NCBI GenBank assembly: GCA_000827205.1 | Contig: KN832554.1 | Coordinates: 3,679,815 to 3,743,814, forward strand | Source: Plicaturopsis crispa FD-325 SS-3 | Lineage: Eukaryota; Basidiomycota; Agaricomycetes; Amylocorticiales; Amylocorticiaceae | DNA: 64,000 bases | Direction of reading: 5' to 3' | Shown: positions 1 through 64,000 of the stretch, one piece after another | Layout: the number at the start of each line of letters is the position of its first letter | Position numbering within the stretch: position 1 is the stretch's first letter | Position numbers and translations under genes: made by a program | The notes under the pieces: generated by a model | What the model saw: only the letters and a program-made list of their open reading frames with translations | What the model was told of the DNA's origin: nothing | Database searches by the model: none

Positions 1-229
1 AATTCATACTGACTGCTTTCATTCATCCACACTAGCTACATATCGTATGCCTATACAATGTGTGTGTCGAAGACGGCACAGGCTTTTCCCGCACGGGATA
101 AATTTTGGTCTCGACTGGTAAAAGCCGGTAGTTTCACTAAGTCCATCCGAAACACAGATAGTTTCATAACTAGAACGGTCTAGTATAAGATCGCCATTGA
201 ATGGGACTATTCTCGTTTCCGTCTCCGCC

Positions 230-1542
230 ATGGATCCCCCCTCCGCCTCAAGACCGGCTACCATCCTCGCTAACGGTACTGTCCCTCGCGTGGCTACGAA
301 AGCGTTCACTCTCACTAGTTTGTCGCCGGTCATGATTTGCCTTATCGCAACTGCTCTTTTCGCTCTCCTCGGCCTCTTGTGTGCATGGACACTCTCATAT
401 GCATGGCCGGGGTCTAAGGCCAAAAATAATCCTCGCACGCTCATCCTCCCTTCCATGCTGAGCCAAAAACACCCCGCAACTTTTCTCCCCTCCGCTCCTC
501 TCATGAGCCCTAGCATGATCAACTACGATACGACGGTCCCGCATGTCATCACTCTTCCCAAGGGCGCTCACGTCAAGCATATCAAGCGCTGGAGTAAATC
601 AGGGGAACCGAAGGCTCCCGCGCAAAGGCTACAGTTCAGTTTCCCCAAGGTTGCTCCCATCACCCCGTACTCGCCTACGGCCGATTACGAGGTATGTGAT
701 ACTTTTTTTATCAGCATCAACTACACTTATCTAATCCTACTCGTACATAGAAAAACCTGCTAGCCCTAAAAGACATGCCCACTACTCCTACCGGCGCAGC
801 GTGGATCCCAGTAGAAGTTGCGAAGGACGTCCTACCCTCCGACAATGTACACCGCGCATCGTTGCACACATCGCCCACCCCAAAAACTCGTGCCTTAGTG
901 TCTGGCACCTCCACACTGGTACAGCCTCAGGCGGCCGAGATCATCTCCCCCACCTCCATCAAAGCTCTCGATGCAGCGATGCTCAATTCTGACGAGCCAT
1001 CGAAAGGCAGGAGGTCGCGTCATGCCATGGTCAACGTGTCCAACGTATCCCATCGCTACAGCTCGCGTCGGGCTGGCGTTGCGACCATTGGTAAGGAGAA
1101 TTAGCCCCGTGTAGACTGCTGGGCTGCCGGGAATCATGCGTGCACCCATATAATTTGAAATCGCATGCATGATTTCTGCGGTCCGAGCTTGCTTCTGCCG
1201 TTGAATGTTCACGCATCAGCGCTCCCTGCGTGGATGGGCTTCGAAAGAATATGCAACCATGTCTGGGCTGTTGGGTCGTCTACCCTGACGCCACATCTCG
1301 ACATTCCCCTCCTTCTGCGCCTCGTCGCGGACAAACGTCCGTCGGTCTCCCAAAAACTTGCGGCGCACCCGCCCCTCGTCTCACGCATTACTCAGGCTAT
1401 CATCATGGATTCGGCCGACAATCTTCGAGATGCTTTGACTCAAAATAGTACTTCACTCCTGGGCAGTCCAGACTCATACCCGCCGTACAATCACCTAGAA
1501 GCCTCGACATATTCATATCCACCATCATGTTCGACACTCTAA
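230..1542 (+). CDS. hypothetical single-pass membrane protein
   Basis: I do not recognise this gene. The start is the ATG at 230 in a good Kozak setting (GCCATGG). Exon 1 runs to 691, a 59-nt intron (692-750, GTATGT...CATAG) follows, and exon 2 continues in frame. A GTAAGG donor at 1091 can join an acceptor at 1219; phase matches and opens a further frame of about 107 codons to a stop at 1542. Without that second splice the protein ends at 1104 (271 aa). The N-terminal part has one strong hydrophobic segment at about residues 28-52, followed by a basic, Ser/Pro/Thr-rich, probably disordered tail. No signature motif is visible. The first splice is convincing; the 3' half of the model is uncertain because the second intron is long (129 nt) for this genome. 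Confidence 0.45.
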
Positions 1543-2382
1543 GGGGCTTCCCTGCCTTCTATCGTTCCTCGACCCACTTCACGTCGACCCACTCTCATCC
1601 CGTCATCTCGCTCCGAAGCTTTGTTTTTTGCTCTCGCCGATTTCCTCGGCCCGACCTTTCCACGTCGCGCTGCACCGCCCCCGACTTTGTACATCGACAC
1701 CGGATCATGCTTGCCCGAACTACATGCAAGACTAGTCCACCGGTTTCCACGCACTTTCTCCGATACCCTGACCCCTCACTACGCGATACCCCGATATATT
1801 CCCTCCATTAATTGCTCGGACTTTCATTAATTGCGATGGGCCTTCGTGAGCACCCGCTGGACTCGTCGGGAACGAACTACTGGTTTCTGCGGTCCGTGCA
1901 TATGCTCTTTGCTGTCTGTTTATGCGTAACGTGGCGCTCAGCGCATGAACAGGCTTCAGAGAGTTGTATGCGAGCGGTACTTCGTTGCGTGCCACTTTCT
2001 CTTTGTAACCTGTTGTTTTTAATCTTACTATCTGTTCTGCTCGTACTTATTTCTCTCGACATAGCGTGTGCGATTTGTCCCCGTAACGTCCAGACTCCAC
2101 TGTACCCTTCTGAGCTGTACGGTCCGCGGTACCTTTGACCTTACTGATATGTTCCCCGACAAATTCAGTCGATGATTGGATCTGTATAATATATTCTGTA
2201 TTCCACAAAAAAGATAGCCAATTTACCTCATCTAAATCACTGTTTCTCTACTACCCGCCCGTCCGACCAAAATCTAGTAATCTGCTCAGTTTTGTAGGTT
2301 CTCGGCTGAAGTGATCTCGTCCACAATTCCCCGTCCATGCATTCGTTCTATGCCCAAACATATCAGTTCTCCCCCTCAGGCA
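1543..2382. other. intergenic, no supported gene
   Basis: Short open frames on both strands lack splice logic or family resemblance. The T-rich stretch around 1980-2230 looks like 3' untranslated or intergenic sequence. Confidence 0.5.
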
Positions 2383-5300
2383 CTAGGTCCCGAACGATGG
2401 TACATGCGAAGCAAATTTGCTCCTGGCACGGATCTCAGGTCCCCAACGAAGAAGCTACGGGAAATTGCAGGGTTAGCCAACGGCCGAGAGCACCAGGGAC
2501 ACGCAGTGAGACACCGACCGACTGACCACAAACGGTATGGTGATCATCAGAGACGCGATGCAACCAAACAATGTGCTCGACCACTTGAAAGTGAGGCGTG
2601 TGTACATCGTGGTCGTGAAGAGCGGGAATGTGGTACCGGCGATATTCCCTGCGAAGCGGTGTTTGTGATCTTTCGTATGTAGGATCTGGCTGCATTCGAG
2701 ACTCACGGAATAAGCTCTGTCCAGCAAGAGCGGAAGATGCGTACGGGCCATAACTGAAAAAAATAACTTGAACAATGAGGACGAATACAATGCAACATCA
2801 CCCACCAGTCAGCGAGGTACGTGGACACCGCTAGGTATATGATATATATTGACCAAGAGAACAGCTGAGTGCGAGGTTAGTGTCTGTTTCCGGATTAGCG
2901 AAGTCGCGCACTCACAACTACACCGACGGCCATGCCAACCCAGCTGACATCCTCAAAGGCTGTCCAAGCGTAAATGAACTGACTGAGCGCGAACATGATA
3001 CCTGCAGCGCAAGCAGAGTACAAGCGAGCTTCCTGGCCCTTCGTTCGAACCTTTCGTCTATACCCCAGCAAAATGAGCCTTCCACAAGCAGCAGATAAGA
3101 TGGTGTGCGCTCACTGGTATAATCGTTCTTGGTAAATATTTGAAACAAAGCCTAGCAGCGACCCAATCCTATCAGCCGGGCCGAAAGTGAGCATGGACGT
3201 GCATTTCTTTTTCATTGCTGTGCATACGTTATGGTAATAAACACCGATCCCACTTGGCCTTGATTGAAGCCATGCAGTTGTCTGAATGCTGGAGATATTG
3301 ACCTAGTACGAACTTGTCAGCGCTTGTTTTTTTTGGCATGAGGGTATCCTGAGAATCACTCGATGAAAGTATAGAGGATTCCCCATGCGAATCCGAACCA
3401 AAGCTACAGAATAATGCGTGAGCCCGCGGTGATCTAATCGCAAAGATACGGAAACTTACGCTGAATGCAATGACCACAGCCCTTGCTGTGAGATTTTTAC
3501 AAATACTCCAGCTAGATGTCGGGTGGATTGATGCAAAGGAACGCGATCAGGGCCGGAGCCCCTATTCGCTTCGGGAACGCTCCGCGCGGCAGCCTTCGGA
3601 CCTCGAAAATTTTTCAAACTCCCTTCCCAAAACAGCGCAACAGCCCCTATATCTCTCTCGGACATTGCGCCTGCCCTCGGGCCTTTCCTCGGGCTGCTCG
3701 GGCATCCATGTGCGGGTTATTAGCCCCTATAAACATTTCGACCTTGCGCGCGCTCCTCGGGCTGGCCGCGGAAATACCTTTGCGGCTACATTAGCCCCTA
3801 AACATCTTCAATTTTTTTTTTCGCGCTCGCTCGGGCATGCCTCGGGCATCCCCCGGACGTTGTATAGACTCAGTCCCTGTATGCGCGTGCATGGCCGTAC
3901 TGCATGAATATTTTCTTCATTTTCTTCGATTTATTTTCGATTTTTTTGTTTCACTTGTTATGCCTTGGTCTTAGGTGGGGTGGGGTATGTGAAGCAAAAA
4001 ATATATATTGATATTAAAGAAAGTACTATAACGAATACGCGACGGCGAAGGCGACAGCGCCGACGCCGTCGGCATATAGTGTGGGCCGGGTGAGCACAAC
4101 GACGACGCGAGCGGGGGATACCGCCGTGCCGCCGCCCTCGCGCTCCCGCTCGTGGTGCCGTGCTGTGCTCTTCCCTGCCGCGCTCCCCGTGGGTGCGCAC
4201 CCCGCGCCTGCCGCGCTCCCCGTTGTGCACACCCCGCGCCTGCCGCCCTCGTCACCAACCGCCGCCCTGCCCTCGCACTGCTTCTTGTCGTCGCCCGTGG
4301 TCGTTGTCCGCCGAGCGCGGCGGTGGCATTCCCAGAGCGGGTGCGCGGTGCGCTGGCACAGGCGCTGGCGCGCCGGGCGGATTTCCGCGCTGTGTGATGC
4401 GGAGGCGGCGTGCGGGGTTTGGTGCGCCAGCGCCCGGTCAACGCGGCCGGTTCGCACTGGCCTCGACGCGCCGCGGAATGCGAGGCGCTGGCGCGTCGTG
4501 GAGGCGCCGCGGTAGCGCGAGCGTGTAGGTGTGCGCTGAGGGGGGATGGGGGTTTTGTGGGGCCACTGCACTGTCGTGGGGCGTGCCGCCATGGCGCGCG
4601 CTGGCGCCGCGTAGACGGGGAACGAGGGGCCTGGGGGTGGGTTTGGGTACCGCGGGCGACGGCGTTCGTGCCGTTGGTGCGCGCTCGGGTTGACGTGGGG
4701 CGGCGTGGGGTTGTGGTCGTGGTAGAGGGTGGCGAGGGCGGCGGTGATGTGGCCTACAAAAAGCGGCGTTAGCTTTAAAACAAACGGTTGAAACGAAAAA
4801 GAGAACTTACTATAGAAAGAAGAAGAACAAGGGACACCCCCTGCATAAATGCAGGGGGTGGGATGGCGTCGTTGCGTGGAACGGCGCTGGCAGCGTTGAC
4901 GACGACGACGAGAGTCAAAACGAACAGCGACGACGCGTTGTTTTCGTTTTCAAACTCCGCCGGATTTCGCCGCGCTGGCGGTTTCCAGCGCCGTTTTCGA
5001 TGGCCACGGCCTCAAACGTGATCCTTTGCGCTCGAGAAAAATTGGAGGGCTTCGTGTATGTCTAGAGCCTATCCTAAAAAAGTTTCAAATTTTTTGAGAC
5101 CTCCAAAGCGAGCCAATTTAAGAAATGACATGGGATTATCATCTCCCAGCCACTTTGACACGGGTTTCTTGCATTTTGAGACATACCCTCGCGTTTTCAA
5201 GTCCCCAAAAAATTATATTCGTGTTCACAGGGTTAAAAAACACCCAGAATGATTTTACTGAGAAGTATGAGTGAGTGTGCCCACTCCTGTACCAGAAAAG

Positions 5301-8300
5301 ACGTCGGAAACAGCAGATCTGAGCATTCCGAGCCTTTCGGAATGCTCGATTCCAGTGTTCCATACGCCGTTTTGTGCTCCAGGAGTGGACACATCGGCGG
5401 GGGACTTTTCATAAGCTCAGGGAGTGTTGAGTAGTCCTCCCTGAGCATGAATATATTTTTTTTGCATTAAAATATCGCGAGGGAGCGATGAAGGAGACGA
5501 TTTCGCGTAGGAATTCATGTTGCGATAAGTTGCGACAATCTCGCACACCTTTTGTAGTCTCGCTGCATTTTTAGTGAACAAAAAAAATTCATACTTTGAA
5601 GGAACAATATATACACATAGACGAGTCCATTTACCACTTTACAGCATTTTTTCACCGCTGCTGACGCTGCAGAACGTCGTGCACGACGTGCTCGAGGCTG
5701 GCGCCACCGCGCGCGCACGGACCTGCGGAGTCTGAATTCGACCCCAATTCGGGAATTGGTTCGTTTTTTTTCTTCCCTCTTCCTCCCACCCTCGTCGTCC
5801 CAAACTCGCGTCGTCGCCGTCGTCGTCAACGACGACGGCCAGGCTGTAGCTCCCGGTAACGGGTGAGTCTTTTTTTCTCTCTTTTACTCCTTTTCTCCCC
5901 CGCCGCCGCCTATCGTATGATAGGCCCACCCACCCGGGCTAGCAGAAAATGGGCGGCGGCGGCCCTTTTTTTTTTGCTCTGCACCTGACTGACCACCAGG
6001 TTCGGCGCCAGGGAACGCCTGCGCGCTTCACCAGCCCCTTGACCCCACACCCCACCCACCTCAGTCAACAAACCCGCAACCAGCGCGACTACCAAGCGCG
6101 TCCGCTGCCAGCCACGCACAGCCAGCGCGCACTCGCGTCCCGCGCACTGGCGTCCCCGTCTCCGCGCTGGCCACCACCTCCGCCTCTGCCTCCACCGCCG
6201 CCCTCCACACTACCCTCTACCCCCCCCCCCCCGCCGTGCGCTGTACGACGCCCCGCAGCGCGACGACGCCCGGCGGCGCGACGACGCCCCGTGGTGCGAA
6301 GACGGCCGGTGCACGCCGCCCAGCACCATCGCCGTCTCGTCTGGCAGCGCGACACGAGGGCAGGGCCAGCACACCAGCGCGGAGGAGGCCGCCAGCGTGC
6401 GCCAGCTTGACGACGGGGCCCCCACCTCGGCGCTCATGCAGCCCGACCCGCGGCTCTACCGCGTGCACCAGCCCCGTCACACCGCCATGCCGTGCGGCGT
6501 GGGCACCCACACCCCCGCCGTCTCGCGCTGAGCGACAGACGAGCCCGCCAGCGCGAGCACCCGCCAGTGCGAGCACCCGCCAGCGCGGTGCCGTCGCGCG
6601 GCGTCAGCCCACCGTGTCGCCCGACCGCTGGCCGCTCTGTTCCACGGCAGCAGCGGCTGTTGCCGTAGTGCGGAGCTCGACACCGGCGGCGCTCATGTGC
6701 GCGCGAGCGCATCGCGCTGTGTCGCACAGCGAGCCAGCGGCAGCACGTGGAACGTACCGCATGCCCTCGCGGTGGTATTCATCCCGCCGCCGCCGCACTC
6801 GAGTCCGAGCGCGCTCGGGTGCTCCCCCCGTCTCCCCAACCGTGACCCAACCGGGTACCACTCCCGGTCTCCGTGGTCACAACCGGGGAGTACGGCCATA
6901 AGGGTGCACCCGCGCGCGCGATCCCCGCATCTACTGCGCAGTGCGCGGTAGATGCGGGATTTTTTTTTGGGTCCCTATTCGTGTTGTAGAGGGGTGCATG
7001 GCACCCCAGTAGAATAATAAAATTTTTTCACCGTTTTTTCCGAGCGGGAGCGTGCGCCTGCGTGAGCGCGGCCCTAGATAGATTTTGACCAAAAATGGAA
7101 CCATGTGAGCCTCGAGGCACGACGACGACGCGCCAAAGGCATGCCGAAGTCGCGCAAGGCATCCGAGGCCAGCAGTAAGCTTTGTAAGACATATATTGGA
7201 GCTCCGAAAGGCTGGCAGGAGGTGCCGAGAGTGGCCGGTAGCCGAAATTGTGGCTAGCAGGGCATCGCAATCCTTTGCATCAATCCCACCGACATCTAGC
7301 TAGAGTATTTGTAAAACACCCACTGCATCAGGTGATGACCACGGGCTCGGTGAAGAGGAGATCTGCAAAGCAAGTAAGATACAAAATCAGATGAAGACCA
7401 CAGCCGGACTACTCACAGACTGGCCGCGAGCACGATATCCAAACCCTCGTCCACAGTGACACATGCTCTACTTCCGCATGCGAATGATATGCCTCGTTAC
7501 CTGTCTCCTTACGAAGCTCACGAGCGACGCGAGTGAGCAAGACCAAGCTGCGGGTTTCCTGCATCGTGAATGGCATCATAATAAGGTATGCACCAATGAG
7601 ACTGCTCGTGCATTTCGTTCAGCATGGGGGTGTCACGACACTGGAGAGAGTGAGCATGCATACATGAGCTGTATCCATTGTATCCAGCGCCACTGGAGAT
7701 GGGGGTTCATCTCGATCCAGCCGGCGACGAGGGGACCTAAACCTTGACCGCCTATGCCCGCGACAGACATGAGAGCCATTGGTAGTCCACGCCTGGGCAA
7801 GGGGATATCAGAGGACAAATTTTAAATTTGAAGAACCAACGCACTGCTCAGGGCTCCAGATATCGCTGATTGTCCCTGGGACTAACATAGGGCCGGCTGA
7901 AGAGGCTGCTCCGGCGATGAACCGATACACAATAATCGACTGAATATTTGGTGCACTATGCAGGCCATTTTAGTACAGCGAGAAACATCGATGACAAAGA
8001 CGTACAGGGCTATGGCGAGGTTGGTGAGCAGAAAGAGGAATGTCGCGGCGAGATAAATAGGCCTTCGGCCAAAGTCTTCGCTTAGAGGAGCTGTGACGAG
8101 TGGAATGATACCACCTCCCAGAGCGTACATGCTCAGACCGAGGGTGGCGTCAATATTACTGGAGTTGAGATCGTGCATCATGGACGGGTAGCCCATCGAG
8201 AATGCCGATGTAACTGACGCTGTAAGATGGCGTTGTTTATATTGAAACATGGAATGGAATTGATATTGCTCACACGCAAAAGCGGTCAGGACGCAACCAG

Positions 8301-8541
8301 TGGTAGTGATCACCCATTTTCGCGCATACGAGAAATTGGCTGGATTCCGGGGATCGCTGCTCTCCCATTCGACCTACCACATTGGTTAGCGAGTGAACAC
8401 AAAATTTTGTGGACCACTTACATATATGATGGAGTCCTTTTCGTCCACCACAGACGGTGTTTTTGCTGTGCTCTCTACCAGGTCGGCGGCGGAAGGGGGT
8501 GACCCCAATGTCGCATTAAATTGAGTGGAATGTAGGGCCAT
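2383..8541 (-). CDS. MFS transporter (DHA1 drug/polyamine type), split by a transposon
   Basis: Major facilitator that would export drugs or polyamines by proton antiport at the plasma membrane; the substrate is inferred from family only. Reading the minus strand from the ATG at 8541, I can join 15 exons through 14 short introns into about 498 residues with no internal stop. Seen features: a hydrophilic N-terminus ending in a DPRNPANFS stretch, the motif-A-like LSEDFGRRP at about residues 117-125, GIGGQGLGPLVAGW then WRWIQWIQ, the loop ETRSLVLLTR, FTEPVVIAF at about 285-293, GQEARLYSAC, NIAGTTFPLFTTTMY, and a C-terminal GPEIRARSKFA. Length and motif order are normal for the family. The exon encoding FTEPVVIAFS is split between 7362-7342 and 3476-3460 by a 3.86-kb element; reading across one target copy restores that motif exactly. 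As sequenced the allele is probably non-functional. The P450 gene lies divergently 1.7 kb upstream. Confidence 0.85.
3470..3476. repeat. target-site duplication, left, copy 1
   Basis: ATGACCA immediately before the element end; the identical heptamer follows the right end at 7335-7341. It is part of the transporter exon. Confidence 0.85.
3477..3540 (+). repeat. left terminal inverted repeat, copy 1
   Basis: The core from 3495 (TTTTACAAATACTC, then AGCTAGATGTCGG and TTGATGCAAAGGA) matches the complement of 7271-7316 with few differences. The subterminal TTGATGCAAAGGAACRCG is also present at both ends of copy 2, so it may be the binding site of the mobilising enzyme. Confidence 0.8.
4805..4810 (-). 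promoter_or_regulatory. candidate antisense 5' splice site
   Basis: On the minus strand this reads TA-GTAAGT, a perfect fungal donor, 30 bp from hairpin A. The same TA-GTAAGT stands 29 bp from hairpin A in copy 2 (57144-57149), although the surrounding bases differ. This may mean that a minus-strand transcript of the element is spliced; there is no transcript evidence here. Confidence 0.3.
4835..4860. other. hairpin A, copy 1
   Basis: Perfect 12-bp stem (CACCCCCTGCAT with ATGCAGGGGGTG) and an AA loop. The equivalent site in copy 2 is also a hairpin, with an almost entirely different stem sequence, so the fold rather than the sequence is kept. Confidence 0.8.
5321..5347. other. hairpin B, copy 1
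   Basis: An 11-bp perfect stem (GAGCATTCCGA with TCGGAATGCTC) and a 5-nt loop. It starts 461 bp after the end of hairpin A. Copy 2 has the same arm and loop lengths, with two compensatory pair changes and one mismatch. Confidence 0.8.
5415..5446. other. hairpin C, copy 1
   Basis: A perfect 10-bp stem (GCTCAGGGAG with CTCCCTGAGC) around a 12-nt loop, 68 bp after hairpin B. I do not see a clear equivalent in copy 2. Confidence 0.65.
6921..6960 (+). other. hairpin D plus T tract, copy 1
   Basis: An 18-bp stem with one bulged C and one G-T pair, loop AGT, followed directly by nine T residues (6960-6968). A strong stem plus a T run is how RNA polymerase III transcripts often end; whether this is one is inference. 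Confidence 0.6.
7268..7334 (-). repeat. right terminal inverted repeat, copy 1
   Basis: Complement of the left end over about 46 core bases, with an outer part reading CACCTGATGCAGTGGG on the minus strand. The right end of copy 2 reads CACCTGATGGTGTGGG, so the outermost bases are conserved within each end more than between ends. Confidence 0.8.
7335..7341. repeat. target-site duplication, right, copy 1
   Basis: ATGACCA identical to 3470-3476. Reading the transporter exon across just one copy restores the codons for FTEPVVIAFS. Confidence 0.85.
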
Positions 8542-10263
8542 GGGGTCGACGGTCAGAGGTTCTGAGCAGAGGCAAGCTAATGCAGGTATCTTTCTGGTGG
8601 ATTTGTAAGTAACTTGTACTGCAGCGTTTGCCCGACGTGGTCAGTCACGCAATGAAGCTTGAGGCGCCCAACACAAAGCCTAACAGGGAGACACCGTCAA
8701 CACAAACATACTCAGAGCGCTTGAAGAGATTCTTGTACCTTACGGAACTTTCGGCATTCTTTTTGTCCAGATCGTCGGACATGCACAGAGAGGTCGAGCC
8801 ACTAGATACTCACCGGTTTACTATAGAAGTTGATGCATAACTGTTCGGCGCGGGGTTATAACTAACCCGTCGTCCATCAATCTTCCCTTGAGTCAGTCCT
8901 GCTCTCCGTTGTGAGCGGTACGATTCGCGTAGCGCACGGAGGCATAGTACCCTTGACGTTCGAAACACCACCACGGAGGAGGAGCCGGCAAGTCCTCAGT
9001 GGACGCCGTTCTAGACGTGCCGTTTCATAATAAAGCTTGTTTCTACCGAGCACAGGTTGGTAGAGACGCTGCGGTTCATGTGTCCTCAGAGTTTTAGAGC
9101 AAGCACCAAATGGTAAAAGTGTGCGAACTTGGTACGAACTTGGTTGGCGGCCCGGGAGGTCGCGGCGCCACAAAGAATGAAAGGAACATGGTGGCCACGT
9201 GTGCCAACCCAAAATTGACATGTTTCTTTAGTTTCAGTTCATACCGGCCTGTCCCTGGCCTGTCGTCGAAAGCGCTCATATCCTTGCACTTGTGCTAGCA
9301 TTCCAACTCAGCTGAAAATGCACCGTTCACAATCAAGAATGTCTGACTCTTCAAGATGCTAGCGACGTCGCTGGGACAAGCTTGAACCGTTCCGGCAATG
9401 GGTTTGACTTTCTGAGTGCAATGTACATTGTACAAGCTACATGATGTACTCCGCTTCCTGACACAACAGGTCACTTATGATACCTTCGCCCTTGTCTCCA
9501 TGATTACCGCTCCACAGACCAATCGGCGAGTTAAGATGTGCTGGGTATTGAAGCCGGTACACTCGTCCAACGCGGACCACCCTCATCTGACGATGCGCAC
9601 TCCGAAGCAGCCGCGCCCCTCTCCTCATCGCCGCTCTATTGCACGCCATTGCATTCCGTGGAGTTTCCGAGTCCTTGACTTGCCGTACTATCTTGATCAA
9701 CAGCACCAGCCGCGCCCTGCCGAATTCAAGGTGAGTTTACCTAGACATGTCAGGTCCTCCGGCTAGTGCATCCAGCAATGACTCACCGGACACTAACAAG
9801 CGCAAAAATGCAGGTAGACCATATGCTTTTGTGCTACTGCAAGCGACTTAGTCGATCTCAAAAGTAAGTCGTTATCTAAAAGAGCGTACTAGGACAACTG
9901 TGCTCAGCGCATCACTCCACATAGCAAAACGTTCGTTCATGATATCCTCCTCCTGACAGGCATGACTGCGCACTTGGGATTTGCTCGCAGGGCATCGGAC
10001 CGATTGAGGAGCAGGCTAGTATGGCTCGACCCTCATTCACCCCTCTTTTGGCTCGCCACAGAAATGAATGAATTAGAACGGTAACGAAATCTAGAGTCTG
10101 CAGCTCCATGGTACATTCCTTAGATCCCGGATGGGTCGAGTTTCAGTTGCTCGAGTCGTGTCCCGCACCGTCAAATCTATAGCCGGAAAGACCCTACTTG
10201 CGAGGATGAGATGACGCTGAGTGTCTTTCACTTGCTATAAAGTCTCTCGAAAGCTGAGTAGAA
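8542..10263. other. shared upstream region of transporter and P450
   Basis: A 1.7-kb stretch between divergent start codons. No open frame here shows a domain or a convincing splice structure. I see no repeat or RNA gene. Confidence 0.5.
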
Positions 10264-12391
10264 ATGATACCAAGCATCATGTCGACTCTCTCAAACGTCC
10301 TGAGTGACCTTCTTCCCCCAACTGCAGCCTCATCATGGCTTGCTATCTTTATCACTGCTGCACTACTTACACACATCGCGCCGTATCTGTATGACGCGCA
10401 TGGCATACGGACGTTGCCCGGACCTTTCATTGCCAAATTTTCCGACTTTTGGCTAGGCTGGGCGGCTGGTACCCGTCACCGTTCCGAAATTATTCACGAG
10501 GCGCATCATACATATGGTGAGTTCTCCGACAGACTCTCGCCCACGCCGAGCTCATCTTTATCCGCAGGAACGTTTGTCCGCATAGCCCCCAACCACACCT
10601 CAATAGCTAGTCCGGAGGCCTTGCAAACTGTCTACGCACACGGTTAGTCCTTTTATTATTGCCTTCGCCGTACATCCTGATCGAAAACCCCGTGTACGCA
10701 GGCAACGGCGTCCTGAAGACCAACTTCTACGACGCCTTTGTCAGTGCGTCCCTCGGCCGGGCCCTATTCAACATACGGGGACGCTCAGACCACTCGCGTA
10801 AGCGCAAAATGGCCGCGCACGCGTTTTCGTCCAAGAGCGTCGCTGGTTTCGAGCCGTACATACGAGTGCACGTAGAAAAATTCGCAGCATGGTGGGACAG
10901 CATGTGTGCGATGGCTGCGAAAGGTATGTCGGGCACCGACGGCAAAGGGGGGTGGACTGGGAGAGATGGGCGTCTCTGGCTGGACTGTCTGCCTTGTAAG
11001 CTCGTTTCGTTTGCTTGTTTCTCGTCGCGGTCATTAATTTTTTCTCACCTGCAGGGCTTAACTACGTGTAGGTTTTTGAAACGTAATTTGTTCCGTACAT
11101 TGGATCTAACTGATTTTTCGTAACTATAGCGCGATGTATGTTATCGGTGAGCTGATTTGTTACACTTTGAGAACAATTCGCAGCCTGAGCTTTACCAGGC
11201 GATCTCATCACGGGCGCACCGTTCGGTATGCTTGATGCGGCGTCGGACTCAGCCCCGATAGCGGTCTCACACATGGATGCCATGAACGCATACGGCGAAA
11301 AAATGTGTGAAACCGATACGACTTCGGCTAGCGAAATATTCATCAACCGTGGCGAAGTTGCGTCGACACTGGGCGTCCTGCCGCCTTGGACGCGGCCACT
11401 TCTTCGCAAACTGCCCTGGTTCAACGGTGGAAAATTGGCGATACAAAATTTGTCCGGATTGTCCGTGGCCGCCGTTGCGAGGCGGCTCGCGGACACCCAG
11501 ACGGACAGACCGGATTTGCTAACCAGACTTCAGGAGGGACGGGACGAGGAGGGCAATCCGTTGACCAGAGCGGAATTGACGTCCGAGGCGTCTTCGCAAC
11601 TCACACCTGGATGTGAGACTATCTCGAAGTACGTTGAACTCACTTTCATCCAGCACATCGCCGCCAGGATTCGTTTAATGACATTGGTGTTCCACAGCAC
11701 GGCGTGTGCCACCATCTACTATCTGGCTCGGGACCGTCGCATCCAGATCAAACTTCAAAAAGAACTTGACGCCGCCCTGTCCACGAGCGAGGACGTGGTC
11801 CCAGCGTTCGAGCTAATCAAGCGTCTCCCGTATCTCGAAGCGGTCATCCAAGAGACCTTCCGCGTCCACTCCACGGCATCTCTCGGTCTTCCGCGCGTCA
11901 TACCTGAGGGCGGGCTCGTCGTACTTGGGAAAGCCTTCCCGGAGGGTGCCATCGTGAGCGTGCCGACCTATACGATCCATCGCGACAAAGAAGTGTGGGG
12001 CGAAGATGCGGACGAGTTTCGACCTGAGCGGTGGTTCGAACGCGACCGCGAGGCCATGTCCAAGGCTTACAATCCATTTTCGACTGGACCCAGGTCCGTC
12101 ACAGTAGTGCGTTCACCTGTACATCTTGCTCACCGTGAGGATCTTTTACAGGGCATGCCTGGGCCGCAACCTCGCCGTCATGGAGCTACAGATTCTCCTC
12201 GCGGTCATTTTTTGGCGGTTCGATATGGTTCTCGAGGCCCCTGAAATGCCGGTTAGTTGTCCTCCTCCACTCTTGCTGCAATTTACAATTCTGCTCACGC
12301 GTTTTGTATTACCCACTAGCTAAAAACGCGGGAGGGGTTCTTGAGGAAGCCTTATGGCTGCATGGTGGGCATCCAGCGTAGAAACGCATGA
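10264..12391 (+). CDS. cytochrome P450, CYP53-like (benzoate 4-hydroxylase type)
   Basis: A membrane-anchored haem monooxygenase of the ER. CYP53 enzymes para-hydroxylate benzoate and related aromatics. The model of about 550 residues joins exons through short introns with matching phase. Visible: an N-terminal anchor (about residues 24-42), LPGP hinge (51-54), the CYP53-like stretch FVRIAPNHTSIA and NFYDAFVS, FNIRGRSDHSRKRK (about 132-145), the helix-K ExxR as ETFR (about 413-416), FRPERW (about 468-473) and the haem loop FSTGPRACLGR, with the haem cysteine at about 495. One intron splits the haem loop between GPR and ACLG. The I-helix oxygen-activation site reads PGCETI rather than the usual AGxDTT, which is unusual. 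The start could also be the ATG at 10279. Family assignment is from motif memory. Confidence 0.85.
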
Positions 12392-13270
12392 ATATATGCG
12401 GTTAAAATTTGACTTGTATCATGTATAACTTGGTGCCACACTAGCATTAGCCCATCGTGCAGAGATGTATGCACTTAACCCCAGGCTTCGGATTTATGTA
12501 TAGCTTGACTCGCTGACACCATGCTGCGATGATTCACCCGACCGTGGTCTCGAATTTGATGTATTGCAAGGTAAGTATCAGAGCTTAGGAAGATAACCAG
12601 ATACCAACGCACCGTAAACGATGATGCAATGCGCTCCCTTCGGCTTCCTCGACGCTGGAACATGATTGAAACCAATGCAGACCAGGGGTCAGTTGATTAC
12701 TCGAGAGTCGAGGCACTACTTATCGTCCGGGCCACGGAACGTACCCGCCCCCTGCATGTCTTAGCATGATCCCACCCATGGCATTGACAGGAATGGTGTG
12801 CGTTTTTGAGGACCCGAAGCGCCATTCGCAGCTTCCGTTCAATGAGCGGCTCGTGTCTTGCTGCGAAGACGGCGGCTATCGAGCACATGGATTCGGATTC
12901 AGGCTGTTGGATGCATGCGCCGACATTGTATCTCCCACCCACCCACACACACACAACCTGCATATGATGAAATGGGCATCATGATATGTGCATTAGCCTT
13001 AAAAGTGGGGTAGACAAAGCAGCAAGCAAAAAGAAAGCAAAGGAAGCAGTGACTCCACTGACTTGTAGAAAGTTGGTAGAAAGTCAAGGCACAGGAGGAA
13101 ACGGAGCCGTTCGTGCCGCGGCCTCAGCTCGTCTACGTAAATCATTTCCCTGCACGCCCGCCACCTCCGCTTTCCTCAGCCCCTCTGGCCTTGACAATTC
13201 ATCTTTGTGCCACTGTGGAATCTTTGCAAAAGCTGGGTTTCAGGCCCAGCACTACCTGCGCTCTACCTTC
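12392..13270. other. intergenic, no supported gene
   Basis: 880 bp between the P450 and Med13. Open frames of up to about 88 codons exist on both strands, but none shows a domain or splice logic. A short CA/CCCA repeat lies at 12930-12955. Confidence 0.5.
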
Positions 13271-16200
13271 ATGTCCTCCAAAACTCCTGTGGACAACGCC
13301 GACTCGTTCACGACCCCGCCTTCAATATCCCAGTCGGACATCTTACTTGCGTCTACGATCACACTACCTTCACATCCACACGTCGCATATGCAACCTTCA
13401 CATCCAACAACGACGACGCAGTGGAGCGTGCACGCAGGCTCATCTTCAGTGGAAGCCAAGGACGCGCTATATTGGACTCACTGCTACCCAGCATACACAC
13501 GAGCAAAGATGTCTCTACGTTCTTTGTCTTCGCGATCACCTCTCCAAAGCAGATCGGTGACCGATATGCTGCATTAACTGCATTGAAGTTCGACGAGGTA
13601 GACAGTGAGTGCTAATTTTCATCTTGGGGAAGCCACTGGTGGCCCCCACATTCCACTTGAACCTTACTAATTCCTCTGGTTTGCCAGGAATCGAAATTGC
13701 GGCGTTTACACCACAAGACCTCTATCCATGCTCCTCTGAATGCTCAAACGAGAGAATGCCATGTCCTAACTGTCTTGCCCCCCTCCCCTCATCTTCGAAA
13801 TCAGCCGACTGCCACCTCCCGAGAAAGCCCCTCCGACGCGTGTATTCGCACTTTCTGGAGGCTGTGCGGAACAGGCTAGTTGACGACATTGTGCAGGCCT
13901 CGCTCAAGAAACCTAATACACGTCAAGTCAAGCGGTACAAGGGCGGGTTTCTGCTCGGCCCGCCGCCCAGCTTGTCGGAATGGGGGACCGGCTGGGAACA
14001 TCATGTTCAGACAAGGTTGGGTTTTCCCTCCGCTATATTCAGACTTTTCTTGATAGCCAAAATCTAGACCCCTCATACACTGTCACCTGGAGTTACATCT
14101 GACGCCTTCGCGGATAATCATCCATCCAATCCTCCGTCCAACCCATTTCCGTTCTCTGTCTATTTCTCTCCCCCTTCCTCCAGGTACCCCCATATCGCTC
14201 CTTCCCCATGGAGTCCCCGCGTACTTCCTCACAACATTCACTGGTCCCACATCAGCATTGACATCTCAATTCGAGCTTTCCCTTGCCGGCCTTGGTAGCG
14301 GCAACTGGCAGACTGTCCCCGCTTCGCACGAGCTCTCTGCCGAGGCGCGTGCAGATGCGTCCATACGCAAGGGTCCGATGTACATCATTGCTTGGATCGG
14401 GGTTCAAAATAAACAGGGCGAAGACAAAGGTGTAACGGTTGTCTGGCCCGCACGTCTAGCCGTCTCGTATCTACCCTCGTCGCCTTCTCAGCACGCAAAC
14501 AAACCATTGTCATATATACCTGAACTACCTACTCAGTTGCAACCATCGCCACCGCCACCTCCCCCGCCCTCTGTCCCGGTCACATCGCCAGCCTCCGCCG
14601 ACGCTTCAAGCCCCCTCAGCGAAGTGTCGCAACAGACTTTGACACGCCCTATCTCACGGCGCACGTGTACCTCACCGACGAGCGACTCCATCCGTGCATT
14701 TCGCACATTAACCCTTGGGAGTTCACGCGATATCCCGACAGTGGCGACTGAGGTCGGCAGCTACGTCGACTCTGTTGCAAAGGAAAGAGAACGGGAGTTG
14801 GATCGCATACGACGCGAACGTGACAGTGCGCATGCATCTGCGTCTCCGAGAACGCTGCCAACGCCAGGAACAAATACACCAGGGCCGTCCTCCGGCCTTG
14901 TGCGGACTCCAGGCCAGTTTGTACCGCAGAACCCGCCCATAGCTCCATCGCTGCTCCCTCTTCACCTTCCAGGCACGTCGGTTTCGAATATCCAACATAG
15001 CATACCGCCTGGACAGCAATTTTATCCATCACCGCCGTCAAACCCTCCGTCCAATGTTTCTCTACAGGCGGATGCGAACGTATTCTCAAGTGAAGTCGTA
15101 GATCCCCTACCTCCTCCTTCAGCGCCTATCTCAGTCCCTGCCGCCCCACCGGGCTCATCGTCCTTTGATCCATTTGCAACCCTTGACTCGACGTGGTCAG
15201 ACTCTAACAACGACTTCATGAATATGGATTACAACATGGATTTCGGCATGAGCATCGATCCTATTCCAGGCGCCGAAAATGGAGGTGGTGATCGGATGAA
15301 CACCGAATATGACGAGGACTTCGGTGGATTCACGGATGACGACTTCAGTTTCTTCGACCGACCACGTCCTTCCATCCCGCCCCCCATGGACCATTCCATA
15401 GGCGCGCGATCAGGACTCACGCCTGTCGCAACGTCGTTCTCGCCACCGCTCTTCGGAGACGGGGGGCATATGCCAGGCCCAGGCCCGGGCCCTCCAAGCT
15501 CGACGCCAGGGTATTTGCAGCCCTCACCGTGGGCACAAAGCGACTTGTTCTCTCCGCAGGTTCGCGTGGGCGATGGGACACCCTACATGCATGATGGCCT
15601 CCCTCCCTCCCCAACGAAGACGTCTTCGTCGCATTCCGCCCCGGCGACTCCGAATGTACAACTCTCCGGCGATCATGGTGTACTGGAACGTCTCCATGCT
15701 AGGCATTTCGACGCTATACCGTTTGCACCGAGTCATAGGATCGCAGATGGTAAATATGCCGTCGGTAAATTCGCCCTACCTAGTCCTCCTGACGAGGAGG
15801 ACAGGACCGAACCCATACCCTCTGTTTCGTTCCCCGGTAGGAGTGGTTGGCGCTCGAAGTACAGCGCTGCGACTGATCCACGTATCGGCGTTGTATACAA
15901 GCTCATTGGGGTGAAGCGCAAGAGCTTTGACCAGGGCTCGAGGGAAACAAAGCTATCACCAGCCTGGATACGCGAGCATGAGGACTGGAAAAGCACCGCC
16001 GATGTGGCGGAGGACGGTGACGACTCGAAGTCGGAGGCTGAGTCGGAAGATGAGGACGAGGCCGAAGAGGTGTCGCCTATGATTTCGAGGCCGTCGACCC
16101 CATTGCCGTCGTATCTACCCAAAGGCCCGTCGCTTCTGCATACTCATTTCCATCACTCAAAACTCCTCGCATTGAGCTCACTGCTTCGACCGCCTGATGC

Positions 16201-18363
16201 AGCGGTTGCCCCTACAAATATGGCCGCCGCCGCTCCGCCAGTATCTGTGCCCACACCAGTGTCGCCTGCGGCCCAACTTGGCGCAGCCTCTGAGAAATCC
16301 AAATCGCTGGAAGCTGCCGCTCAAATAGTTGCCAGCGAGATCGTGGAAAACGGGGTGTGGGCTGATGCATGGCGCTCGAACGTTCCGGGGCCTGCCGCAA
16401 CGAAGCCTGTGTCAGAAGTGTGGCCGACCGATGTCAAGTTGGTGGCTAGACTTCTGGAAGAGGTGCCATCCATTGAAGCTTCTCTCGATGCAGAAGCCCT
16501 GTTCAATCTCTGTGCGTTCGCTCTGTCTCAACGTTGCCTAATCTTGCTGATTTTGTATCCAAAGGCCCACCTACTTCGAGTGACCGCTCGAACGCTGACA
16601 ACGTGCTTTTACCTCTGGAACCGCCACTGATATCTATCGCCAAGTCAGATGCAATTATCCAGGTTCTGCCATCCGCACTGCGTTTCTGGGAGAAACTCGG
16701 ATTAGGTCCGAGGGCTGGCAAAAAGAATATCACAGCTTTCGCATTTTTCGAAAACGAAGGGGAAGAGAGACAACAGCAGGTTGGCACTTGGCTATCTGCC
16801 ATGTCGACGACATATTCTGTAAGTATCTATTTCTTTTCCGCCGCCGTCTTGCTCACCTCGTTGTGTTTCTAGTCTATGCACTTTGGCTCCCACAGTGCTG
16901 GGCCTAAGGATTGGTCTGAGGCTTGCTCCAAAGATGGCCTCGTGCCCTTGGCATTCGATACATTCCGCAAGAAATTGTGTGAGTGGCTGGTGTGACGCCT
17001 TTTTTTCACAAAGAATACTAACGTCCAGATCTCTCGGCAGTGTCTCTCATCTCAAATCCAAAGCTTTCCACTACAGAGGGTGGTCTCGTATTCTATATCA
17101 TAACTCCGCCGTCGATAATGTCGTTGGCTTCTCCACTTCTCCGTCAAGTTTTCTCCGCTATCAAACGTGCGCTGAAAACATACTCTGCAGTGCAGGTCCT
17201 TTTCCATCTGGTGCCGGAGTACCTAGTGCTTGGATCTATCGAACACCCAGCTGCCTTCATGTCGGATATTCAACGTGTCTGCTGCTCTGTATACCACCGA
17301 GTGCTTCTACCTGTCGACCGGCAGATGTCTCGCCGCTTCTTCGAGCACGGCGAACCTATACGAAGCTATTTCGAAGAACCTGCGTTCACCCTGGCACGTC
17401 CTGCTCCGAGCAGAGTCAAATTTAATCGACAGCCCGGCATCCGCGCGCTCGATGTTCTAGATCGGCATACACTTTTTCACGTCGGATATCAAGTCTCGCC
17501 TTGCGGGAAATGGTTGCTTGCGGCTTGCATCGACCAGCGAGGGGAGGCGCATGACCTCGGCGTATGGCTCACCCAAGGAGACTCAAACGAGGTATTTGCC
17601 GTTAACCAGGTGTGGAATTTTGCTGTGCAGTTTGCACGAAAGGCGAACGTCGAATGGCGGATCGCTTTTGCCAAGTTGGGTCCGATGAGCAGCAGCGAAC
17701 TCGATGGTACGTACAATTCTCATTAACGCATGGATTGCGTCGAACTCACACTATAATACAGTGTGGATACAACATCTTTCGTCCAGGGTGCCTGCATGCA
17801 AAGAGCTGCCCATGGTGCAGGTATCGTTGCTTTCCGTGGACCCTGACTCCCCGTGGACCGTCTTGACGCCCGCCGGTAAACCTTTTACCGCCCGGCCCAG
17901 GTCTGCAAGCAAGGACCCCTCGGCTACTCTTTTCGTGGACGCGTCTGCAAGGATGTACTCCTCTACGACCTCTGTCCGAATGGCCCTATCTTTGGTAGAC
18001 CCCCACTGCACCCTCAAATCCGATCTTTGCTTTGTACCTGACGACGACGACGCGCCGCCTTGCGAGCATGCATCGATACTACCACTTGCTACCACGACAC
18101 TCGTTCGCGTGCCCGCAAATCAAGGGTTTACCGCTATTACAATGCTCCAGGTGCACCTGCTGCACACAATCAAGTCCCCAAATTCGTCTTGGACTCTTTC
18201 GGACGCCGAGACGCACAAGGACATCACGACCAATTACCATGAGCTAACCGTGCTCTCCAACACACGGTGGCAACTCGACGCGAACCCTATTCTACCCTTC
18301 CATCTCGCCGCCGTGGAGACCATGCGCACAACCTTACTCCCCGGGGACGCCAATCTCTGTTGA
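13271..18363 (+). CDS. MED13: Mediator complex subunit 13
   Basis: A large subunit of the CDK8 kinase module of Mediator, tethering the kinase module to core Mediator in the nucleus (also called Ssn2/Srb9). The start is the ATG at 13271. About seven exons give roughly 1,550-1,600 residues. The N-terminal domain is recognisable from CHLELHLTPSRIIIHP followed by PISLLPHGVPAYFLTTFTGP, which appears only when the intron ending in AATCTAG at about 14067 is used. A long disordered Pro/Ser-rich middle follows, with acidic patches (DDDFSFFDR; SEDEDEAEEV). The C-terminal PIWI-like region has GGLVFYIITPP, VPEYLVLGS and a final HELTVLSNTRWQLD with PFHLAAVETM near the end. Length and domain order fit the family. 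Confidence 0.9.
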
Positions 18364-18595
18364 AGTCTTGCCTTCAGATTGTTATCATCTCATTTACATT
18401 CACAAGTACACTACGCAATTTCGGAACCTCCGTACACTCACCACGCTCACGCATTTAGCTTATATCTCTGTATTTATACTGTTTTGATAGACTGTTGTTC
18501 CCGCTGTAGAGTCAATCTCCTGTCATTATTATGGGAAGACTAGTGCAGTCTGTACATGCATGTAAAGTGTCACCCCAATATGCCATGCCTACTGA

Positions 18596-19622
18596 TCATT
18601 GCATCTTTTTATCCTGTGCACTGTATCCCTTGGGCGCCTCTACCCGCAGTGGCGACTGTATGCTTGATAGTGCCTGTACACCCAATAAGACGATGGGGAC
18701 GAGGACGAAGAATATCACCAGAAGGGTAGTGATAAGCGCCGGGGTAAGCAATTGGTAGTGTGCGAGAATACCGCCCTTGGCGAGGCTAGGGTTGGTGCCG
18801 TTAGGTGCGAGTGCGCCCGAGAACGCTGAACCAGAGTCGAGCGTCGAAGGGAGCTGGCGTTTCGCGAATGGGGAGAAGGACCCGGAAATTATGACGAGAT
18901 GGTTCGGGAAGAGGGATGCGACATTCTTGAGCTCTGATGCGATGAGCAATGCTAAACCTCAGACATAAGAAGACTTGTTATATGAAGATGCGCATTTGTG
19001 ACATACCATGATCGCCCATAGCGTCCATTCGGCTGTCGGCACTACCCTCCGCAAGAGGTGGGGCGTTCATGGCCAAAACATGTTTCGAGCTGCTCTCCAT
19101 GCTGATGCCGCCCTGCCCAGGGGTGAAATTGACGGAACGCGAGCCGCAGCGTTTCGCGATGGCATCCGCAAAGTCGACAAGTGGTGCATCTGTCGTCCTG
19201 CGCACGTACGGGAACTGGCGCGACGAAGATGCCGACGACAGGGCCATTGCGATGTGCGAAGAGGGATCGAGGAGACGCAGGTCAGATGCACGTAACTGAC
19301 GTGGTCCGTCCATTAGTTTTTGTGTGGCAGACATGCACACAAAGACTCACCCCTGGCTGATCTACTAGGACCACAGCGTCGTGCGTGCACACATCGTCGT
19401 TCGATAGGATGCTTTCGAAGAGAGAGGTGGAATGCGGGGCCCTCGACGGCAAGGAATCAAGGTTTCTCGAGCTATAACGCGTTCCGTCGGTTCAAACTGC
19501 GCGTTTCAAAGCAAAGTAAGAGTAGTATACCTGTAGGATGACCATGCTACCACGGGCACCGTGTCCGAGAAAGCAAAAGCGAAGGGGAGAAGAGCAGAAA
19601 TGAAAACAGCTCGAGCAGCCAT
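18596..19622 (-). CDS. BIG1: BIG1/VOA1-type V-ATPase assembly protein
   Basis: An ER membrane protein of the BIG1/VOA1/Ac45 family, linked in yeast to V-ATPase assembly and cell-wall beta-1,6-glucan. The start codon at 19622 begins a clear signal peptide (AARAVFISALLPFAFAFS). About four exons follow. The lumenal part contains DDVCTHDAVVLVDQPG, and the C-terminus has one transmembrane helix (LTPALITTLLVIFFVLVPIV), then the cytosolic family ending SIQSPLRVEAPKGYSAQDKK. The gene ends 232 bp from Med13, tail to tail. Assignment is by the C-terminal signature. Confidence 0.75.
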
Positions 19623-20012
19623 CGCGGTCGTTGTGAAGTCCTGGTAAGTACGCAGTCGTGGCTGAGCGGCGGCTGAAGCCAGCCGCGCCTTGCGCCACAA
19701 ATTCAACGTCGCGCTGACCGGACAATTGCACTAATAGCGAGACTTTTTGTGCTTTCAATCTCTATGCTTGTATTCCGGTTTCTGGATATGCGTATGATAA
19801 ATTATGCCAATGTATATGCTGTAGCCTGTAGGTAGGATATCTGGTCCGTCGACTGTAAGCGACAATTGCCGTTGTATGCTTAGCTGCCTAGGCCTACCGC
19901 AGAGCCGTCGGGAAGCTCCCATACGCCCTGACGCCCATACGAGAGCACAAAAGAGCCAGTTGAAACGGAATATGAATGAAGTCCGCCTGGGTCCTGTATG
20001 AATGTGCAGCGA
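19623..20012. other. intergenic spacer
   Basis: 390 bp between two minus-strand genes; nothing supported. Confidence 0.5.
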
Positions 20013-22081
20013 CTACGAGGCATCGGTGGGTATCGTAGGCTTTCGATCAGTCCGTGTTTGCTCAATGTCTTCTCTCAACAAATTAATGCATCCCTCCACG
20101 GCATCCGCTAAGATCGACGAGAATTTAGCCTAATGAATGAGGATGGCACAAAGTTTCAAACACACCGGCGAGATAAAAGTCGCAATGCTGATATTGAACA
20201 CGTCGTGAGCAGAGCATACCTGACCATGACAGTGCGCTGACTGACCTCATACTCCTCCATCCTGTGGGCCCTGATCAGCCTAACATCGGTTTCTTGATTC
20301 TTGAGTCGCTCGAGCAATGGCTCTGCAGCTACCAAGAAATCACGCCCTCCGTAGTATAGCGATAGGGGAGGGAAGCGCTTGTCAAACCACTGCGGGGTCG
20401 AGGTGTCCATCGTGCATTTACGGGTCGCAAATCCTCCTTCGCCGCACCACCTATTCCAATGCATGCACGCTCTGAGAAGTGGGCGCGCACGAAGAGACTG
20501 AGGGACATACCAGAATATGCTTGCCGAGCTAGGATAGTAGTGTGTCAGCACAGATAAATCCTGCGTATGCGGCGCATTGACTCACCTAACGGGGGTCGGG
20601 GTGAACCTGAAGACTTTGGTCTTCCTCCTTTTGAGCCTGAATATCATGTTGGTAAGATGGCCATTCGCAGGATATTGGTACGAATAATAGCACACCAGTT
20701 CGTGTCCGTCCACGAGAAGAGATAAGCAAACATAATGTAGCCCACTGCTGCAAACGGTCGAGCAGGCACCAATGCATACGAGTACCGCATGAGCGGGATG
20801 AAATCAAGGACTCCTGCAGCACACGTGAGGAAGAAAACATGAAACCCCATAGGCCACCCACCAAATATAGTCCTCCAGCTTTTCCAGGATATATGTCGAA
20901 GAACAGTGAAGGGGAATCCGTGCGTGAGCGGTCCTGCGTATACGGCAGGCGCAAGGGCGATGAAGCACGAAAGCTTATTCCCAATGTCGGGACGCATGCC
21001 CTGACTGAGTGAGACGAATGCCAGCGCATTGCCCTGCGAGTGGCCTATGAATGCGATCTGCATGCTGTTAGGCATGGTACGTATTTGCGCAATCTTAGGA
21101 TCTACCTTCGGATGTCCTGTGACTTGGCAGACGTAGTCCACAAGAGCCGGGAGATCGTAGAGCGCGAGCTCGCGCATGGTCCAATCTGTGCGTTCAGCGT
21201 GCCGTGTAAATAATGTGCGGCGTATAAAGGGTTGCGTACTCGCCCCAGAAACGTGGGTCCCCGCGACTGAGAGATGTGTGGCCTGTGCCAAAGACACCAC
21301 GCGTGTTTCCCATGTAAACCTGGTAATCCCTGAGAGGGACTGGCAATCATTCCTAGGGATCCAAGACACACGACGAAATATACGCACCCATGCTCAGCGA
21401 GCCAAAACGCAAGAGAGCGTTCCTCGCTTGTGATGAAAGCACCTGATGATTGAAATAAACCTGTTTAAACGCGCAATTGTTCAGCTGCAAGTTTCTGTCA
21501 TCGTGGATGGACTTGCCATGCAAGAGCAAGACGGGATACCCGCCGCCTAAACCACAACGATAATCAGAACGACGAGCACTCGATCTTGAACATGGATCCA
21601 AGTCTACCGACCTTCGGTTTGCTTCCTCCTAGGGTTTACGACGCGGTGCATCCTGTTCTACTTGTCAATTCCACCCCGCCGCGATTCACTAAACAAAACC
21701 ACACCTCAATATATACCCGTCGTCCGTCGTCACGTCCTCGTCGACAATGTCGAAACCGGCTCGCTGCGCGTAGTACCGAATGTCGGTGCTGTACTCCTCA
21801 TCTCTGTGCTTCTTCGCGTCCTCCCAGTCGTACACTTTCTCTTTTCCGGCAATCCACGTCCATAGCGTGTGCGGCAAGTACGCTAGGATGGCCCATGTAA
21901 CGACCGCGCCCAGGAAGAACGAGGACAGCACGAACGATACGGTTTGCGTGAAGGCTAGCCTTAGCCGGTTGCGTATGGATGGTCTGTACGCCGCGGGGCT
22001 GTCGTGGAGGGGCTCTACGAACGAGGTTGGCCGACTCACTGGCTGCAGCAGAGGCGTTTCCTCGTCGGAGCGCGTGTCCAT
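20013..22081 (-). CDS. steryl ester hydrolase-like lipase
   Basis: An alpha/beta-hydrolase of the acid-lipase/steryl esterase group (yeast Tgl1/Yeh1 relatives), acting on sterol esters or triacylglycerols at lipid droplets or membranes. The start at 22081 opens a cytosolic N-terminus (DEETPLLQP) and one transmembrane helix (about residues 45-65). The family N-terminal domain (GFDIVDEDVTTDDGYIL) and GYPVLLLHG follow. Downstream are VYMGNTRG, SRGDPRFWGEYA, the nucleophile elbow GHSQGN, and YGGRDFL carrying the catalytic Asp. The catalytic His lies in HCDFYLA, in a short exon. The last exon ends at a stop at 20013. All triad residues are present. Internal exon borders near 21360-21600 are approximate. 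Confidence 0.85.
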
Positions 22082-22330
22082 TGCTAAGATATTGACGGAG
22101 GACTTCGAGGACGGACTCAGCGGTCTTTGACTGCAACTTCGGAGCTTTGTTTCTGTATATCGCTTATTCCAGTGCTATGAGACTCGGGCAAGCAACGCAT
22201 GATGTAGTGCGCAGTAAGACTTGCAGAGCAGAGATGTCCGCGCTCCACTGCACCATCATGGACGAGAACGAGAAAAACCGAAAATCATAAGTAGCTCAAT
22301 TAAACATTTATATTCGTTACGGTGTTGCAT

Positions 22331-22960
22331 TCAGCCAGTGCTACCGTACGAGTAGCCTCCGCCTGTGGGCTGGCTGTCCTCCCTGTTCTTCTGCTCGATG
22401 TACACCAATGTGGTGAAGACGTCGTCGAGAATGTTAAGACCCTCTGGGGAGACATAAAATGTCGCAGGCCGGTTCTTTGACTTGTGGAACGTATGTGACT
22501 CTCCCGACGTAAAGGCTGCGACCTGGGCGTTACTGCCGTCTTCACGGAACAGCTGCATGACAATCGTAAGGGACGGCGTTCGCATGCTACGGGAAATATG
22601 CCCACCAATGGATTTCCGTGCTTGATTTCCCATCTGTAAACCTTTCCGTCTGCGCCGGTAAAGACCTTAGAGCTGTAGACGCATAAGCTTCTCTGTGCAC
22701 CCGAATCAGACTCCTCGAAGTGGCACTTACCTGCCCAATGTGCTAGTTTTCATGGGTTTGAGTGGTCTGCCGCGCACAAAGACCTTGGTTTCGTGGAAGG
22801 TGTGCCATTCGATCGTCGCAGCGTCAAACGGGCTGGGGCCATCGACGCGCCTGATAGTGGTGACGTCATTCTTGGACGTCTCGACGACGTAGATGGGGGC
22901 CCCGGTGGGCTGCAGGAGTGTGGTGTTCTTCACGTCGTCCTCTTGGAAGGTGAAATTCAT
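22331..22960 (-). CDS. DUF6593 domain protein
   Basis: A basidiomycete-type protein of unknown function. Start ATG at 22960; three exons, about 175 aa. Exon 1 carries the typical opening FTFQEDDVKNTTLLQPTG and a VVET...TTIRR strand. Exon 2 gives VFTGADGKVYRWE. A 53-nt intron (GTGGGC...ATGCAG) then joins to LFREDGSNAQVAAF and the domain end FYVSPEGLNILDDVFTTLVY. The tail is Gly/Ser/Tyr-rich. Ignoring the second intron gives a plausible but wrong N-terminus in another frame. Function unknown. Confidence 0.75.
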
Positions 22961-23511
22961 ACTGGGCAACGTGAGGAATCTATGTGTGAGGATGAGCAGG
23001 GTTTAAGTAGGATCGACGATACAAGGCTGTGGCTTCTGACCTTACTCCACTAGGATGATTGATATGTCAGGCTCATAGCCAAGTTTCGTCTTATGTCAAA
23101 GATGTGCGCCGGTGAGCGTGAGTGAAGCCAATTGAGCTCGGCCAATGCACTGCTATGCACTGCAAGTCGACTGAGTATGCCCATATTGCAAGCCACGGGC
23201 AACAGCTCTACGAGACATGTCGAATTCACGGAGAAAGTCCCAGCAAGGCCGGCAGATTGCCTTGGCAGCAAGACTCTGGTTCATGGCAAGATGATCATGA
23301 AATGACTGCGACGGTCATTGGACGAGCAAGTACTTACCGCGATTACGTAAGACTACTAGCCTGCTCTCAGAGTCTCCGTCGACAACCGACTTCACCAAGA
23401 AATGTTTCCTTCCCTACGCGCCTGCGCGGAACACGCCCGCAAACCACTCATAAATTTCATCGGCAAGCGGAAATGGCCATCCAGTGCGTCGCTCTGTTTA
23501 TCGAGGTATCA
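22961..23511. other. divergent intergenic region
   Basis: Upstream sequence of the DUF6593 gene and the small gene at 23512. An open frame runs through it on the plus strand but has no recognisable protein character. Confidence 0.45.
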
Positions 23512-23840
23512 ATGCGCTCAACGCTTACCAAATTGCTGGACCTCTATGTAGCACCGGAACCGCCTCACGCGCATCCGGCTGCTCCTCCCGAGCTCAGGAA
23601 AGCGTTCCCTGATTTCCTGAGGAAATTCGAGGCATCTGCGTCTTCGGGGGCGTCACCCAAGAAGAGTGAAAGCGGGAAGCAGGCGTATTCTGAGTTCTGG
23701 GAAGCCCCGTCGCGTTTCTGGGTAAAGGAGCTTGACGAGGCTGAGATAGATGCTATATCGGTGAGTTGGACGGTCGGCATTTGAGGAACACTCAACTGAC
23801 TATGCTTATGCTCCAGAGTGGAGGAGCATCCTTACATTAA
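23512..23840 (+). CDS. small conserved-looking protein, function unknown
   Basis: A two-exon gene of about 90 residues. The start is the ATG at 23512; an upstream in-frame ATG at 23473 is less likely. Exon 1 ends at 23760 and the intron 23761-23816 (GTGAGT...CTCCAG) joins to the codons for SGGASLH and a stop. The protein has a basic amphipathic start, a Pro/Ala segment, LRKAFPDFLRKFEAS, a Ser/Lys linker and an aromatic, acidic end (EFWEAPSRFWVKELDEAE). Its size and basic start would fit a mitochondrial protein, perhaps a ribosomal subunit, but I cannot name it. Confidence 0.55.
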
Positions 23841-24177
23841 CCGTCGTGTCAACAATGGTGTCCATCTTTTCATCGGCATGTAATAACATATGCATGTGTG
23901 TCTATTCTCTGTCCCTCTCATACCCTCCCTTGAGTGATACATACTGCACGGTCCATTTTATGCGCGGCCCGTGGTGTTTGCTCCAGGTCAATACCTGTCC
24001 ATTCTTTTGAGTCGGACGCGCTCAACTGATAGTCAGTAACCTGACAAGATGCGACAGCATGTCCCCATACTCCCTGGTACGCTTCCAAGAAAGAGGAAAC
24101 AACCCATAGCGAAGTGGTTATTATGAACACTGGAGTTACCGAGCGACAGTATACAATTGACAAAGCCGGGATGTTGA
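23841..24177. other. convergent 3' spacer
   Basis: 337 bp between two converging genes; nothing supported. Confidence 0.5.
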
Positions 24178-25301
24178 TTAGTCCTTCTCTGCGTACGCCA
24201 ACAAGTAGCTTTCGACCTCGTCTTCGCTCAGCACTCGCCAATTGCCCTTCGACCGCGCATCCTCGTCCTGACTATCTGAAACAATCCCAATCTCGATCTC
24301 CCCAGCTTTGTAGTCCGTTCCGTGAACGGTCGACATTGCCTCGATAGCCATCTACCGATGAGGTCATGTAAGCGTTATTTAGCACAAAGAAATGTCAGAG
24401 CGCACCTCGATGACCTCTTTCTTATCGAGGGTTTTCCCGGCCTTCGTCGCATCATCCGCGCCCTTCCCACCATCAAGTTTCTTCCACTTCTTCTCGAGGT
24501 GGTTCATTGCCTCCTGCTGCTTTTGCCCGGCAGCGGTCGCGTGGAATCCGACGAAGTAACCTGCGGGGTCGAGCTTGAAGATTTGCGGGCCAAATTCGGG
24601 GTCAATACCGATGAGTATCATGGCTGCAAAGTAAGTGTGTATCAGAAACGGGGTATCTCTACGCAAGGAGATGGCCTCCACATACAGATACCAAGTGGCC
24701 GCATCGCCGCGCGTTGTGTGTAGACCTGGTTTATATTTGCGAGCCGTCTTGCAAGGGCATCGGGGGTGATCTCGTAGCCATATTTGTACCGGAACTCCGC
24801 AGCCTCTGAACGCGCTCGTGTGATTTGTGCCCGCGCGTCAGCTGCAGCGGAGCGGGATTGAGCGATGAAAAAGAACATGTATGGTTTGACGCGCACCAAT
24901 GAGACCAGTCATTACACATCCGATTGTGGGTGTGATGCTGAAGAGGTGGGTGATGGTAGACGCGTCAAGGAGTTTATCCTAGTCCATTCAATATAACATG
25001 GCTCGCATGGAATTAGCAAAATCTACGCACGGGAACCTTCTTCTGCGTTATCACTACTGCCGTGTCCTTCCCCCTAACTGATACGGCTGTATGCCCAGAG
25101 CCGGATATTGCCTTGAAGGCATATTCTGGAGGGTTTAGACAGTGAGATCGAGGAACGGCTGAGCGATGAGATTCACCGACCGACTTGGTACAACCGTCCT
25201 TCCGGGGAGAAAACGGTGAGATATCTAACATAATATTCATGAGCTACGGCGCGAAATACAGAGCAAGGGAGCAGATACCTGTCGTATGAAGTCCTGGACA
25301 T
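24178..25301 (-). CDS. SCL1: 20S proteasome subunit alpha (PSMA6/Scl1 type)
   Basis: A structural alpha-ring subunit of the 20S proteasome, in cytosol and nucleus. Six or more exons give about 262 aa, normal for the family. The start MSRTSYDR is followed, across an intron, by the alpha-type signature [17 protein letters not shown]. Then come [56 protein letters not shown] and [13 protein letters not shown]. The C-terminal exon has [16 protein letters not shown] and ends LLAYAEKD. The IDPEFGP and AGQKQQE segments point to the PSMA6/Scl1 subtype. It shares a 303-bp divergent promoter with the RNA polymerase III gene. Confidence 0.95.
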
Positions 25302-25604
25302 GGCAGTAAGAAATACAGATGGCTTGAAGAGACGGGACGCGCAAGTGCATTGACCGCGAAACGCCACCAACCAAACAGATGTCAACGTGTCTTCTCAGTC
25401 GAATTTCTGCAGTGGGACTCGGTTTCTGACTGTTTTCTACGCTTTCTGCTCCCTGTCTTGGCTGTACGACGCGCATCCTGGTCCGGTCTACTATAGACGA
25501 CGCAGGAACCACTACCCACATTTTTGAAGTCGCGTTTTTCTCGGGGGACCACTGGGGGGCGTCGGACGGCGAATTCGACATAGCTCCGGACGCTTGAATC
25601 CAAG
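25302..25604. promoter_or_regulatory. divergent promoter, proteasome subunit / Pol III subunit
   Basis: A 303-bp interval between two divergent start codons, so both core promoters must lie here. I see no motif I can name with confidence. Confidence 0.5.
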
Positions 25605-28600
25605 ATGAAAGAGGCCGTCTCTCATCAAGCGCCAAAGGTTATGTGCGTATCGAGAGCCCTTGTATGGGTGTACCACTAACCAAATCATTTTAGAAAGAAG
25701 TTGCAATTTAGTTTGCTCAATGCACAGGACACCGTGAAGATATCCGAGTTTGAGGTCACTCATCGTGACTTGTATACGCCCGTAGATCGGCTGCCTGTCA
25801 AGGATGGTGTCCTCGACAGACGTCTCGTATGTCCCCATACCAGACATTAAACCCACAAATTACCGACTCTCTTCCCCAGGGCACGACGGAAAAGAACGCG
25901 TTTTGCGAAACCTGTGGATTGTCTTCGGTGGATTGCGTCGGACATTATGCATACATCAAATTGGTCGTCCCCGTCTTTCACATCGGCTACTTTAAGCACA
26001 CGATCGCGATTCTCCAATGTATCTGCAAGGTGCGTCCTTGACGAATATATCTACGTGACTGTTTTGACGAGGTTGTTTCCTCAAGACGTGTGCTCGTGTC
26101 CTCCTCGAAGAGACAGACCGCCGGGTGTATCTCAAGCGCTTTCGCCGGCCAAACCTCGAGAACATGCAGCGGCAGGTACTCTCTAAAGGTGTCAACACGG
26201 CCGCACGGAAAGTCGTGTACTGTCCTTACTGCTCGGCTACAAACGGAGCTGTCAAGAAGGCCGGGGCACTGAAAATCATTCATGACAAGTTCCGCGCCAA
26301 AAAGACAGCGGATGAGATGGAGCGGTGGAAAAAAACCTTTGCGCCCGCCGTTGAGGCTCAGAAGGAGCTAGGAATCTACATCAACAAGGCCGTGCACGAG
26401 GATTTGAATCCCTTGAAGGTTTTAGATTTGTTCAGGCGGATATCCGATGAAGTAGGTGCTGGCTCCTTGCTTTACATGATAGTCTCTGACGTAGTTGCAG
26501 GATTGCGAGCTGCTGGGTCTACGCCCCACGTACGGAAGGCCAGAGGAATACATATGGCAATACATATCGGTCCCTCCTGTCTGCATCAGACCATCTGTGG
26601 CTCAAGATGGCGCTTCCAACGAGGATGATCTAACGGTCAAGTTAACGGAAATAGTCTTCACCAATGCGCTAATCAAGCAGGGCCTTGCGAAGGGCGCTCC
26701 CACAGCACAGTTCATGGTATGTCGATTTTCTTTGTTGCGCGTCAAATCTAACTCCAGTATCAGGAACACTGGGAGTTTCTACAACTTTCCGTCGCGATGT
26801 ACATAAACTCGGAATTGCCAGGCGTGCCCACTCAGCCCGGGCAGAAGCCAATACGAGGATTCGTTCAGCGTCTCAAGGGCAAGCAGGGTCGTTTTCGTGG
26901 TAACCTGTCGGGAAAACGTGTGGATTTCTCTGGACGTACCGTCATTTCTCCGGATCCCAACTTGCGCATCGACGAGGTCGCTGTTCCCGAAAGGGTCTCG
27001 AAAGTATTGACCTATCCCGAGCGCGTGACCTCGCATAACATAGACATGCTCAAGCGCGCCGTGCTCAATGGCTGCGATGTTCATCCGGGTGCAAACTACG
27101 TTACCGCTGGTAGCAATGGGTTCAAGAAGTTTCTGAGATTTGGAAACCGCACCGCAATAGCGGAGGGTCTGCGATATGGCGACATCGTGGAGAGGCATAT
27201 CATTGACGGTGACATTGTGCTCTTCAATCGTCAACCGAGTTTACACAAAGTCAGTTTCCACGCTTTCAATCGTTGCGACCAATCCTAACCATATTTTTTA
27301 GCTTTCGATCATGTGTCACAGGGTAAGCGCAAGTTATCAGCTATAATGTGTACCCTCACGAATTGATTTGTATAGGTGAAAGTCAGACCATGGCGATCCT
27401 TTCGTCTCAACGAATGTGTTTGCGGACCATACAATGCCGATTTCGATGGCGACGAGATGAATCTTCGTAAGTGCAATGCATTATCCAGGTGCAAAGCGTT
27501 GAACTTACACTCGCAACCGTAGACGTTCCACAAACAGAGGAGGCACGTACGGAGGCACTTGAGCTCATGAGCGTCAAACACAATCTTGTCACGCCACGCA
27601 ATGGTGAACCAGTCATCGCCGCTATTCAAGATTTTATCACGGCTTCATTCCTCCTCTCACGCAAAGACCAATTCTTTGACCGTCGTCAATTTACCCAGAT
27701 ATGTTGTTACCTCGCCGACGCCAATCTCCAAATCGACATCCCTCCACCGACGATCTGGAAGCCCGTGCGGTTGTGGACGGGCAAGCAGATATTCAACGTG
27801 CTTATGCGACCAAACAAGAAATCGAATGTGTTCGTCAACGTCGAATCCAAGTGCAACAAAGAGCAACAGCCGAAACCAGCTGACTATCCCGCCCGCATGA
27901 AGCCCGCTCCTGATCTTTCACCTAATGACGGATGGCTTGTGATTGTTAACAGCGAGATTATGTGTGGGGTGATGGACAAAGCGACAGTTGGGAGCGGGAA
28001 GAAAAAGTCAATATTCGGTGTCATCATGCGAGACTACGGTCCACACGAAGCAGCCGCTGCAATGAATCGGCTTGCAAAACTGTGCGCGCGTTGGCTAGGT
28101 AAATTAGCCGTACAATCATGCCATTCACGCGCTGAATTTCCCCTCTGTCAGCTAACCAGGGGTTCTCTTTGGGAATTAACGACGTCATTCCGGGACCGCG
28201 ACTGGCCTCAGCCAAGGACGACATGGTCGAAGAGGCGTATGCAAAGTGTCTTGATCTTATTGCCCAAGCCAAGAAGGGAAAGCTCGAGAACAAGCCTGGG
28301 TGCGACCAAGAACAGACACTCGAAGCTTTGATATCTTCGGTTCTTTCCAAAGTTCGTGATGCAGTCGGAGAGATATGCATGACGGAGCTGAGTCGCCATA
28401 ATGCGCCTCTTATCATGGCTACAAGTGGTTCGAAGGGTGCGTCACTACTAGATCATGTTGGCCGCGAATGCGTACTAAGCTCGTCCGTAGGTTCCGTGAT
28501 CAATGTTTCTCAGATGGTTGCTTGTGTCGGACAACAAATTATCGCCGGCCATCGTGTGCCGAATGGTTTCCAGGATCGGTCGCTGCCACATTTCCCCAAG

Positions 28601-30830
28601 AAATCTAAGGAGCCTCCGTCGAAGGGCTTCGTCAGAAACAGTTTTTACACCGGTTTATCTGCCACCGAATTTTTGTTCCATGCTATCTCGGGGCGTGAAG
28701 GTCTGGTCGATACGGCTGTCAAGACTGCAGAGACCGGTTACATGCAGCGGCGTCTCATGAAGGCGTTGGAGGACCTCACTACACAATATGATCTCTCGGT
28801 GCGGAATTCCACCGGAGGAGTCGTGCAATTCCGGTATGGTGACGACGGTCTCGATCCTGCATGTCTTGAGGGTGACGCTCAGCCCATTGATTTCGAACGG
28901 GCGTGGAGCCATGCATGTGTAAGTTGGTACATGGTTATCCCTATTTATCTTTTTGGCTGACGTGTTCTTCCTTCAAGGCAATCGGTTCTCGTTCAGGTCG
29001 CAGCCTTCTGCCGTTCGAAATCCTAGAGATCGTGGATAGCGAACTTGCAACGAAGAAATTTTTGGCTGAATGTACGGCGGCATATCTTGCTACTATCCGC
29101 GGCTTCGTTACCGATCGGGTCGCACATCGGTTGGGCGAAGTGCGTAAAAGCCGTGGTATGTTTGATGCCATAGAACGTGAAGAGGAATGGGATGCAGACA
29201 CAGACCTCTCCATGGGCGCTTCCGGTGAGTATATACGAGAGATCAACCGCGACTTATCTCATTTTTCTCCTCAAGCTGCTGACCGCGCGATTGTCGACAA
29301 CAAGTCAAAGGTCACTGAGAGCCAACTGCGCACCTTCCTTGAATTAGCTTGGGTCAAATATGTCAAAGCGAGAATCGAACCAGGTAATCCTTGATCTTTC
29401 CGTTTATTTGGGCTAGACTAACTCCAGTATTCGTCTATCAGGGTCTACAGTAGGGGCTGTGGGCGCTCAGTCCATTGGTGAGCCCGGTACCCAAATGACG
29501 TTGAAGACTTTCCATTTCGCCGGAGTCGCGTCCATGAACGTCACACTTGGTGTACCACGTATCAAGGAGATCATCAATGCCGCCAAGGTTATAAGCACAC
29601 CTATCATCAGTTGCAAGCTGGTGACGAGCGATAGCGAACCATCTGCTCGCATAGTCAAAGGTCGCCTAGAGAAAACCCATCTCGGCGATGTTGCGAGTGT
29701 TTTGGAGGAGGCATGGGCTCCCGAGTATACCTACCTGGGTGTCATAGTCGATGTCGATGCCATCCAGAAGCTTCAGGTAAGGGTATTTCCATCGCTTATT
29801 ATATACTTGGGCTCACCTTCTTCACAGCTTGAACTCACTCTGGACGACATCAAATGGGCAATTGTTGCTGCAAAGAAACTCAAAATCAAGCAGGAGGTAG
29901 AGTGCACATTCCGATGTCTCTGCCTAAATCTGACATTACCGACCCCAGTCGATTACCATCATACCACGACGAAATCGGCTTCGGATTTATATCGATGGTC
30001 AAGACAAGTACTACCGTCTGCGAGAACTAAAACGGCAACTAGCAGACGTAGTTGTCAAGGTGTGTTCTGTCCCCAGACTCGTATCATAATTGTGCTGACA
30101 GACACGACCAGGGTGTGCCTACTATACAACGAGCGGTCATCAACATCAAGGACAAGGATGACGCGAAGGGCAAAAAAGGCGACAAGGAGCTACTAGTCGA
30201 AGGTTATGGTCTCCAAAAGTGTATGGTCACTGAAGGTTCGTAGTGCTCCTTGTTCCGTAGAGCTCGATGACCGTTAACATAATCCACAGGCATTGTCGGC
30301 GAACACACCTCGTCAAACCATGTCATCGAAGTCGCGCAGGTACTCGGCATCGAGGCGGCAAGACGGACGATCATCAACGAGATTCAATATACCATGCAGA
30401 GTCACGGCATGAGTATAGATCCTCGTCATGTCATGTTGCTTGGCGATGTTATGTCGTACAAGGTTCGCCTGCACCCTTCTCAGGAGTCTTTCCTATTTAA
30501 CACGGTGCTGTGTGCAGGGCGAAGTCTTGGGCATCACACGTTTCGGTGTGGCTAAGATGAAAGACAGTGTTCTCATGTTGGCTTCGTTCGAGAAGACGAC
30601 TGATCATCTCTTCGATGCCTCCGCATTCGGCAAAAATGATAGCATCGCAGGTGTATCGGAAAGTATTATTATGGGCAACCCAGCAGCAGGATGCGGTACT
30701 TCGATGTACGTGTCCCATTTCCTCTACCCATTTCCTATGTGTGCTTACCGATAATACAAGGCCCGCATTGTATTCTCCATCTCCTGCTATTAGTAAACCG
30801 CGGAAGTTACTCTTCGAAGGCGCATTGTAG
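25605..30830 (+). CDS. RPC1: RNA polymerase III largest subunit
   Basis: The catalytic largest subunit of RNA polymerase III, which makes tRNAs, 5S and other small RNAs. The start ATG at 25605 gives a short first exon. Exon 2 has [20 protein letters not shown] then GVLDRRLGTTEKN and the zinc-binding CETCG. Many short introns follow. Landmarks: [38 protein letters not shown], the Mg-binding [10 protein letters not shown] (codons near 27434-27463), the funnel/bridge-helix region [11 protein letters not shown] and [17 protein letters not shown], the trigger-loop side [21 protein letters not shown], and a C-terminal domain ending [13 protein letters not shown] without the Pol II heptads. The [15 protein letters not shown] segment and the ending fit Pol III rather than Pol I or II. 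The frame is intact throughout. Confidence 0.95.
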
Positions 30831-31213
30831 ACTGTCGGGCATTTATAATCTAACATCAATGTATATTATCAACTGTTGTGTCGGGGGTGTACCATTAATA
30901 CCAAGCGCGCATTGTCTACCAAAGAATGCAGTATTTTGAGGCAACTTGGCAGGGCCTTCAAAAGTAGACCGGTAACCGTCTAGTATGAGAAAGGCAAGCT
31001 TGAACGTGGGAATCCAGAATCGACCGCGTCGAATTGCCTTCCAAGTTCGCGGAGATATCGCGGTGCGTGTCGGGATGACGCAGCTTTCGGTTCTTCGCTT
31101 TGCATTTCTCTCAACACTGTGCTTGGTGCACGAACTGTTCACAGACATAACTATCCCAGTATACTGTGTATACCGAACTCTAGGGTGGTGTTGGATACGA
31201 TCGACTCAAACAT
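30831..31213. other. intergenic spacer
   Basis: 383 bp between two plus-strand genes; nothing supported beyond the 3' and 5' flanks. Confidence 0.5.
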
Positions 31214-32572
31214 ATGAGCAATGTTGGGCAGCACCTGCTCTCAGGTCAGACACTTCTGCAATCCCTCTTCGGTCGCTGGTTTTTGACCTAGTACGTCCAG
31301 GCGCTTTGTCGGGACTCACATCGACTCTTTGTCTCCAGCCTTGTGAGTGAGTCGGTGTTTGACTGGGATGATTGACACATATCCTATCACTAGTCGACCT
31401 TCTGAAGACAAGAGTACAGCAGGGTGACGGCACACTGAAACCACGGTGAGGTTCTTCCCCGAAATTAGCCTGGCCACTTCGTGCGTTCTCATGGTTCGTT
31501 CAGAAACACTGCATTCATTGTTCGGACCACCCGAGAGATAATTGCCGCCAATGGTCTAGCAGGATTATGGAGGGGCACGACCGCCACGCTTGCTCGGTAG
31601 GCTCTCCTTTGCGCGTCACATCTTCACCGTTTACGAATATGAACCACACGGTGCGGCCAGAAATGTACCCGGTGTGGCACTGTACATGACTAGTCTGACC
31701 CAGCTGCGCATGATCATGGCGTCGTCGCCATATTTTGAAGCAGTACGGAAACAATCCCCGTCCAGGAATAGTTCCGTCCTTCCGTCGCTCACAGGTACAG
31801 GCAACATGTTGGCTGGTGCAACGACTCGTGTAGGAGTTGGTTTCCTCTTGAACCCATTTTCTGTGCTGAAAGCGCGGTTCGAGGTGTGTCATCCGCTCCA
31901 GGATAGTCAGTAGATGTCTTCTGACGATATACAGAGTAATATATATGCATACGAAAGCCTAACAGGCGCGTTCATTGCTATAGCACGACAGGGTCCTTCC
32001 GAGCTCCTCAGAGGCTTTTTTGCTTCGTCGTTACGAGATGCACCCTATGCAGGATTGTTTGTCGTCTTCTACGAAGGGATCAAGCGCGAAACTTGTGATT
32101 ATCCGGTGTATCTCTACGTTCAATCATCTCTTAAACGCTTTCCTCTGTCATCCACAGCCTCGCTGTTGCCATCATCGTCGAATGCACATTCGGCTGGCAT
32201 CCATAGCTTTTCTGCTGCGTCGGCAGGGGCAATCGCAACAATGGCGACGCACCCATTCGACGTGATCAAGGTGAGTTAATGGCTTTGGCACGGAGAAATG
32301 TGTACGGAACTCACGCCCTATGTGCAGACGAAAATTCAAGTGCGCAAAGAGGATCGGTACCAAGGGTTTGTGAGGACCGTCGGCACCGTGTGGAACGTTA
32401 GTTCACTTGGTTTTTTTCTAATAAACGCCCAGCTCACCGTGTCATTTGATAGCAACGCGGCTTCATGGGATTTTTCGACGGCGCGTCTCTGCGGATGTCG
32501 CGAAAGATACTCAGTTCGGCCATAGGCTGGGCCGTCTTCGAAGGTATCCTCCTCTTCATGCGCACAACATAG
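31214..32572 (+). CDS. HEM25: mitochondrial glycine carrier (SLC25A38/Hem25)
   Basis: An inner-membrane carrier that imports glycine for haem synthesis. The start ATG at 31214 and about seven exons give roughly 330 aa. Three solute-carrier repeats are visible. Repeat 1 has the signature QPFDLLKTRVQQ (split by an intron inside QPF) and GLAGLWRGTTATLARNVPG. Repeat 2 has NPFSVLKARFES and ELLRGFFASSLRDAPYAGLF. Repeat 3 has THPFDVIKTKIQVR and GFMGFFDGASLRMSRK. The PGVALYMTS and RDAPYAGL stretches fit the SLC25A38 subgroup. It ends 81 bp from the converging acyl-CoA dehydrogenase gene. Confidence 0.9.
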
Positions 32573-32653
32573 GATATATACAAACGATATAGATCCTATC
32601 GCGCGTGCGTTGCGCGTAAATACAATGCATGCGGTCCCATTTCATGGCTACGT

Positions 32654-34366
32654 CTACGAATGCTCTTTCTGTATGAATTTAGCTATCGTCTGCAGCTGGA
32701 TGTTGGATGTTCCTTCATAGATAGCTCCCTGCATTGCATGTCAGCGTTGTCCACTACCTGAGCTAGCAATAGCACTCACAATCTTAGAATCTCTCCAGTA
32801 CTTCTCGATACCGGTCTCCCTTGTGAAGCCGACACCACCCGCCCATTCGATCGCCTGGCCAGAGACACGCTGTGCCACGACGCTAGCCCAGTACTTGGCC
32901 ATAGCCGCCTCCTTGGTGAAGCTCTTTCCCTCCTCCTTCCGACGAGCAGCGTTATACGTGAGGAGACGCGCGCTCTCGATGTCGATTGCAGCCTGAGCGA
33001 TTTGGAAGGCCATACCCTGGAAGGTGCCGATTGGCTGACCGAACTGCTGGCGGGAGTATGTGTACGGCACGGATTTGTTGAACGCGCCCTGTGCGAGACC
33101 GAGCATCTGCGCTGCAATTCCTATCCGACCTGATGATCATGAATCAAGTCAGTGACGCAGTGTAGAGTGTGGTGAGCGTGCCAGCTAGGCACCTTCGTTC
33201 AATATCTCGATAGCAATCTGAAAGACTGGGTAAGCTTCCGGGGTCGAGGCCAGCATGACGAGGACAAATCACCTTGTACCCTTTCCCTTCACCGCCAATG
33301 ATGTTCTCTGCCGGAACTTTAAGGTCGTCGAAATTGAGGGTACATGTCGAAGATGCCCTAATTCCGAGCTTTTGTTCCTTCTTGGCAATCTGAATACCCA
33401 TGTCTTTCGTGGCGACGAAGCATGTAATACCCTTGTATCCTTTGCTGGGGTCCACCTGCGGGCGGTGAATGACTGGGATGATGAATTGGGTGACATTGAC
33501 TACTCACGTTCGCGAAAATTAGGAATATCTCAGCTTCGTAAGAATTGGTAATCCACATTTTCGAGCCGTTGATGATCCAGTTGTCGCCATCCTTCTTCGC
33601 TCGCGTCTGTAGCGCAAAGGCATCAGAGCCTGAAGCAGGCTCCGACAGGCAGAATGAACCGAGCTGTCGATACGTCCATGTTTAGTACACAAACACGCTC
33701 GTGGCTATTGAGGAGGTTTGAGAGTACCTTGTTCTCGGACAGCTGAGGTAACCACTTGTCTTGCTGCTCTTTGGTACCGTATTTACGGAATATCGTGTTT
33801 ACGAGGGTGTTGTGAACATCGCACAGAACAGACACGGACGGGTCAACTTTCGCGAGCTCCTCGATGGCGATGATGGCAGACGTGAAAGAGGACTCTGCGC
33901 CTCCATGATCCGCACTCGTCTCAATACCCATGAGCTACATATTTCCGAACATGAGTAAATTCGCAACTCAAAGTAATCATCACTTACACCCTGCTCGAAC
34001 AATCCCTTGATGATAGCGGGGTCCATCTGTTCATTCTCGTCCATCTCGCGGACTTTAGGCCCGACGACATCCGTTGCAAACCGCTGCACTGTAGATACCC
34101 TGGTAAATGCCCCCACCGAACCCCAGAAACATGCAACGAACATACCGGATTCGCGCAGCATCTGCTCCTCGTCGGTATAAACGTCCAGGGAGTTTATCCC
34201 TGAGGCGGATTCACGCATGCAGCGTGATGCAGAGAAGCCCCTGCTGAATATTATATGTTAGTCCCGAGAGAATGAGTTCGACACGGATTGAAGCGCACCT
34301 CGCTGCAACAGGTGTTATCACCCGAGCACGAAGGGGCTTGACAGATCGTACGGCGTTGCGAAACAT
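32654..34366 (-). CDS. acyl-CoA dehydrogenase, short/branched-chain type
   Basis: A mitochondrial FAD enzyme that introduces the alpha-beta double bond in short or 2-methyl-branched acyl-CoAs (fatty acid or isoleucine catabolism). The start at 34366 opens an Arg-rich presequence ([16 protein letters not shown]). The domain then has [16 protein letters not shown], the FAD-site [66 protein letters not shown] and the catalytic-base loop [14 protein letters not shown]. The last exon is tiny and ends at 32654. About eight introns, frame intact. The subfamily (ACADSB) is from overall pattern. Confidence 0.9.
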
Positions 34367-34809
34367 AGCGACAAGAGTGGAACGGAAGAAGAACAGAAGG
34401 CTTGTTGGGGAAGAAAAGCAAGGTGACCGTGACAGACCCGCCTTTCGACCCTTCCGGGACGGCGGGGTAGCTAAACAATCACAAGGAATTATTATTGCGC
34501 GCCGTTTGCCACATGGCATTGTATGTTCTACTTATGTTTCCCCGTGGGGCCCCAAGCGTTCATGAAGAAAACTCGACATTTATAAAAGACGTAGGCCTAG
34601 ACAGATTAAAACCATATACTGAAGGTAGAGACTACACCCAAGAAGATGAGCATATTGTGTAAGTGAGGAGAGCGCTGACATGGAAGGACGACAAAACAAA
34701 CGAGCAATGCGTAAAAAGATCCGCACACGACAACAGCAGGCAAGCGCGTCAGTACTCAAAGCATATAAGAGAGAGTATATTGTCCTGGGACTGCAGGCAG
34801 AGTGATGCA
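34367..34809. other. intergenic spacer
   Basis: 443 bp between two minus-strand genes; nothing supported. Confidence 0.5.
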
Positions 34810-37197
34810 TCATGCATCGCCGCCCTTGCCGCCACCTGACGGTGCCGGAGAGGGTGCGTCGCCGTTTGGTCGCCCGCCCTTCGTCGTCAGACCAGCCGAG
34901 GCAAAGCCGCGGGCAGCGAATCCACCCCGTCCGCGTCCACGCCCACGCCCAGGACCGCCGCGCATACTGCCCTGGTCGTCTGTCCGCGCCTCCCGCTCGG
35001 TAGCTTGCTTCACGTCGGGGATCGTGTCTTTCAGTTTCTATAGATTATGATGTTATGGTCAAAAAAAATCCGCTCTCTAAGGATGGGAGTATATACCTCT
35101 GCATGTTTCTCCAGCCCCGCTTTCATGGCCTCCTCGTCACCGAACTCGACGTACGCGAGTTTCTGGGACCGCCCGGCAAATGTTGTCTGCGGATAAGTTA
35201 CACGTGTAATCTGAAGCACGAGTACCGTTAGCTCAAGGTGGGTAGTGTTGAGGTCAAAATGGATCGCTTACCCCTGAACTCGCCTCGCCAAAGAACTCCC
35301 GCAACTCTGCCTCGTTTGCGGATACTTGCAGCCGCAAGAACAGTGTCCAAGGGTTCCGGGGTGGGCGCTTCGTGGGTGTCCGCGCGCCGCCCGTACTATC
35401 CGTCGCAGGACTCTTCAAACCTGAATTGTTCTCTGTCTCAGCCACGCGCAGTGCGTCCGATGTCGACGGCTCTGGAGGAACGGGGGTCGACTTTCCCGAT
35501 TTGGCGCCAGGGGGCGGCGGCAGTGGGTGGAAATGGGGCGGTGTGTCCGACCGTTCGCCGTCAGCACCTGCAGCCTGGCCCTCCTTCTCCTTAGCTTCGC
35601 GCTCAGCCCGCTCCCTTTCCTTGCGCTCCTTCTTCTCCTTTTTCTTGGCCTTCTCCTTCTCTGCTTTCTCTGACGTATTCGCAGCGGGTGCACCGTTCAC
35701 TTTTGCCGGTCCATTGTCCTTGGGCGACGCGTTTCCGGACTCGGGAGGTGGGGTAGGTTTGTTGGCGAGATGTGGTGGGATTGAGCGTTCCGGAGCAGGG
35801 GTCGAGCCCTTGGAAGGAACACCAGTGGTGGAAGCGTTAGCAGCCGTAGGAAGCACAGATGCGTTGGAAGTAGGCGTCGCAGTGTTCGTCGTAGGAGTCG
35901 CTGTCCGCCGATATGCGTAGTTGAAGCCTGTGCAAGGTGAGTACTATCTCCGATGCGAGAGCGAGCCATGCGTACCTTGACTCTTCAGCTCTGCGCTTAC
36001 CCTGCCTTCTTTGACATCGAGCACGAGCGACCCGTATGCAGCGTCACACAAGTTCCAATTCCAGCAGTTCTTCCAAGCCGGCTCCTCACCCGTCAAACCG
36101 GCACCCGCGCCGCCTGTCTGGGGCTGGGTGTTCGGTAGGCGCTCGACGACGGAGAGCGCCTTGTCCAGAAGGACACGCTGATGGTCATCGATCACAGTGT
36201 CAACCTGCATCCGCACGCTCTCCCAGACCTTGTCGAACCCATCCTTGCCGACTGCAAGCTTATGACGGAAGCCCTCAAAGTCAGGCTGCACGCTAAACTC
36301 GTTGTACGAGCTCGCGTAGCGGAAGTGCAGGCCAGCAGAGATGGTCAGGTCTGCCTTGAGAACGAGCGCGAGCTGTGCTATAATGCCCTCGCGCCCGGGG
36401 CTAGCGTGCGTCACAAGCAGCCGCGTCTCGGACGGGTCATAGACGCGCTGCGCCGTGTCGACGAGCTCACCGATCTGAAGCGCCGTAGTCCACATGGTGC
36501 CCTGGCCACCCGCAATCGTCGCGCTGCCCTCGCCGTTGTCGAACATCTTGTGTGGCACGAGCGCGCCACCGAGGCCGAGAAGTCGCAGCTTAACGCCGCC
36601 GACGTCCAGGCAGCGCGTCGTGGCCTCATCGAGGACGTGCAGATTGTCGATGTTGTACGTACCAGCGCGGAATTTCTCGAGCACACATACGTCCTCGCAT
36701 GCACCCCAGACGGTGTAGACGGGCACCTGCAGCTTGATTTGACCGGACAAGAGCAGCGGAAATTCGGAGAGCAGCGAGATGGTGACGGTAGACCGGATGA
36801 CGGAGGGCGGGTTCTCTGCTGCTAGCAGATGCGTACGCTGGGCGCTTGGAATAAGTGGCGAGTACATGGTCAGGTGGCGCAGGGTGCGGTCATTGATCCT
36901 GTCGAGGCTGTTCGCCTCTGCAAAATCGTTAGAATCTTGACAAGACGCGCACAGTCCGCACCACGACGCACCGAAAAAACCAAAATCTCCGGTATGTAGG
37001 ATTGCCTTCGCGTTTGCTTCCCTCGCCAGATCATTGAGTGACGACAGACGGCCCCGAATATCTGCAACACATAGAATCCTGCCATGCACCGTGTCGAGCA
37101 ATTTTGTCTGGGTATTTACAACATGCTGGTTAGACCGAGGCAGAGGCGAAACGGCAGGGCGAGTCGATGTAGACGCAGGGCGAGACGCAGGCTGCAT
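34810..37197 (-). CDS. DUF2433 (phosphoesterase-like) protein with C-terminal RRM and RGG tail
   Basis: The start ATG at 37197 gives a Ser/Pro N-terminus, then the DUF2433 domain (RILCVADIRGRLSSLN, GDFGFF, LLVTHASPGREGI, FSVQPDFEGFRHK), a fold related to calcineurin-type phosphoesterases. A 54-nt intron inside GDFGFF-EAN has no stop and keeps frame, so it could be retained silently. A short intron after ELKSQ leads into GFNYAYRRTATPTT, a Pro/Ala/Lys-rich linker with a highly charged KEKKERKERERAERE stretch, then one RRM (NPWTLFLRLQVSANEAELREFF, RSQKLAYVEFGDEEA) and an RG-rich tail. RNA binding is expected; catalytic activity is not evident from what I can see. Confidence 0.8.
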
Positions 37198-37328
37198 TTT
37201 TTAGGTATGGAATTAGAAAGAAAGGGTATGTGAAGTTGTGCAGAACGGCGACGCCGCCAACAAACAATTTCTCTGCCGCTGACATCGGCAAACGCCGGAC
37301 CCGGTGGCGCGTGGCTGCTGCACTTGCC

Positions 37329-37598
37329 ATACTGTACAATACCGACCAAGTCTTCGGCCATTGTGACCTGTGACCACGGCCGAAGAGATGGACATCTCTT
37401 CGGGAGCGAAATTTTGCTGTGACAAGTCCGAAATCTCGAGAAAAATTGCTATTTCGAGCCTATTTTAGAGCAAATTTGTGACATTAGGAAAATTTGTACT
37501 CTTCGTATGCCAATGTGACCGTGACATTCCGAAAATCTCTTCACTTCGAAAGTCGCTGTGACCCGTGACCCGAAGACTTGGTCGGAATAGTACAGTAT
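37329..37598. mobile_element. MITE with TA target duplication (mariner-like)
   Basis: The outer bases form inverted repeats: CTGTACAATACCGACCAAGT at the left, CTGTACTATTCCGACCAAGT on the complement of the right end, continuing through TCTTCGG and a GTGAC-rich segment. TA flanks each side (37330-37331 and 37596-37597), giving an element of about 264 bp with no coding capacity. TA duplication and short non-coding body fit a Tc1/mariner-derived MITE. It lies about 130 bp upstream of the DUF2433-RRM start codon. Confidence 0.75.
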
Positions 37599-37727
37599 TC
37601 TCATCCCTCGAGAACGCACAACTCATAAGAGGACATACGTTTCACAGATATACATAGGGCACGCCGATTACAACGTGAGGGCGATATTCAGCTCGAAGGG
37701 AGCAATGTGTACAAACGTCCGATACAT

Positions 37728-39531
37728 CTACCAGCCTTCCTCAACTTCCTCATCCGCGTCGGGCTCCAGCGCCGGCCAGAAACCGTCTACCTCCTTCCAC
37801 GAGGCGTCGTCCCCCTCGACAGCAGCACGTCGGCGTTGTTCCACTCTTGAGGAAGCCTTGAGTACGCTCACTGCTTCCCAGAAGACAGATTCTGCATTGC
37901 GCGCTGCATCATCCGAGAATTCTGGTAACGAGAAAGACGAGGGGGGTGTGACAAGTGCAGTCGGGCTAGGTGCTTCGGGTGTCGAAGGCGAAACATGGGA
38001 GGGAGGGTTGTTTTCCAGGTAGAATATATGGAACAATGGTTCGGGGGAATGGGGGCTTGAAGGGTCTTCGGAGGACGGCGACGTCGTCATGAGGAGGATT
38101 GCATTGAGGTATGGACGGAGTAGCACCTCTGGAGATGCCTCCGGACGTTGTTGCAAGGGCATGGATAGATAGATAATATCTAGATGCATCAAACGCATGA
38201 GGTACCGAAAGCAAGTTGATAAACGCAATCACGTACACTTGCCTTTCGGCGCGGACAAGCTCCCTTCGCCCGTTACTAGTGCAGTCACAGATACCGTGGA
38301 CGAGGCGGATTCCACGGAGGCGGGAGGGAAAACTAGCACTGAAGTGTCGATAGTGGGAGCGACCTCGGATTCAACGTCACCGCCGTCCGTTCCCTCGTTC
38401 GCGCGAGGAAATATTACCGGCTTGTCAACAATTGCAATGCACCGTGCGATTGCTACATATTGAGGGACACCATCAGAAACGGAAGAGATGTATTTGGGTG
38501 GGTGCTGGAGAGGGAAGACCATGTTCTGCGACGAGGAGATTAGTAAGTCGCAGGTCAACTTGTCGGGTACATCCTCTAGCTCGACCGTGTAAGGTGGGTC
38601 CACGCCATGGGCCTCCCCGGAAGACTCTACGACGGACAGAATGCGCCGACCAAGGATGTATACGGCTCCGTTGACAGCCGCCGTACGGCAGAAACCTTGA
38701 GCAATTTCACCAGCGCCACCATAGTGGCCAACCAAGAAGGGAGAGGTGCCATAGCGACCGCTGGACCTTAGGTAGCTGCGAATGCGCTGAAGAGCGGGCA
38801 GAGTCTGGTCTGGGAACGAACGGCAGTGTAAGATGACGCATACGCTGAGGAAAGTACGCGAACTGACCAGAGGCTGTTATACAATACGCTAGTGCATATG
38901 CAATTGTTTCCACCATCTCATTATTTAATGAAAAGACAGACTTGAGGAACTCGGGAAACGGTAAGTATTCCTTGCCTTCCAGCTCTTGCCGACCCTCAAA
39001 CTCGCTGACTGCGAACATGAGGAACCTCATGATCCGGCGTTTGTCGAGGAGAGTAATGTCCTTGTTTTTGAAGACGTCCTCCTTGCTACTGGGCACAGTC
39101 TTAAGCGTATCCCCTGCGCGATCGTAAACTGCGACGCGCTCGAGTAATCTGAAGCCACCGTATCGAGCAACACCGGAGGAAACTAGGCATGATATGAATG
39201 GACCGACGGATGGAATGATCGAAGGCGACAGAGATAATGCATATTGGCGGGACTGTTGTGGAATCGTCGGCGAATGCGAAATGGAAGTGAATCGACTCGA
39301 GGGTGACTGCGCATCGGCCCATTGCACTAGTTCGTCCACGGACAGACTGGCGTCATCCGCACCATAGTAGGCGTTGGTGTCGATATGCGCGATCTTGAAG
39401 CCAGCTTTGGATAGCGCACTAAGTTCTCCGTTGAACAGTGGATTGAAAGGTATGGTCTTGGGCGCTCACGCAGCTGCAATGGACTCTGCAACACCAGTTC
39501 CGAGAATGATAGCGTCAAAGTCACTGTCCAT
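37728..39531 (-). CDS. MRS6: Rab escort protein
   Basis: Presents newly made Rab GTPases to geranylgeranyltransferase II and delivers them to membranes. The start ATG at 39531 leads to the dinucleotide-fold signature DAIILGTGVAESIAAA, split by an intron after the first Ala residues, then AHIDTNAYYG. Later come ELLQ-like conserved GDI/REP segments: VARYGGFRLLERVAVYD, SKEDVFKNKDITLLDKRRIMRFL and YGTSPFLVGHYGGAGEIAQGFCRTAAVNGAVYILG. The C-terminal third is divergent and acidic, ending EEVEEGW. AESIAAA with the long insert separates it from Rab GDI. About 560 aa, typical of fungal Mrs6. Confidence 0.9.
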
Positions 39532-39695
39532 GACAGAATGTCTGCACGTCGAGGGTAGGATATCGTACGCTGAGTCGTGAATGGAGCCCAGGTCGTGGCA
39601 CTCGGTGTGATAAACGATTAGATTTCGCAGAGAAGTCAAGGAGAAACTTGAAATGAATTATGAGATCAATCGTCGTACTTAATGATAACAAGTTT

Positions 39696-39727
39696 AGGGC
39701 AGGTTATCTACGCTAAAGACCTGCCCT
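39696..39727. promoter_or_regulatory. inverted repeat in nucleolin-like gene promoter
   Basis: Perfect 9-bp arms AGGGCAGGT and ACCTGCCCT around 14 nt, ending 85 bp before the start codon. It could be a palindromic factor site or a hairpin in a 5' leader; inference only. Confidence 0.4.
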
Positions 39728-39812
39728 GAACTCTGCTCGCCCTTGCAAAAAAATTTGGCGATCGGCTTCGGATCACAAAATATCTATTCTCCTTCCTGCA
39801 CCGACTTCAAAA

Positions 39813-41759
39813 ATGGCCAAAGTCGACAAGAAATCCAGCAGTAAAGTCGACAAGAAGGAGAAGAAGGTCGACAAGGTCGACAAAAAGGCTGTCAAGGCCG
39901 TCGCGCCCCCCTCGAAGCCTATCTCTTCCAAAGAGATCTTGAAGGCTGCTGTACGTTTCGCTCGATTACCACTTTTAACATCTTCTCACATATACGGTCA
40001 CGTAGAAAAAGGGCAAGAGCAAGGAGGTAGTTAAGGCTCCTGCTAAGCCCGTCAAGAAGGCCGACAGCGACGATAGCTCGGACTCGGACTCTGACGATGA
40101 AAAGCCCGCACCCAAAACTAACGGCGCTGTACGTTCAAATATTTTCTGTCTCATCTCGTAGACGTAGTCTAACATAAACCGTCTAGGCCAAGAAGGCTGC
40201 ATCGTCGAGCGAAACCGCCTCGGACGAATCCTCATCTGAAGACGAGAAGCCCAAGGTCGCTCAAATCAAGGCGGCTGTAGCCAAACCTGCTTCTTCCGAA
40301 TCTGACGACAGCGACTCCTCCTCTGATGACGATGCCCCTGCTAAACCCACCCCTTCCGCCGCAAAACCCACAAAAGCCGCACCGGCAAAACCCACCAAGG
40401 CCGCTCCTGCTGCCAAGGCCCCTGCATCGAAACCCGCGCCTGCTGCTGATGACTCGACGTCGGACGAAGATAGCTCGGATGAGGAAGCGACACCTGTCGT
40501 AGCTAAGGCCGCACCGGCAAAAGCTGCACCCGCTAAGGCCTCGAAAGTAACTGCCAAGAAGCCGGAGACATCTTCCAGTGAGGAAGACAGTGACTCGGAC
40601 TCGGACGCCGCACCGGCGAAGCCTGCTGCTGTTGCAGCGAAAACGTCGGACTCCAGCGACGAGGATAGCGACAGCGACGAGGACTCGGACGAGGATGTTG
40701 AGATGGCCGAGGCCCCGGCCGCTAATGGCAAAGGTTCGTTTTATCTGTTTCTGTCATTATAGATGTCTTATTCTTATGCCTACTTTTAGGCAAGCGTAAG
40801 GCGGAAGATGACACCTCTGCCCCGCCCAAAAAAGTCAAGCTCGCGAACGGTGATGCCGCCCCAGCTGACGACTCGGAGGAGATCAAGAGCATATTCGTGG
40901 GAAGCCTCTCGTGGAATGTCGACAACGACTGGCTCGCGAAGGAGTTTGAGGAATGTGGAGAGGTCGTCTCGGCAACTGTCCAAATGGACCGTAATACTGG
41001 CCGGTCGCGCGGCTTCGGCTACGTCCATTTCACGACAGGCGATGCCGTCGAGAAGGCCGTTGCACTCCAGGGCAAGGAGATCGACGGCAGGGCGGTCAAC
41101 ATTGACAAGAGCAAGCCGCTCGACAAAAGCCAAGTGCGGGAGAAGCGGGCGCAGACATTCGGCGACGCGACGAGTGCTCCGTCGGATACGCTTTTCGTTG
41201 GCAACCTCAACTTCGAGGTTACGCAGGATACGCTATGGGAGTTCTTCGCTGCGTATGGGGACGTGAAGAGCGTGCGGGTGCCGACTGATCGGGAGACCGA
41301 GCGCCCGAAGGGCTTTGGCTACGTTGAGTTCACGGATGTGGAGACGGCGAAAAAAGCACTCGAGGGTGCGCAGGGCTCAGACCTTGCTGGACGGACAGTG
41401 CGTCTCGACTACTCGCAACCCAGAGATCCTGCAGGCGGAGGACGTGGTGGGTTCGGTGGTGGACGCGGCGGGGGTGGATTCGGTGGCGGACGGGTATGCA
41501 CTCAAATTTCTACTACCCTATTTCCTGTATGCTGATCATCTCTCATCCACAGGGTGGCGGCCGCGGTGGATTCGGTGACCGTGGTGGACGCGGGGGCGGA
41601 CGTGGCGGCTTTGGTGACCGTGGCGGCCGTGGTGGTCGTGGTGGCTTTGGCGATCGCGGTGGCCGTGGTGGAGGCCGGGGCGCACCCCGTGGCGGTCGTG
41701 GAGGTGCTCGCACCGGTGGCATAGCCAACTTCGAGGGCAAGAAAATTACTTTTGACTAA
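39813..41759 (+). CDS. NSR1: nucleolin/Nsr1-like nucleolar RNA-binding protein
   Basis: A nucleolar protein for pre-rRNA processing and ribosome assembly. The start ATG at 39813. Five exons with introns near 39952-40005, 40132-40187, 40733-40789 and 41494-41551. The N-terminal half is Lys/Ala/Pro with Ser-Asp/Glu acidic blocks (SSDDDAPAKP; SDSDEDSDEDVEMAE), likely casein-kinase-2 targets. A nuclear-localisation-like KRKAEDDTSAPPKKVK follows, then two RRMs (SIFVGSLSW...RGFGYVHF and TLFVGNLNF...KGFGYVEF) and a Gly-Arg-Asp-rich RGG tail ending KITFD. Layout matches yeast Nsr1 and fission yeast Gar2. Confidence 0.95.
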
Positions 41760-42030
41760 ATTATCGTTCTTCTCTGTTGTTCCTGTGCTCATGCTTTCCA
41801 TTTGTTCATGTCGCTTTGTTCACGGGATGTATCTATTTTACACTTAGGCTATGCACGATCATCTACACTATCTTGCGTATGAAAGGAAGAGGTGGTATGT
41901 GAGTGATATGTCAACTGGTAGGTATAAAAAAATCAATTAGTTGGATAATATGCCGCCAGTGGCAGCGGGGTATATGTAGAAGACGGAGGCTGGAAGTCTG
42001 CACCAAACAGTCCCAATGTCAGGCTAGCAT

Positions 42031-44201
42031 CTACCCTAGTCGGCCCTCCGCCGCTGCGCGTCTAATGGGATTTTGGTTTGGGGGTAGGGCACCTGACCGT
42101 TCTAACCTGTCGAACAAGACGAACAACTTTTCTGCCTCTGCCTCCTTCTCTTCCTCGGTCATCTCTTCGAGCTCGGCTCTCTGCTGAGTGATGCCAGTGA
42201 TGGGGTTGAGATCGGTCTGATCCTGTAGGACTTCGTCGCCGGACGGGGGAGGGGGCGCGCTCAGGATCCCCTTGTTGAAAAGGAATCCAGCGACGTTGCC
42301 GTATCCAGCCAGAGCGGATAGTGTCGAAGCTGAAAAGAATACGTTACACGTATTGCCCAACGGTGAGATGAAGATAGACGTACGATCAGAGTTAGAGATA
42401 GCGAATAACATTTCTCCCATAGCATCCTTGAGTCGAGGGTGGTAAACGCTCGCCAGGAGTCGGAGAGAGCGACCCAAAGTATCGCTACGGCCCTCCAATG
42501 AATGGGTACGGTCAAGATCAGCGGGGAAGATCCACTCTCTAGTCCGACGCCGGGACACCTCGTCAAACAAAGCAAACCGCGTGATGAGCACAACCAACGG
42601 CGACACGATATCGTCCAGCGAGTTGTCCCCTTCCTTTTTGCATCTCGCTCGTACACTCTCATGGTCCGGATCAACATCCCCAGGAAGATAATGGTTGAGC
42701 GAAACTTCCAGCAGGTCCTGAGCCCGGCGGAGGATATCCAGTCGTGACGATGGCAATGGCGATGAGGATCGCGAGATTGACCGTCGACCCGCGGCGAGCA
42801 CAGAGAGCGCTCTGTCAACTGCACCGGTTTTTCCTTCCTTGGACGGTGGAGAACCGCTGCGACTACCGCCTGCCGGCAATGGGGATTTTGGTGCGGATAC
42901 GGGGGAGGTGCTCGCGCTGCTGCTTCCACTCCTTGAGCTCGTTGGTGTAGACGCAGAAGAACCATTTCCAAACCAGACTGAATGAAGAGACGTGTTGACG
43001 GGTATTGTAATCAGGCAGTGGATTACGTGCGTTAGTGGGGAAGCCAGCGGCGCGGGGAAAGTGGGGGGTAGGGAGTTGAAGACGCGAAGAAGTGGCGGCA
43101 GCAACCTAGGGAAAATTTGAGAACAAAATGATGAGCGTATCGTCTCGGGACGTACCCGTCTAGGCGTGGACTCCAGAAGTCGCCCATAACCTTTTTATCA
43201 TCTACCGTCGGAGACTTAATCTCTTGCGGTTCGCTCTCTACGAGCTAGCACGATCCGAGACGTTGAGCGAGCTACAACAGATGTGAGACATCGGACGTAC
43301 CTTCGGGTAGTGGCAAAGAAGATTGAAGGTTAGCTTCAACAAATCTGTCATGGCCTCACGGCTCATTTTCACGCCTCCCAGTATGTGATTTATCAAGAGA
43401 TCCAACTTGGCACCGATAATTTGGACGATATTGCTAGAGTGACCAATATTCTTGGTCTCCACAAGATTTCGGATGAACGAGCTTGACGCTGCCGCCGAGG
43501 CCGTGCAGAGGAAGAGGATTCTGCAAGAGAGAAAGATCTGATCGGGGGAAGAAGATCTCTGGAGAGTGATACCTCGTTATTGCGCGTAGAGAGGTAGTTG
43601 TATTTGAATGCTACGCACCTCCAGGAGTTCCGCGGAGGCTTCGCCGCCGCCTACGTCCTTGCTGGCCCAAGTGACTCGAGCGGTGTCGACAAGAAGTAGC
43701 GCATTTGCTACGCATCTAAGAGCTTCGTTGGAAGTTTCGGGCTCATCCTTGAAATGGGTGGACAGTGTGAGAAGCAATGACAAGTTTGACGGAGTAGCGA
43801 TGATTGCCGAGAGTGCGGGTGTTTTCCCCATCGCTTTGACTGCAGTTAGTGCCTGGCCTGCGTCTAGGGGATTGAAAAATGAGTGATCCAGGTCAGCAAT
43901 CCATTCCACGACGCGTTCACGTTTAAGAACAACCCATGCACTCACCTTTTGGCGTGAGTCTCCCCTTGTTTCCGACGTATTTGATGCACAGTTTGAGGTC
44001 TGTGAGCAACGCCTGCATCAACTCACTTCGACTTGCAGGTGTGAGAGCATATGGTGGTGCTGAAAACGAATACATATTCAATGGGATGAAGAGCGAGAGG
44101 CAGAAATACGCACAATCGGCGATAGATTGGAGGACATTGGACACTTGGACCCTCGACGACGACGCCGAGAGGGACGTATAGGAAGTGAGTAGGTCTGACA
44201 T
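42031..44201 (-). CDS. RIC8: synembryn/Ric8, G-alpha chaperone and exchange factor
   Basis: A cytosolic armadillo-like protein that folds G-alpha subunits and stimulates nucleotide exchange. The start ATG at 44201; the first intron (GTGCGT...TTTTCAG) yields QSIADSPPYALTPASRS. Helical repeats follow: LCIKYVGNKGRLTPK, DAGQALTAVKAMGKTPALS, NEALRCVANALLLVD, GAKLDLLINHILGGVKMSRE and LLKLTFNLLCHYPKV. A Ser-rich insert (STPTSSRSGSSSASTS) precedes LDDIVSPLVVLITRF, RLLASVYHPRLKDAMGEMLF and ALAGYGNVAGFLFNKG. The end has NPITGITQQ, then EEMTEEEKEAEAEKLFVLFD, a Ric8 hallmark. Confidence 0.9.
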
Positions 44202-45027
44202 GTAGCTCGTATTTCGTAGATAGTTCGGTGAATACGAGGCAAGTTCCGGGGGAGTTTCTCGAGCGCTTGTAATCGTCGGAGTTGTCGGAAACCTACCGCG
44301 CTGAGAGACCGTAGACGAGGATACGACCGTTCGGTAGGCAAGTTAGAGATACAATGATTACAGCGTAGTGATATGTAAGGTGGTGGTAAGAAGAAAAAGA
44401 CAAGGGCCGTCGGTCTGGGGATTAATTGTGGCGGTTGCGGAACAGGAGCATTTATGTATGTCTTGGACAAATTGGCCGACGCGCACAAAAAGTGGCGGTC
44501 CGGCAGCCGAACCGCTTGCTTATCTCAAACTGATTTGTTTTGGAACAAGGACTTTGTTGACGTCGACGGGCTCGAAACTGTCCAGATGGCTAATTGCAAG
44601 GTCTATTCGGCAGAGAATTGTGGGGAACGAGCAAGGGATACAACAAACCAAAGTTGCAGTGTAGGTACTGGGCTTTCCACCCAGTCTAGTATGCCGTCGA
44701 CGTCACAGACCAATGCCTGAAAATAAGCTGATGCGATGGGAAAGTCCATTTGAACATTGTACGCAGAAAGGTTTTCGCCGAGGGTGATACCCTGCACCGC
44801 CTGGCGATTGTGACCCGGCAGCTACGGTTGGCGTTCTGCCTATGGACGCGCCGTGGACCATGCCAACGATGATCAAGGCGCAGTGCTAGTGGCGTGAGTG
44901 TCATCAGACTCTGAGGAGCAGGTGCATGTCCTCGGAATTCCGTCCTCCCTTGGGTTGCTAGATAATAATATGTCAGTGCATGACTCAAATCCCCACGAAT
45001 TCAGAGGCGTAACGGACTGTGTTTTCA
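44202..45027. other. intergenic with unassigned open frames
   Basis: 826 bp between Ric8 and Med10. An 88-codon frame from 44454 on the plus strand and a 64-codon frame at 44603-44797 on the minus strand both look mildly protein-like, but I can neither assign a family nor build convincing splicing. A small gene here is possible. Confidence 0.3.
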
Positions 45028-45706
45028 TCAATGCCCGTTTGCACTACCATCATGAACACCAAGCATGCCGTTATTGACGGCGGCGGTGTCCGGCATTTGC
45101 TCCTCTACTGTGACATTCGCTACAGTGTCGCCTCGAAGATACGGGCCCAGCTCAGGAAAATTCTGCGCCAATGCTTCATCTAGATATTCCTTGTAGGACT
45201 ACCGGCATTTCATGAGCTTTATTGTCAGAACAGGACGCGTATGACTCACCTGGATGGCATTGATTTTCCCATTCATAAATTGATTCTCCGTTGCGGCTCG
45301 CTCAAGCCTCTCCCGCGTCAGCTGCATGGGATTCCGGGAGTTGTCAATGTCGGCAAGTACTTGGAGGGGTATCATTGTAGGGATGTGCTGTGCCATTTCA
45401 TCAATGGTACCAAGGTGGTTGATGACCTCGTTTCTGAAACACAACGACCAGTATAATGAGCATTCTCTGGCGACGGACGACACGGCAACACATTTACACC
45501 CGTAGACCGACTTGCTTGCCACCCCCGGGCTTGTCGCGCTCTTTCGTGGAATCGTTGATGACGGTAGTGCCCAGATTGTAAAGTGCGCTCGCAAGACCGA
45601 GCAGCTCCAGTTCAAGATCGCCTTGGATGCCGGAGGGAGGAGGAGATTGCGAGGAGCGTGGAGAATCCGGCGCCGGTGGAGGACCTGATGGATTTCGAGG
45701 AGCCAT
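45028..45706 (-). CDS. MED10: Mediator complex subunit 10
   Basis: A core Mediator middle-module subunit (Nut2 in yeast). The start ATG at 45706. Three exons give about 187 aa. A Pro/Ser-rich N-terminus is followed by the family helices ELLGLASALYNLGTTVIN, then across an intron NEVINHLGTIDEM and HIPTMIPLQVLADIDNSRNP with LTRERLERAATENQFMNGK. The last exon gives SYKEYLDEALAQNFPEL and an acidic tail ending ANGH. Length and the LxxIDxxRNP-type centre fit Med10. Confidence 0.9.
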
Positions 45707-46069
45707 TCAGGAGAAACGGCAGTTACACTTGGTCTTCAGAGCTGTCTATGTCTTAGTAACCTGTTACGGCGAAGACTGGAAAATTGAGCTTGAGGATGAT
45801 AGTTGAGGATATGGTCGGTGGTGGTGGTGACTCTGCGCAAGCTCGCGCGCAAGGCAGGTGCAGCTTGCATGCAGCGTCCAAAGGGGGACTAACTGGGCTA
45901 CGCCTTCATAAGGAAATTTTAGACTATAGAATGGTGTCTCAGACTCTCAGGGTCTGAATTCTGACTGCGCGCAATATCTAGCATAACAGTAGGGGTAGTG
46001 GGATATAGTACAATGGGCATCGTAGTACTAGTTGAGCGCATACAAATCGAAGGGAAGGCAAATGCGGCG
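45707..46069. other. intergenic spacer
   Basis: 363 bp, nothing supported. Confidence 0.5.
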
Positions 46070-48231
46070 TTACATCGAACGCCAATCGAGGATAGCAGAG
46101 TCAAGCTGCGCCATCAAGTCCAAAATGATAGGATGATGACCTCTGGGTCCTTTCGTAGCGATGACAGGCGCCTCGGGGGCCGCGTAGCTGAAGGATGGCA
46201 TAGACGAAAAGGACTGGACGGATGGGTACACCGGCAGGGATACATGCGTGCTTGAAAGATATTGCTGAGAGGTAGACGAGAAAGAAGATCCAATACGAGG
46301 AGTCGTATTCGGGTCGAGAGGGACAAGTACCTGCCGACGATCAGTCCGACTGTCCTTACCCCTCCGCACATTCGCAGAGAGAGGCCGAGATGACGGAAGA
46401 GAGCTTTCGGAGACAAACGACGCTCCAGAAGAGGGCCGAGAGAAAGAGTCCACTCCGTCAATCAATCCAGAGGTCCGACGGGTTAAGGCTGGAGACACAA
46501 AAGAAGCCGAGTACATGGCAGTCCCAATTCTCTCCAGATCGGAGCTAGAGGTGCCACGGTCACGATTTTGAGAGCGCAAGGAAGAACGTGACGAGTGTTT
46601 TTCGAGGTCAGAGAGAGCAGTAGTGCCACTGCCGCGCTGGGAGGATCGCGCCATGGAGGATCGCGCCATGGAGGATCGCGCACTGGATTCGACATCACGG
46701 ACTTGGACAAGATTAACACCGTCCTCGTCTCGGCCAGAGCGTTGCCGATGCATCGACTGAGCGTAGATTGCGTGTCGTTTGACGGTAGTTGGCTCTATGA
46801 CAGCGTTCGCGACTTCAGTCTTGTGGGAAGAGACAGAAATTGCGCGTGCCGGCAGGGGCGACGTTCCTTCGGTAAAGGCGAACTCCCCAGAGATATCTGA
46901 CAACGTGTTCGTTCTTCGGCGACACCTGCCAGTGGATGATTCTGTCGTATTGACGGATGCAGTTTGCGCATGCTTACGGTCGACTGCTTGGAGACTCCCA
47001 AGGCTGGGAAACTTTGAGGGAATAGGCGTGCGGCGTGTGTCCGAGGAAACGTCGGTAGGTAGAGCAGGGATCGTTCCTCGGGAATGACTGGGTTTGCGCA
47101 TAAGTGCAGCGTGAGTTGGAGCAGTCCCGTCCAGACTCTGGCGTCGATCTCCCCTTGACTGGCGACGACCGGAGGAAGAGTTTTGATGGACTGTCTGCGG
47201 ATGTTGAGATGGGCTACGGCGAGCGCCTTGGGAGGCCAGAGTGCTCAGGAGGTGAGACCTTACTCGGACATCCGATGGTATTTCCGAACAGAGACTGGTC
47301 ACCATAGAAGAGCGGAAGGAGTCTGTTCTCGCGCGTCGCGTGGATGAAACGCTGGTGGATGTTGGTAGGCCATCAGGCGACGTCTCATGCATATCTGCGA
47401 GGTAGTAGTGATCGCTTTCAACAGGCGTGTCTGGGACGTGTTGAACGACCGTCGAGCGCATACTGCGGGGTGCATTCGTAACGGTGGGGCAAACAGAAGC
47501 AGGCCCGTGTCGGTATACAGGGCGATCGTTGTCGACAGATTGGGAGATCGCTGCAACTGGCGTGTCCCGTCGTGTGCTCCAGGGCGTTCTTTCCGCATGA
47601 ACACCCTCTTCTATCATTGTTTCGCCTTTAATGCTTGACAACTTGTTGGAAGCATCGAGAGTGGACTGTGAATTGGTGTGAGCTGATCACAAAAGGAGGA
47701 TGGATTGATATGGCCTACGGTAGACTCAGCTGTATTGCATGGTTGATATTGGGATGCTAATTCATCAATGTCAGCAGCGGTTCTCGTGGTCTTTCGCAAA
47801 GTGTAGACAGTCTTTTTAGAACCGGCATGTATGGCTGGCTGTGGACGCAGGGAATGGCGATTTCGAGCATCCCGAAGGGGTATGACCTGAAAATGGTGCG
47901 GCGACTTGTCCCTAATGGCTACCTTGGTCGTCATTTTCCGCGTGCGGTCCCCGTCGTCACCGTATGAGTCCACTTGATACCCTGCGTCTTCATAATGAGG
48001 AATTTCGAGATGCGAAGCGTCATCTTTTCCACTGTGCCGCCCGTGTATTGCATCGTCGAGCGCTTCCTGAAATTCCGGTGACATAGGCCAGCTTACATCC
48101 GCAACTGGGAAAATGGGTCGGTCCTGGGCTGAGTAGTAATGATCGGAAGCGATATGGCGGGATATCTTGTGCGGAGGATATGCTTCACGCTGGGCGTCGC
48201 GGTGCTGAGGGGTTGTGTTCGGATTAGCCAT
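46070..48231 (-). CDS. serine/arginine-rich disordered protein, unknown function
   Basis: The start is taken as the ATG at 48231 (MANPNTTPQH). One 53-nt intron (GTAGGC...TTCACAG, about 47678-47730) joins two long frames in phase, giving about 700 aa. The sequence is rich in Ser, Arg, Thr and Pro, with no fold signature. It contains an exact tandem ARSSM repeat near 46650-46680 and ends in a more ordered helix-like HHPIILDLMAQLDSAILDW. It could be a signalling scaffold or cytoskeletal regulator; I do not recognise it. Confidence 0.65.
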
Positions 48232-48800
48232 GCAGGAGACGCGATAGATAATGGCTTGAGAAAAGACAGGATTTGGAGGAATCTCAGAGCCCAGAACAAG
48301 TGGATGAACCGGCAGAGACAAGATGCCTGAGGCGTGAAAAAATAAAGCGGGGAAGGTTGAATTGTGGAAGGGGGGCCAACGAGCACAGGGAGCGCAACGT
48401 CGGCTGCACAGCCGACTTCCGATAGAAGGTGACTGTCTGTGACTGTGCAGCGCTCATCCATAGTGGGACGGCTGCAGTGCATAGACAAATATTTTGCAAG
48501 TCGTCAATGGCGACTCGCAAAATGGGCATAGCAAGGCGTCGGTATCATCCGTACAAGTAAACCTCGCATGAACATGTAGGAACGGTCGCCAATAACTTCA
48601 ACATCATTAGCGCTGGGCTTGCACGGCGACCAGGGATCTTACTCACCCTTGACACTGAGATACATGCAGTGACAATGCTCCTATGGCCATCGTTCAGTAA
48701 GCTTCCGTGTTGCTGATGAGTATGGTACATACCTAGGTCGAGAGCCTCACCTTACCTAACGCGATGACTTGGATCCTTCAGCCCCAGATCTCAATTCCGT
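48232..48800. other. intergenic, no supported gene
   Basis: 569 bp between two minus-strand genes; nothing supported. The 3' flank of the five-intron gene lies at its right edge. Confidence 0.45.
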
Positions 48801-49310
48801 TCAAAGGTCCCGCAATCTCTGGCGAAGCTTCGATACAAGGTCATCCTCTTCCGGAGTAGGAGGCGGCTATGGATGACGGATGAACAACTGGCACTTTAGT
48901 GAGCCGTGAAAGCCCACCATTTGATCGAGCAGGTACTGCGAGACAAATGTGAACCCGATGTAGCGTAGGACGGTTAACGGAGTGTTAGAACTGACTCACT
49001 TCGGCCTCATCTATCGTCTATCATCATCTGCTCAGGTATAGTATCTTTCACCTATAAGTAGCAGCAAAGAACGCGCACAAGAATTATGGGGCCTCTGGGA
49101 AATTAAGGTCATTCGTGAATATTGGACAACGCTATAAACAGCTGCATTTCATCAATACTGACCTGTTCATCCTTGGAAGCTGCTATTTCTGCTTTGTTTT
49201 GGAAGCGACGCGAGTTGGGGGTAAGAGGTTGGTTAGAGGTGTGGACCGGTGTGGATCCCGAGGAAGCGTGGGACACCTAGTACTTGCATCTCATCGACAT
49301 CTCCCGACAT
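48801..49310 (-). CDS. very small five-intron gene, function unknown
   Basis: The ATG at 49310 begins MSGDVDEMQVL. Joining six exons through five GT-AG introns (donors GTGTCC, GTCAGT, GTGAAA, GTGAGT, GTGGGC; acceptors GCAG, CCCAG, GATAG, CGCAG, ATAG) keeps phase at every junction and yields about 66 aa. It includes RPHNSCARSLLLLIDEAEYL and a conserved-looking end PPPTPEEDDLVSKLRQRLRD. The phase agreement and clean acidic/basic helix argue for a real gene, but it was assembled by eye. The start codon is 76 bp from the divergent start of the isomerase gene. Confidence 0.45.
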
Positions 49311-49386
49311 CTCTTGCCCTTGTCGATGATCTAAAGTCCACTGTATTTTTCTTTTCATCCGCTGTACATTCATTGTATCTCTGAAA
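49311..49386. promoter_or_regulatory. short divergent promoter
   Basis: Only 76 bp separate the start codons of the five-intron gene and the isomerase, so leaders or promoters must overlap if both genes are real. Confidence 0.35.
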
Positions 49387-50826
49387 ATGCCTCCCGTATT
49401 CAGGATCCTACCAACTGTGCAACAATATGACTGGGGTAAGATCGGTAGCGCATCCCAAGTCGCAGAGCTCGCGGTCGCATCCAAGATACCTGGCTTTGAA
49501 CTCGACGAAACGGCCCCGTATGCTGAGGTACGATTGTATCAGACCATGGCACGACCGCTCAGCAACGCTAACTTCAATGAAGCTCTGGATGGGGACCCAT
49601 CCAAAGTCGCCATCCCGCGTATTCGAAACGCAGGAAATCCTGTCGGAGTACCTTGCTGCACACCCTGAGCTCATCGGTGACCGCGCGATACAGCGCTTCG
49701 ACGCGTCTAACGGCAACCTTCCTTTCTTGTTCAAAGTCTTATCGATCGAAAAGGCGTTGAGCATTCAAACTCATCCCGACAAGGCTACCGCTACAAAACT
49801 GCATGCAGAGCAGCCTTCAATCTACAAGGGTACGTACGCCCACTATACTTGGCTCGAGCTCGTTTCTTGAGCCTTGTGCGTAGATCCCAACCACAAGCCT
49901 GAGATGGCGCTCGCCTTAACGCCGTTTGCTGGACTGTGTGGTTTCTTGCCGCTCTCTCAAATTTCCGCCAACTTGTTGTCCACTCCCGAATTATCTGCTC
50001 TCATTCCATCTACTATTGCCGATCGCTTCCACTCTATTGCCTCCTCGTCCACGCCCACGGCACCCGCAGAGAAGGCCGCTCTTAAAGACATATTCTCGGC
50101 CCTCATGACCGCCAACGAATCTTTGATCGCAACAGAACTGGATAAGCTTGTCCAGAGATATACGGCCCAAGGCGCTCTCGAAGACGATCGAAGCGTCGCA
50201 AGGCTTGTCCTACGCTTGAATGAGCAATTTCCTGGCGATATCGGCATTTTCTGTGCCTTCATGTTGAACTTCGTACATCTCCAGCCCGGTGAAGCTATCT
50301 TTCTCGGTGCTGGGGAGCCCCACGCATACATTTCCGGCGGTGAGTCTCGTGTTTTGATAGTGGGTTGCGCTGTCCTCATACCGGATCAATAGACATTATG
50401 GAATGTATGGCAAATTCCGACAACGTAATCCGCGCCGGACTCACTCCCAAGTTGCGCGACATCCCAAATCTTGTCTCCGGCCTCACCTATACAGCAGCAC
50501 CACCGACCAATCACATAATCGAACCCACAAATTTCTCGCGCAGTTCTTCAGCAGCAACAATGTTATATAAACCACCAGTGCCGGAGTTCTCCGTCCTTCG
50601 AGTGCAGGTAAACCCGGGGTGTACTGAGAAACATGCACCTTTGGATGGGCCAAGCATCCTGATTCTGACTTCAGGTCATGGGTCTATAGTATGGAATGGT
50701 GGAGAGGGTTCCCTCAGTGTGTCAAAAGGGTATGTTTTATTTGTTGGAGCAGGCGTTGACCTTGAAGTGAAAGAGGAAGACCTAGAAAATCTTGTCTTTT
50801 ATCGTGCATTTGCACATGAACTGTAG
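49387..50826 (+). CDS. PMI40: mannose-6-phosphate isomerase (type I)
   Basis: A zinc enzyme interconverting fructose-6-phosphate and mannose-6-phosphate, the entry to GDP-mannose for glycosylation and cell wall. The start ATG at 49387 (MPPVFRILPTVQQYDWGKIG). Four introns; about 430 aa. Exon 2 has ELWMGTHPKSPS and the active-site PFLFKVLSIEKALSIQTHPD with zinc ligands Gln and His. Exon 3 has DPNHKPEMALALTPF with the ligand Glu, and LQPGEAIFLGAGEPHAYISG with the ligand His. The last exon carries DIMECMANSDNVIRAGLTPK and the C-terminal cupin half. Full length with all metal ligands. Confidence 0.95.
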
Positions 50827-51269
50827 ATTACAATTGTTATTCCTTTTCTTGAATGCTACCAGATGTTAAACACTTGAAGATCTCTCTTTCACTCAGTGAC
50901 GGTGCATTGGTTTTGATTTGAAACTCCACCGGCTTTCACCACAGGGAGGGCCCAACACGGATCACTGTCACCCGGGTCGTCCGTGGGTGATTATCCACAG
51001 ATTGGGTGTGGGCTGGGTATCGGTGGATTATGGATACAACATGTTGGATTTTTTGTGTGCATCGCGTCCTCGGAAAGGGCGTGTTTGCGAGTTTCGGATC
51101 GGACTTGGGATGTTGACCAAATAGTAGTCAATAGTACGTGCGTCCACGTAGCACAGCGATCCTCTTGTCTTTCTTTTGCTCTTGTTCAATACACAATCCC
51201 GGTCACATTCTTTTGCCCTCGCTGTTACCAGTGCCTCATCTCTAGCCTATTTCTGTCAGCATCTGCAAA
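50827..51269. other. start of gene-poor region, no gene
   Basis: After the isomerase stop no gene is supported. Around 50950-51060 GTGGGTGATTATCCACAG and GTGGATTATGGAT recur, suggesting decayed tandem sequence. Confidence 0.45.
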
Positions 51270-51405
51270 AAAATTAGGTTGCTGAGAGTGTCTGACAACT
51301 CTCTCAGCGCTCTCAGGCTCTCCGCAACCTAACACGATCTGAGAGGTGCTGACAGACGCTCTCAGATCTCTCAGCTGCCTCGTGCACTCTCAAAACATCG
51401 GAACG
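51270..51405. repeat. CTCTCAG-rich inverted repeat cluster
   Basis: About ten occurrences of CTCTCAG, CTGAGAG or GAGAGTG in 130 bp. The part from 51276 to about 51330 opens AGGTTGC and closes GCAACCT, with complementary CTCTC/GAGAG arms between. Non-coding; possibly an element end. Confidence 0.5.
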
Positions 51406-51470
51406 CATCTGCATCTAATCAGTAGACTCGAGATAACCTCAATCACTATCTTATCCTGACTTGAGCGCGT

Positions 51471-51770
51471 ACATCAGGAAAATCATTTTGTCTATATAGA
51501 CAAATTCAAGATAAGATCATCTATAAGAGCCACTTTGAGCAATTTTGTTGCTATAGGGGCTATAAGAGCTACTATAGTGACTAGAGGAAAAGGCGCCCAG
51601 AAACTAATATTAGAGTAAGTTACTATAATAGCTCCCATAGCTTTCATAGTTTGCATAGATGTCAAATGAAAGTATAGACCCTGTGGCACTCCAAAATGCA
51701 TATATTTGAGCTCTACTATACAAATTTGCCAATGACACTCAACACCCAATCTACGTGCATGTACGGGGTG
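51471..51770 (+). repeat. dispersed CATCAGGA repeat, divergent copy A
   Basis: Starts ACATCAGGAAAATCATTTTG then CTATATAGA, related to the better-preserved copies at 54236 and 62021. The body is AT-rich and full of CTATAAGAGCT/ATAGCT words. Confidence 0.4.
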
Positions 51771-51959
51771 GCTGTAGCTCATGCACAGCCCATTGTTAGC
51801 AGTAAACATGTGTAGGCGTGGGTGTGGGCGGTTCGGTGCTGGGACCGTAGTGCGCCGTCACCGGTTTGTGCGAGCGCGCCACCTCTGGCGCTGCACCGGC
51901 GTGGTCAGGTGTGGGTGTCGGTCCGTTTGTTGCTGGGACCATAGCGCGCCGTCGCCTCT

Positions 51960-52090
51960 GGTGCTGCACTGTCGAAAACGCGCACGGGCCTTGTCGAAAA
52001 TGCACACGGCGCCCGTGCACATTGTTGAAAACGTGGGGGGCTTGGGTGTCGTCGAGAATGCGAGGGCGTGGGTGTTGTCGAAAATGTGAG
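51960..52090. repeat. 27-bp minisatellite, block 1
   Basis: Degenerate units of the form GTGGGCGTTGTCGAAAACGCGCA. The same unit forms block 2 at 52330-52575; about 240 bp of unrelated sequence lies between. Confidence 0.5.
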
Positions 52091-52329
52091 GATGTGGATG
52101 TAGAAATCATTGACTGATTGTTGCGACCGTCTCGTATCACACATCTCCCCACTTTCATATGCTCGATTACTACTTATATCCCTTTTCTTGTGCCTTATCT
52201 TATCGTTCACATGGTCGCCTATTTCGTACTTATACAGCACCGTTCCGACTTGTACGCTAGCGAGTTTGACCCCAACCCGCCCGCAATACATCTTTGCTTC
52301 CCGTTTCTGACTCACTGCGCGCCCGATTC

Positions 52330-52575
52330 CAACAGTGGAGGGCGTGGGCGCTATCAAAAACGCGCAGGGCGTGGGCGCTATCAAAAACGCGCAGGGCGCG
52401 GGCATTGTCGAAGACGCGCATGGCGCGGTGGTCGTCGAGAGCACGCAGGGCGGGGGTGCCATCGAGAATACGCAAGGGGGCGGGGGTGCTGTCGAGATTG
52501 CGCAAGGCGGGGGCGTTGTCGAGAGCGCGCAAGGGTGCGGGCGTTGTCGAGAACGCACAGGGCGGGCCGTCGCTG
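52330..52575. repeat. 27-bp minisatellite, block 2
   Basis: About nine head-to-tail units; the first two (GCGTGGGCGCTATCAAAAAC and following) are almost identical, later ones drift. Because 27 is a multiple of three, several frames stay open; the minus strand reads as nine-residue repeats. I treat this as non-coding. Confidence 0.7.
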
Positions 52576-52999
52576 TTTTGCATATGTGCGGGCACCGCCG
52601 TCTTGCGTGTGCGCGTCGCCGTTTTGCGCGTTGGCGTCGGTGGTGCGTTGCTGGGACGTCGTCTCCGGTTTGCGAGCCGCCATTTTGCGCGTCGGCATGG
52701 GTGGTATGGTGCTGGGACCGTGGCGCCGTTGCCGCCCGCTTCTGGCGCTGCGCTGGCGTTTTGCGCGTCGGCGTGGGTGGTTCGGTGGTGCTGCCGTTCT
52801 GCATGTGCGCGCCGTTGCCGTGTTGCGTGTGGGTTTTGCGCGTGCCGTTGCAGTTTTGCGTTGGTGGTTTGGTGCTGGGACCGAGGCGTTGTCGCCGTCG
52901 TTTTGCGCGTGCGCGCGGTCGCAGTTTTGCGGTTCGTTGTTGGGGCAATGATGCGCCGTTGCCGTTTGGCGCGTGCGAGCTGTGTTAGTCATGCTGGGA

Positions 53000-54235
53000 G
53001 ATGAAACAATGAAAGTCAATGTCACTCACCTATTCCAAAACCCCTTCACAAACGCCCGCGACTCTAAGTACATCCCCAAGTCCGTGGACGCGGACGGTTG
53101 TGGAAGGCTGAGCGAGGAGGGGAGATAAGATGCAAGAATATGTGGACTTGGAGAAATCTGACAAGAGTCAACGCGCGGCAAATGAGTGTGGGAATGATTG
53201 CAGGACTCTGCAATCTCCAATGCTTGCCACGTCAATTTTCTCGTTGTTCTTGCTCTCCACTCTCACCTCCCCTCCACGAACGCCTGGCTGCAGCTGGGAT
53301 ATAGACTTCGCTGCCCTACTTTGACGTGCTGCTGCAGGACAGTATACCGGCTGCACTTTGGCTGCACAGATGCCCAGGCCGCACACCTGATGCGCGACCG
53401 TTTGTGCGTACCCTCTCCTCCTTCTCATATACACGCTTACAGGTGCTCAAGCGAATTCGGAACACGGCCGTCACCTGTGTGGAGGCCACTGCATGGACCT
53501 CGCCCGTCAACGACACCATGCGCAAGCCGCTGTGCCGCTCTGCAACCAGCGCAAGCTTCAGCCCTGGTGTCGCTCCGTAAGACAGGCTCAAGGCGGGAAG
53601 CCCAAAATTTCAATTTACAGCGCGGTAAGCCCCCTCTACACCCTCCTGGCCTCCGTCTCTTACACTGCCATGGACTTGTTCACACCATCTGCTGTGTGCC
53701 TCGCGTACAGCAGCACCGCGAACATGTCCGGCCCTGGTGCACGCGGTCCTTCACACCCATTCATACCTGCACGCTCTCACCCCACGCTGTCTTGTGTGCT
53801 TGCTAGTGCAAACCCACATCCCATTGTATGTGTCTGCATGTTAGACTGAGTTTTTTCTTGTTCTGGCATGTGCTTATGACTGACATAAGAATGATGTTTT
53901 TGCAGGGTATCCATACCATAGGCCATTGCATCTGCATATTGGGTAAGTCTTATATCTCCCCTAATGTGGTACTATGCCTGATTCTGTTATATTCTAGATT
54001 GAAGGACTTTTCATAGAGCTGGACTGACAAATAGTTAATTTCTGGCAGTAGCATGTACTTTGTAGCTAGAAGCTAGATTAGCACTTGTATCTAGTTAGTG
54101 AAATACATTGATTTAGACGTCTTTTCATTTGTGCTTTAAGAGTCTATAAGAGCTCCTATGCTATTATCATCACTTATTCTGTGTCTGTGTCTGTGCCCCT
54201 CTGCTGCTCTCCCAGTGTCCGATCTCAACACTTGC
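53000..54235. other. repeat-derived region without a supported gene
   Basis: Open frames are shadows of each other and lack domains. A segment at about 53135-53240 resembles 61095-61230 (shared GTGGGAAYGA, TGCAGR and GCCACGTCA words in order), so this stretch and the 61-kb region descend from a common unit. Confidence 0.4.
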
Positions 54236-54435
54236 ATCATCAGGACAACCCCTTTGGCTATATAGAAGTGTAAAATTTGTAATAGCACATATAGCTGGGA
54301 TGGTACTCTTATAGCACCACATAGCACATATAGCTACTGTGATTTTTTTGTGAATGTTATTGTAAATATCTAAGATTTACTTATGTCTATATGAGTGGTC
54401 TAATAGCTCTTATAGCTGGGAGGGTATAACAATTA
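54236..54435 (+). repeat. dispersed CATCAGGA repeat, copy B
   Basis: Opens CATCAGGACAACCCCTTTGG, then CTATATAGA, AAAATTTGTAATAGCACATA and, near the end, CTAATAGCTCTTATAGCTGG. Clearly homologous to 62021-62215. Non-coding and AT-rich inside GC-rich surroundings. Confidence 0.7.
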
Positions 54436-54585
54436 AACACACATTCCGTAGTTCTGTGCAGCTTTGCTGGTCATTGTGTTGGCTCATTCAAATTCACCAC
54501 AAATGCATTGAAGCTTAAATGGATAACAGCAGATTGGAGAGAGATAGTAAACAACCGCAGCATAATACAGGGGTGGACATAGGTC

Positions 54586-54990
54586 TCCCCCGACAGAAGT
54601 GCGTCGCGCGCGATGAATACGAACGCGCCCGGGAACAGAAGGGCAACGTTCGAGAGGGGTAGTAGTCCTGCCGAATGCGCACACCCCCAAGGGCCTCCGA
54701 CGAAAAAAAATTAAAATCACCATGAAATCACGCGAAAATCGCGGAAATCAGAGATGAGGGCGCCGCGCGACGAGCTCGGTGGTCCAGCTATTCAAACAGC
54801 CGGCATTCGTCACGGGGATGATCGCCCCATCATGCTGGATGGAGTCGCAAGGCCGCCTGTCGATTGTGCGGCCGCGGCGGCGAAATCGGGGGAGGTGGGG
54901 AAAGTCTCCCCCGAAAGAAGAGGGCCGCGCGCCTGAAGGGAGAAAGGCAGCGGTAGGGAGGGGTGATAACCTCCTTCCGAACGTGCACGT
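54586..54990. repeat. tandem ~317-bp duplication (two diverged units)
   Basis: GTCTCCCCCGAMAGAAG begins at about 54586 and again at about 54903; each is followed by CGCGCGC, then GAGGGGT, and a closing CCGAAYGYGCAC. The units are diverged. No coding signal. Confidence 0.5.
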
Positions 54991-55299
54991 TGAAAGGGGA
55001 GTGGGAGCACGGCCGTGACAGCGGGACCAACATTCGCAAAAACAACAAAAATTTCGAGAAAGCGCGCGGCGCGGCGCAAGCACACGCGCGTGACAATAAC
55101 GAAGCATACTCACCAGTAGGCAGGACGATCCCGCACACGCTGCAAGTGTTTGTAGAGGCCGCGTGAGCCTGGGGAGGGCGCGAGAGTCGGCGAGGTGAAT
55201 CAGTGTCGCGCGTCAGCAAACCATCACGAACACGAACGACGAGCGCGTGCGCACCTGTATCACACTCCCCTGCCCATCCTACACCTTTGGTGGTGTGTC

Positions 55300-55627
55300 G
55301 TCTTGCGTGCGTGCGCGAGACGGCGGGCCCGTGACTCTAGTGTGCTGAGGGTAGAGGGAGGCGGCGCCGGGGGGTGGAAAGCGACGATGAATCGAGACGC
55401 CGGCCGGCGTCTCGATTCGTCGTCGTCGTATTGCTGCACGGGCTCACAGTGCACGCGAGACGGCGGGCCAGTCGTAGTGTGCTGAGCGTGGAGGAAGGCG
55501 GCGCCGGTGGGTAGAGTGACGACGACGAGACGCCGGCTGGCGTCTCGATTCGTCATCGTCGTATTTTGCGCTCCTGCGCGGCGGGAGGGAAGGCGGTGGC
55601 GGCGTGTCCTCTCGCATGCGCGCGCAA
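55300..55627 (+). repeat. palindromic satellite, block 1
   Basis: Two and a half monomers, palindrome centres near 55404 and 55535. The first contains a perfect 30-bp palindrome at 55389-55418 (arms GAATCGAGACGCCGG), extended by GACGA/TCGTC arms after one mismatch. The array is interrupted at 55628 by element copy 2. Confidence 0.85.
55621..55627. repeat. target-site duplication, left, copy 2
   Basis: CGCGCAA, identical to 59957-59963. The satellite equivalent at about 62541 has a single GCGTGCAA/GCGCGCAA-like site. Confidence 0.85.
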
Positions 55628-57143
55628 CAGCCATAGATGTGAAGAAATTGTAATAGATCCCCTATTGTGTGGGGCGACTTGATGCAAAGGAACACGGTTA
55701 CTAAAAACACAGCCACAAGACCGCTTTTGGGCTGCCCGGCTCGTCCGGCATCCACTGGCAGCCTTCGGAGCTCAAAATTTTTGCCTTTGTACTACTGGAC
55801 CGTGCTCTCGGTCAATTCCACGTTCCCGTGTTCCCGCGCGTTCGTCGTCGGTTGTCGTCGCCGGGCCTCGAGGCTCGCGATGCCCGATTTGGAATGCTTC
55901 TACAAACCTTCGTCTCTGCGCGATTTCCGAACGCCTGCCTTGGGGCACTCGAAATGTTCTTATAATTCCAGATTTTAGTATATTTACATAGTGCACTTGC
56001 AAGGGCCGTGGTCTCTGACTTAGGTTTGTGGATCCAGAACAAATAAAAAATTCGATTAAGAAAGTGTAAATTTTACAAGTACATAGAGGAGACAGGATGG
56101 CGATGGCGAGATAGCGTACGCGGAGGAGTGCGTGTTCAATTTGCCGTGCGGGGTGGGTGCACCGGGGGAGAGCTCATGCGGCCGCCGTGGGCGTATGCGC
56201 GGTGGGCGTCGGCGCCGACGGTGCAGGCGTGGCCGCGACCACAACGAAGACGTGCGGGGGCGTGGGCGCTGGCGTTGATCGGGTTGGCATGGGGGTGCAG
56301 CCGTGGCCGTGGCCGCGACCAAGACGAGTGCGGGCGTGGGCGCTGGCGTTGAGCGGGTGGGCGTGGGCGCTGACAACGCGCAGTCGGCGTTGAGCGGGTG
56401 GACGTGGACGTTGCTGGCGCGTACGGGGGTGGGCATGGGCGGCGATGCGCGGGCAACGTCAGTTGGCGTGGGCGTTGCCGGTGTGCGGGTGGACTTAGCG
56501 CTACCAACGCGCTGGTGGGCATGGGCGCTGCTGGCGCGCGTACGAGCCTGGGCATGGCGAAAACGCGCGTGTGCAAGGGCGCCAGCAATGCGCGGCGCTG
56601 ACGATCCGTGGTGGGCGTGCGCGCCGATGACGCGTAAGCGGCATGGCCGCTGCCGTTGCGTGGGTGGGCAAGGGCGCTGCCGATGCGGACGGCACCACTG
56701 ACGGCGCAGGCGCGGCCGTTGCAGCAGCCGAGACACGCATGGGCGTGGGCGCAGCCGTTGCGCGGGTGGGTGTTGACAATGCCGTTGAGCGGGCAGGCGC
56801 GGGTGCTAATGATGTGCGAGCGCGGGCGCTGACGATGCGCGTGCATTGGCGCTGCGCGTGACGATGTGGGCCATGGTGCTGAGCGACGGGGTGTGGGTAG
56901 ATGGGGACGGGTGCGGGGTGTCGTCTTGTGGGCTACACGGCGGCTGGGCTTCCTTCTCCTGCTCCTCCTGCTCCCACTCCCGTTCGTGCTATCCCTCCCC
57001 ACATTCCCCCTCCTTTCCAGGATCTTCCTCCGCTTGTATCGCGTGCGTATTGGCGTATACGCCGACGAGGAAACGATGTGGAGAGTTTCTGGTAAATGAA
57101 GCGTCGTTAGCTCAAAAAGCGACGGTGAAAAAAGAGAAAATCG

Positions 57144-57149
57144 ACTTAC
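57144..57149 (-). promoter_or_regulatory. candidate antisense 5' splice site, copy 2
   Basis: Minus-strand TA-GTAAGT, 29 bp from hairpin A, matching the position in copy 1. Confidence 0.3.
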
Positions 57150-57172
57150 TAGTGATTATTAGGACGGAAAGG

Positions 57173-57199
57173 CAGCCTCCGCAAAAGTGCGGAGGGCTG
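57173..57199. other. hairpin A, copy 2
   Basis: An 11-bp stem (CAGCCTCCGCA with TGCGGAGG-G-CTG, one bulged G) around a short A-rich loop. Same position as hairpin A of copy 1 but a different stem sequence. Confidence 0.75.
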
Positions 57200-57659
57200 G
57201 CTGTCGTCGCAGCGTGTAGCGACGCGGGCAACGAGGAGGAGGAGGAGGAGAAACGAAAAATCAACCGTTTCCCCAATTAGGAAACCCCGAAATCCGCTCC
57301 GCGCGCTGTGGCGCACCCTCTCGGAGCCATGCAATCCATTCCTGCAGCATTGGTGGGGATATTTCTCACTATATAAAATCATAATAACGTTTCTGTATGA
57401 TATAGGATGCCGTGTACTAGATTCTGTATTTTTGTGAGCCCACACTGTGAGTGAATACGCGAAAGAGTTCAGATTTCGTGGCTTTCGGGCCGTTTTGGCG
57501 GCGGATGGGTGTCCCTATTCACCCCCTCGCTACTTTACGGTCCATAAAAAATACATTCGTGTTGGAGGAGCATGTAAGTACATACTATCAATTTACGGAG
57601 AGCAGAGATGTGATGTGCTCACCTCGGGAGCCTCAAAACGTTGTTCGAGCGTGCAGATC

Positions 57660-57686
57660 GAGCATTTCGGACATTCCGAAACGCTC
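57660..57686. other. hairpin B, copy 2
   Basis: Arms GAGCATTTCGG and CCGAAACGCTC around ACATT, with one A-C mismatch. Two pairs differ from copy 1 by compensatory change (C-G to T-A, A-T to G-C). It begins exactly 461 bp after the end of hairpin A, as in copy 1. Confidence 0.8.
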
Positions 57687-59956
57687 GATTTACATGCTCG
57701 AACACCGTTTCGACGCTACAGAGATGGGCACAACACCCCGATCCTCACAGAAACTTCCTGGTATGTACTTATATGCTCTCTGAGCACAACTGTATTTTTT
57801 TGGATGTGCAGAATGGTGGGTAGGTATACAGGATAGAGGATTTGACCTTCAAATGGCCGATATTTGCGATATTTTGCGATAATCTTGCATTGTGTCGCCT
57901 ACTGTCGCTGCTTCACTGCACCGAAAAATACCAGATTTTTACAGTGTATATATACAGTACATATACACGTCGATCTCATTTTAAATGAGCAGAAAACGCG
58001 TCTGAACGCGCTCACAAACACGTTTGAGGACGTCGAAGAGCTGCCGCGGCGAACGCCGGCGGAGTTCGAAAGTCGCCCAATCAGGGAAGTTGTCGGATTT
58101 CGTTTTCCTCGTCGACTGCCACGTCGTCCTCGGTGTCGTCCACCGCAGCTGCGTCCCCGCTGCACCCTCCTCAAGCTCAGAGAGGGTGCCAGCTGATATC
58201 GCGATCCTCAATGTAAGTTTTTATTTCTTTTCTAACCGCAAATAAATGTGCTGATTCACTATTTATCAGTTTTCACTCGACGATGCCGACCACCTCCTCA
58301 CCACGTCCCTCCTCACCTTGTCGATATCCGCTCCGACGCCCTCGCATCGCCGCTCCCGGAACACAGCCGCCATCGCGCGCATCTTTAGATGGGACGCATA
58401 GAGATCCGACGCACACGGGCGGGAGTTTACACGAGCTAAGGGTGCCAGGTAAGCCTTATCCTTTTTTTCCATCTCTTTCACTCTCTCCTACCGGGGAACG
58501 CGCTGTCAGTACGAACGTCCGCCCCTGGACGGCGGAACATGGCGCATCCCCGGTCTTTATCTCTTTTTTCTCTTTGTATGGAGAGGCCAACGTCGGACAT
58601 TGACAGGACCGACCGATGCTTACTCGCATACGACAACACCCGCCCCTGCCCCCGTCGTGGTAACGCATATTGGCACCAGCTACACCCATTTGCGCCCTGG
58701 CGGTGCATACGGTCCCCTACGGATCCGCCGGGTACGCGGCTACACCCGCATCGTTCACGCCCGCATCGCCGTGGGCCGCCGCGTTGTCGGTGTATCGGTG
58801 AAGCCCACGCGCCTCCCACATCGGCGACGACGTCGTTCCGTCCGCCTGTCGTCGCAGTTCACGCCCGCCCACCCGCACATCACCGACGCCCTCCCCTAGT
58901 GCGCACCTGCGTCCGCGCAAGCCCCTCCCGCGTATCGGCGTTGCCCAGGCCATGCGCGCATCGACAATGCGTATGTACGCATCAGCACCGCCCACGCCCA
59001 CCCGCATATAAGCGGTGCATACACCCCATCCGCCCTTTTTCGACACATATCCCACATCGGCATCGGGACCACCCCCGCATTAACAGCGGCCGCCCTGCGC
59101 GTGTCCACCTCCGCATACGCAACGGCATGGTGCCGCCAGCACCCAGTCACGCATCTACAACGCGCGCACCCACTGGCGCGTCAAGCAAACATTACGGGCG
59201 CCAGCGCATCGCAATCACACAGACGCCCGCCCGCACACGCCCATCATTTGTGCATGCACCCACGCTCGTGTCAGCGGGGCTCACGCCCACCCGCGAAACA
59301 GCAGCGCCGATGCCCGCCTGCTCGTCGTCAGCGCCTGCGTCCACCCCGGCATCACCAGCGCGTATGCCCATGCTCGCATCAGCGGGGCTCACGCCCACCC
59401 GCGTGCGGCAGCCCACGCCGTTGCCAACGCCTACGCCCGCCTCGGCATCAGCAACCCGTCCCGAGTGCCCGTATCCGCAGTGCGTACGCCTGCACGTGGA
59501 TCGGCGACACCCGCGGCCGTCCGCATTTTTTCAACGTGCATGCCGAGCCGCGCAGTGATGGTGCATGCCATGCCCAGGTGTGCGCACGTCTTTTTCTCGA
59601 TAGCATACGCTCTGTAAACGTACAGTACATTTAATTTGATCTATTCTGGGTAAAAATCGAGGCGCCCAAACGAAGGTTTGAGGAAGCCACAAAAAATCTA
59701 AATATAGATTTCGAGAGCCTCGAGGCACGACGACGACGTCGACGCGCGGCCAGTGACGGCAAAATGCGAGCCCTGCGAGGCCCTGGTACGCTTAGTAAGG
59801 TGTATATTCGAGCTCCGAGAGCTACCAGCAGATGCCGGAGGTGCCGGGCAGGCCCAAAATGGCTTATGTGGCTGTGTAGAGGAAACCCGCGTTCCTTTGC
59901 ATCAAGTCGCTGCACTTGATAGGAGAGTTGATGTAAATAACCCACACCATCAGGTG

Positions 59957-59963
59957 CGCGCAA
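59957..59963. repeat. target-site duplication, right, copy 2
   Basis: CGCGCAA directly after the CAGGTG end; the satellite monomer resumes with GACGGCGCGCCC. Confidence 0.85.
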
Positions 59964-60850
59964 GACGGCGCGCCCGTGGTCGTGCACTGAGCGCGGCTTC
60001 CTGGGTGCATTTGAGCAGGAGAGGGCGGGAAAGCTACGACGACGAGACGCCGGCTGGCGTCTCGTTTCGTCGTCGCCATCTCGCGTGCACGGGCTTGCAG
60101 AGCACGCGAGACGGCAGGTCCGTCGTGGTGTGCTGAGGGGAGAGGAATGCGGGGGCGGCGGCAGGAAAGCGACGACGATGAGACGCCTGTTGGCGTCTCG
60201 TTTCGTCGTCGTCGTCTCGCGTGCACGGGCCCACTGCGCGCGCGAGACGCCGGGCCCGTGGTGGTGTGCGGAGGGCGGCGAGGAAGGCGGTGGCGGCGAG
60301 GGGGGAGGGGGAAAGCGACGACGAGACGCCAGGAGGCGTCTCGTTTTGTCGTCGCCGTCTCTCGTTCACGGACTCGCAGCCTGCGCGAGACGGTGGGCCA
60401 ATAGTGGTGTATACCGATATGAGCGGATCCGCGCGGGGGGAAGGGTGGCGGTGGCGGGTGGAGTGACAACGACGAGACGCCGGCTGGCGTCTCGTCTCGT
60501 CATTGTCGTCTCGCGTACCGGCTCACAGCACACGCAAGAAGACGGGCCCGTGGTGGAGTGCTGAGGGTGGCAAGGAAGGCGGCGCGCCGGTGGGTGGAGT
60601 GAAGACGACGAGACGCCTCCTGGCGTCTCGTTTCGTCCTCGTCGTCTCGCGCGCACGGGCTCGCAGCGTGTGTGAGACGGCGCGCCCGTGGTAGGTGTTG
60701 AGGGTAGAGGAAGGCGGCGCGCTGGTGGGTGGAGTGAAGACGATGAGACGCCTCCTGGCGTCTCGTTTCGTCCTCGTCGTCTCGCGTGCACAGGCTCACT
60801 GCGCGCCCGAGATGGCAAGCCCGTCCTAGTGTGCTAAGGGTAGAGGAAGG
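59964..60850 (+). repeat. palindromic satellite, block 2
   Basis: Six monomers with palindrome centres near 60053, 60190, 60332, 60483, 60620 and 60755 (spacing 135-151 bp). Each has the core GAGACGCC...GGCGTCTC flanked by ACGACGA/TCGTCGT, and a second inverted pair CGTCTCGCG...CGCGAGACG enclosing GCACGGGC, with GGCCCGTG following. Confidence 0.9.
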
Positions 60851-61473
60851 CGGCCATTGTAAAGACTGAATTCACGTACCTGTGGCCCATATGCGCACCA
60901 ACCACACGACATCCTGCTGTACACTATGCCACTAGTGCTACGTGCTCGTCGGCGCCTGCGGTGCATCGCGGTGCACGCGATGTTGTCAGGGCGGTGCAAT
61001 GTGCTTGTAGTGCGGAAATCGGTAATCTTGGTTGTTGAGTGCGAGTGCGCGGTGGCCGTGGTCGTTGAGCGATGTGTTAACGATGTAAACTAGGAAGATG
61101 TGGACTTGAGAACTGCACCAAGACCAACAAAAGGACTTAGAGATATCGGCGTCAAGGTTCCGAGCGTGGGAACGAGTGCAGAGCTTTGCACTGCACTGCC
61201 ACGTCAGTTTTCATGTCTCTGTCTCTTCCTTACGACACCGACTGTCATTCTTTGACCACTCTCTATTCCGGGTCTAGAACTAGTACTTATCCAAACCCTA
61301 GCTCGCCCCGACGCTTGAAACACGTTGCTGGGGTGATAATGGCATTCTCCAGACCAATTGCAATGCTGTGCGTGCCAGATCCCTCCTCCCTCTTGCGACA
61401 ACAATATTAATGGCTTTAGGACATTCCCGCAGCCTACAGTCTGCACGCTCCGACCTCGTCAAGTCCCACTAGA
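60851..61473. other. non-satellite island, no gene
   Basis: Unique-looking sequence between satellite blocks. Its right part resembles 53135-53240. No supported gene; it may be the decayed upstream region of the pseudogene that follows. Confidence 0.4.
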
Positions 61474-62010
61474 GTGCACGGGCACCTACTCTACCTGAAC
61501 TCGCCGACACCAAAGTCGAATCTTGGGACGAGTACCATCTGCGCAAGTTCCTCTCCGATGGCGTTGTTAAACATTCCGGCTCGCGTGAGTAGCTTGTCCT
61601 CCTCGCGCCTCGCAAAGCAACACTATGCCGGCTTCCAGAATGTCGCAAGCACCCTCAGCGCGAGCGCGAGCAGCACCGTGTACGGCGGCAAGGCGTCTGG
61701 CACCAACAGTGCGAGTACGACTAGCTTGGTCGGTGGCGCAGCCGCACAGGCGTCTACGAGGCGTAGTACGCAAGCGCGACAGAGCCGGCGTGCCATGTGT
61801 GGAGCGACTCTTACCTGGTGCGCCACACTCTCGAGTGTATTCAATACTGATACTGGTATATTCTTATAGCATGAATAGCTCGTCGCCCCCAGCGTCATCT
61901 GGTTAGATTATGAGAGGAAACGTGACGGGCTGCAGGCCAAGATTGCGCAGTACTACCACGGTTTGCGGGACGCATGGAGCAACTCGCAGCTCAAGGAGTA
62001 GCTGGTTGCC
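61474..62010 (+). pseudogene. Ish1/Msc1-type protein gene, decayed and truncated
   Basis: Fragments resemble fungal Ish1/Msc1 stress proteins, which carry repeated short helical domains. VESWDEYHLRKFLSDGVVKH (about 61513-61575) is a typical repeat start; a Ser/Ala/Gly-rich stretch (QNVASTLSASASSTVYGGK) follows in another frame; then a WSDSYL remnant, and near 61908-62000 DYERKRDGLQAKIAQYY and AWSNSQLKE. These pieces need several frame changes and meet stop codons (for example TAG right after the first repeat at about 61580 and after QLKE at about 61999), so the gene is broken. It is cut off at 62021 by dispersed repeat C. Family call is from memory of the repeat pattern. Confidence 0.55.
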
Positions 62011-62020
62011 CACGACGGTG

Positions 62021-62230
62021 CATCAGGAAAACCCCTTTTGCTATATAGAAACACAAAATTTGTAATAGCACATATAGTTAGAATGGTGCATTTATAGCTC
62101 CAAATACGACCTATAGCTAGCTTGACTTTTAGTGAATTTGAGCATCAATATATGGAAATGCAGTGAGATAAGTAGACGTGCTCTAATAGCTCTTATAGCT
62201 GGAAAACACATTTTCAACACCATCCTATGT
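62021..62230 (+). repeat. dispersed CATCAGGA repeat, copy C
   Basis: Opens CATCAGGAAAACCCCTTTTG, CTATATAGA, AAAATTTGTAATAGCACATA and later CTAATAGCTCTTATAGCTGG, in the same order and spacing as copy B at 54236. It abuts the truncated pseudogene, which suggests it inserted into it. Confidence 0.7.
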
Positions 62231-62384
62231 TTAGAATGTAATAGCTTTAGGTGGCAAGTATGGTGTTTTACGCATGTAAAATTACTCAATACCTCTTATG
62301 TGTGGAAGTACAAATACTCATTCAAAAGCACAGACATAGACTAGAATGAAAACACAATGTCAAACATAGGAATGGATTTGCGCT

Positions 62385-62635
62385 CTTGCGCGGCGGGAGG
62401 GAAGGCGGTGGTGGCGTGTTGTCTAGCATGTGCGCGCAAGACAGTGCGCCCGTGTTCGAGCACTGAGGGTGGCGGTCCGGATAGATTCGCGCAAGAGCGC
62501 GGTGAGAGGGAAGGCGGCGGCGGCGTATCTTCTCACATGCGCGTGCAAGACGGCGCGCCCATGGTCGTGCACTGAGCGCGGCTTCCTGGGTGTATTTGCG
62601 CAAGAGCGGGCAGCGGCGGGGGGAAAGCGATGACG
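62385..62635 (+). repeat. satellite variant monomers without the GAGACG core
   Basis: Two units of about 110 bp opening GCGCAAGAGCG/GCTCTTGCGCGGCGGGAGG. The second unit (about 62500-62600) is the unoccupied counterpart of the site hit by element copy 2: CATGCGCGTGCAAGACGGCG with one CGYGCAA. Confidence 0.7.
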
Positions 62636-64000
62636 GCGAGACGCCGGCTGGTGTCTCGCTTCGTCGTCGCTGTCTCGCGTGCACGGGCTCGCAGCGCGCG
62701 CGAGACGGCGGGCCCGTGGTGCGTGCTGTGGAGGAAGGCGGCAGCGGCGGGGACGAGACACCTGCTGGCGTCTTGTCTCGTTGTTGCCGTCTCGCGTGCA
62801 CGGGATTGCAGCGCGCGCGGTAGTGTGCTAGGGTGGCGAGGGAGGTGACAGCGGCTGGTGGATTGACGAGACGAGGACGAGACGCCAGCTTGGCGTCTCG
62901 TTCTGTCGTCGTTGTCTCGCGTGCGCACGCGAGACGGTGCGCAAGTGGTCGCGCGCTGCGTGTGGCGGGTCCGGAGAGGTTCGTGCGAGTGCACGGCGGG
63001 AGTGGTGTGTCTTCTCGTCTGCGAGCGCGAGATGGCGGGCCCTGGTCGTACGCTGATGGCGGCCGCTTGGGTGCATTTGCGCAGGAGCGCTGCGGGATGG
63101 AAGGCGGTGGCGGCGGGGGGTGGAGTGACGGTGGGCCCGTGGTGGTCCGCTGAGGGTGGAGCAGAAGGTGGTGGCGGCGGGGGAAAAGCGACGACAACGA
63201 CAACGAGACGCCGTCTGGCGTCTCGTCGTCGTCGTCGCCGTCTCGCGTGCACGGGCTCGCAGCATGCGCGAGACGGCGGGCCCGTGATGGTCCGCTGAGG
63301 GTGGAGGAGGGCGAGAGGAAGGCGGGGGCGGCGGGCAAAGCAACGACGACGAGACGCCTCCTGGCGTCTCGTTTCGTCGTCGCCGTCTCGCGTGCACCGG
63401 TTCGCAGCGCGCAAGACGGAGGGCCCGTGGTGGTCCGCTGACGGTGGAGGAGGGCGGGAGGCGGCGGCAAAGCAAAGCAACGACGACGACAACGAGACGC
63501 CGTCTAGCGTCTCGTTTCGTCGTCGCCGTCTCGCGTGCACGGGCTCGCAGCGCGCGAGACGGCTAGCCCGTGGTGGTGTGCTGAGGAGGGAGGGACGCGG
63601 CGGCGGCGGGCGGAGTGACGACGACGAAACGCCGGCTGGCGTCTCGTCTCGTTGGCGTTAGGTGTTGTCTCGTGCGCACGGGCTCACAGCACGCGAGACG
63701 GCCAGCCCGAGGTGGTGTGCTGAGGATGGAGGAGGGCGGAGGCGGCGGCGGGGAAAGCGACGACGACGAGACGCCGGCTGGCGTCTCGTCTTGTCGTCGC
63801 CGTCTCGCGTGCAAGGTGTGTGCGTGTGCACGCAACCTGGTGCCGACGGGCGTCAGCGGTGTTGGTGCCGACGTGCACGCTGGGTTGGGTGCAGACGCCT
63901 GATGGCCGGCGCTCACGGGCGCGTGTGTGCGTGCGCGTGCGAGCTGGTGCCGACTAGCACCGGTGGTGTTGGTGTCGGCGCGTACGCCGAGGGGGGACAT
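62636..64000 (+). repeat. palindromic satellite, block 3 (runs off the window)
   Basis: Eight further palindrome centres near 62649, 62766, 62890, 63215, 63360, 63502, 63636 and 63777, spaced 117-145 bp apart except for one gap holding a variant monomer. The last 200 bp drift into GTGCCGAC-rich sequence. Long open frames on both strands here are by-products of repeat composition. Confidence 0.9.

Follow-up and report, generated by a model that had tools for sequence, protein, structure and literature searches.

Non-coding transposons, very probably of the KDZ superfamily, that may give rise to divergent spliced RNAs with exonic stem-loops

Non-autonomous DNA transposons are usually viewed as elements for which the ends suffice. 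Among the closest described systems, the Kyakuja elements of Laccaria are reported to have 7-bp target duplications (TSDs) and CA..TG termini (PMC12730594), and KDZ1-3 of Cryptococcus neoformans, according to the account in PMC12810828, are coding elements of about 9-11 kb with TIRs and TSDs of 4-8 bp. At the RNA level, the exon junction complex (EJC) is described as positioned 20-24 nt upstream of the exon junction (PMC4509934). We analyzed a 64-kb stretch of DNA (the window) containing two related elements, E1 and E2, which have TIRs like KDZ1-3 and, as argued below, would belong to the same superfamily.

Ends, relatives and coding content of the elements

E1 (3477..7334, no strand assigned; 3,858 bp), classed as a non-coding transposon of KDZ type, is flanked on both sides by the TSD ATGACCA and carries TIRs at 3484-3547 and 7264-7327. 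E2 (55628..59956, no strand assigned; 4,329 bp) has the TSD CGCGCAA, which occurs singly (62433-62439) in a related repeat copy without an insertion. Both are members of a dozens-strong family of ~4-kb, non-coding DNA transposons. The termini were CA..TG in all 10 members having both ends, and the 7-bp target duplication was perfect in nine of these (L017 has none); the left-terminus pattern gave 32 matches, compared with 0 in the reversed control. For one close pair (L015/L016), the left arm was more alike than the centre, a point against the explanation proposed below. A foldback transposon was rejected, as it needs very long, internally repeated TIRs, compared with 64 nt in E1 and about 120 nt in E2.

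A genome-wide search with the PF18758 profile alone yielded 43 KDZ domain matches, one of which was under the cut-off. One match lies inside an 11.7-kb element (C10:1239872-1251552) with the TSD CTATGAT and CA..TG-type ends, and contains stop codons in part, from introns or decay. The left end of this element matched L026, a copy with hairpins A and B (see below), at 88% over 197 bp, and an end of L018 at 94% over 193 bp. On the right, the element matched the family profile (E 1.4e-17) and terminates in GCTACAGCATGAGGTG, as does L025, another copy with both hairpins. Hairpins A and B had no match in this element, and the outward hairpin-donor module was not found in it at score 7; both results count against the explanation proposed below. 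Because ends of the same kind occur in the same genome on an element with a KDZ domain, the family of E1 and E2 very probably consists of non-autonomous KDZ transposons, as judged from sequence. The 7-bp TSDs and 5'-CA..TG-3' ends are shared with the Kyakuja/KDZ elements of Agaricomycotina described in PMC12730594, and are found here on the KDZ-coding element also; since E1 and E2 have TIRs, whereas the two Laccaria Kyakuja families are reported in that source without them, we use only the label 'Kyakuja-like'. An E1-like left end elsewhere (C6:1837070, L010) was considered as a transposase source and rejected: its interior contains a DDE_1 ORF, and a matching right end was not seen.

Protein-coding arms were rejected on the period-3 signal and on the occurrence of indels of every length. 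No clear codon periodicity was seen across eight pairs of elements, although misalignment or stretches of N affected some pairs; among the 300-bp windows with values, 2 of 92 exceeded a chi-square of 6 (8.0 and 14.0), which is fewer than expected by chance at the 5% level. A Pfam scan of two ORFs from the arms of E2 gave no match. Rfam gave 0 matches above the gathering score in the whole window and, in permissive mode applied to E1 only, a single match far under its cut-off.

Hairpin A and the predicted introns

Hairpin A, which an earlier note had seen in both copies, was confirmed on the minus strand at 4835..4860 in E1 (11 bp, 4-nt loop) and at 57173..57199 in E2 (11 bp plus one bulged G). 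The note had called the stem sequences almost entirely different, but the left arms CACCCCCTGCA and CAGCCTCCGCA differ at 3 of 11 letters; the strong divergence of the surroundings is real, E1/E2 identity being 46% over the compared core columns. The hairpins exceed a random null: E1 contained three of at least 10 perfect bp, compared with 0.04 expected from dinucleotide shuffles. E2 contained none at this cutoff, its stems carrying a bulge or mismatch, yet its hairpin-A stretch folded with z = -5.2 (-4.0 in E1).

Hairpin A is followed by 24 nt of predicted exon 1 in E1 (4811-4834) and by a 23-nt spacer in E2 (57150-57172), each leading up to the donor of predicted intron 1 of a leftward transcript. 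These introns, on the minus strand, span 4754..4810 in E1 (57 nt; GTAAGT, CTAAC, TAG) and 57089..57149 in E2 (61 nt; GTAAGT, CTAAC, CAG). In 40 of 44 copies, hairpin A ended 22-27 nt (mode 24) upstream of the donor, the other four being truncated by the fetched edge; the loop centre was 37 nt from the donor in 24 of those 40, and the hairpin score was at least 8 in 35 of them. The letters of the spacer are free. Intron signals were present in 25 of the 29 copies with sufficient flank (three more have CTAAA, as judged by eye), and these 25 introns were near-uniform (GTRAG / CTRAY / YAG, 55-62 nt, with one of 49 nt). Placement inside a predicted exon, with a constant distance to an intact intron, points to RNA, and the retention of the distance to the first splice site despite changed letters suggests that the RNA itself may matter. 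We consider it likely that hairpin A is under selection as RNA. A microRNA precursor was rejected on general knowledge, 11 bp being insufficient for such a stem.

For hairpin A and a small neighbour helix in 39 copies, cells changed on both sides numbered 36, compared with 14.5 +/- 3.0 in shuffles (0/500), and the values for doubly changed pairs (9 and 6.7; 46/500 shuffles) and pair types (22 and 22.2; 326/500) were not exceptional. Potential G.U mismatches were less depleted on the outward RNA (68 seen, 95 expected) than on the inward one (25 and 59), and hairpin A had, over its ten main pairs, 17 A/C to 8 G/T, compared with 29 to 19 in shuffles. This strand bias is modest, the copies are related, and F-p1 and F-p3 in this test pair the same letters in alternative ways; R1 had nearly no bias. 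By itself, the bias was judged too weak as proof of RNA.

Hairpins were also found before the rightward donors, on the plus strand. That of E1 (5816..5839; 10 bp, sequence unlike A, z -1.8) lies 23 nt before the donor at 5863, and that of E2 (58162..58189; 8-bp core, letters partly A-like, z -2.1) lies 23 nt before the donor at 58213. An opposite-side hairpin 21-24 nt before the donor was present in 10 of 14 elements, compared with 0 of 64 control donors (scan window 21-28 nt; the control donors were GTRAGT, whereas donors in the elements were sought with shorter patterns); it was absent in L017, L025 and L012b, and weak in L020. Near the left end of E1, hairpin L1 (4040..4071, minus strand) has a consensus fold that is better on the outward strand, and a structured module at the right end (6839..6958, plus strand) comprises a conserved fold (F) containing ACCGTGACCCAACCGGG, followed by hairpin D (6924-6958) and a run of T.

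Hairpin B and the symmetric core

Hairpin B lies at 5321..5347 in E1 and at 57660..57686 in E2, with no strand assigned. Its description in the earlier note was borne out, with 11-bp arms and a 5-nt loop in both copies, changes of C-G to T-A and A-T to G-C, and one A.C mismatch in copy 2; so was the distance of 461 bp from the end of A to the start of B in both elements, which was 450-466 bp in 41 of 43 A/B pairs of the fetched loci. For B and its extension in 35 copies, both-side changed cells (107 compared with 43 in shuffles; 0/500), doubly changed pairs (23 compared with 14.4; 0/500) and pair types (49 compared with 42.9; 8/500) were all in excess. The covariation check that the note had proposed for aligned copies supports its reading in part: there was an excess in all three measures for B and in the both-side cells for A, but not in the two stricter measures for A.

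In E1, an imperfect palindrome of ~120 bp with hairpin B at its apex lies between the two predicted promoters, and in E2 hairpin B tops the imperfect palindrome at 57541-57804 (about 74-75%). Across the family, the inverted repeat centred on B measures 120 bp to ~1 kb. The core resembles a divergent promoter. Hairpin A occurred on both sides in eight fetched cores. In four of these, the halves were 80-91% alike and at most 73% alike to any other element, and in the other four the halves were no closer than those of different elements. Since B lies at the centre of a larger inverted repeat, and the two halves are most alike within an element in four of the eight symmetric cores, the covariation of B needs no RNA.

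It is possible, if doubtful, that the palindromes are maintained as DNA, either as binding sites or cruciforms or because template switching or conversion between arms restores complementarity. This reading best fits hairpin B, which sits at the apex of a palindrome of about 120 to 357 bp; the four cores with closely similar halves suit homogenisation or recent inverted duplication, and the outward bias was absent in B' (11/16). However, the other four symmetric cores lack such similarity, and the reading leaves unexplained why a gap of about 24 nt separates the splice donor from hairpin A and from the hairpins on the right. The single cause claimed for A and B, selection on a folded RNA or extruded DNA, does not hold: A points to RNA through its exon and intron distance, and B is explicable by the inverted repeat.

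Proposed explanation and comparison with known systems

The best explanation overall, which we hold with moderate confidence, is that these are non-autonomous KDZ elements with divergent spliced RNAs and exonic stem-loops. KDZ transposase from larger elements would move E1 and E2. The gene-less element would carry a divergent promoter core with palindrome B as its axis, and each side would produce an outward, spliced non-coding RNA, the predicted arms being C-rich and U-poor in sequence composition. Hairpin A would be an RNA stem-loop near the end of exon 1, with some 24 nt between its foot and the downstream 5' splice site, where a ~57-nt intron begins; the right-hand counterpart would do likewise, with different letters in E1-type elements. 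The hairpin would then sit where the spliceosome loads the EJC, possibly to the benefit of the element. By prediction, the stem would fall at the EJC loading position of the exon, and the genome has Mago nashi, one of the core proteins of the EJC; other readings also fit the hairpin position, and the EJC step, in which the stem would block EJC loading, is offered tentatively.

A rather unlikely alternative for this step is that the hairpin and a near-consensus short intron ensure early, efficient splicing and so shield the RNA from spliceosome-coupled RNAi, with the EJC uninvolved. The near-uniform introns in 25 of 29 copies are consistent with this possibility, as is a precedent from Cryptococcus, where inefficiently spliced transposon RNAs are reported to enter RNAi (PMC5851062); however, a good intron would suffice, and the stem at 24 nt is unaccounted for. 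It is improbable that the layout is a relic of a common ancestor, kept by a low indel rate so that constant spacing means little: the A copies are homologous and the core aligns with few gaps, but half-core length varied by 1% (SD 5.3 of 506, 42 halves) despite a mean pairwise identity of 0.57 (minimum 0.42), variation in nine elements was 0.8% in the half-core compared with 6-7% in the arms, and double substitutions change the stems.

Under the explanation by divergent spliced RNAs, a retained promoter-like core, an intact intron and a fixed-distance exonic stem-loop amid drift would imply that the RNA benefits the element. We advance only as a conjecture that protein-free DNA transposons are selected here for structured spliced RNA, with a stem-loop at the EJC site in both divergent transcripts, unrelated letters on the right of E1-type elements, and a core that is length-locked but largely sequence-free. 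If this is true, the transposon cargo would be an RNA manipulating splicing-coupled surveillance. The family could make testable how transposon RNAs handle EJC-linked decay or spliceosome-coupled RNAi, and some 40 natural hairpin variants would be a resource on the effects of structure at the EJC position.

The earlier note saw in these hairpins an undescribed functional system. That claim overreaches for the whole, very probably a member of a known DNA transposon superfamily, but may hold for the RNA layout; searches of open-licence PMC papers returned no account of elements of this type. With MITEs and foldback elements, the family shares its non-autonomous, non-coding nature and inverted symmetry; however, it is far longer than MITEs, its TIRs are only about 47-130 bp, and its symmetry is central, including promoter-like sequence and intron signals. 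Compared with the Kyakuja/KDZ elements in PMC12730594, it differs in its size of ~4 kb and in lacking a detected transposase or other protein. The oskar SOLE, as described in PMC4509934, is likewise an RNA structure linked to the EJC position; it covers the spliced junction of oskar mRNA and is required along with the EJC, whereas hairpin A would lie entirely inside predicted exon 1, immediately upstream of the EJC position.

Hairpin A and the predicted splice donor

The two non-coding transposon copies of the window, E1 and E2, carry hairpin A (4835–4860 and 57173–57199, respectively) in the predicted first exon of a leftward transcript. On the outward strand (reading away from hairpin B), a GTRAG or GTACG donor was found 22–27 nt past hairpin A in 40 of 44 genomic copies; the other four lie at most 19 bases from a fetched edge and fell outside the donor test. 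The spacer, whose letters vary freely, was 24 nt in 16 copies, 23, 25 or 26 nt in seven each, 27 nt in two and 22 nt in one; for E2 the scan used a shortened stem, and counting the bulged stem gives 23 nt. The donor lay 35–39 nt from the loop centre in all 40 copies, and at exactly 37 nt in 24 of them. A branch point and an acceptor followed in 25 of the 29 copies with enough flank, predicting an intron of 55–62 nt (49 nt in one copy); three of the four exceptions show CTAAA by eye, and L012b lacks both signals.

The hairpin score reached at least 8 in 35 of the 40 copies (scan window 21–28 nt). Of the GTRAGT sites that the window contains beyond the elements, 64 in all, none reached even a score of 7. 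In a looser control of 523 donor-like sites in transposase loci, a number that includes some double counting from overlapping stretches, nine distinct sites reached 7 and two reached 8. On the rightward side, 10 of 14 elements had a hairpin scoring at least 8 positioned 21–24 nt before a donor (L020 was weak, L017 and L025 failed and L012b had no donor). Folding is weaker on this side (z = –1.8 in E1 and –2.1 in E2), where the stem letters are unlike hairpin A in the E1 type and partly resemble it in the E2 type.

Covariation in hairpin A was compared with 500 shuffles using 39 copies (5 of 44 were left out). Double-change cells were in excess (36 versus 14.5 ± 3.0, equalled in no shuffle), whereas double-change pairs (9 versus 6.7) and pair types (22 versus 22.2) were unexceptional; the covariation check thus supports the earlier proposal partly. 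The clear pairs were C-G 26 times and U-A 8 times (4 unpaired), and U-A 32 times and C-G 6 times (0 unpaired); a small neighbouring helix had U-A 16 times and C-G 10 times. Across nine helices of the predicted transcripts, two of them alternative pairings and all from related copies, mismatches corresponded to G·U in 68 cases on outward RNA (95 expected) and 25 on inward RNA (59 expected), and the ten main pairs of hairpin A gave 17 to 8 (29 to 19 expected). This strand bias is modest; the promoter hairpin B′ shows none.

A 120-nt module near the right end combines conserved letters with hairpin D and then a T run (z = –4.7), and folds better on the outward strand (–54.0 versus –47.3), which is also favoured for L1 at the left end (–26.7 versus –23.6). 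No Rfam family exceeded its cut-off. The most conserved right-end stretch, 6839–6893 and its relatives (ACCGTGACCCAACCGGG...CTCCCGGTCTYCGTGGTCACAACYGGGAG), can pair in two ways that exclude each other and may be a separate RNA domain.

Hairpin B and the symmetry of the core

Hairpin B (5321–5347 in E1, 57660–57686 in E2) is the apex of the core symmetry, a palindrome of ~120 to 357 bp; in some copies its inner stem extends to 34–37 bp, one or two mismatches included. Selection on a folded RNA or extruded DNA had been proposed for both hairpins. The covariation of hairpin B is strong (107 double-change cells versus 43 in 35 copies), but RNA is not required, as homogenisation or duplication of the halves suffices to explain it. 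In L030, L032, L033 and L036, the two halves are much closer to each other than to any other element; in L029, L031, L034 and L035 they show no such excess. We read hairpin B as the centre of a putative divergent promoter, acting at the DNA level.

The distance from the end of hairpin A to the start of hairpin B was 450–466 in 41 of 43 pairs, and the half-core measured 506 ± 5 bp (n = 42; 41 within 496–512) at a mean pairwise identity of 0.57 (minimum 0.42). Among nine elements, length varied by 0.8% in the half-core versus 6–7% in the arms. Eight fetched cores, those whose halves are compared above, have hairpin A on both sides, in opposite orientation.

Element ends, coding potential and relationship to KDZ transposons

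The genome searched comprises 33.2 Mb in 49 contigs, with the window at C1:3679815–3743814. E1 (3477–7334) and E2 (55628–59956) begin with CAGCC, close with CAGGTG and have a 7-bp duplication on each side (ATGACCA and CGCGCAA, respectively). In a related repeat of the kind invaded by E2, itself unoccupied, CGCGCAA occurs once, at 62433–62439. When all left and right ends 2.5–6 kb apart in fetched loci were paired, disregarding flanks, nine of the ten members with both ends (E1, E2, L009, L011, L014, L016, L019, L020 and L025) had a perfect duplication and L017 had none; two further pairings, L020 with a second right end further out and L021 with a right end resembling chance, lacked matching flanks. 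The left-terminus pattern gave 32 matches (including the coding C10 element, L047, which runs into N, and L048, of unconfirmed membership) versus 0 in the reversed control, and right termini of one subfamily gave 13 versus 2. Hairpin-A regions occupy at least 40 places (40 of 58 candidates scored). Several copies lie within ~3–8 kb of contig ends (e.g. C3:2453172, C6:1869422 and C34:58551), a pattern that may reflect subtelomeric enrichment; others are internal.

E2 sits inside an array of ~136–151-bp tandem repeats with a palindromic core CGAGACGCC..GGCGTCTCG (55309–55611, 59954–60854 and 62377–63852), and in L020 a right terminus is flanked by a similar repeat. E2 and part of the array are enclosed by a direct repeat of 110 nt (81%; 54238–54347 and 62021–62130, ~7.8 kb apart), possibly the ends of another mobile element.

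Period-3 chi-square exceeded 6 in only 2 of the 92 300-bp windows with values from eight element pairs, in which indels of every length occur, and two E2 arm ORFs had no Pfam match. Read outward, all four E1 and E2 arms contain 41–45% C and 8–17% T. Arms are nearly unalignable between subfamilies, and close pairs align end to end. E1 and L014 are 49–61% alike in the arms and 58–73% in the core; L015 and L016 are 87–93% alike in the left arm and only 74–83% in the centre, which suggests that the elements are mosaics. Elsewhere in the window, host ORFs match DUF2433, Ric8 and P450, taken as a sign of a fungal host; the abundance of KDZ transposase matches in the genome suggests a basidiomycete. 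A 29-nt inverted repeat (93%; 37329–37357 and 37570–37598, 212 nt between arms) adjoins the DUF2433 gene, and 51803–52924 is GC-rich, with imperfect direct repeats of 27 and 46 nt and long ORFs on both strands, one of which was examined and had no Pfam match.

The genome contains 43 matches to the KDZ (Kyakuja/Dileera/Zisupton) transposase superfamily, one of them under the cut-off. The 11,681-bp element at C10:1239872–1251552 (duplication CTATGAT) matches KDZ in two right-half stretches, the first of which contains stop codons attributable to either introns or decay. Over 197 bp, its left end is 88% identical to that of L026, in which both hairpin A and hairpin B occur, and over 193 bp it is 94% identical to another end in L018. 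The family profile matched the right end at E = 1.4e-17, and the closing GCTACAGCATGAGGTG recurs in L025, which likewise has both hairpins and carries the duplication GCCGATG. Near its centre, the C10 element also contains the tandem TTGCGAT motif seen in the core. PMC12730594 describes Laccaria Kyakuja elements with 7-bp duplications and CA..TG ends, and without terminal inverted repeats. Given the 7-bp duplications, the CA..TG ends and the termini common to the KDZ-bearing C10 element, E1 and E2 are very probably non-autonomous members of the KDZ superfamily. At L010 (1571–2051 and 5037–6107), an E1-like left end (88%) gives way to unrelated sequence that carries a DDE_1 ORF, and a KDZ domain lies ~8 kb from that end.

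A possible role of the stem and comparison with known systems

According to PMC4509934, the exon junction complex (EJC) is deposited 20–24 nt upstream of exon junctions; a Mago nashi match is present in this genome. The stem of hairpin A, with its foot 24 nt from the predicted junction, would abut the EJC site and lie at the opening of the spliceosomal exon channel. The stem might bar the EJC from the exon end, or favour splicing, and the non-coding transcript might thereby escape decay or spliceosome-coupled RNAi, which is known in Cryptococcus (PMC5851062). We offer this route from an EJC or splicing step to escape only tentatively. One possible benefit of the RNA to the element would be that the promoter and chromatin are held open for the transposase. 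The hairpin observation is thus real and above chance. In our searches of the open-licence literature, we found no description of the RNA layout of these elements; the elements themselves belong to a known transposon superfamily.
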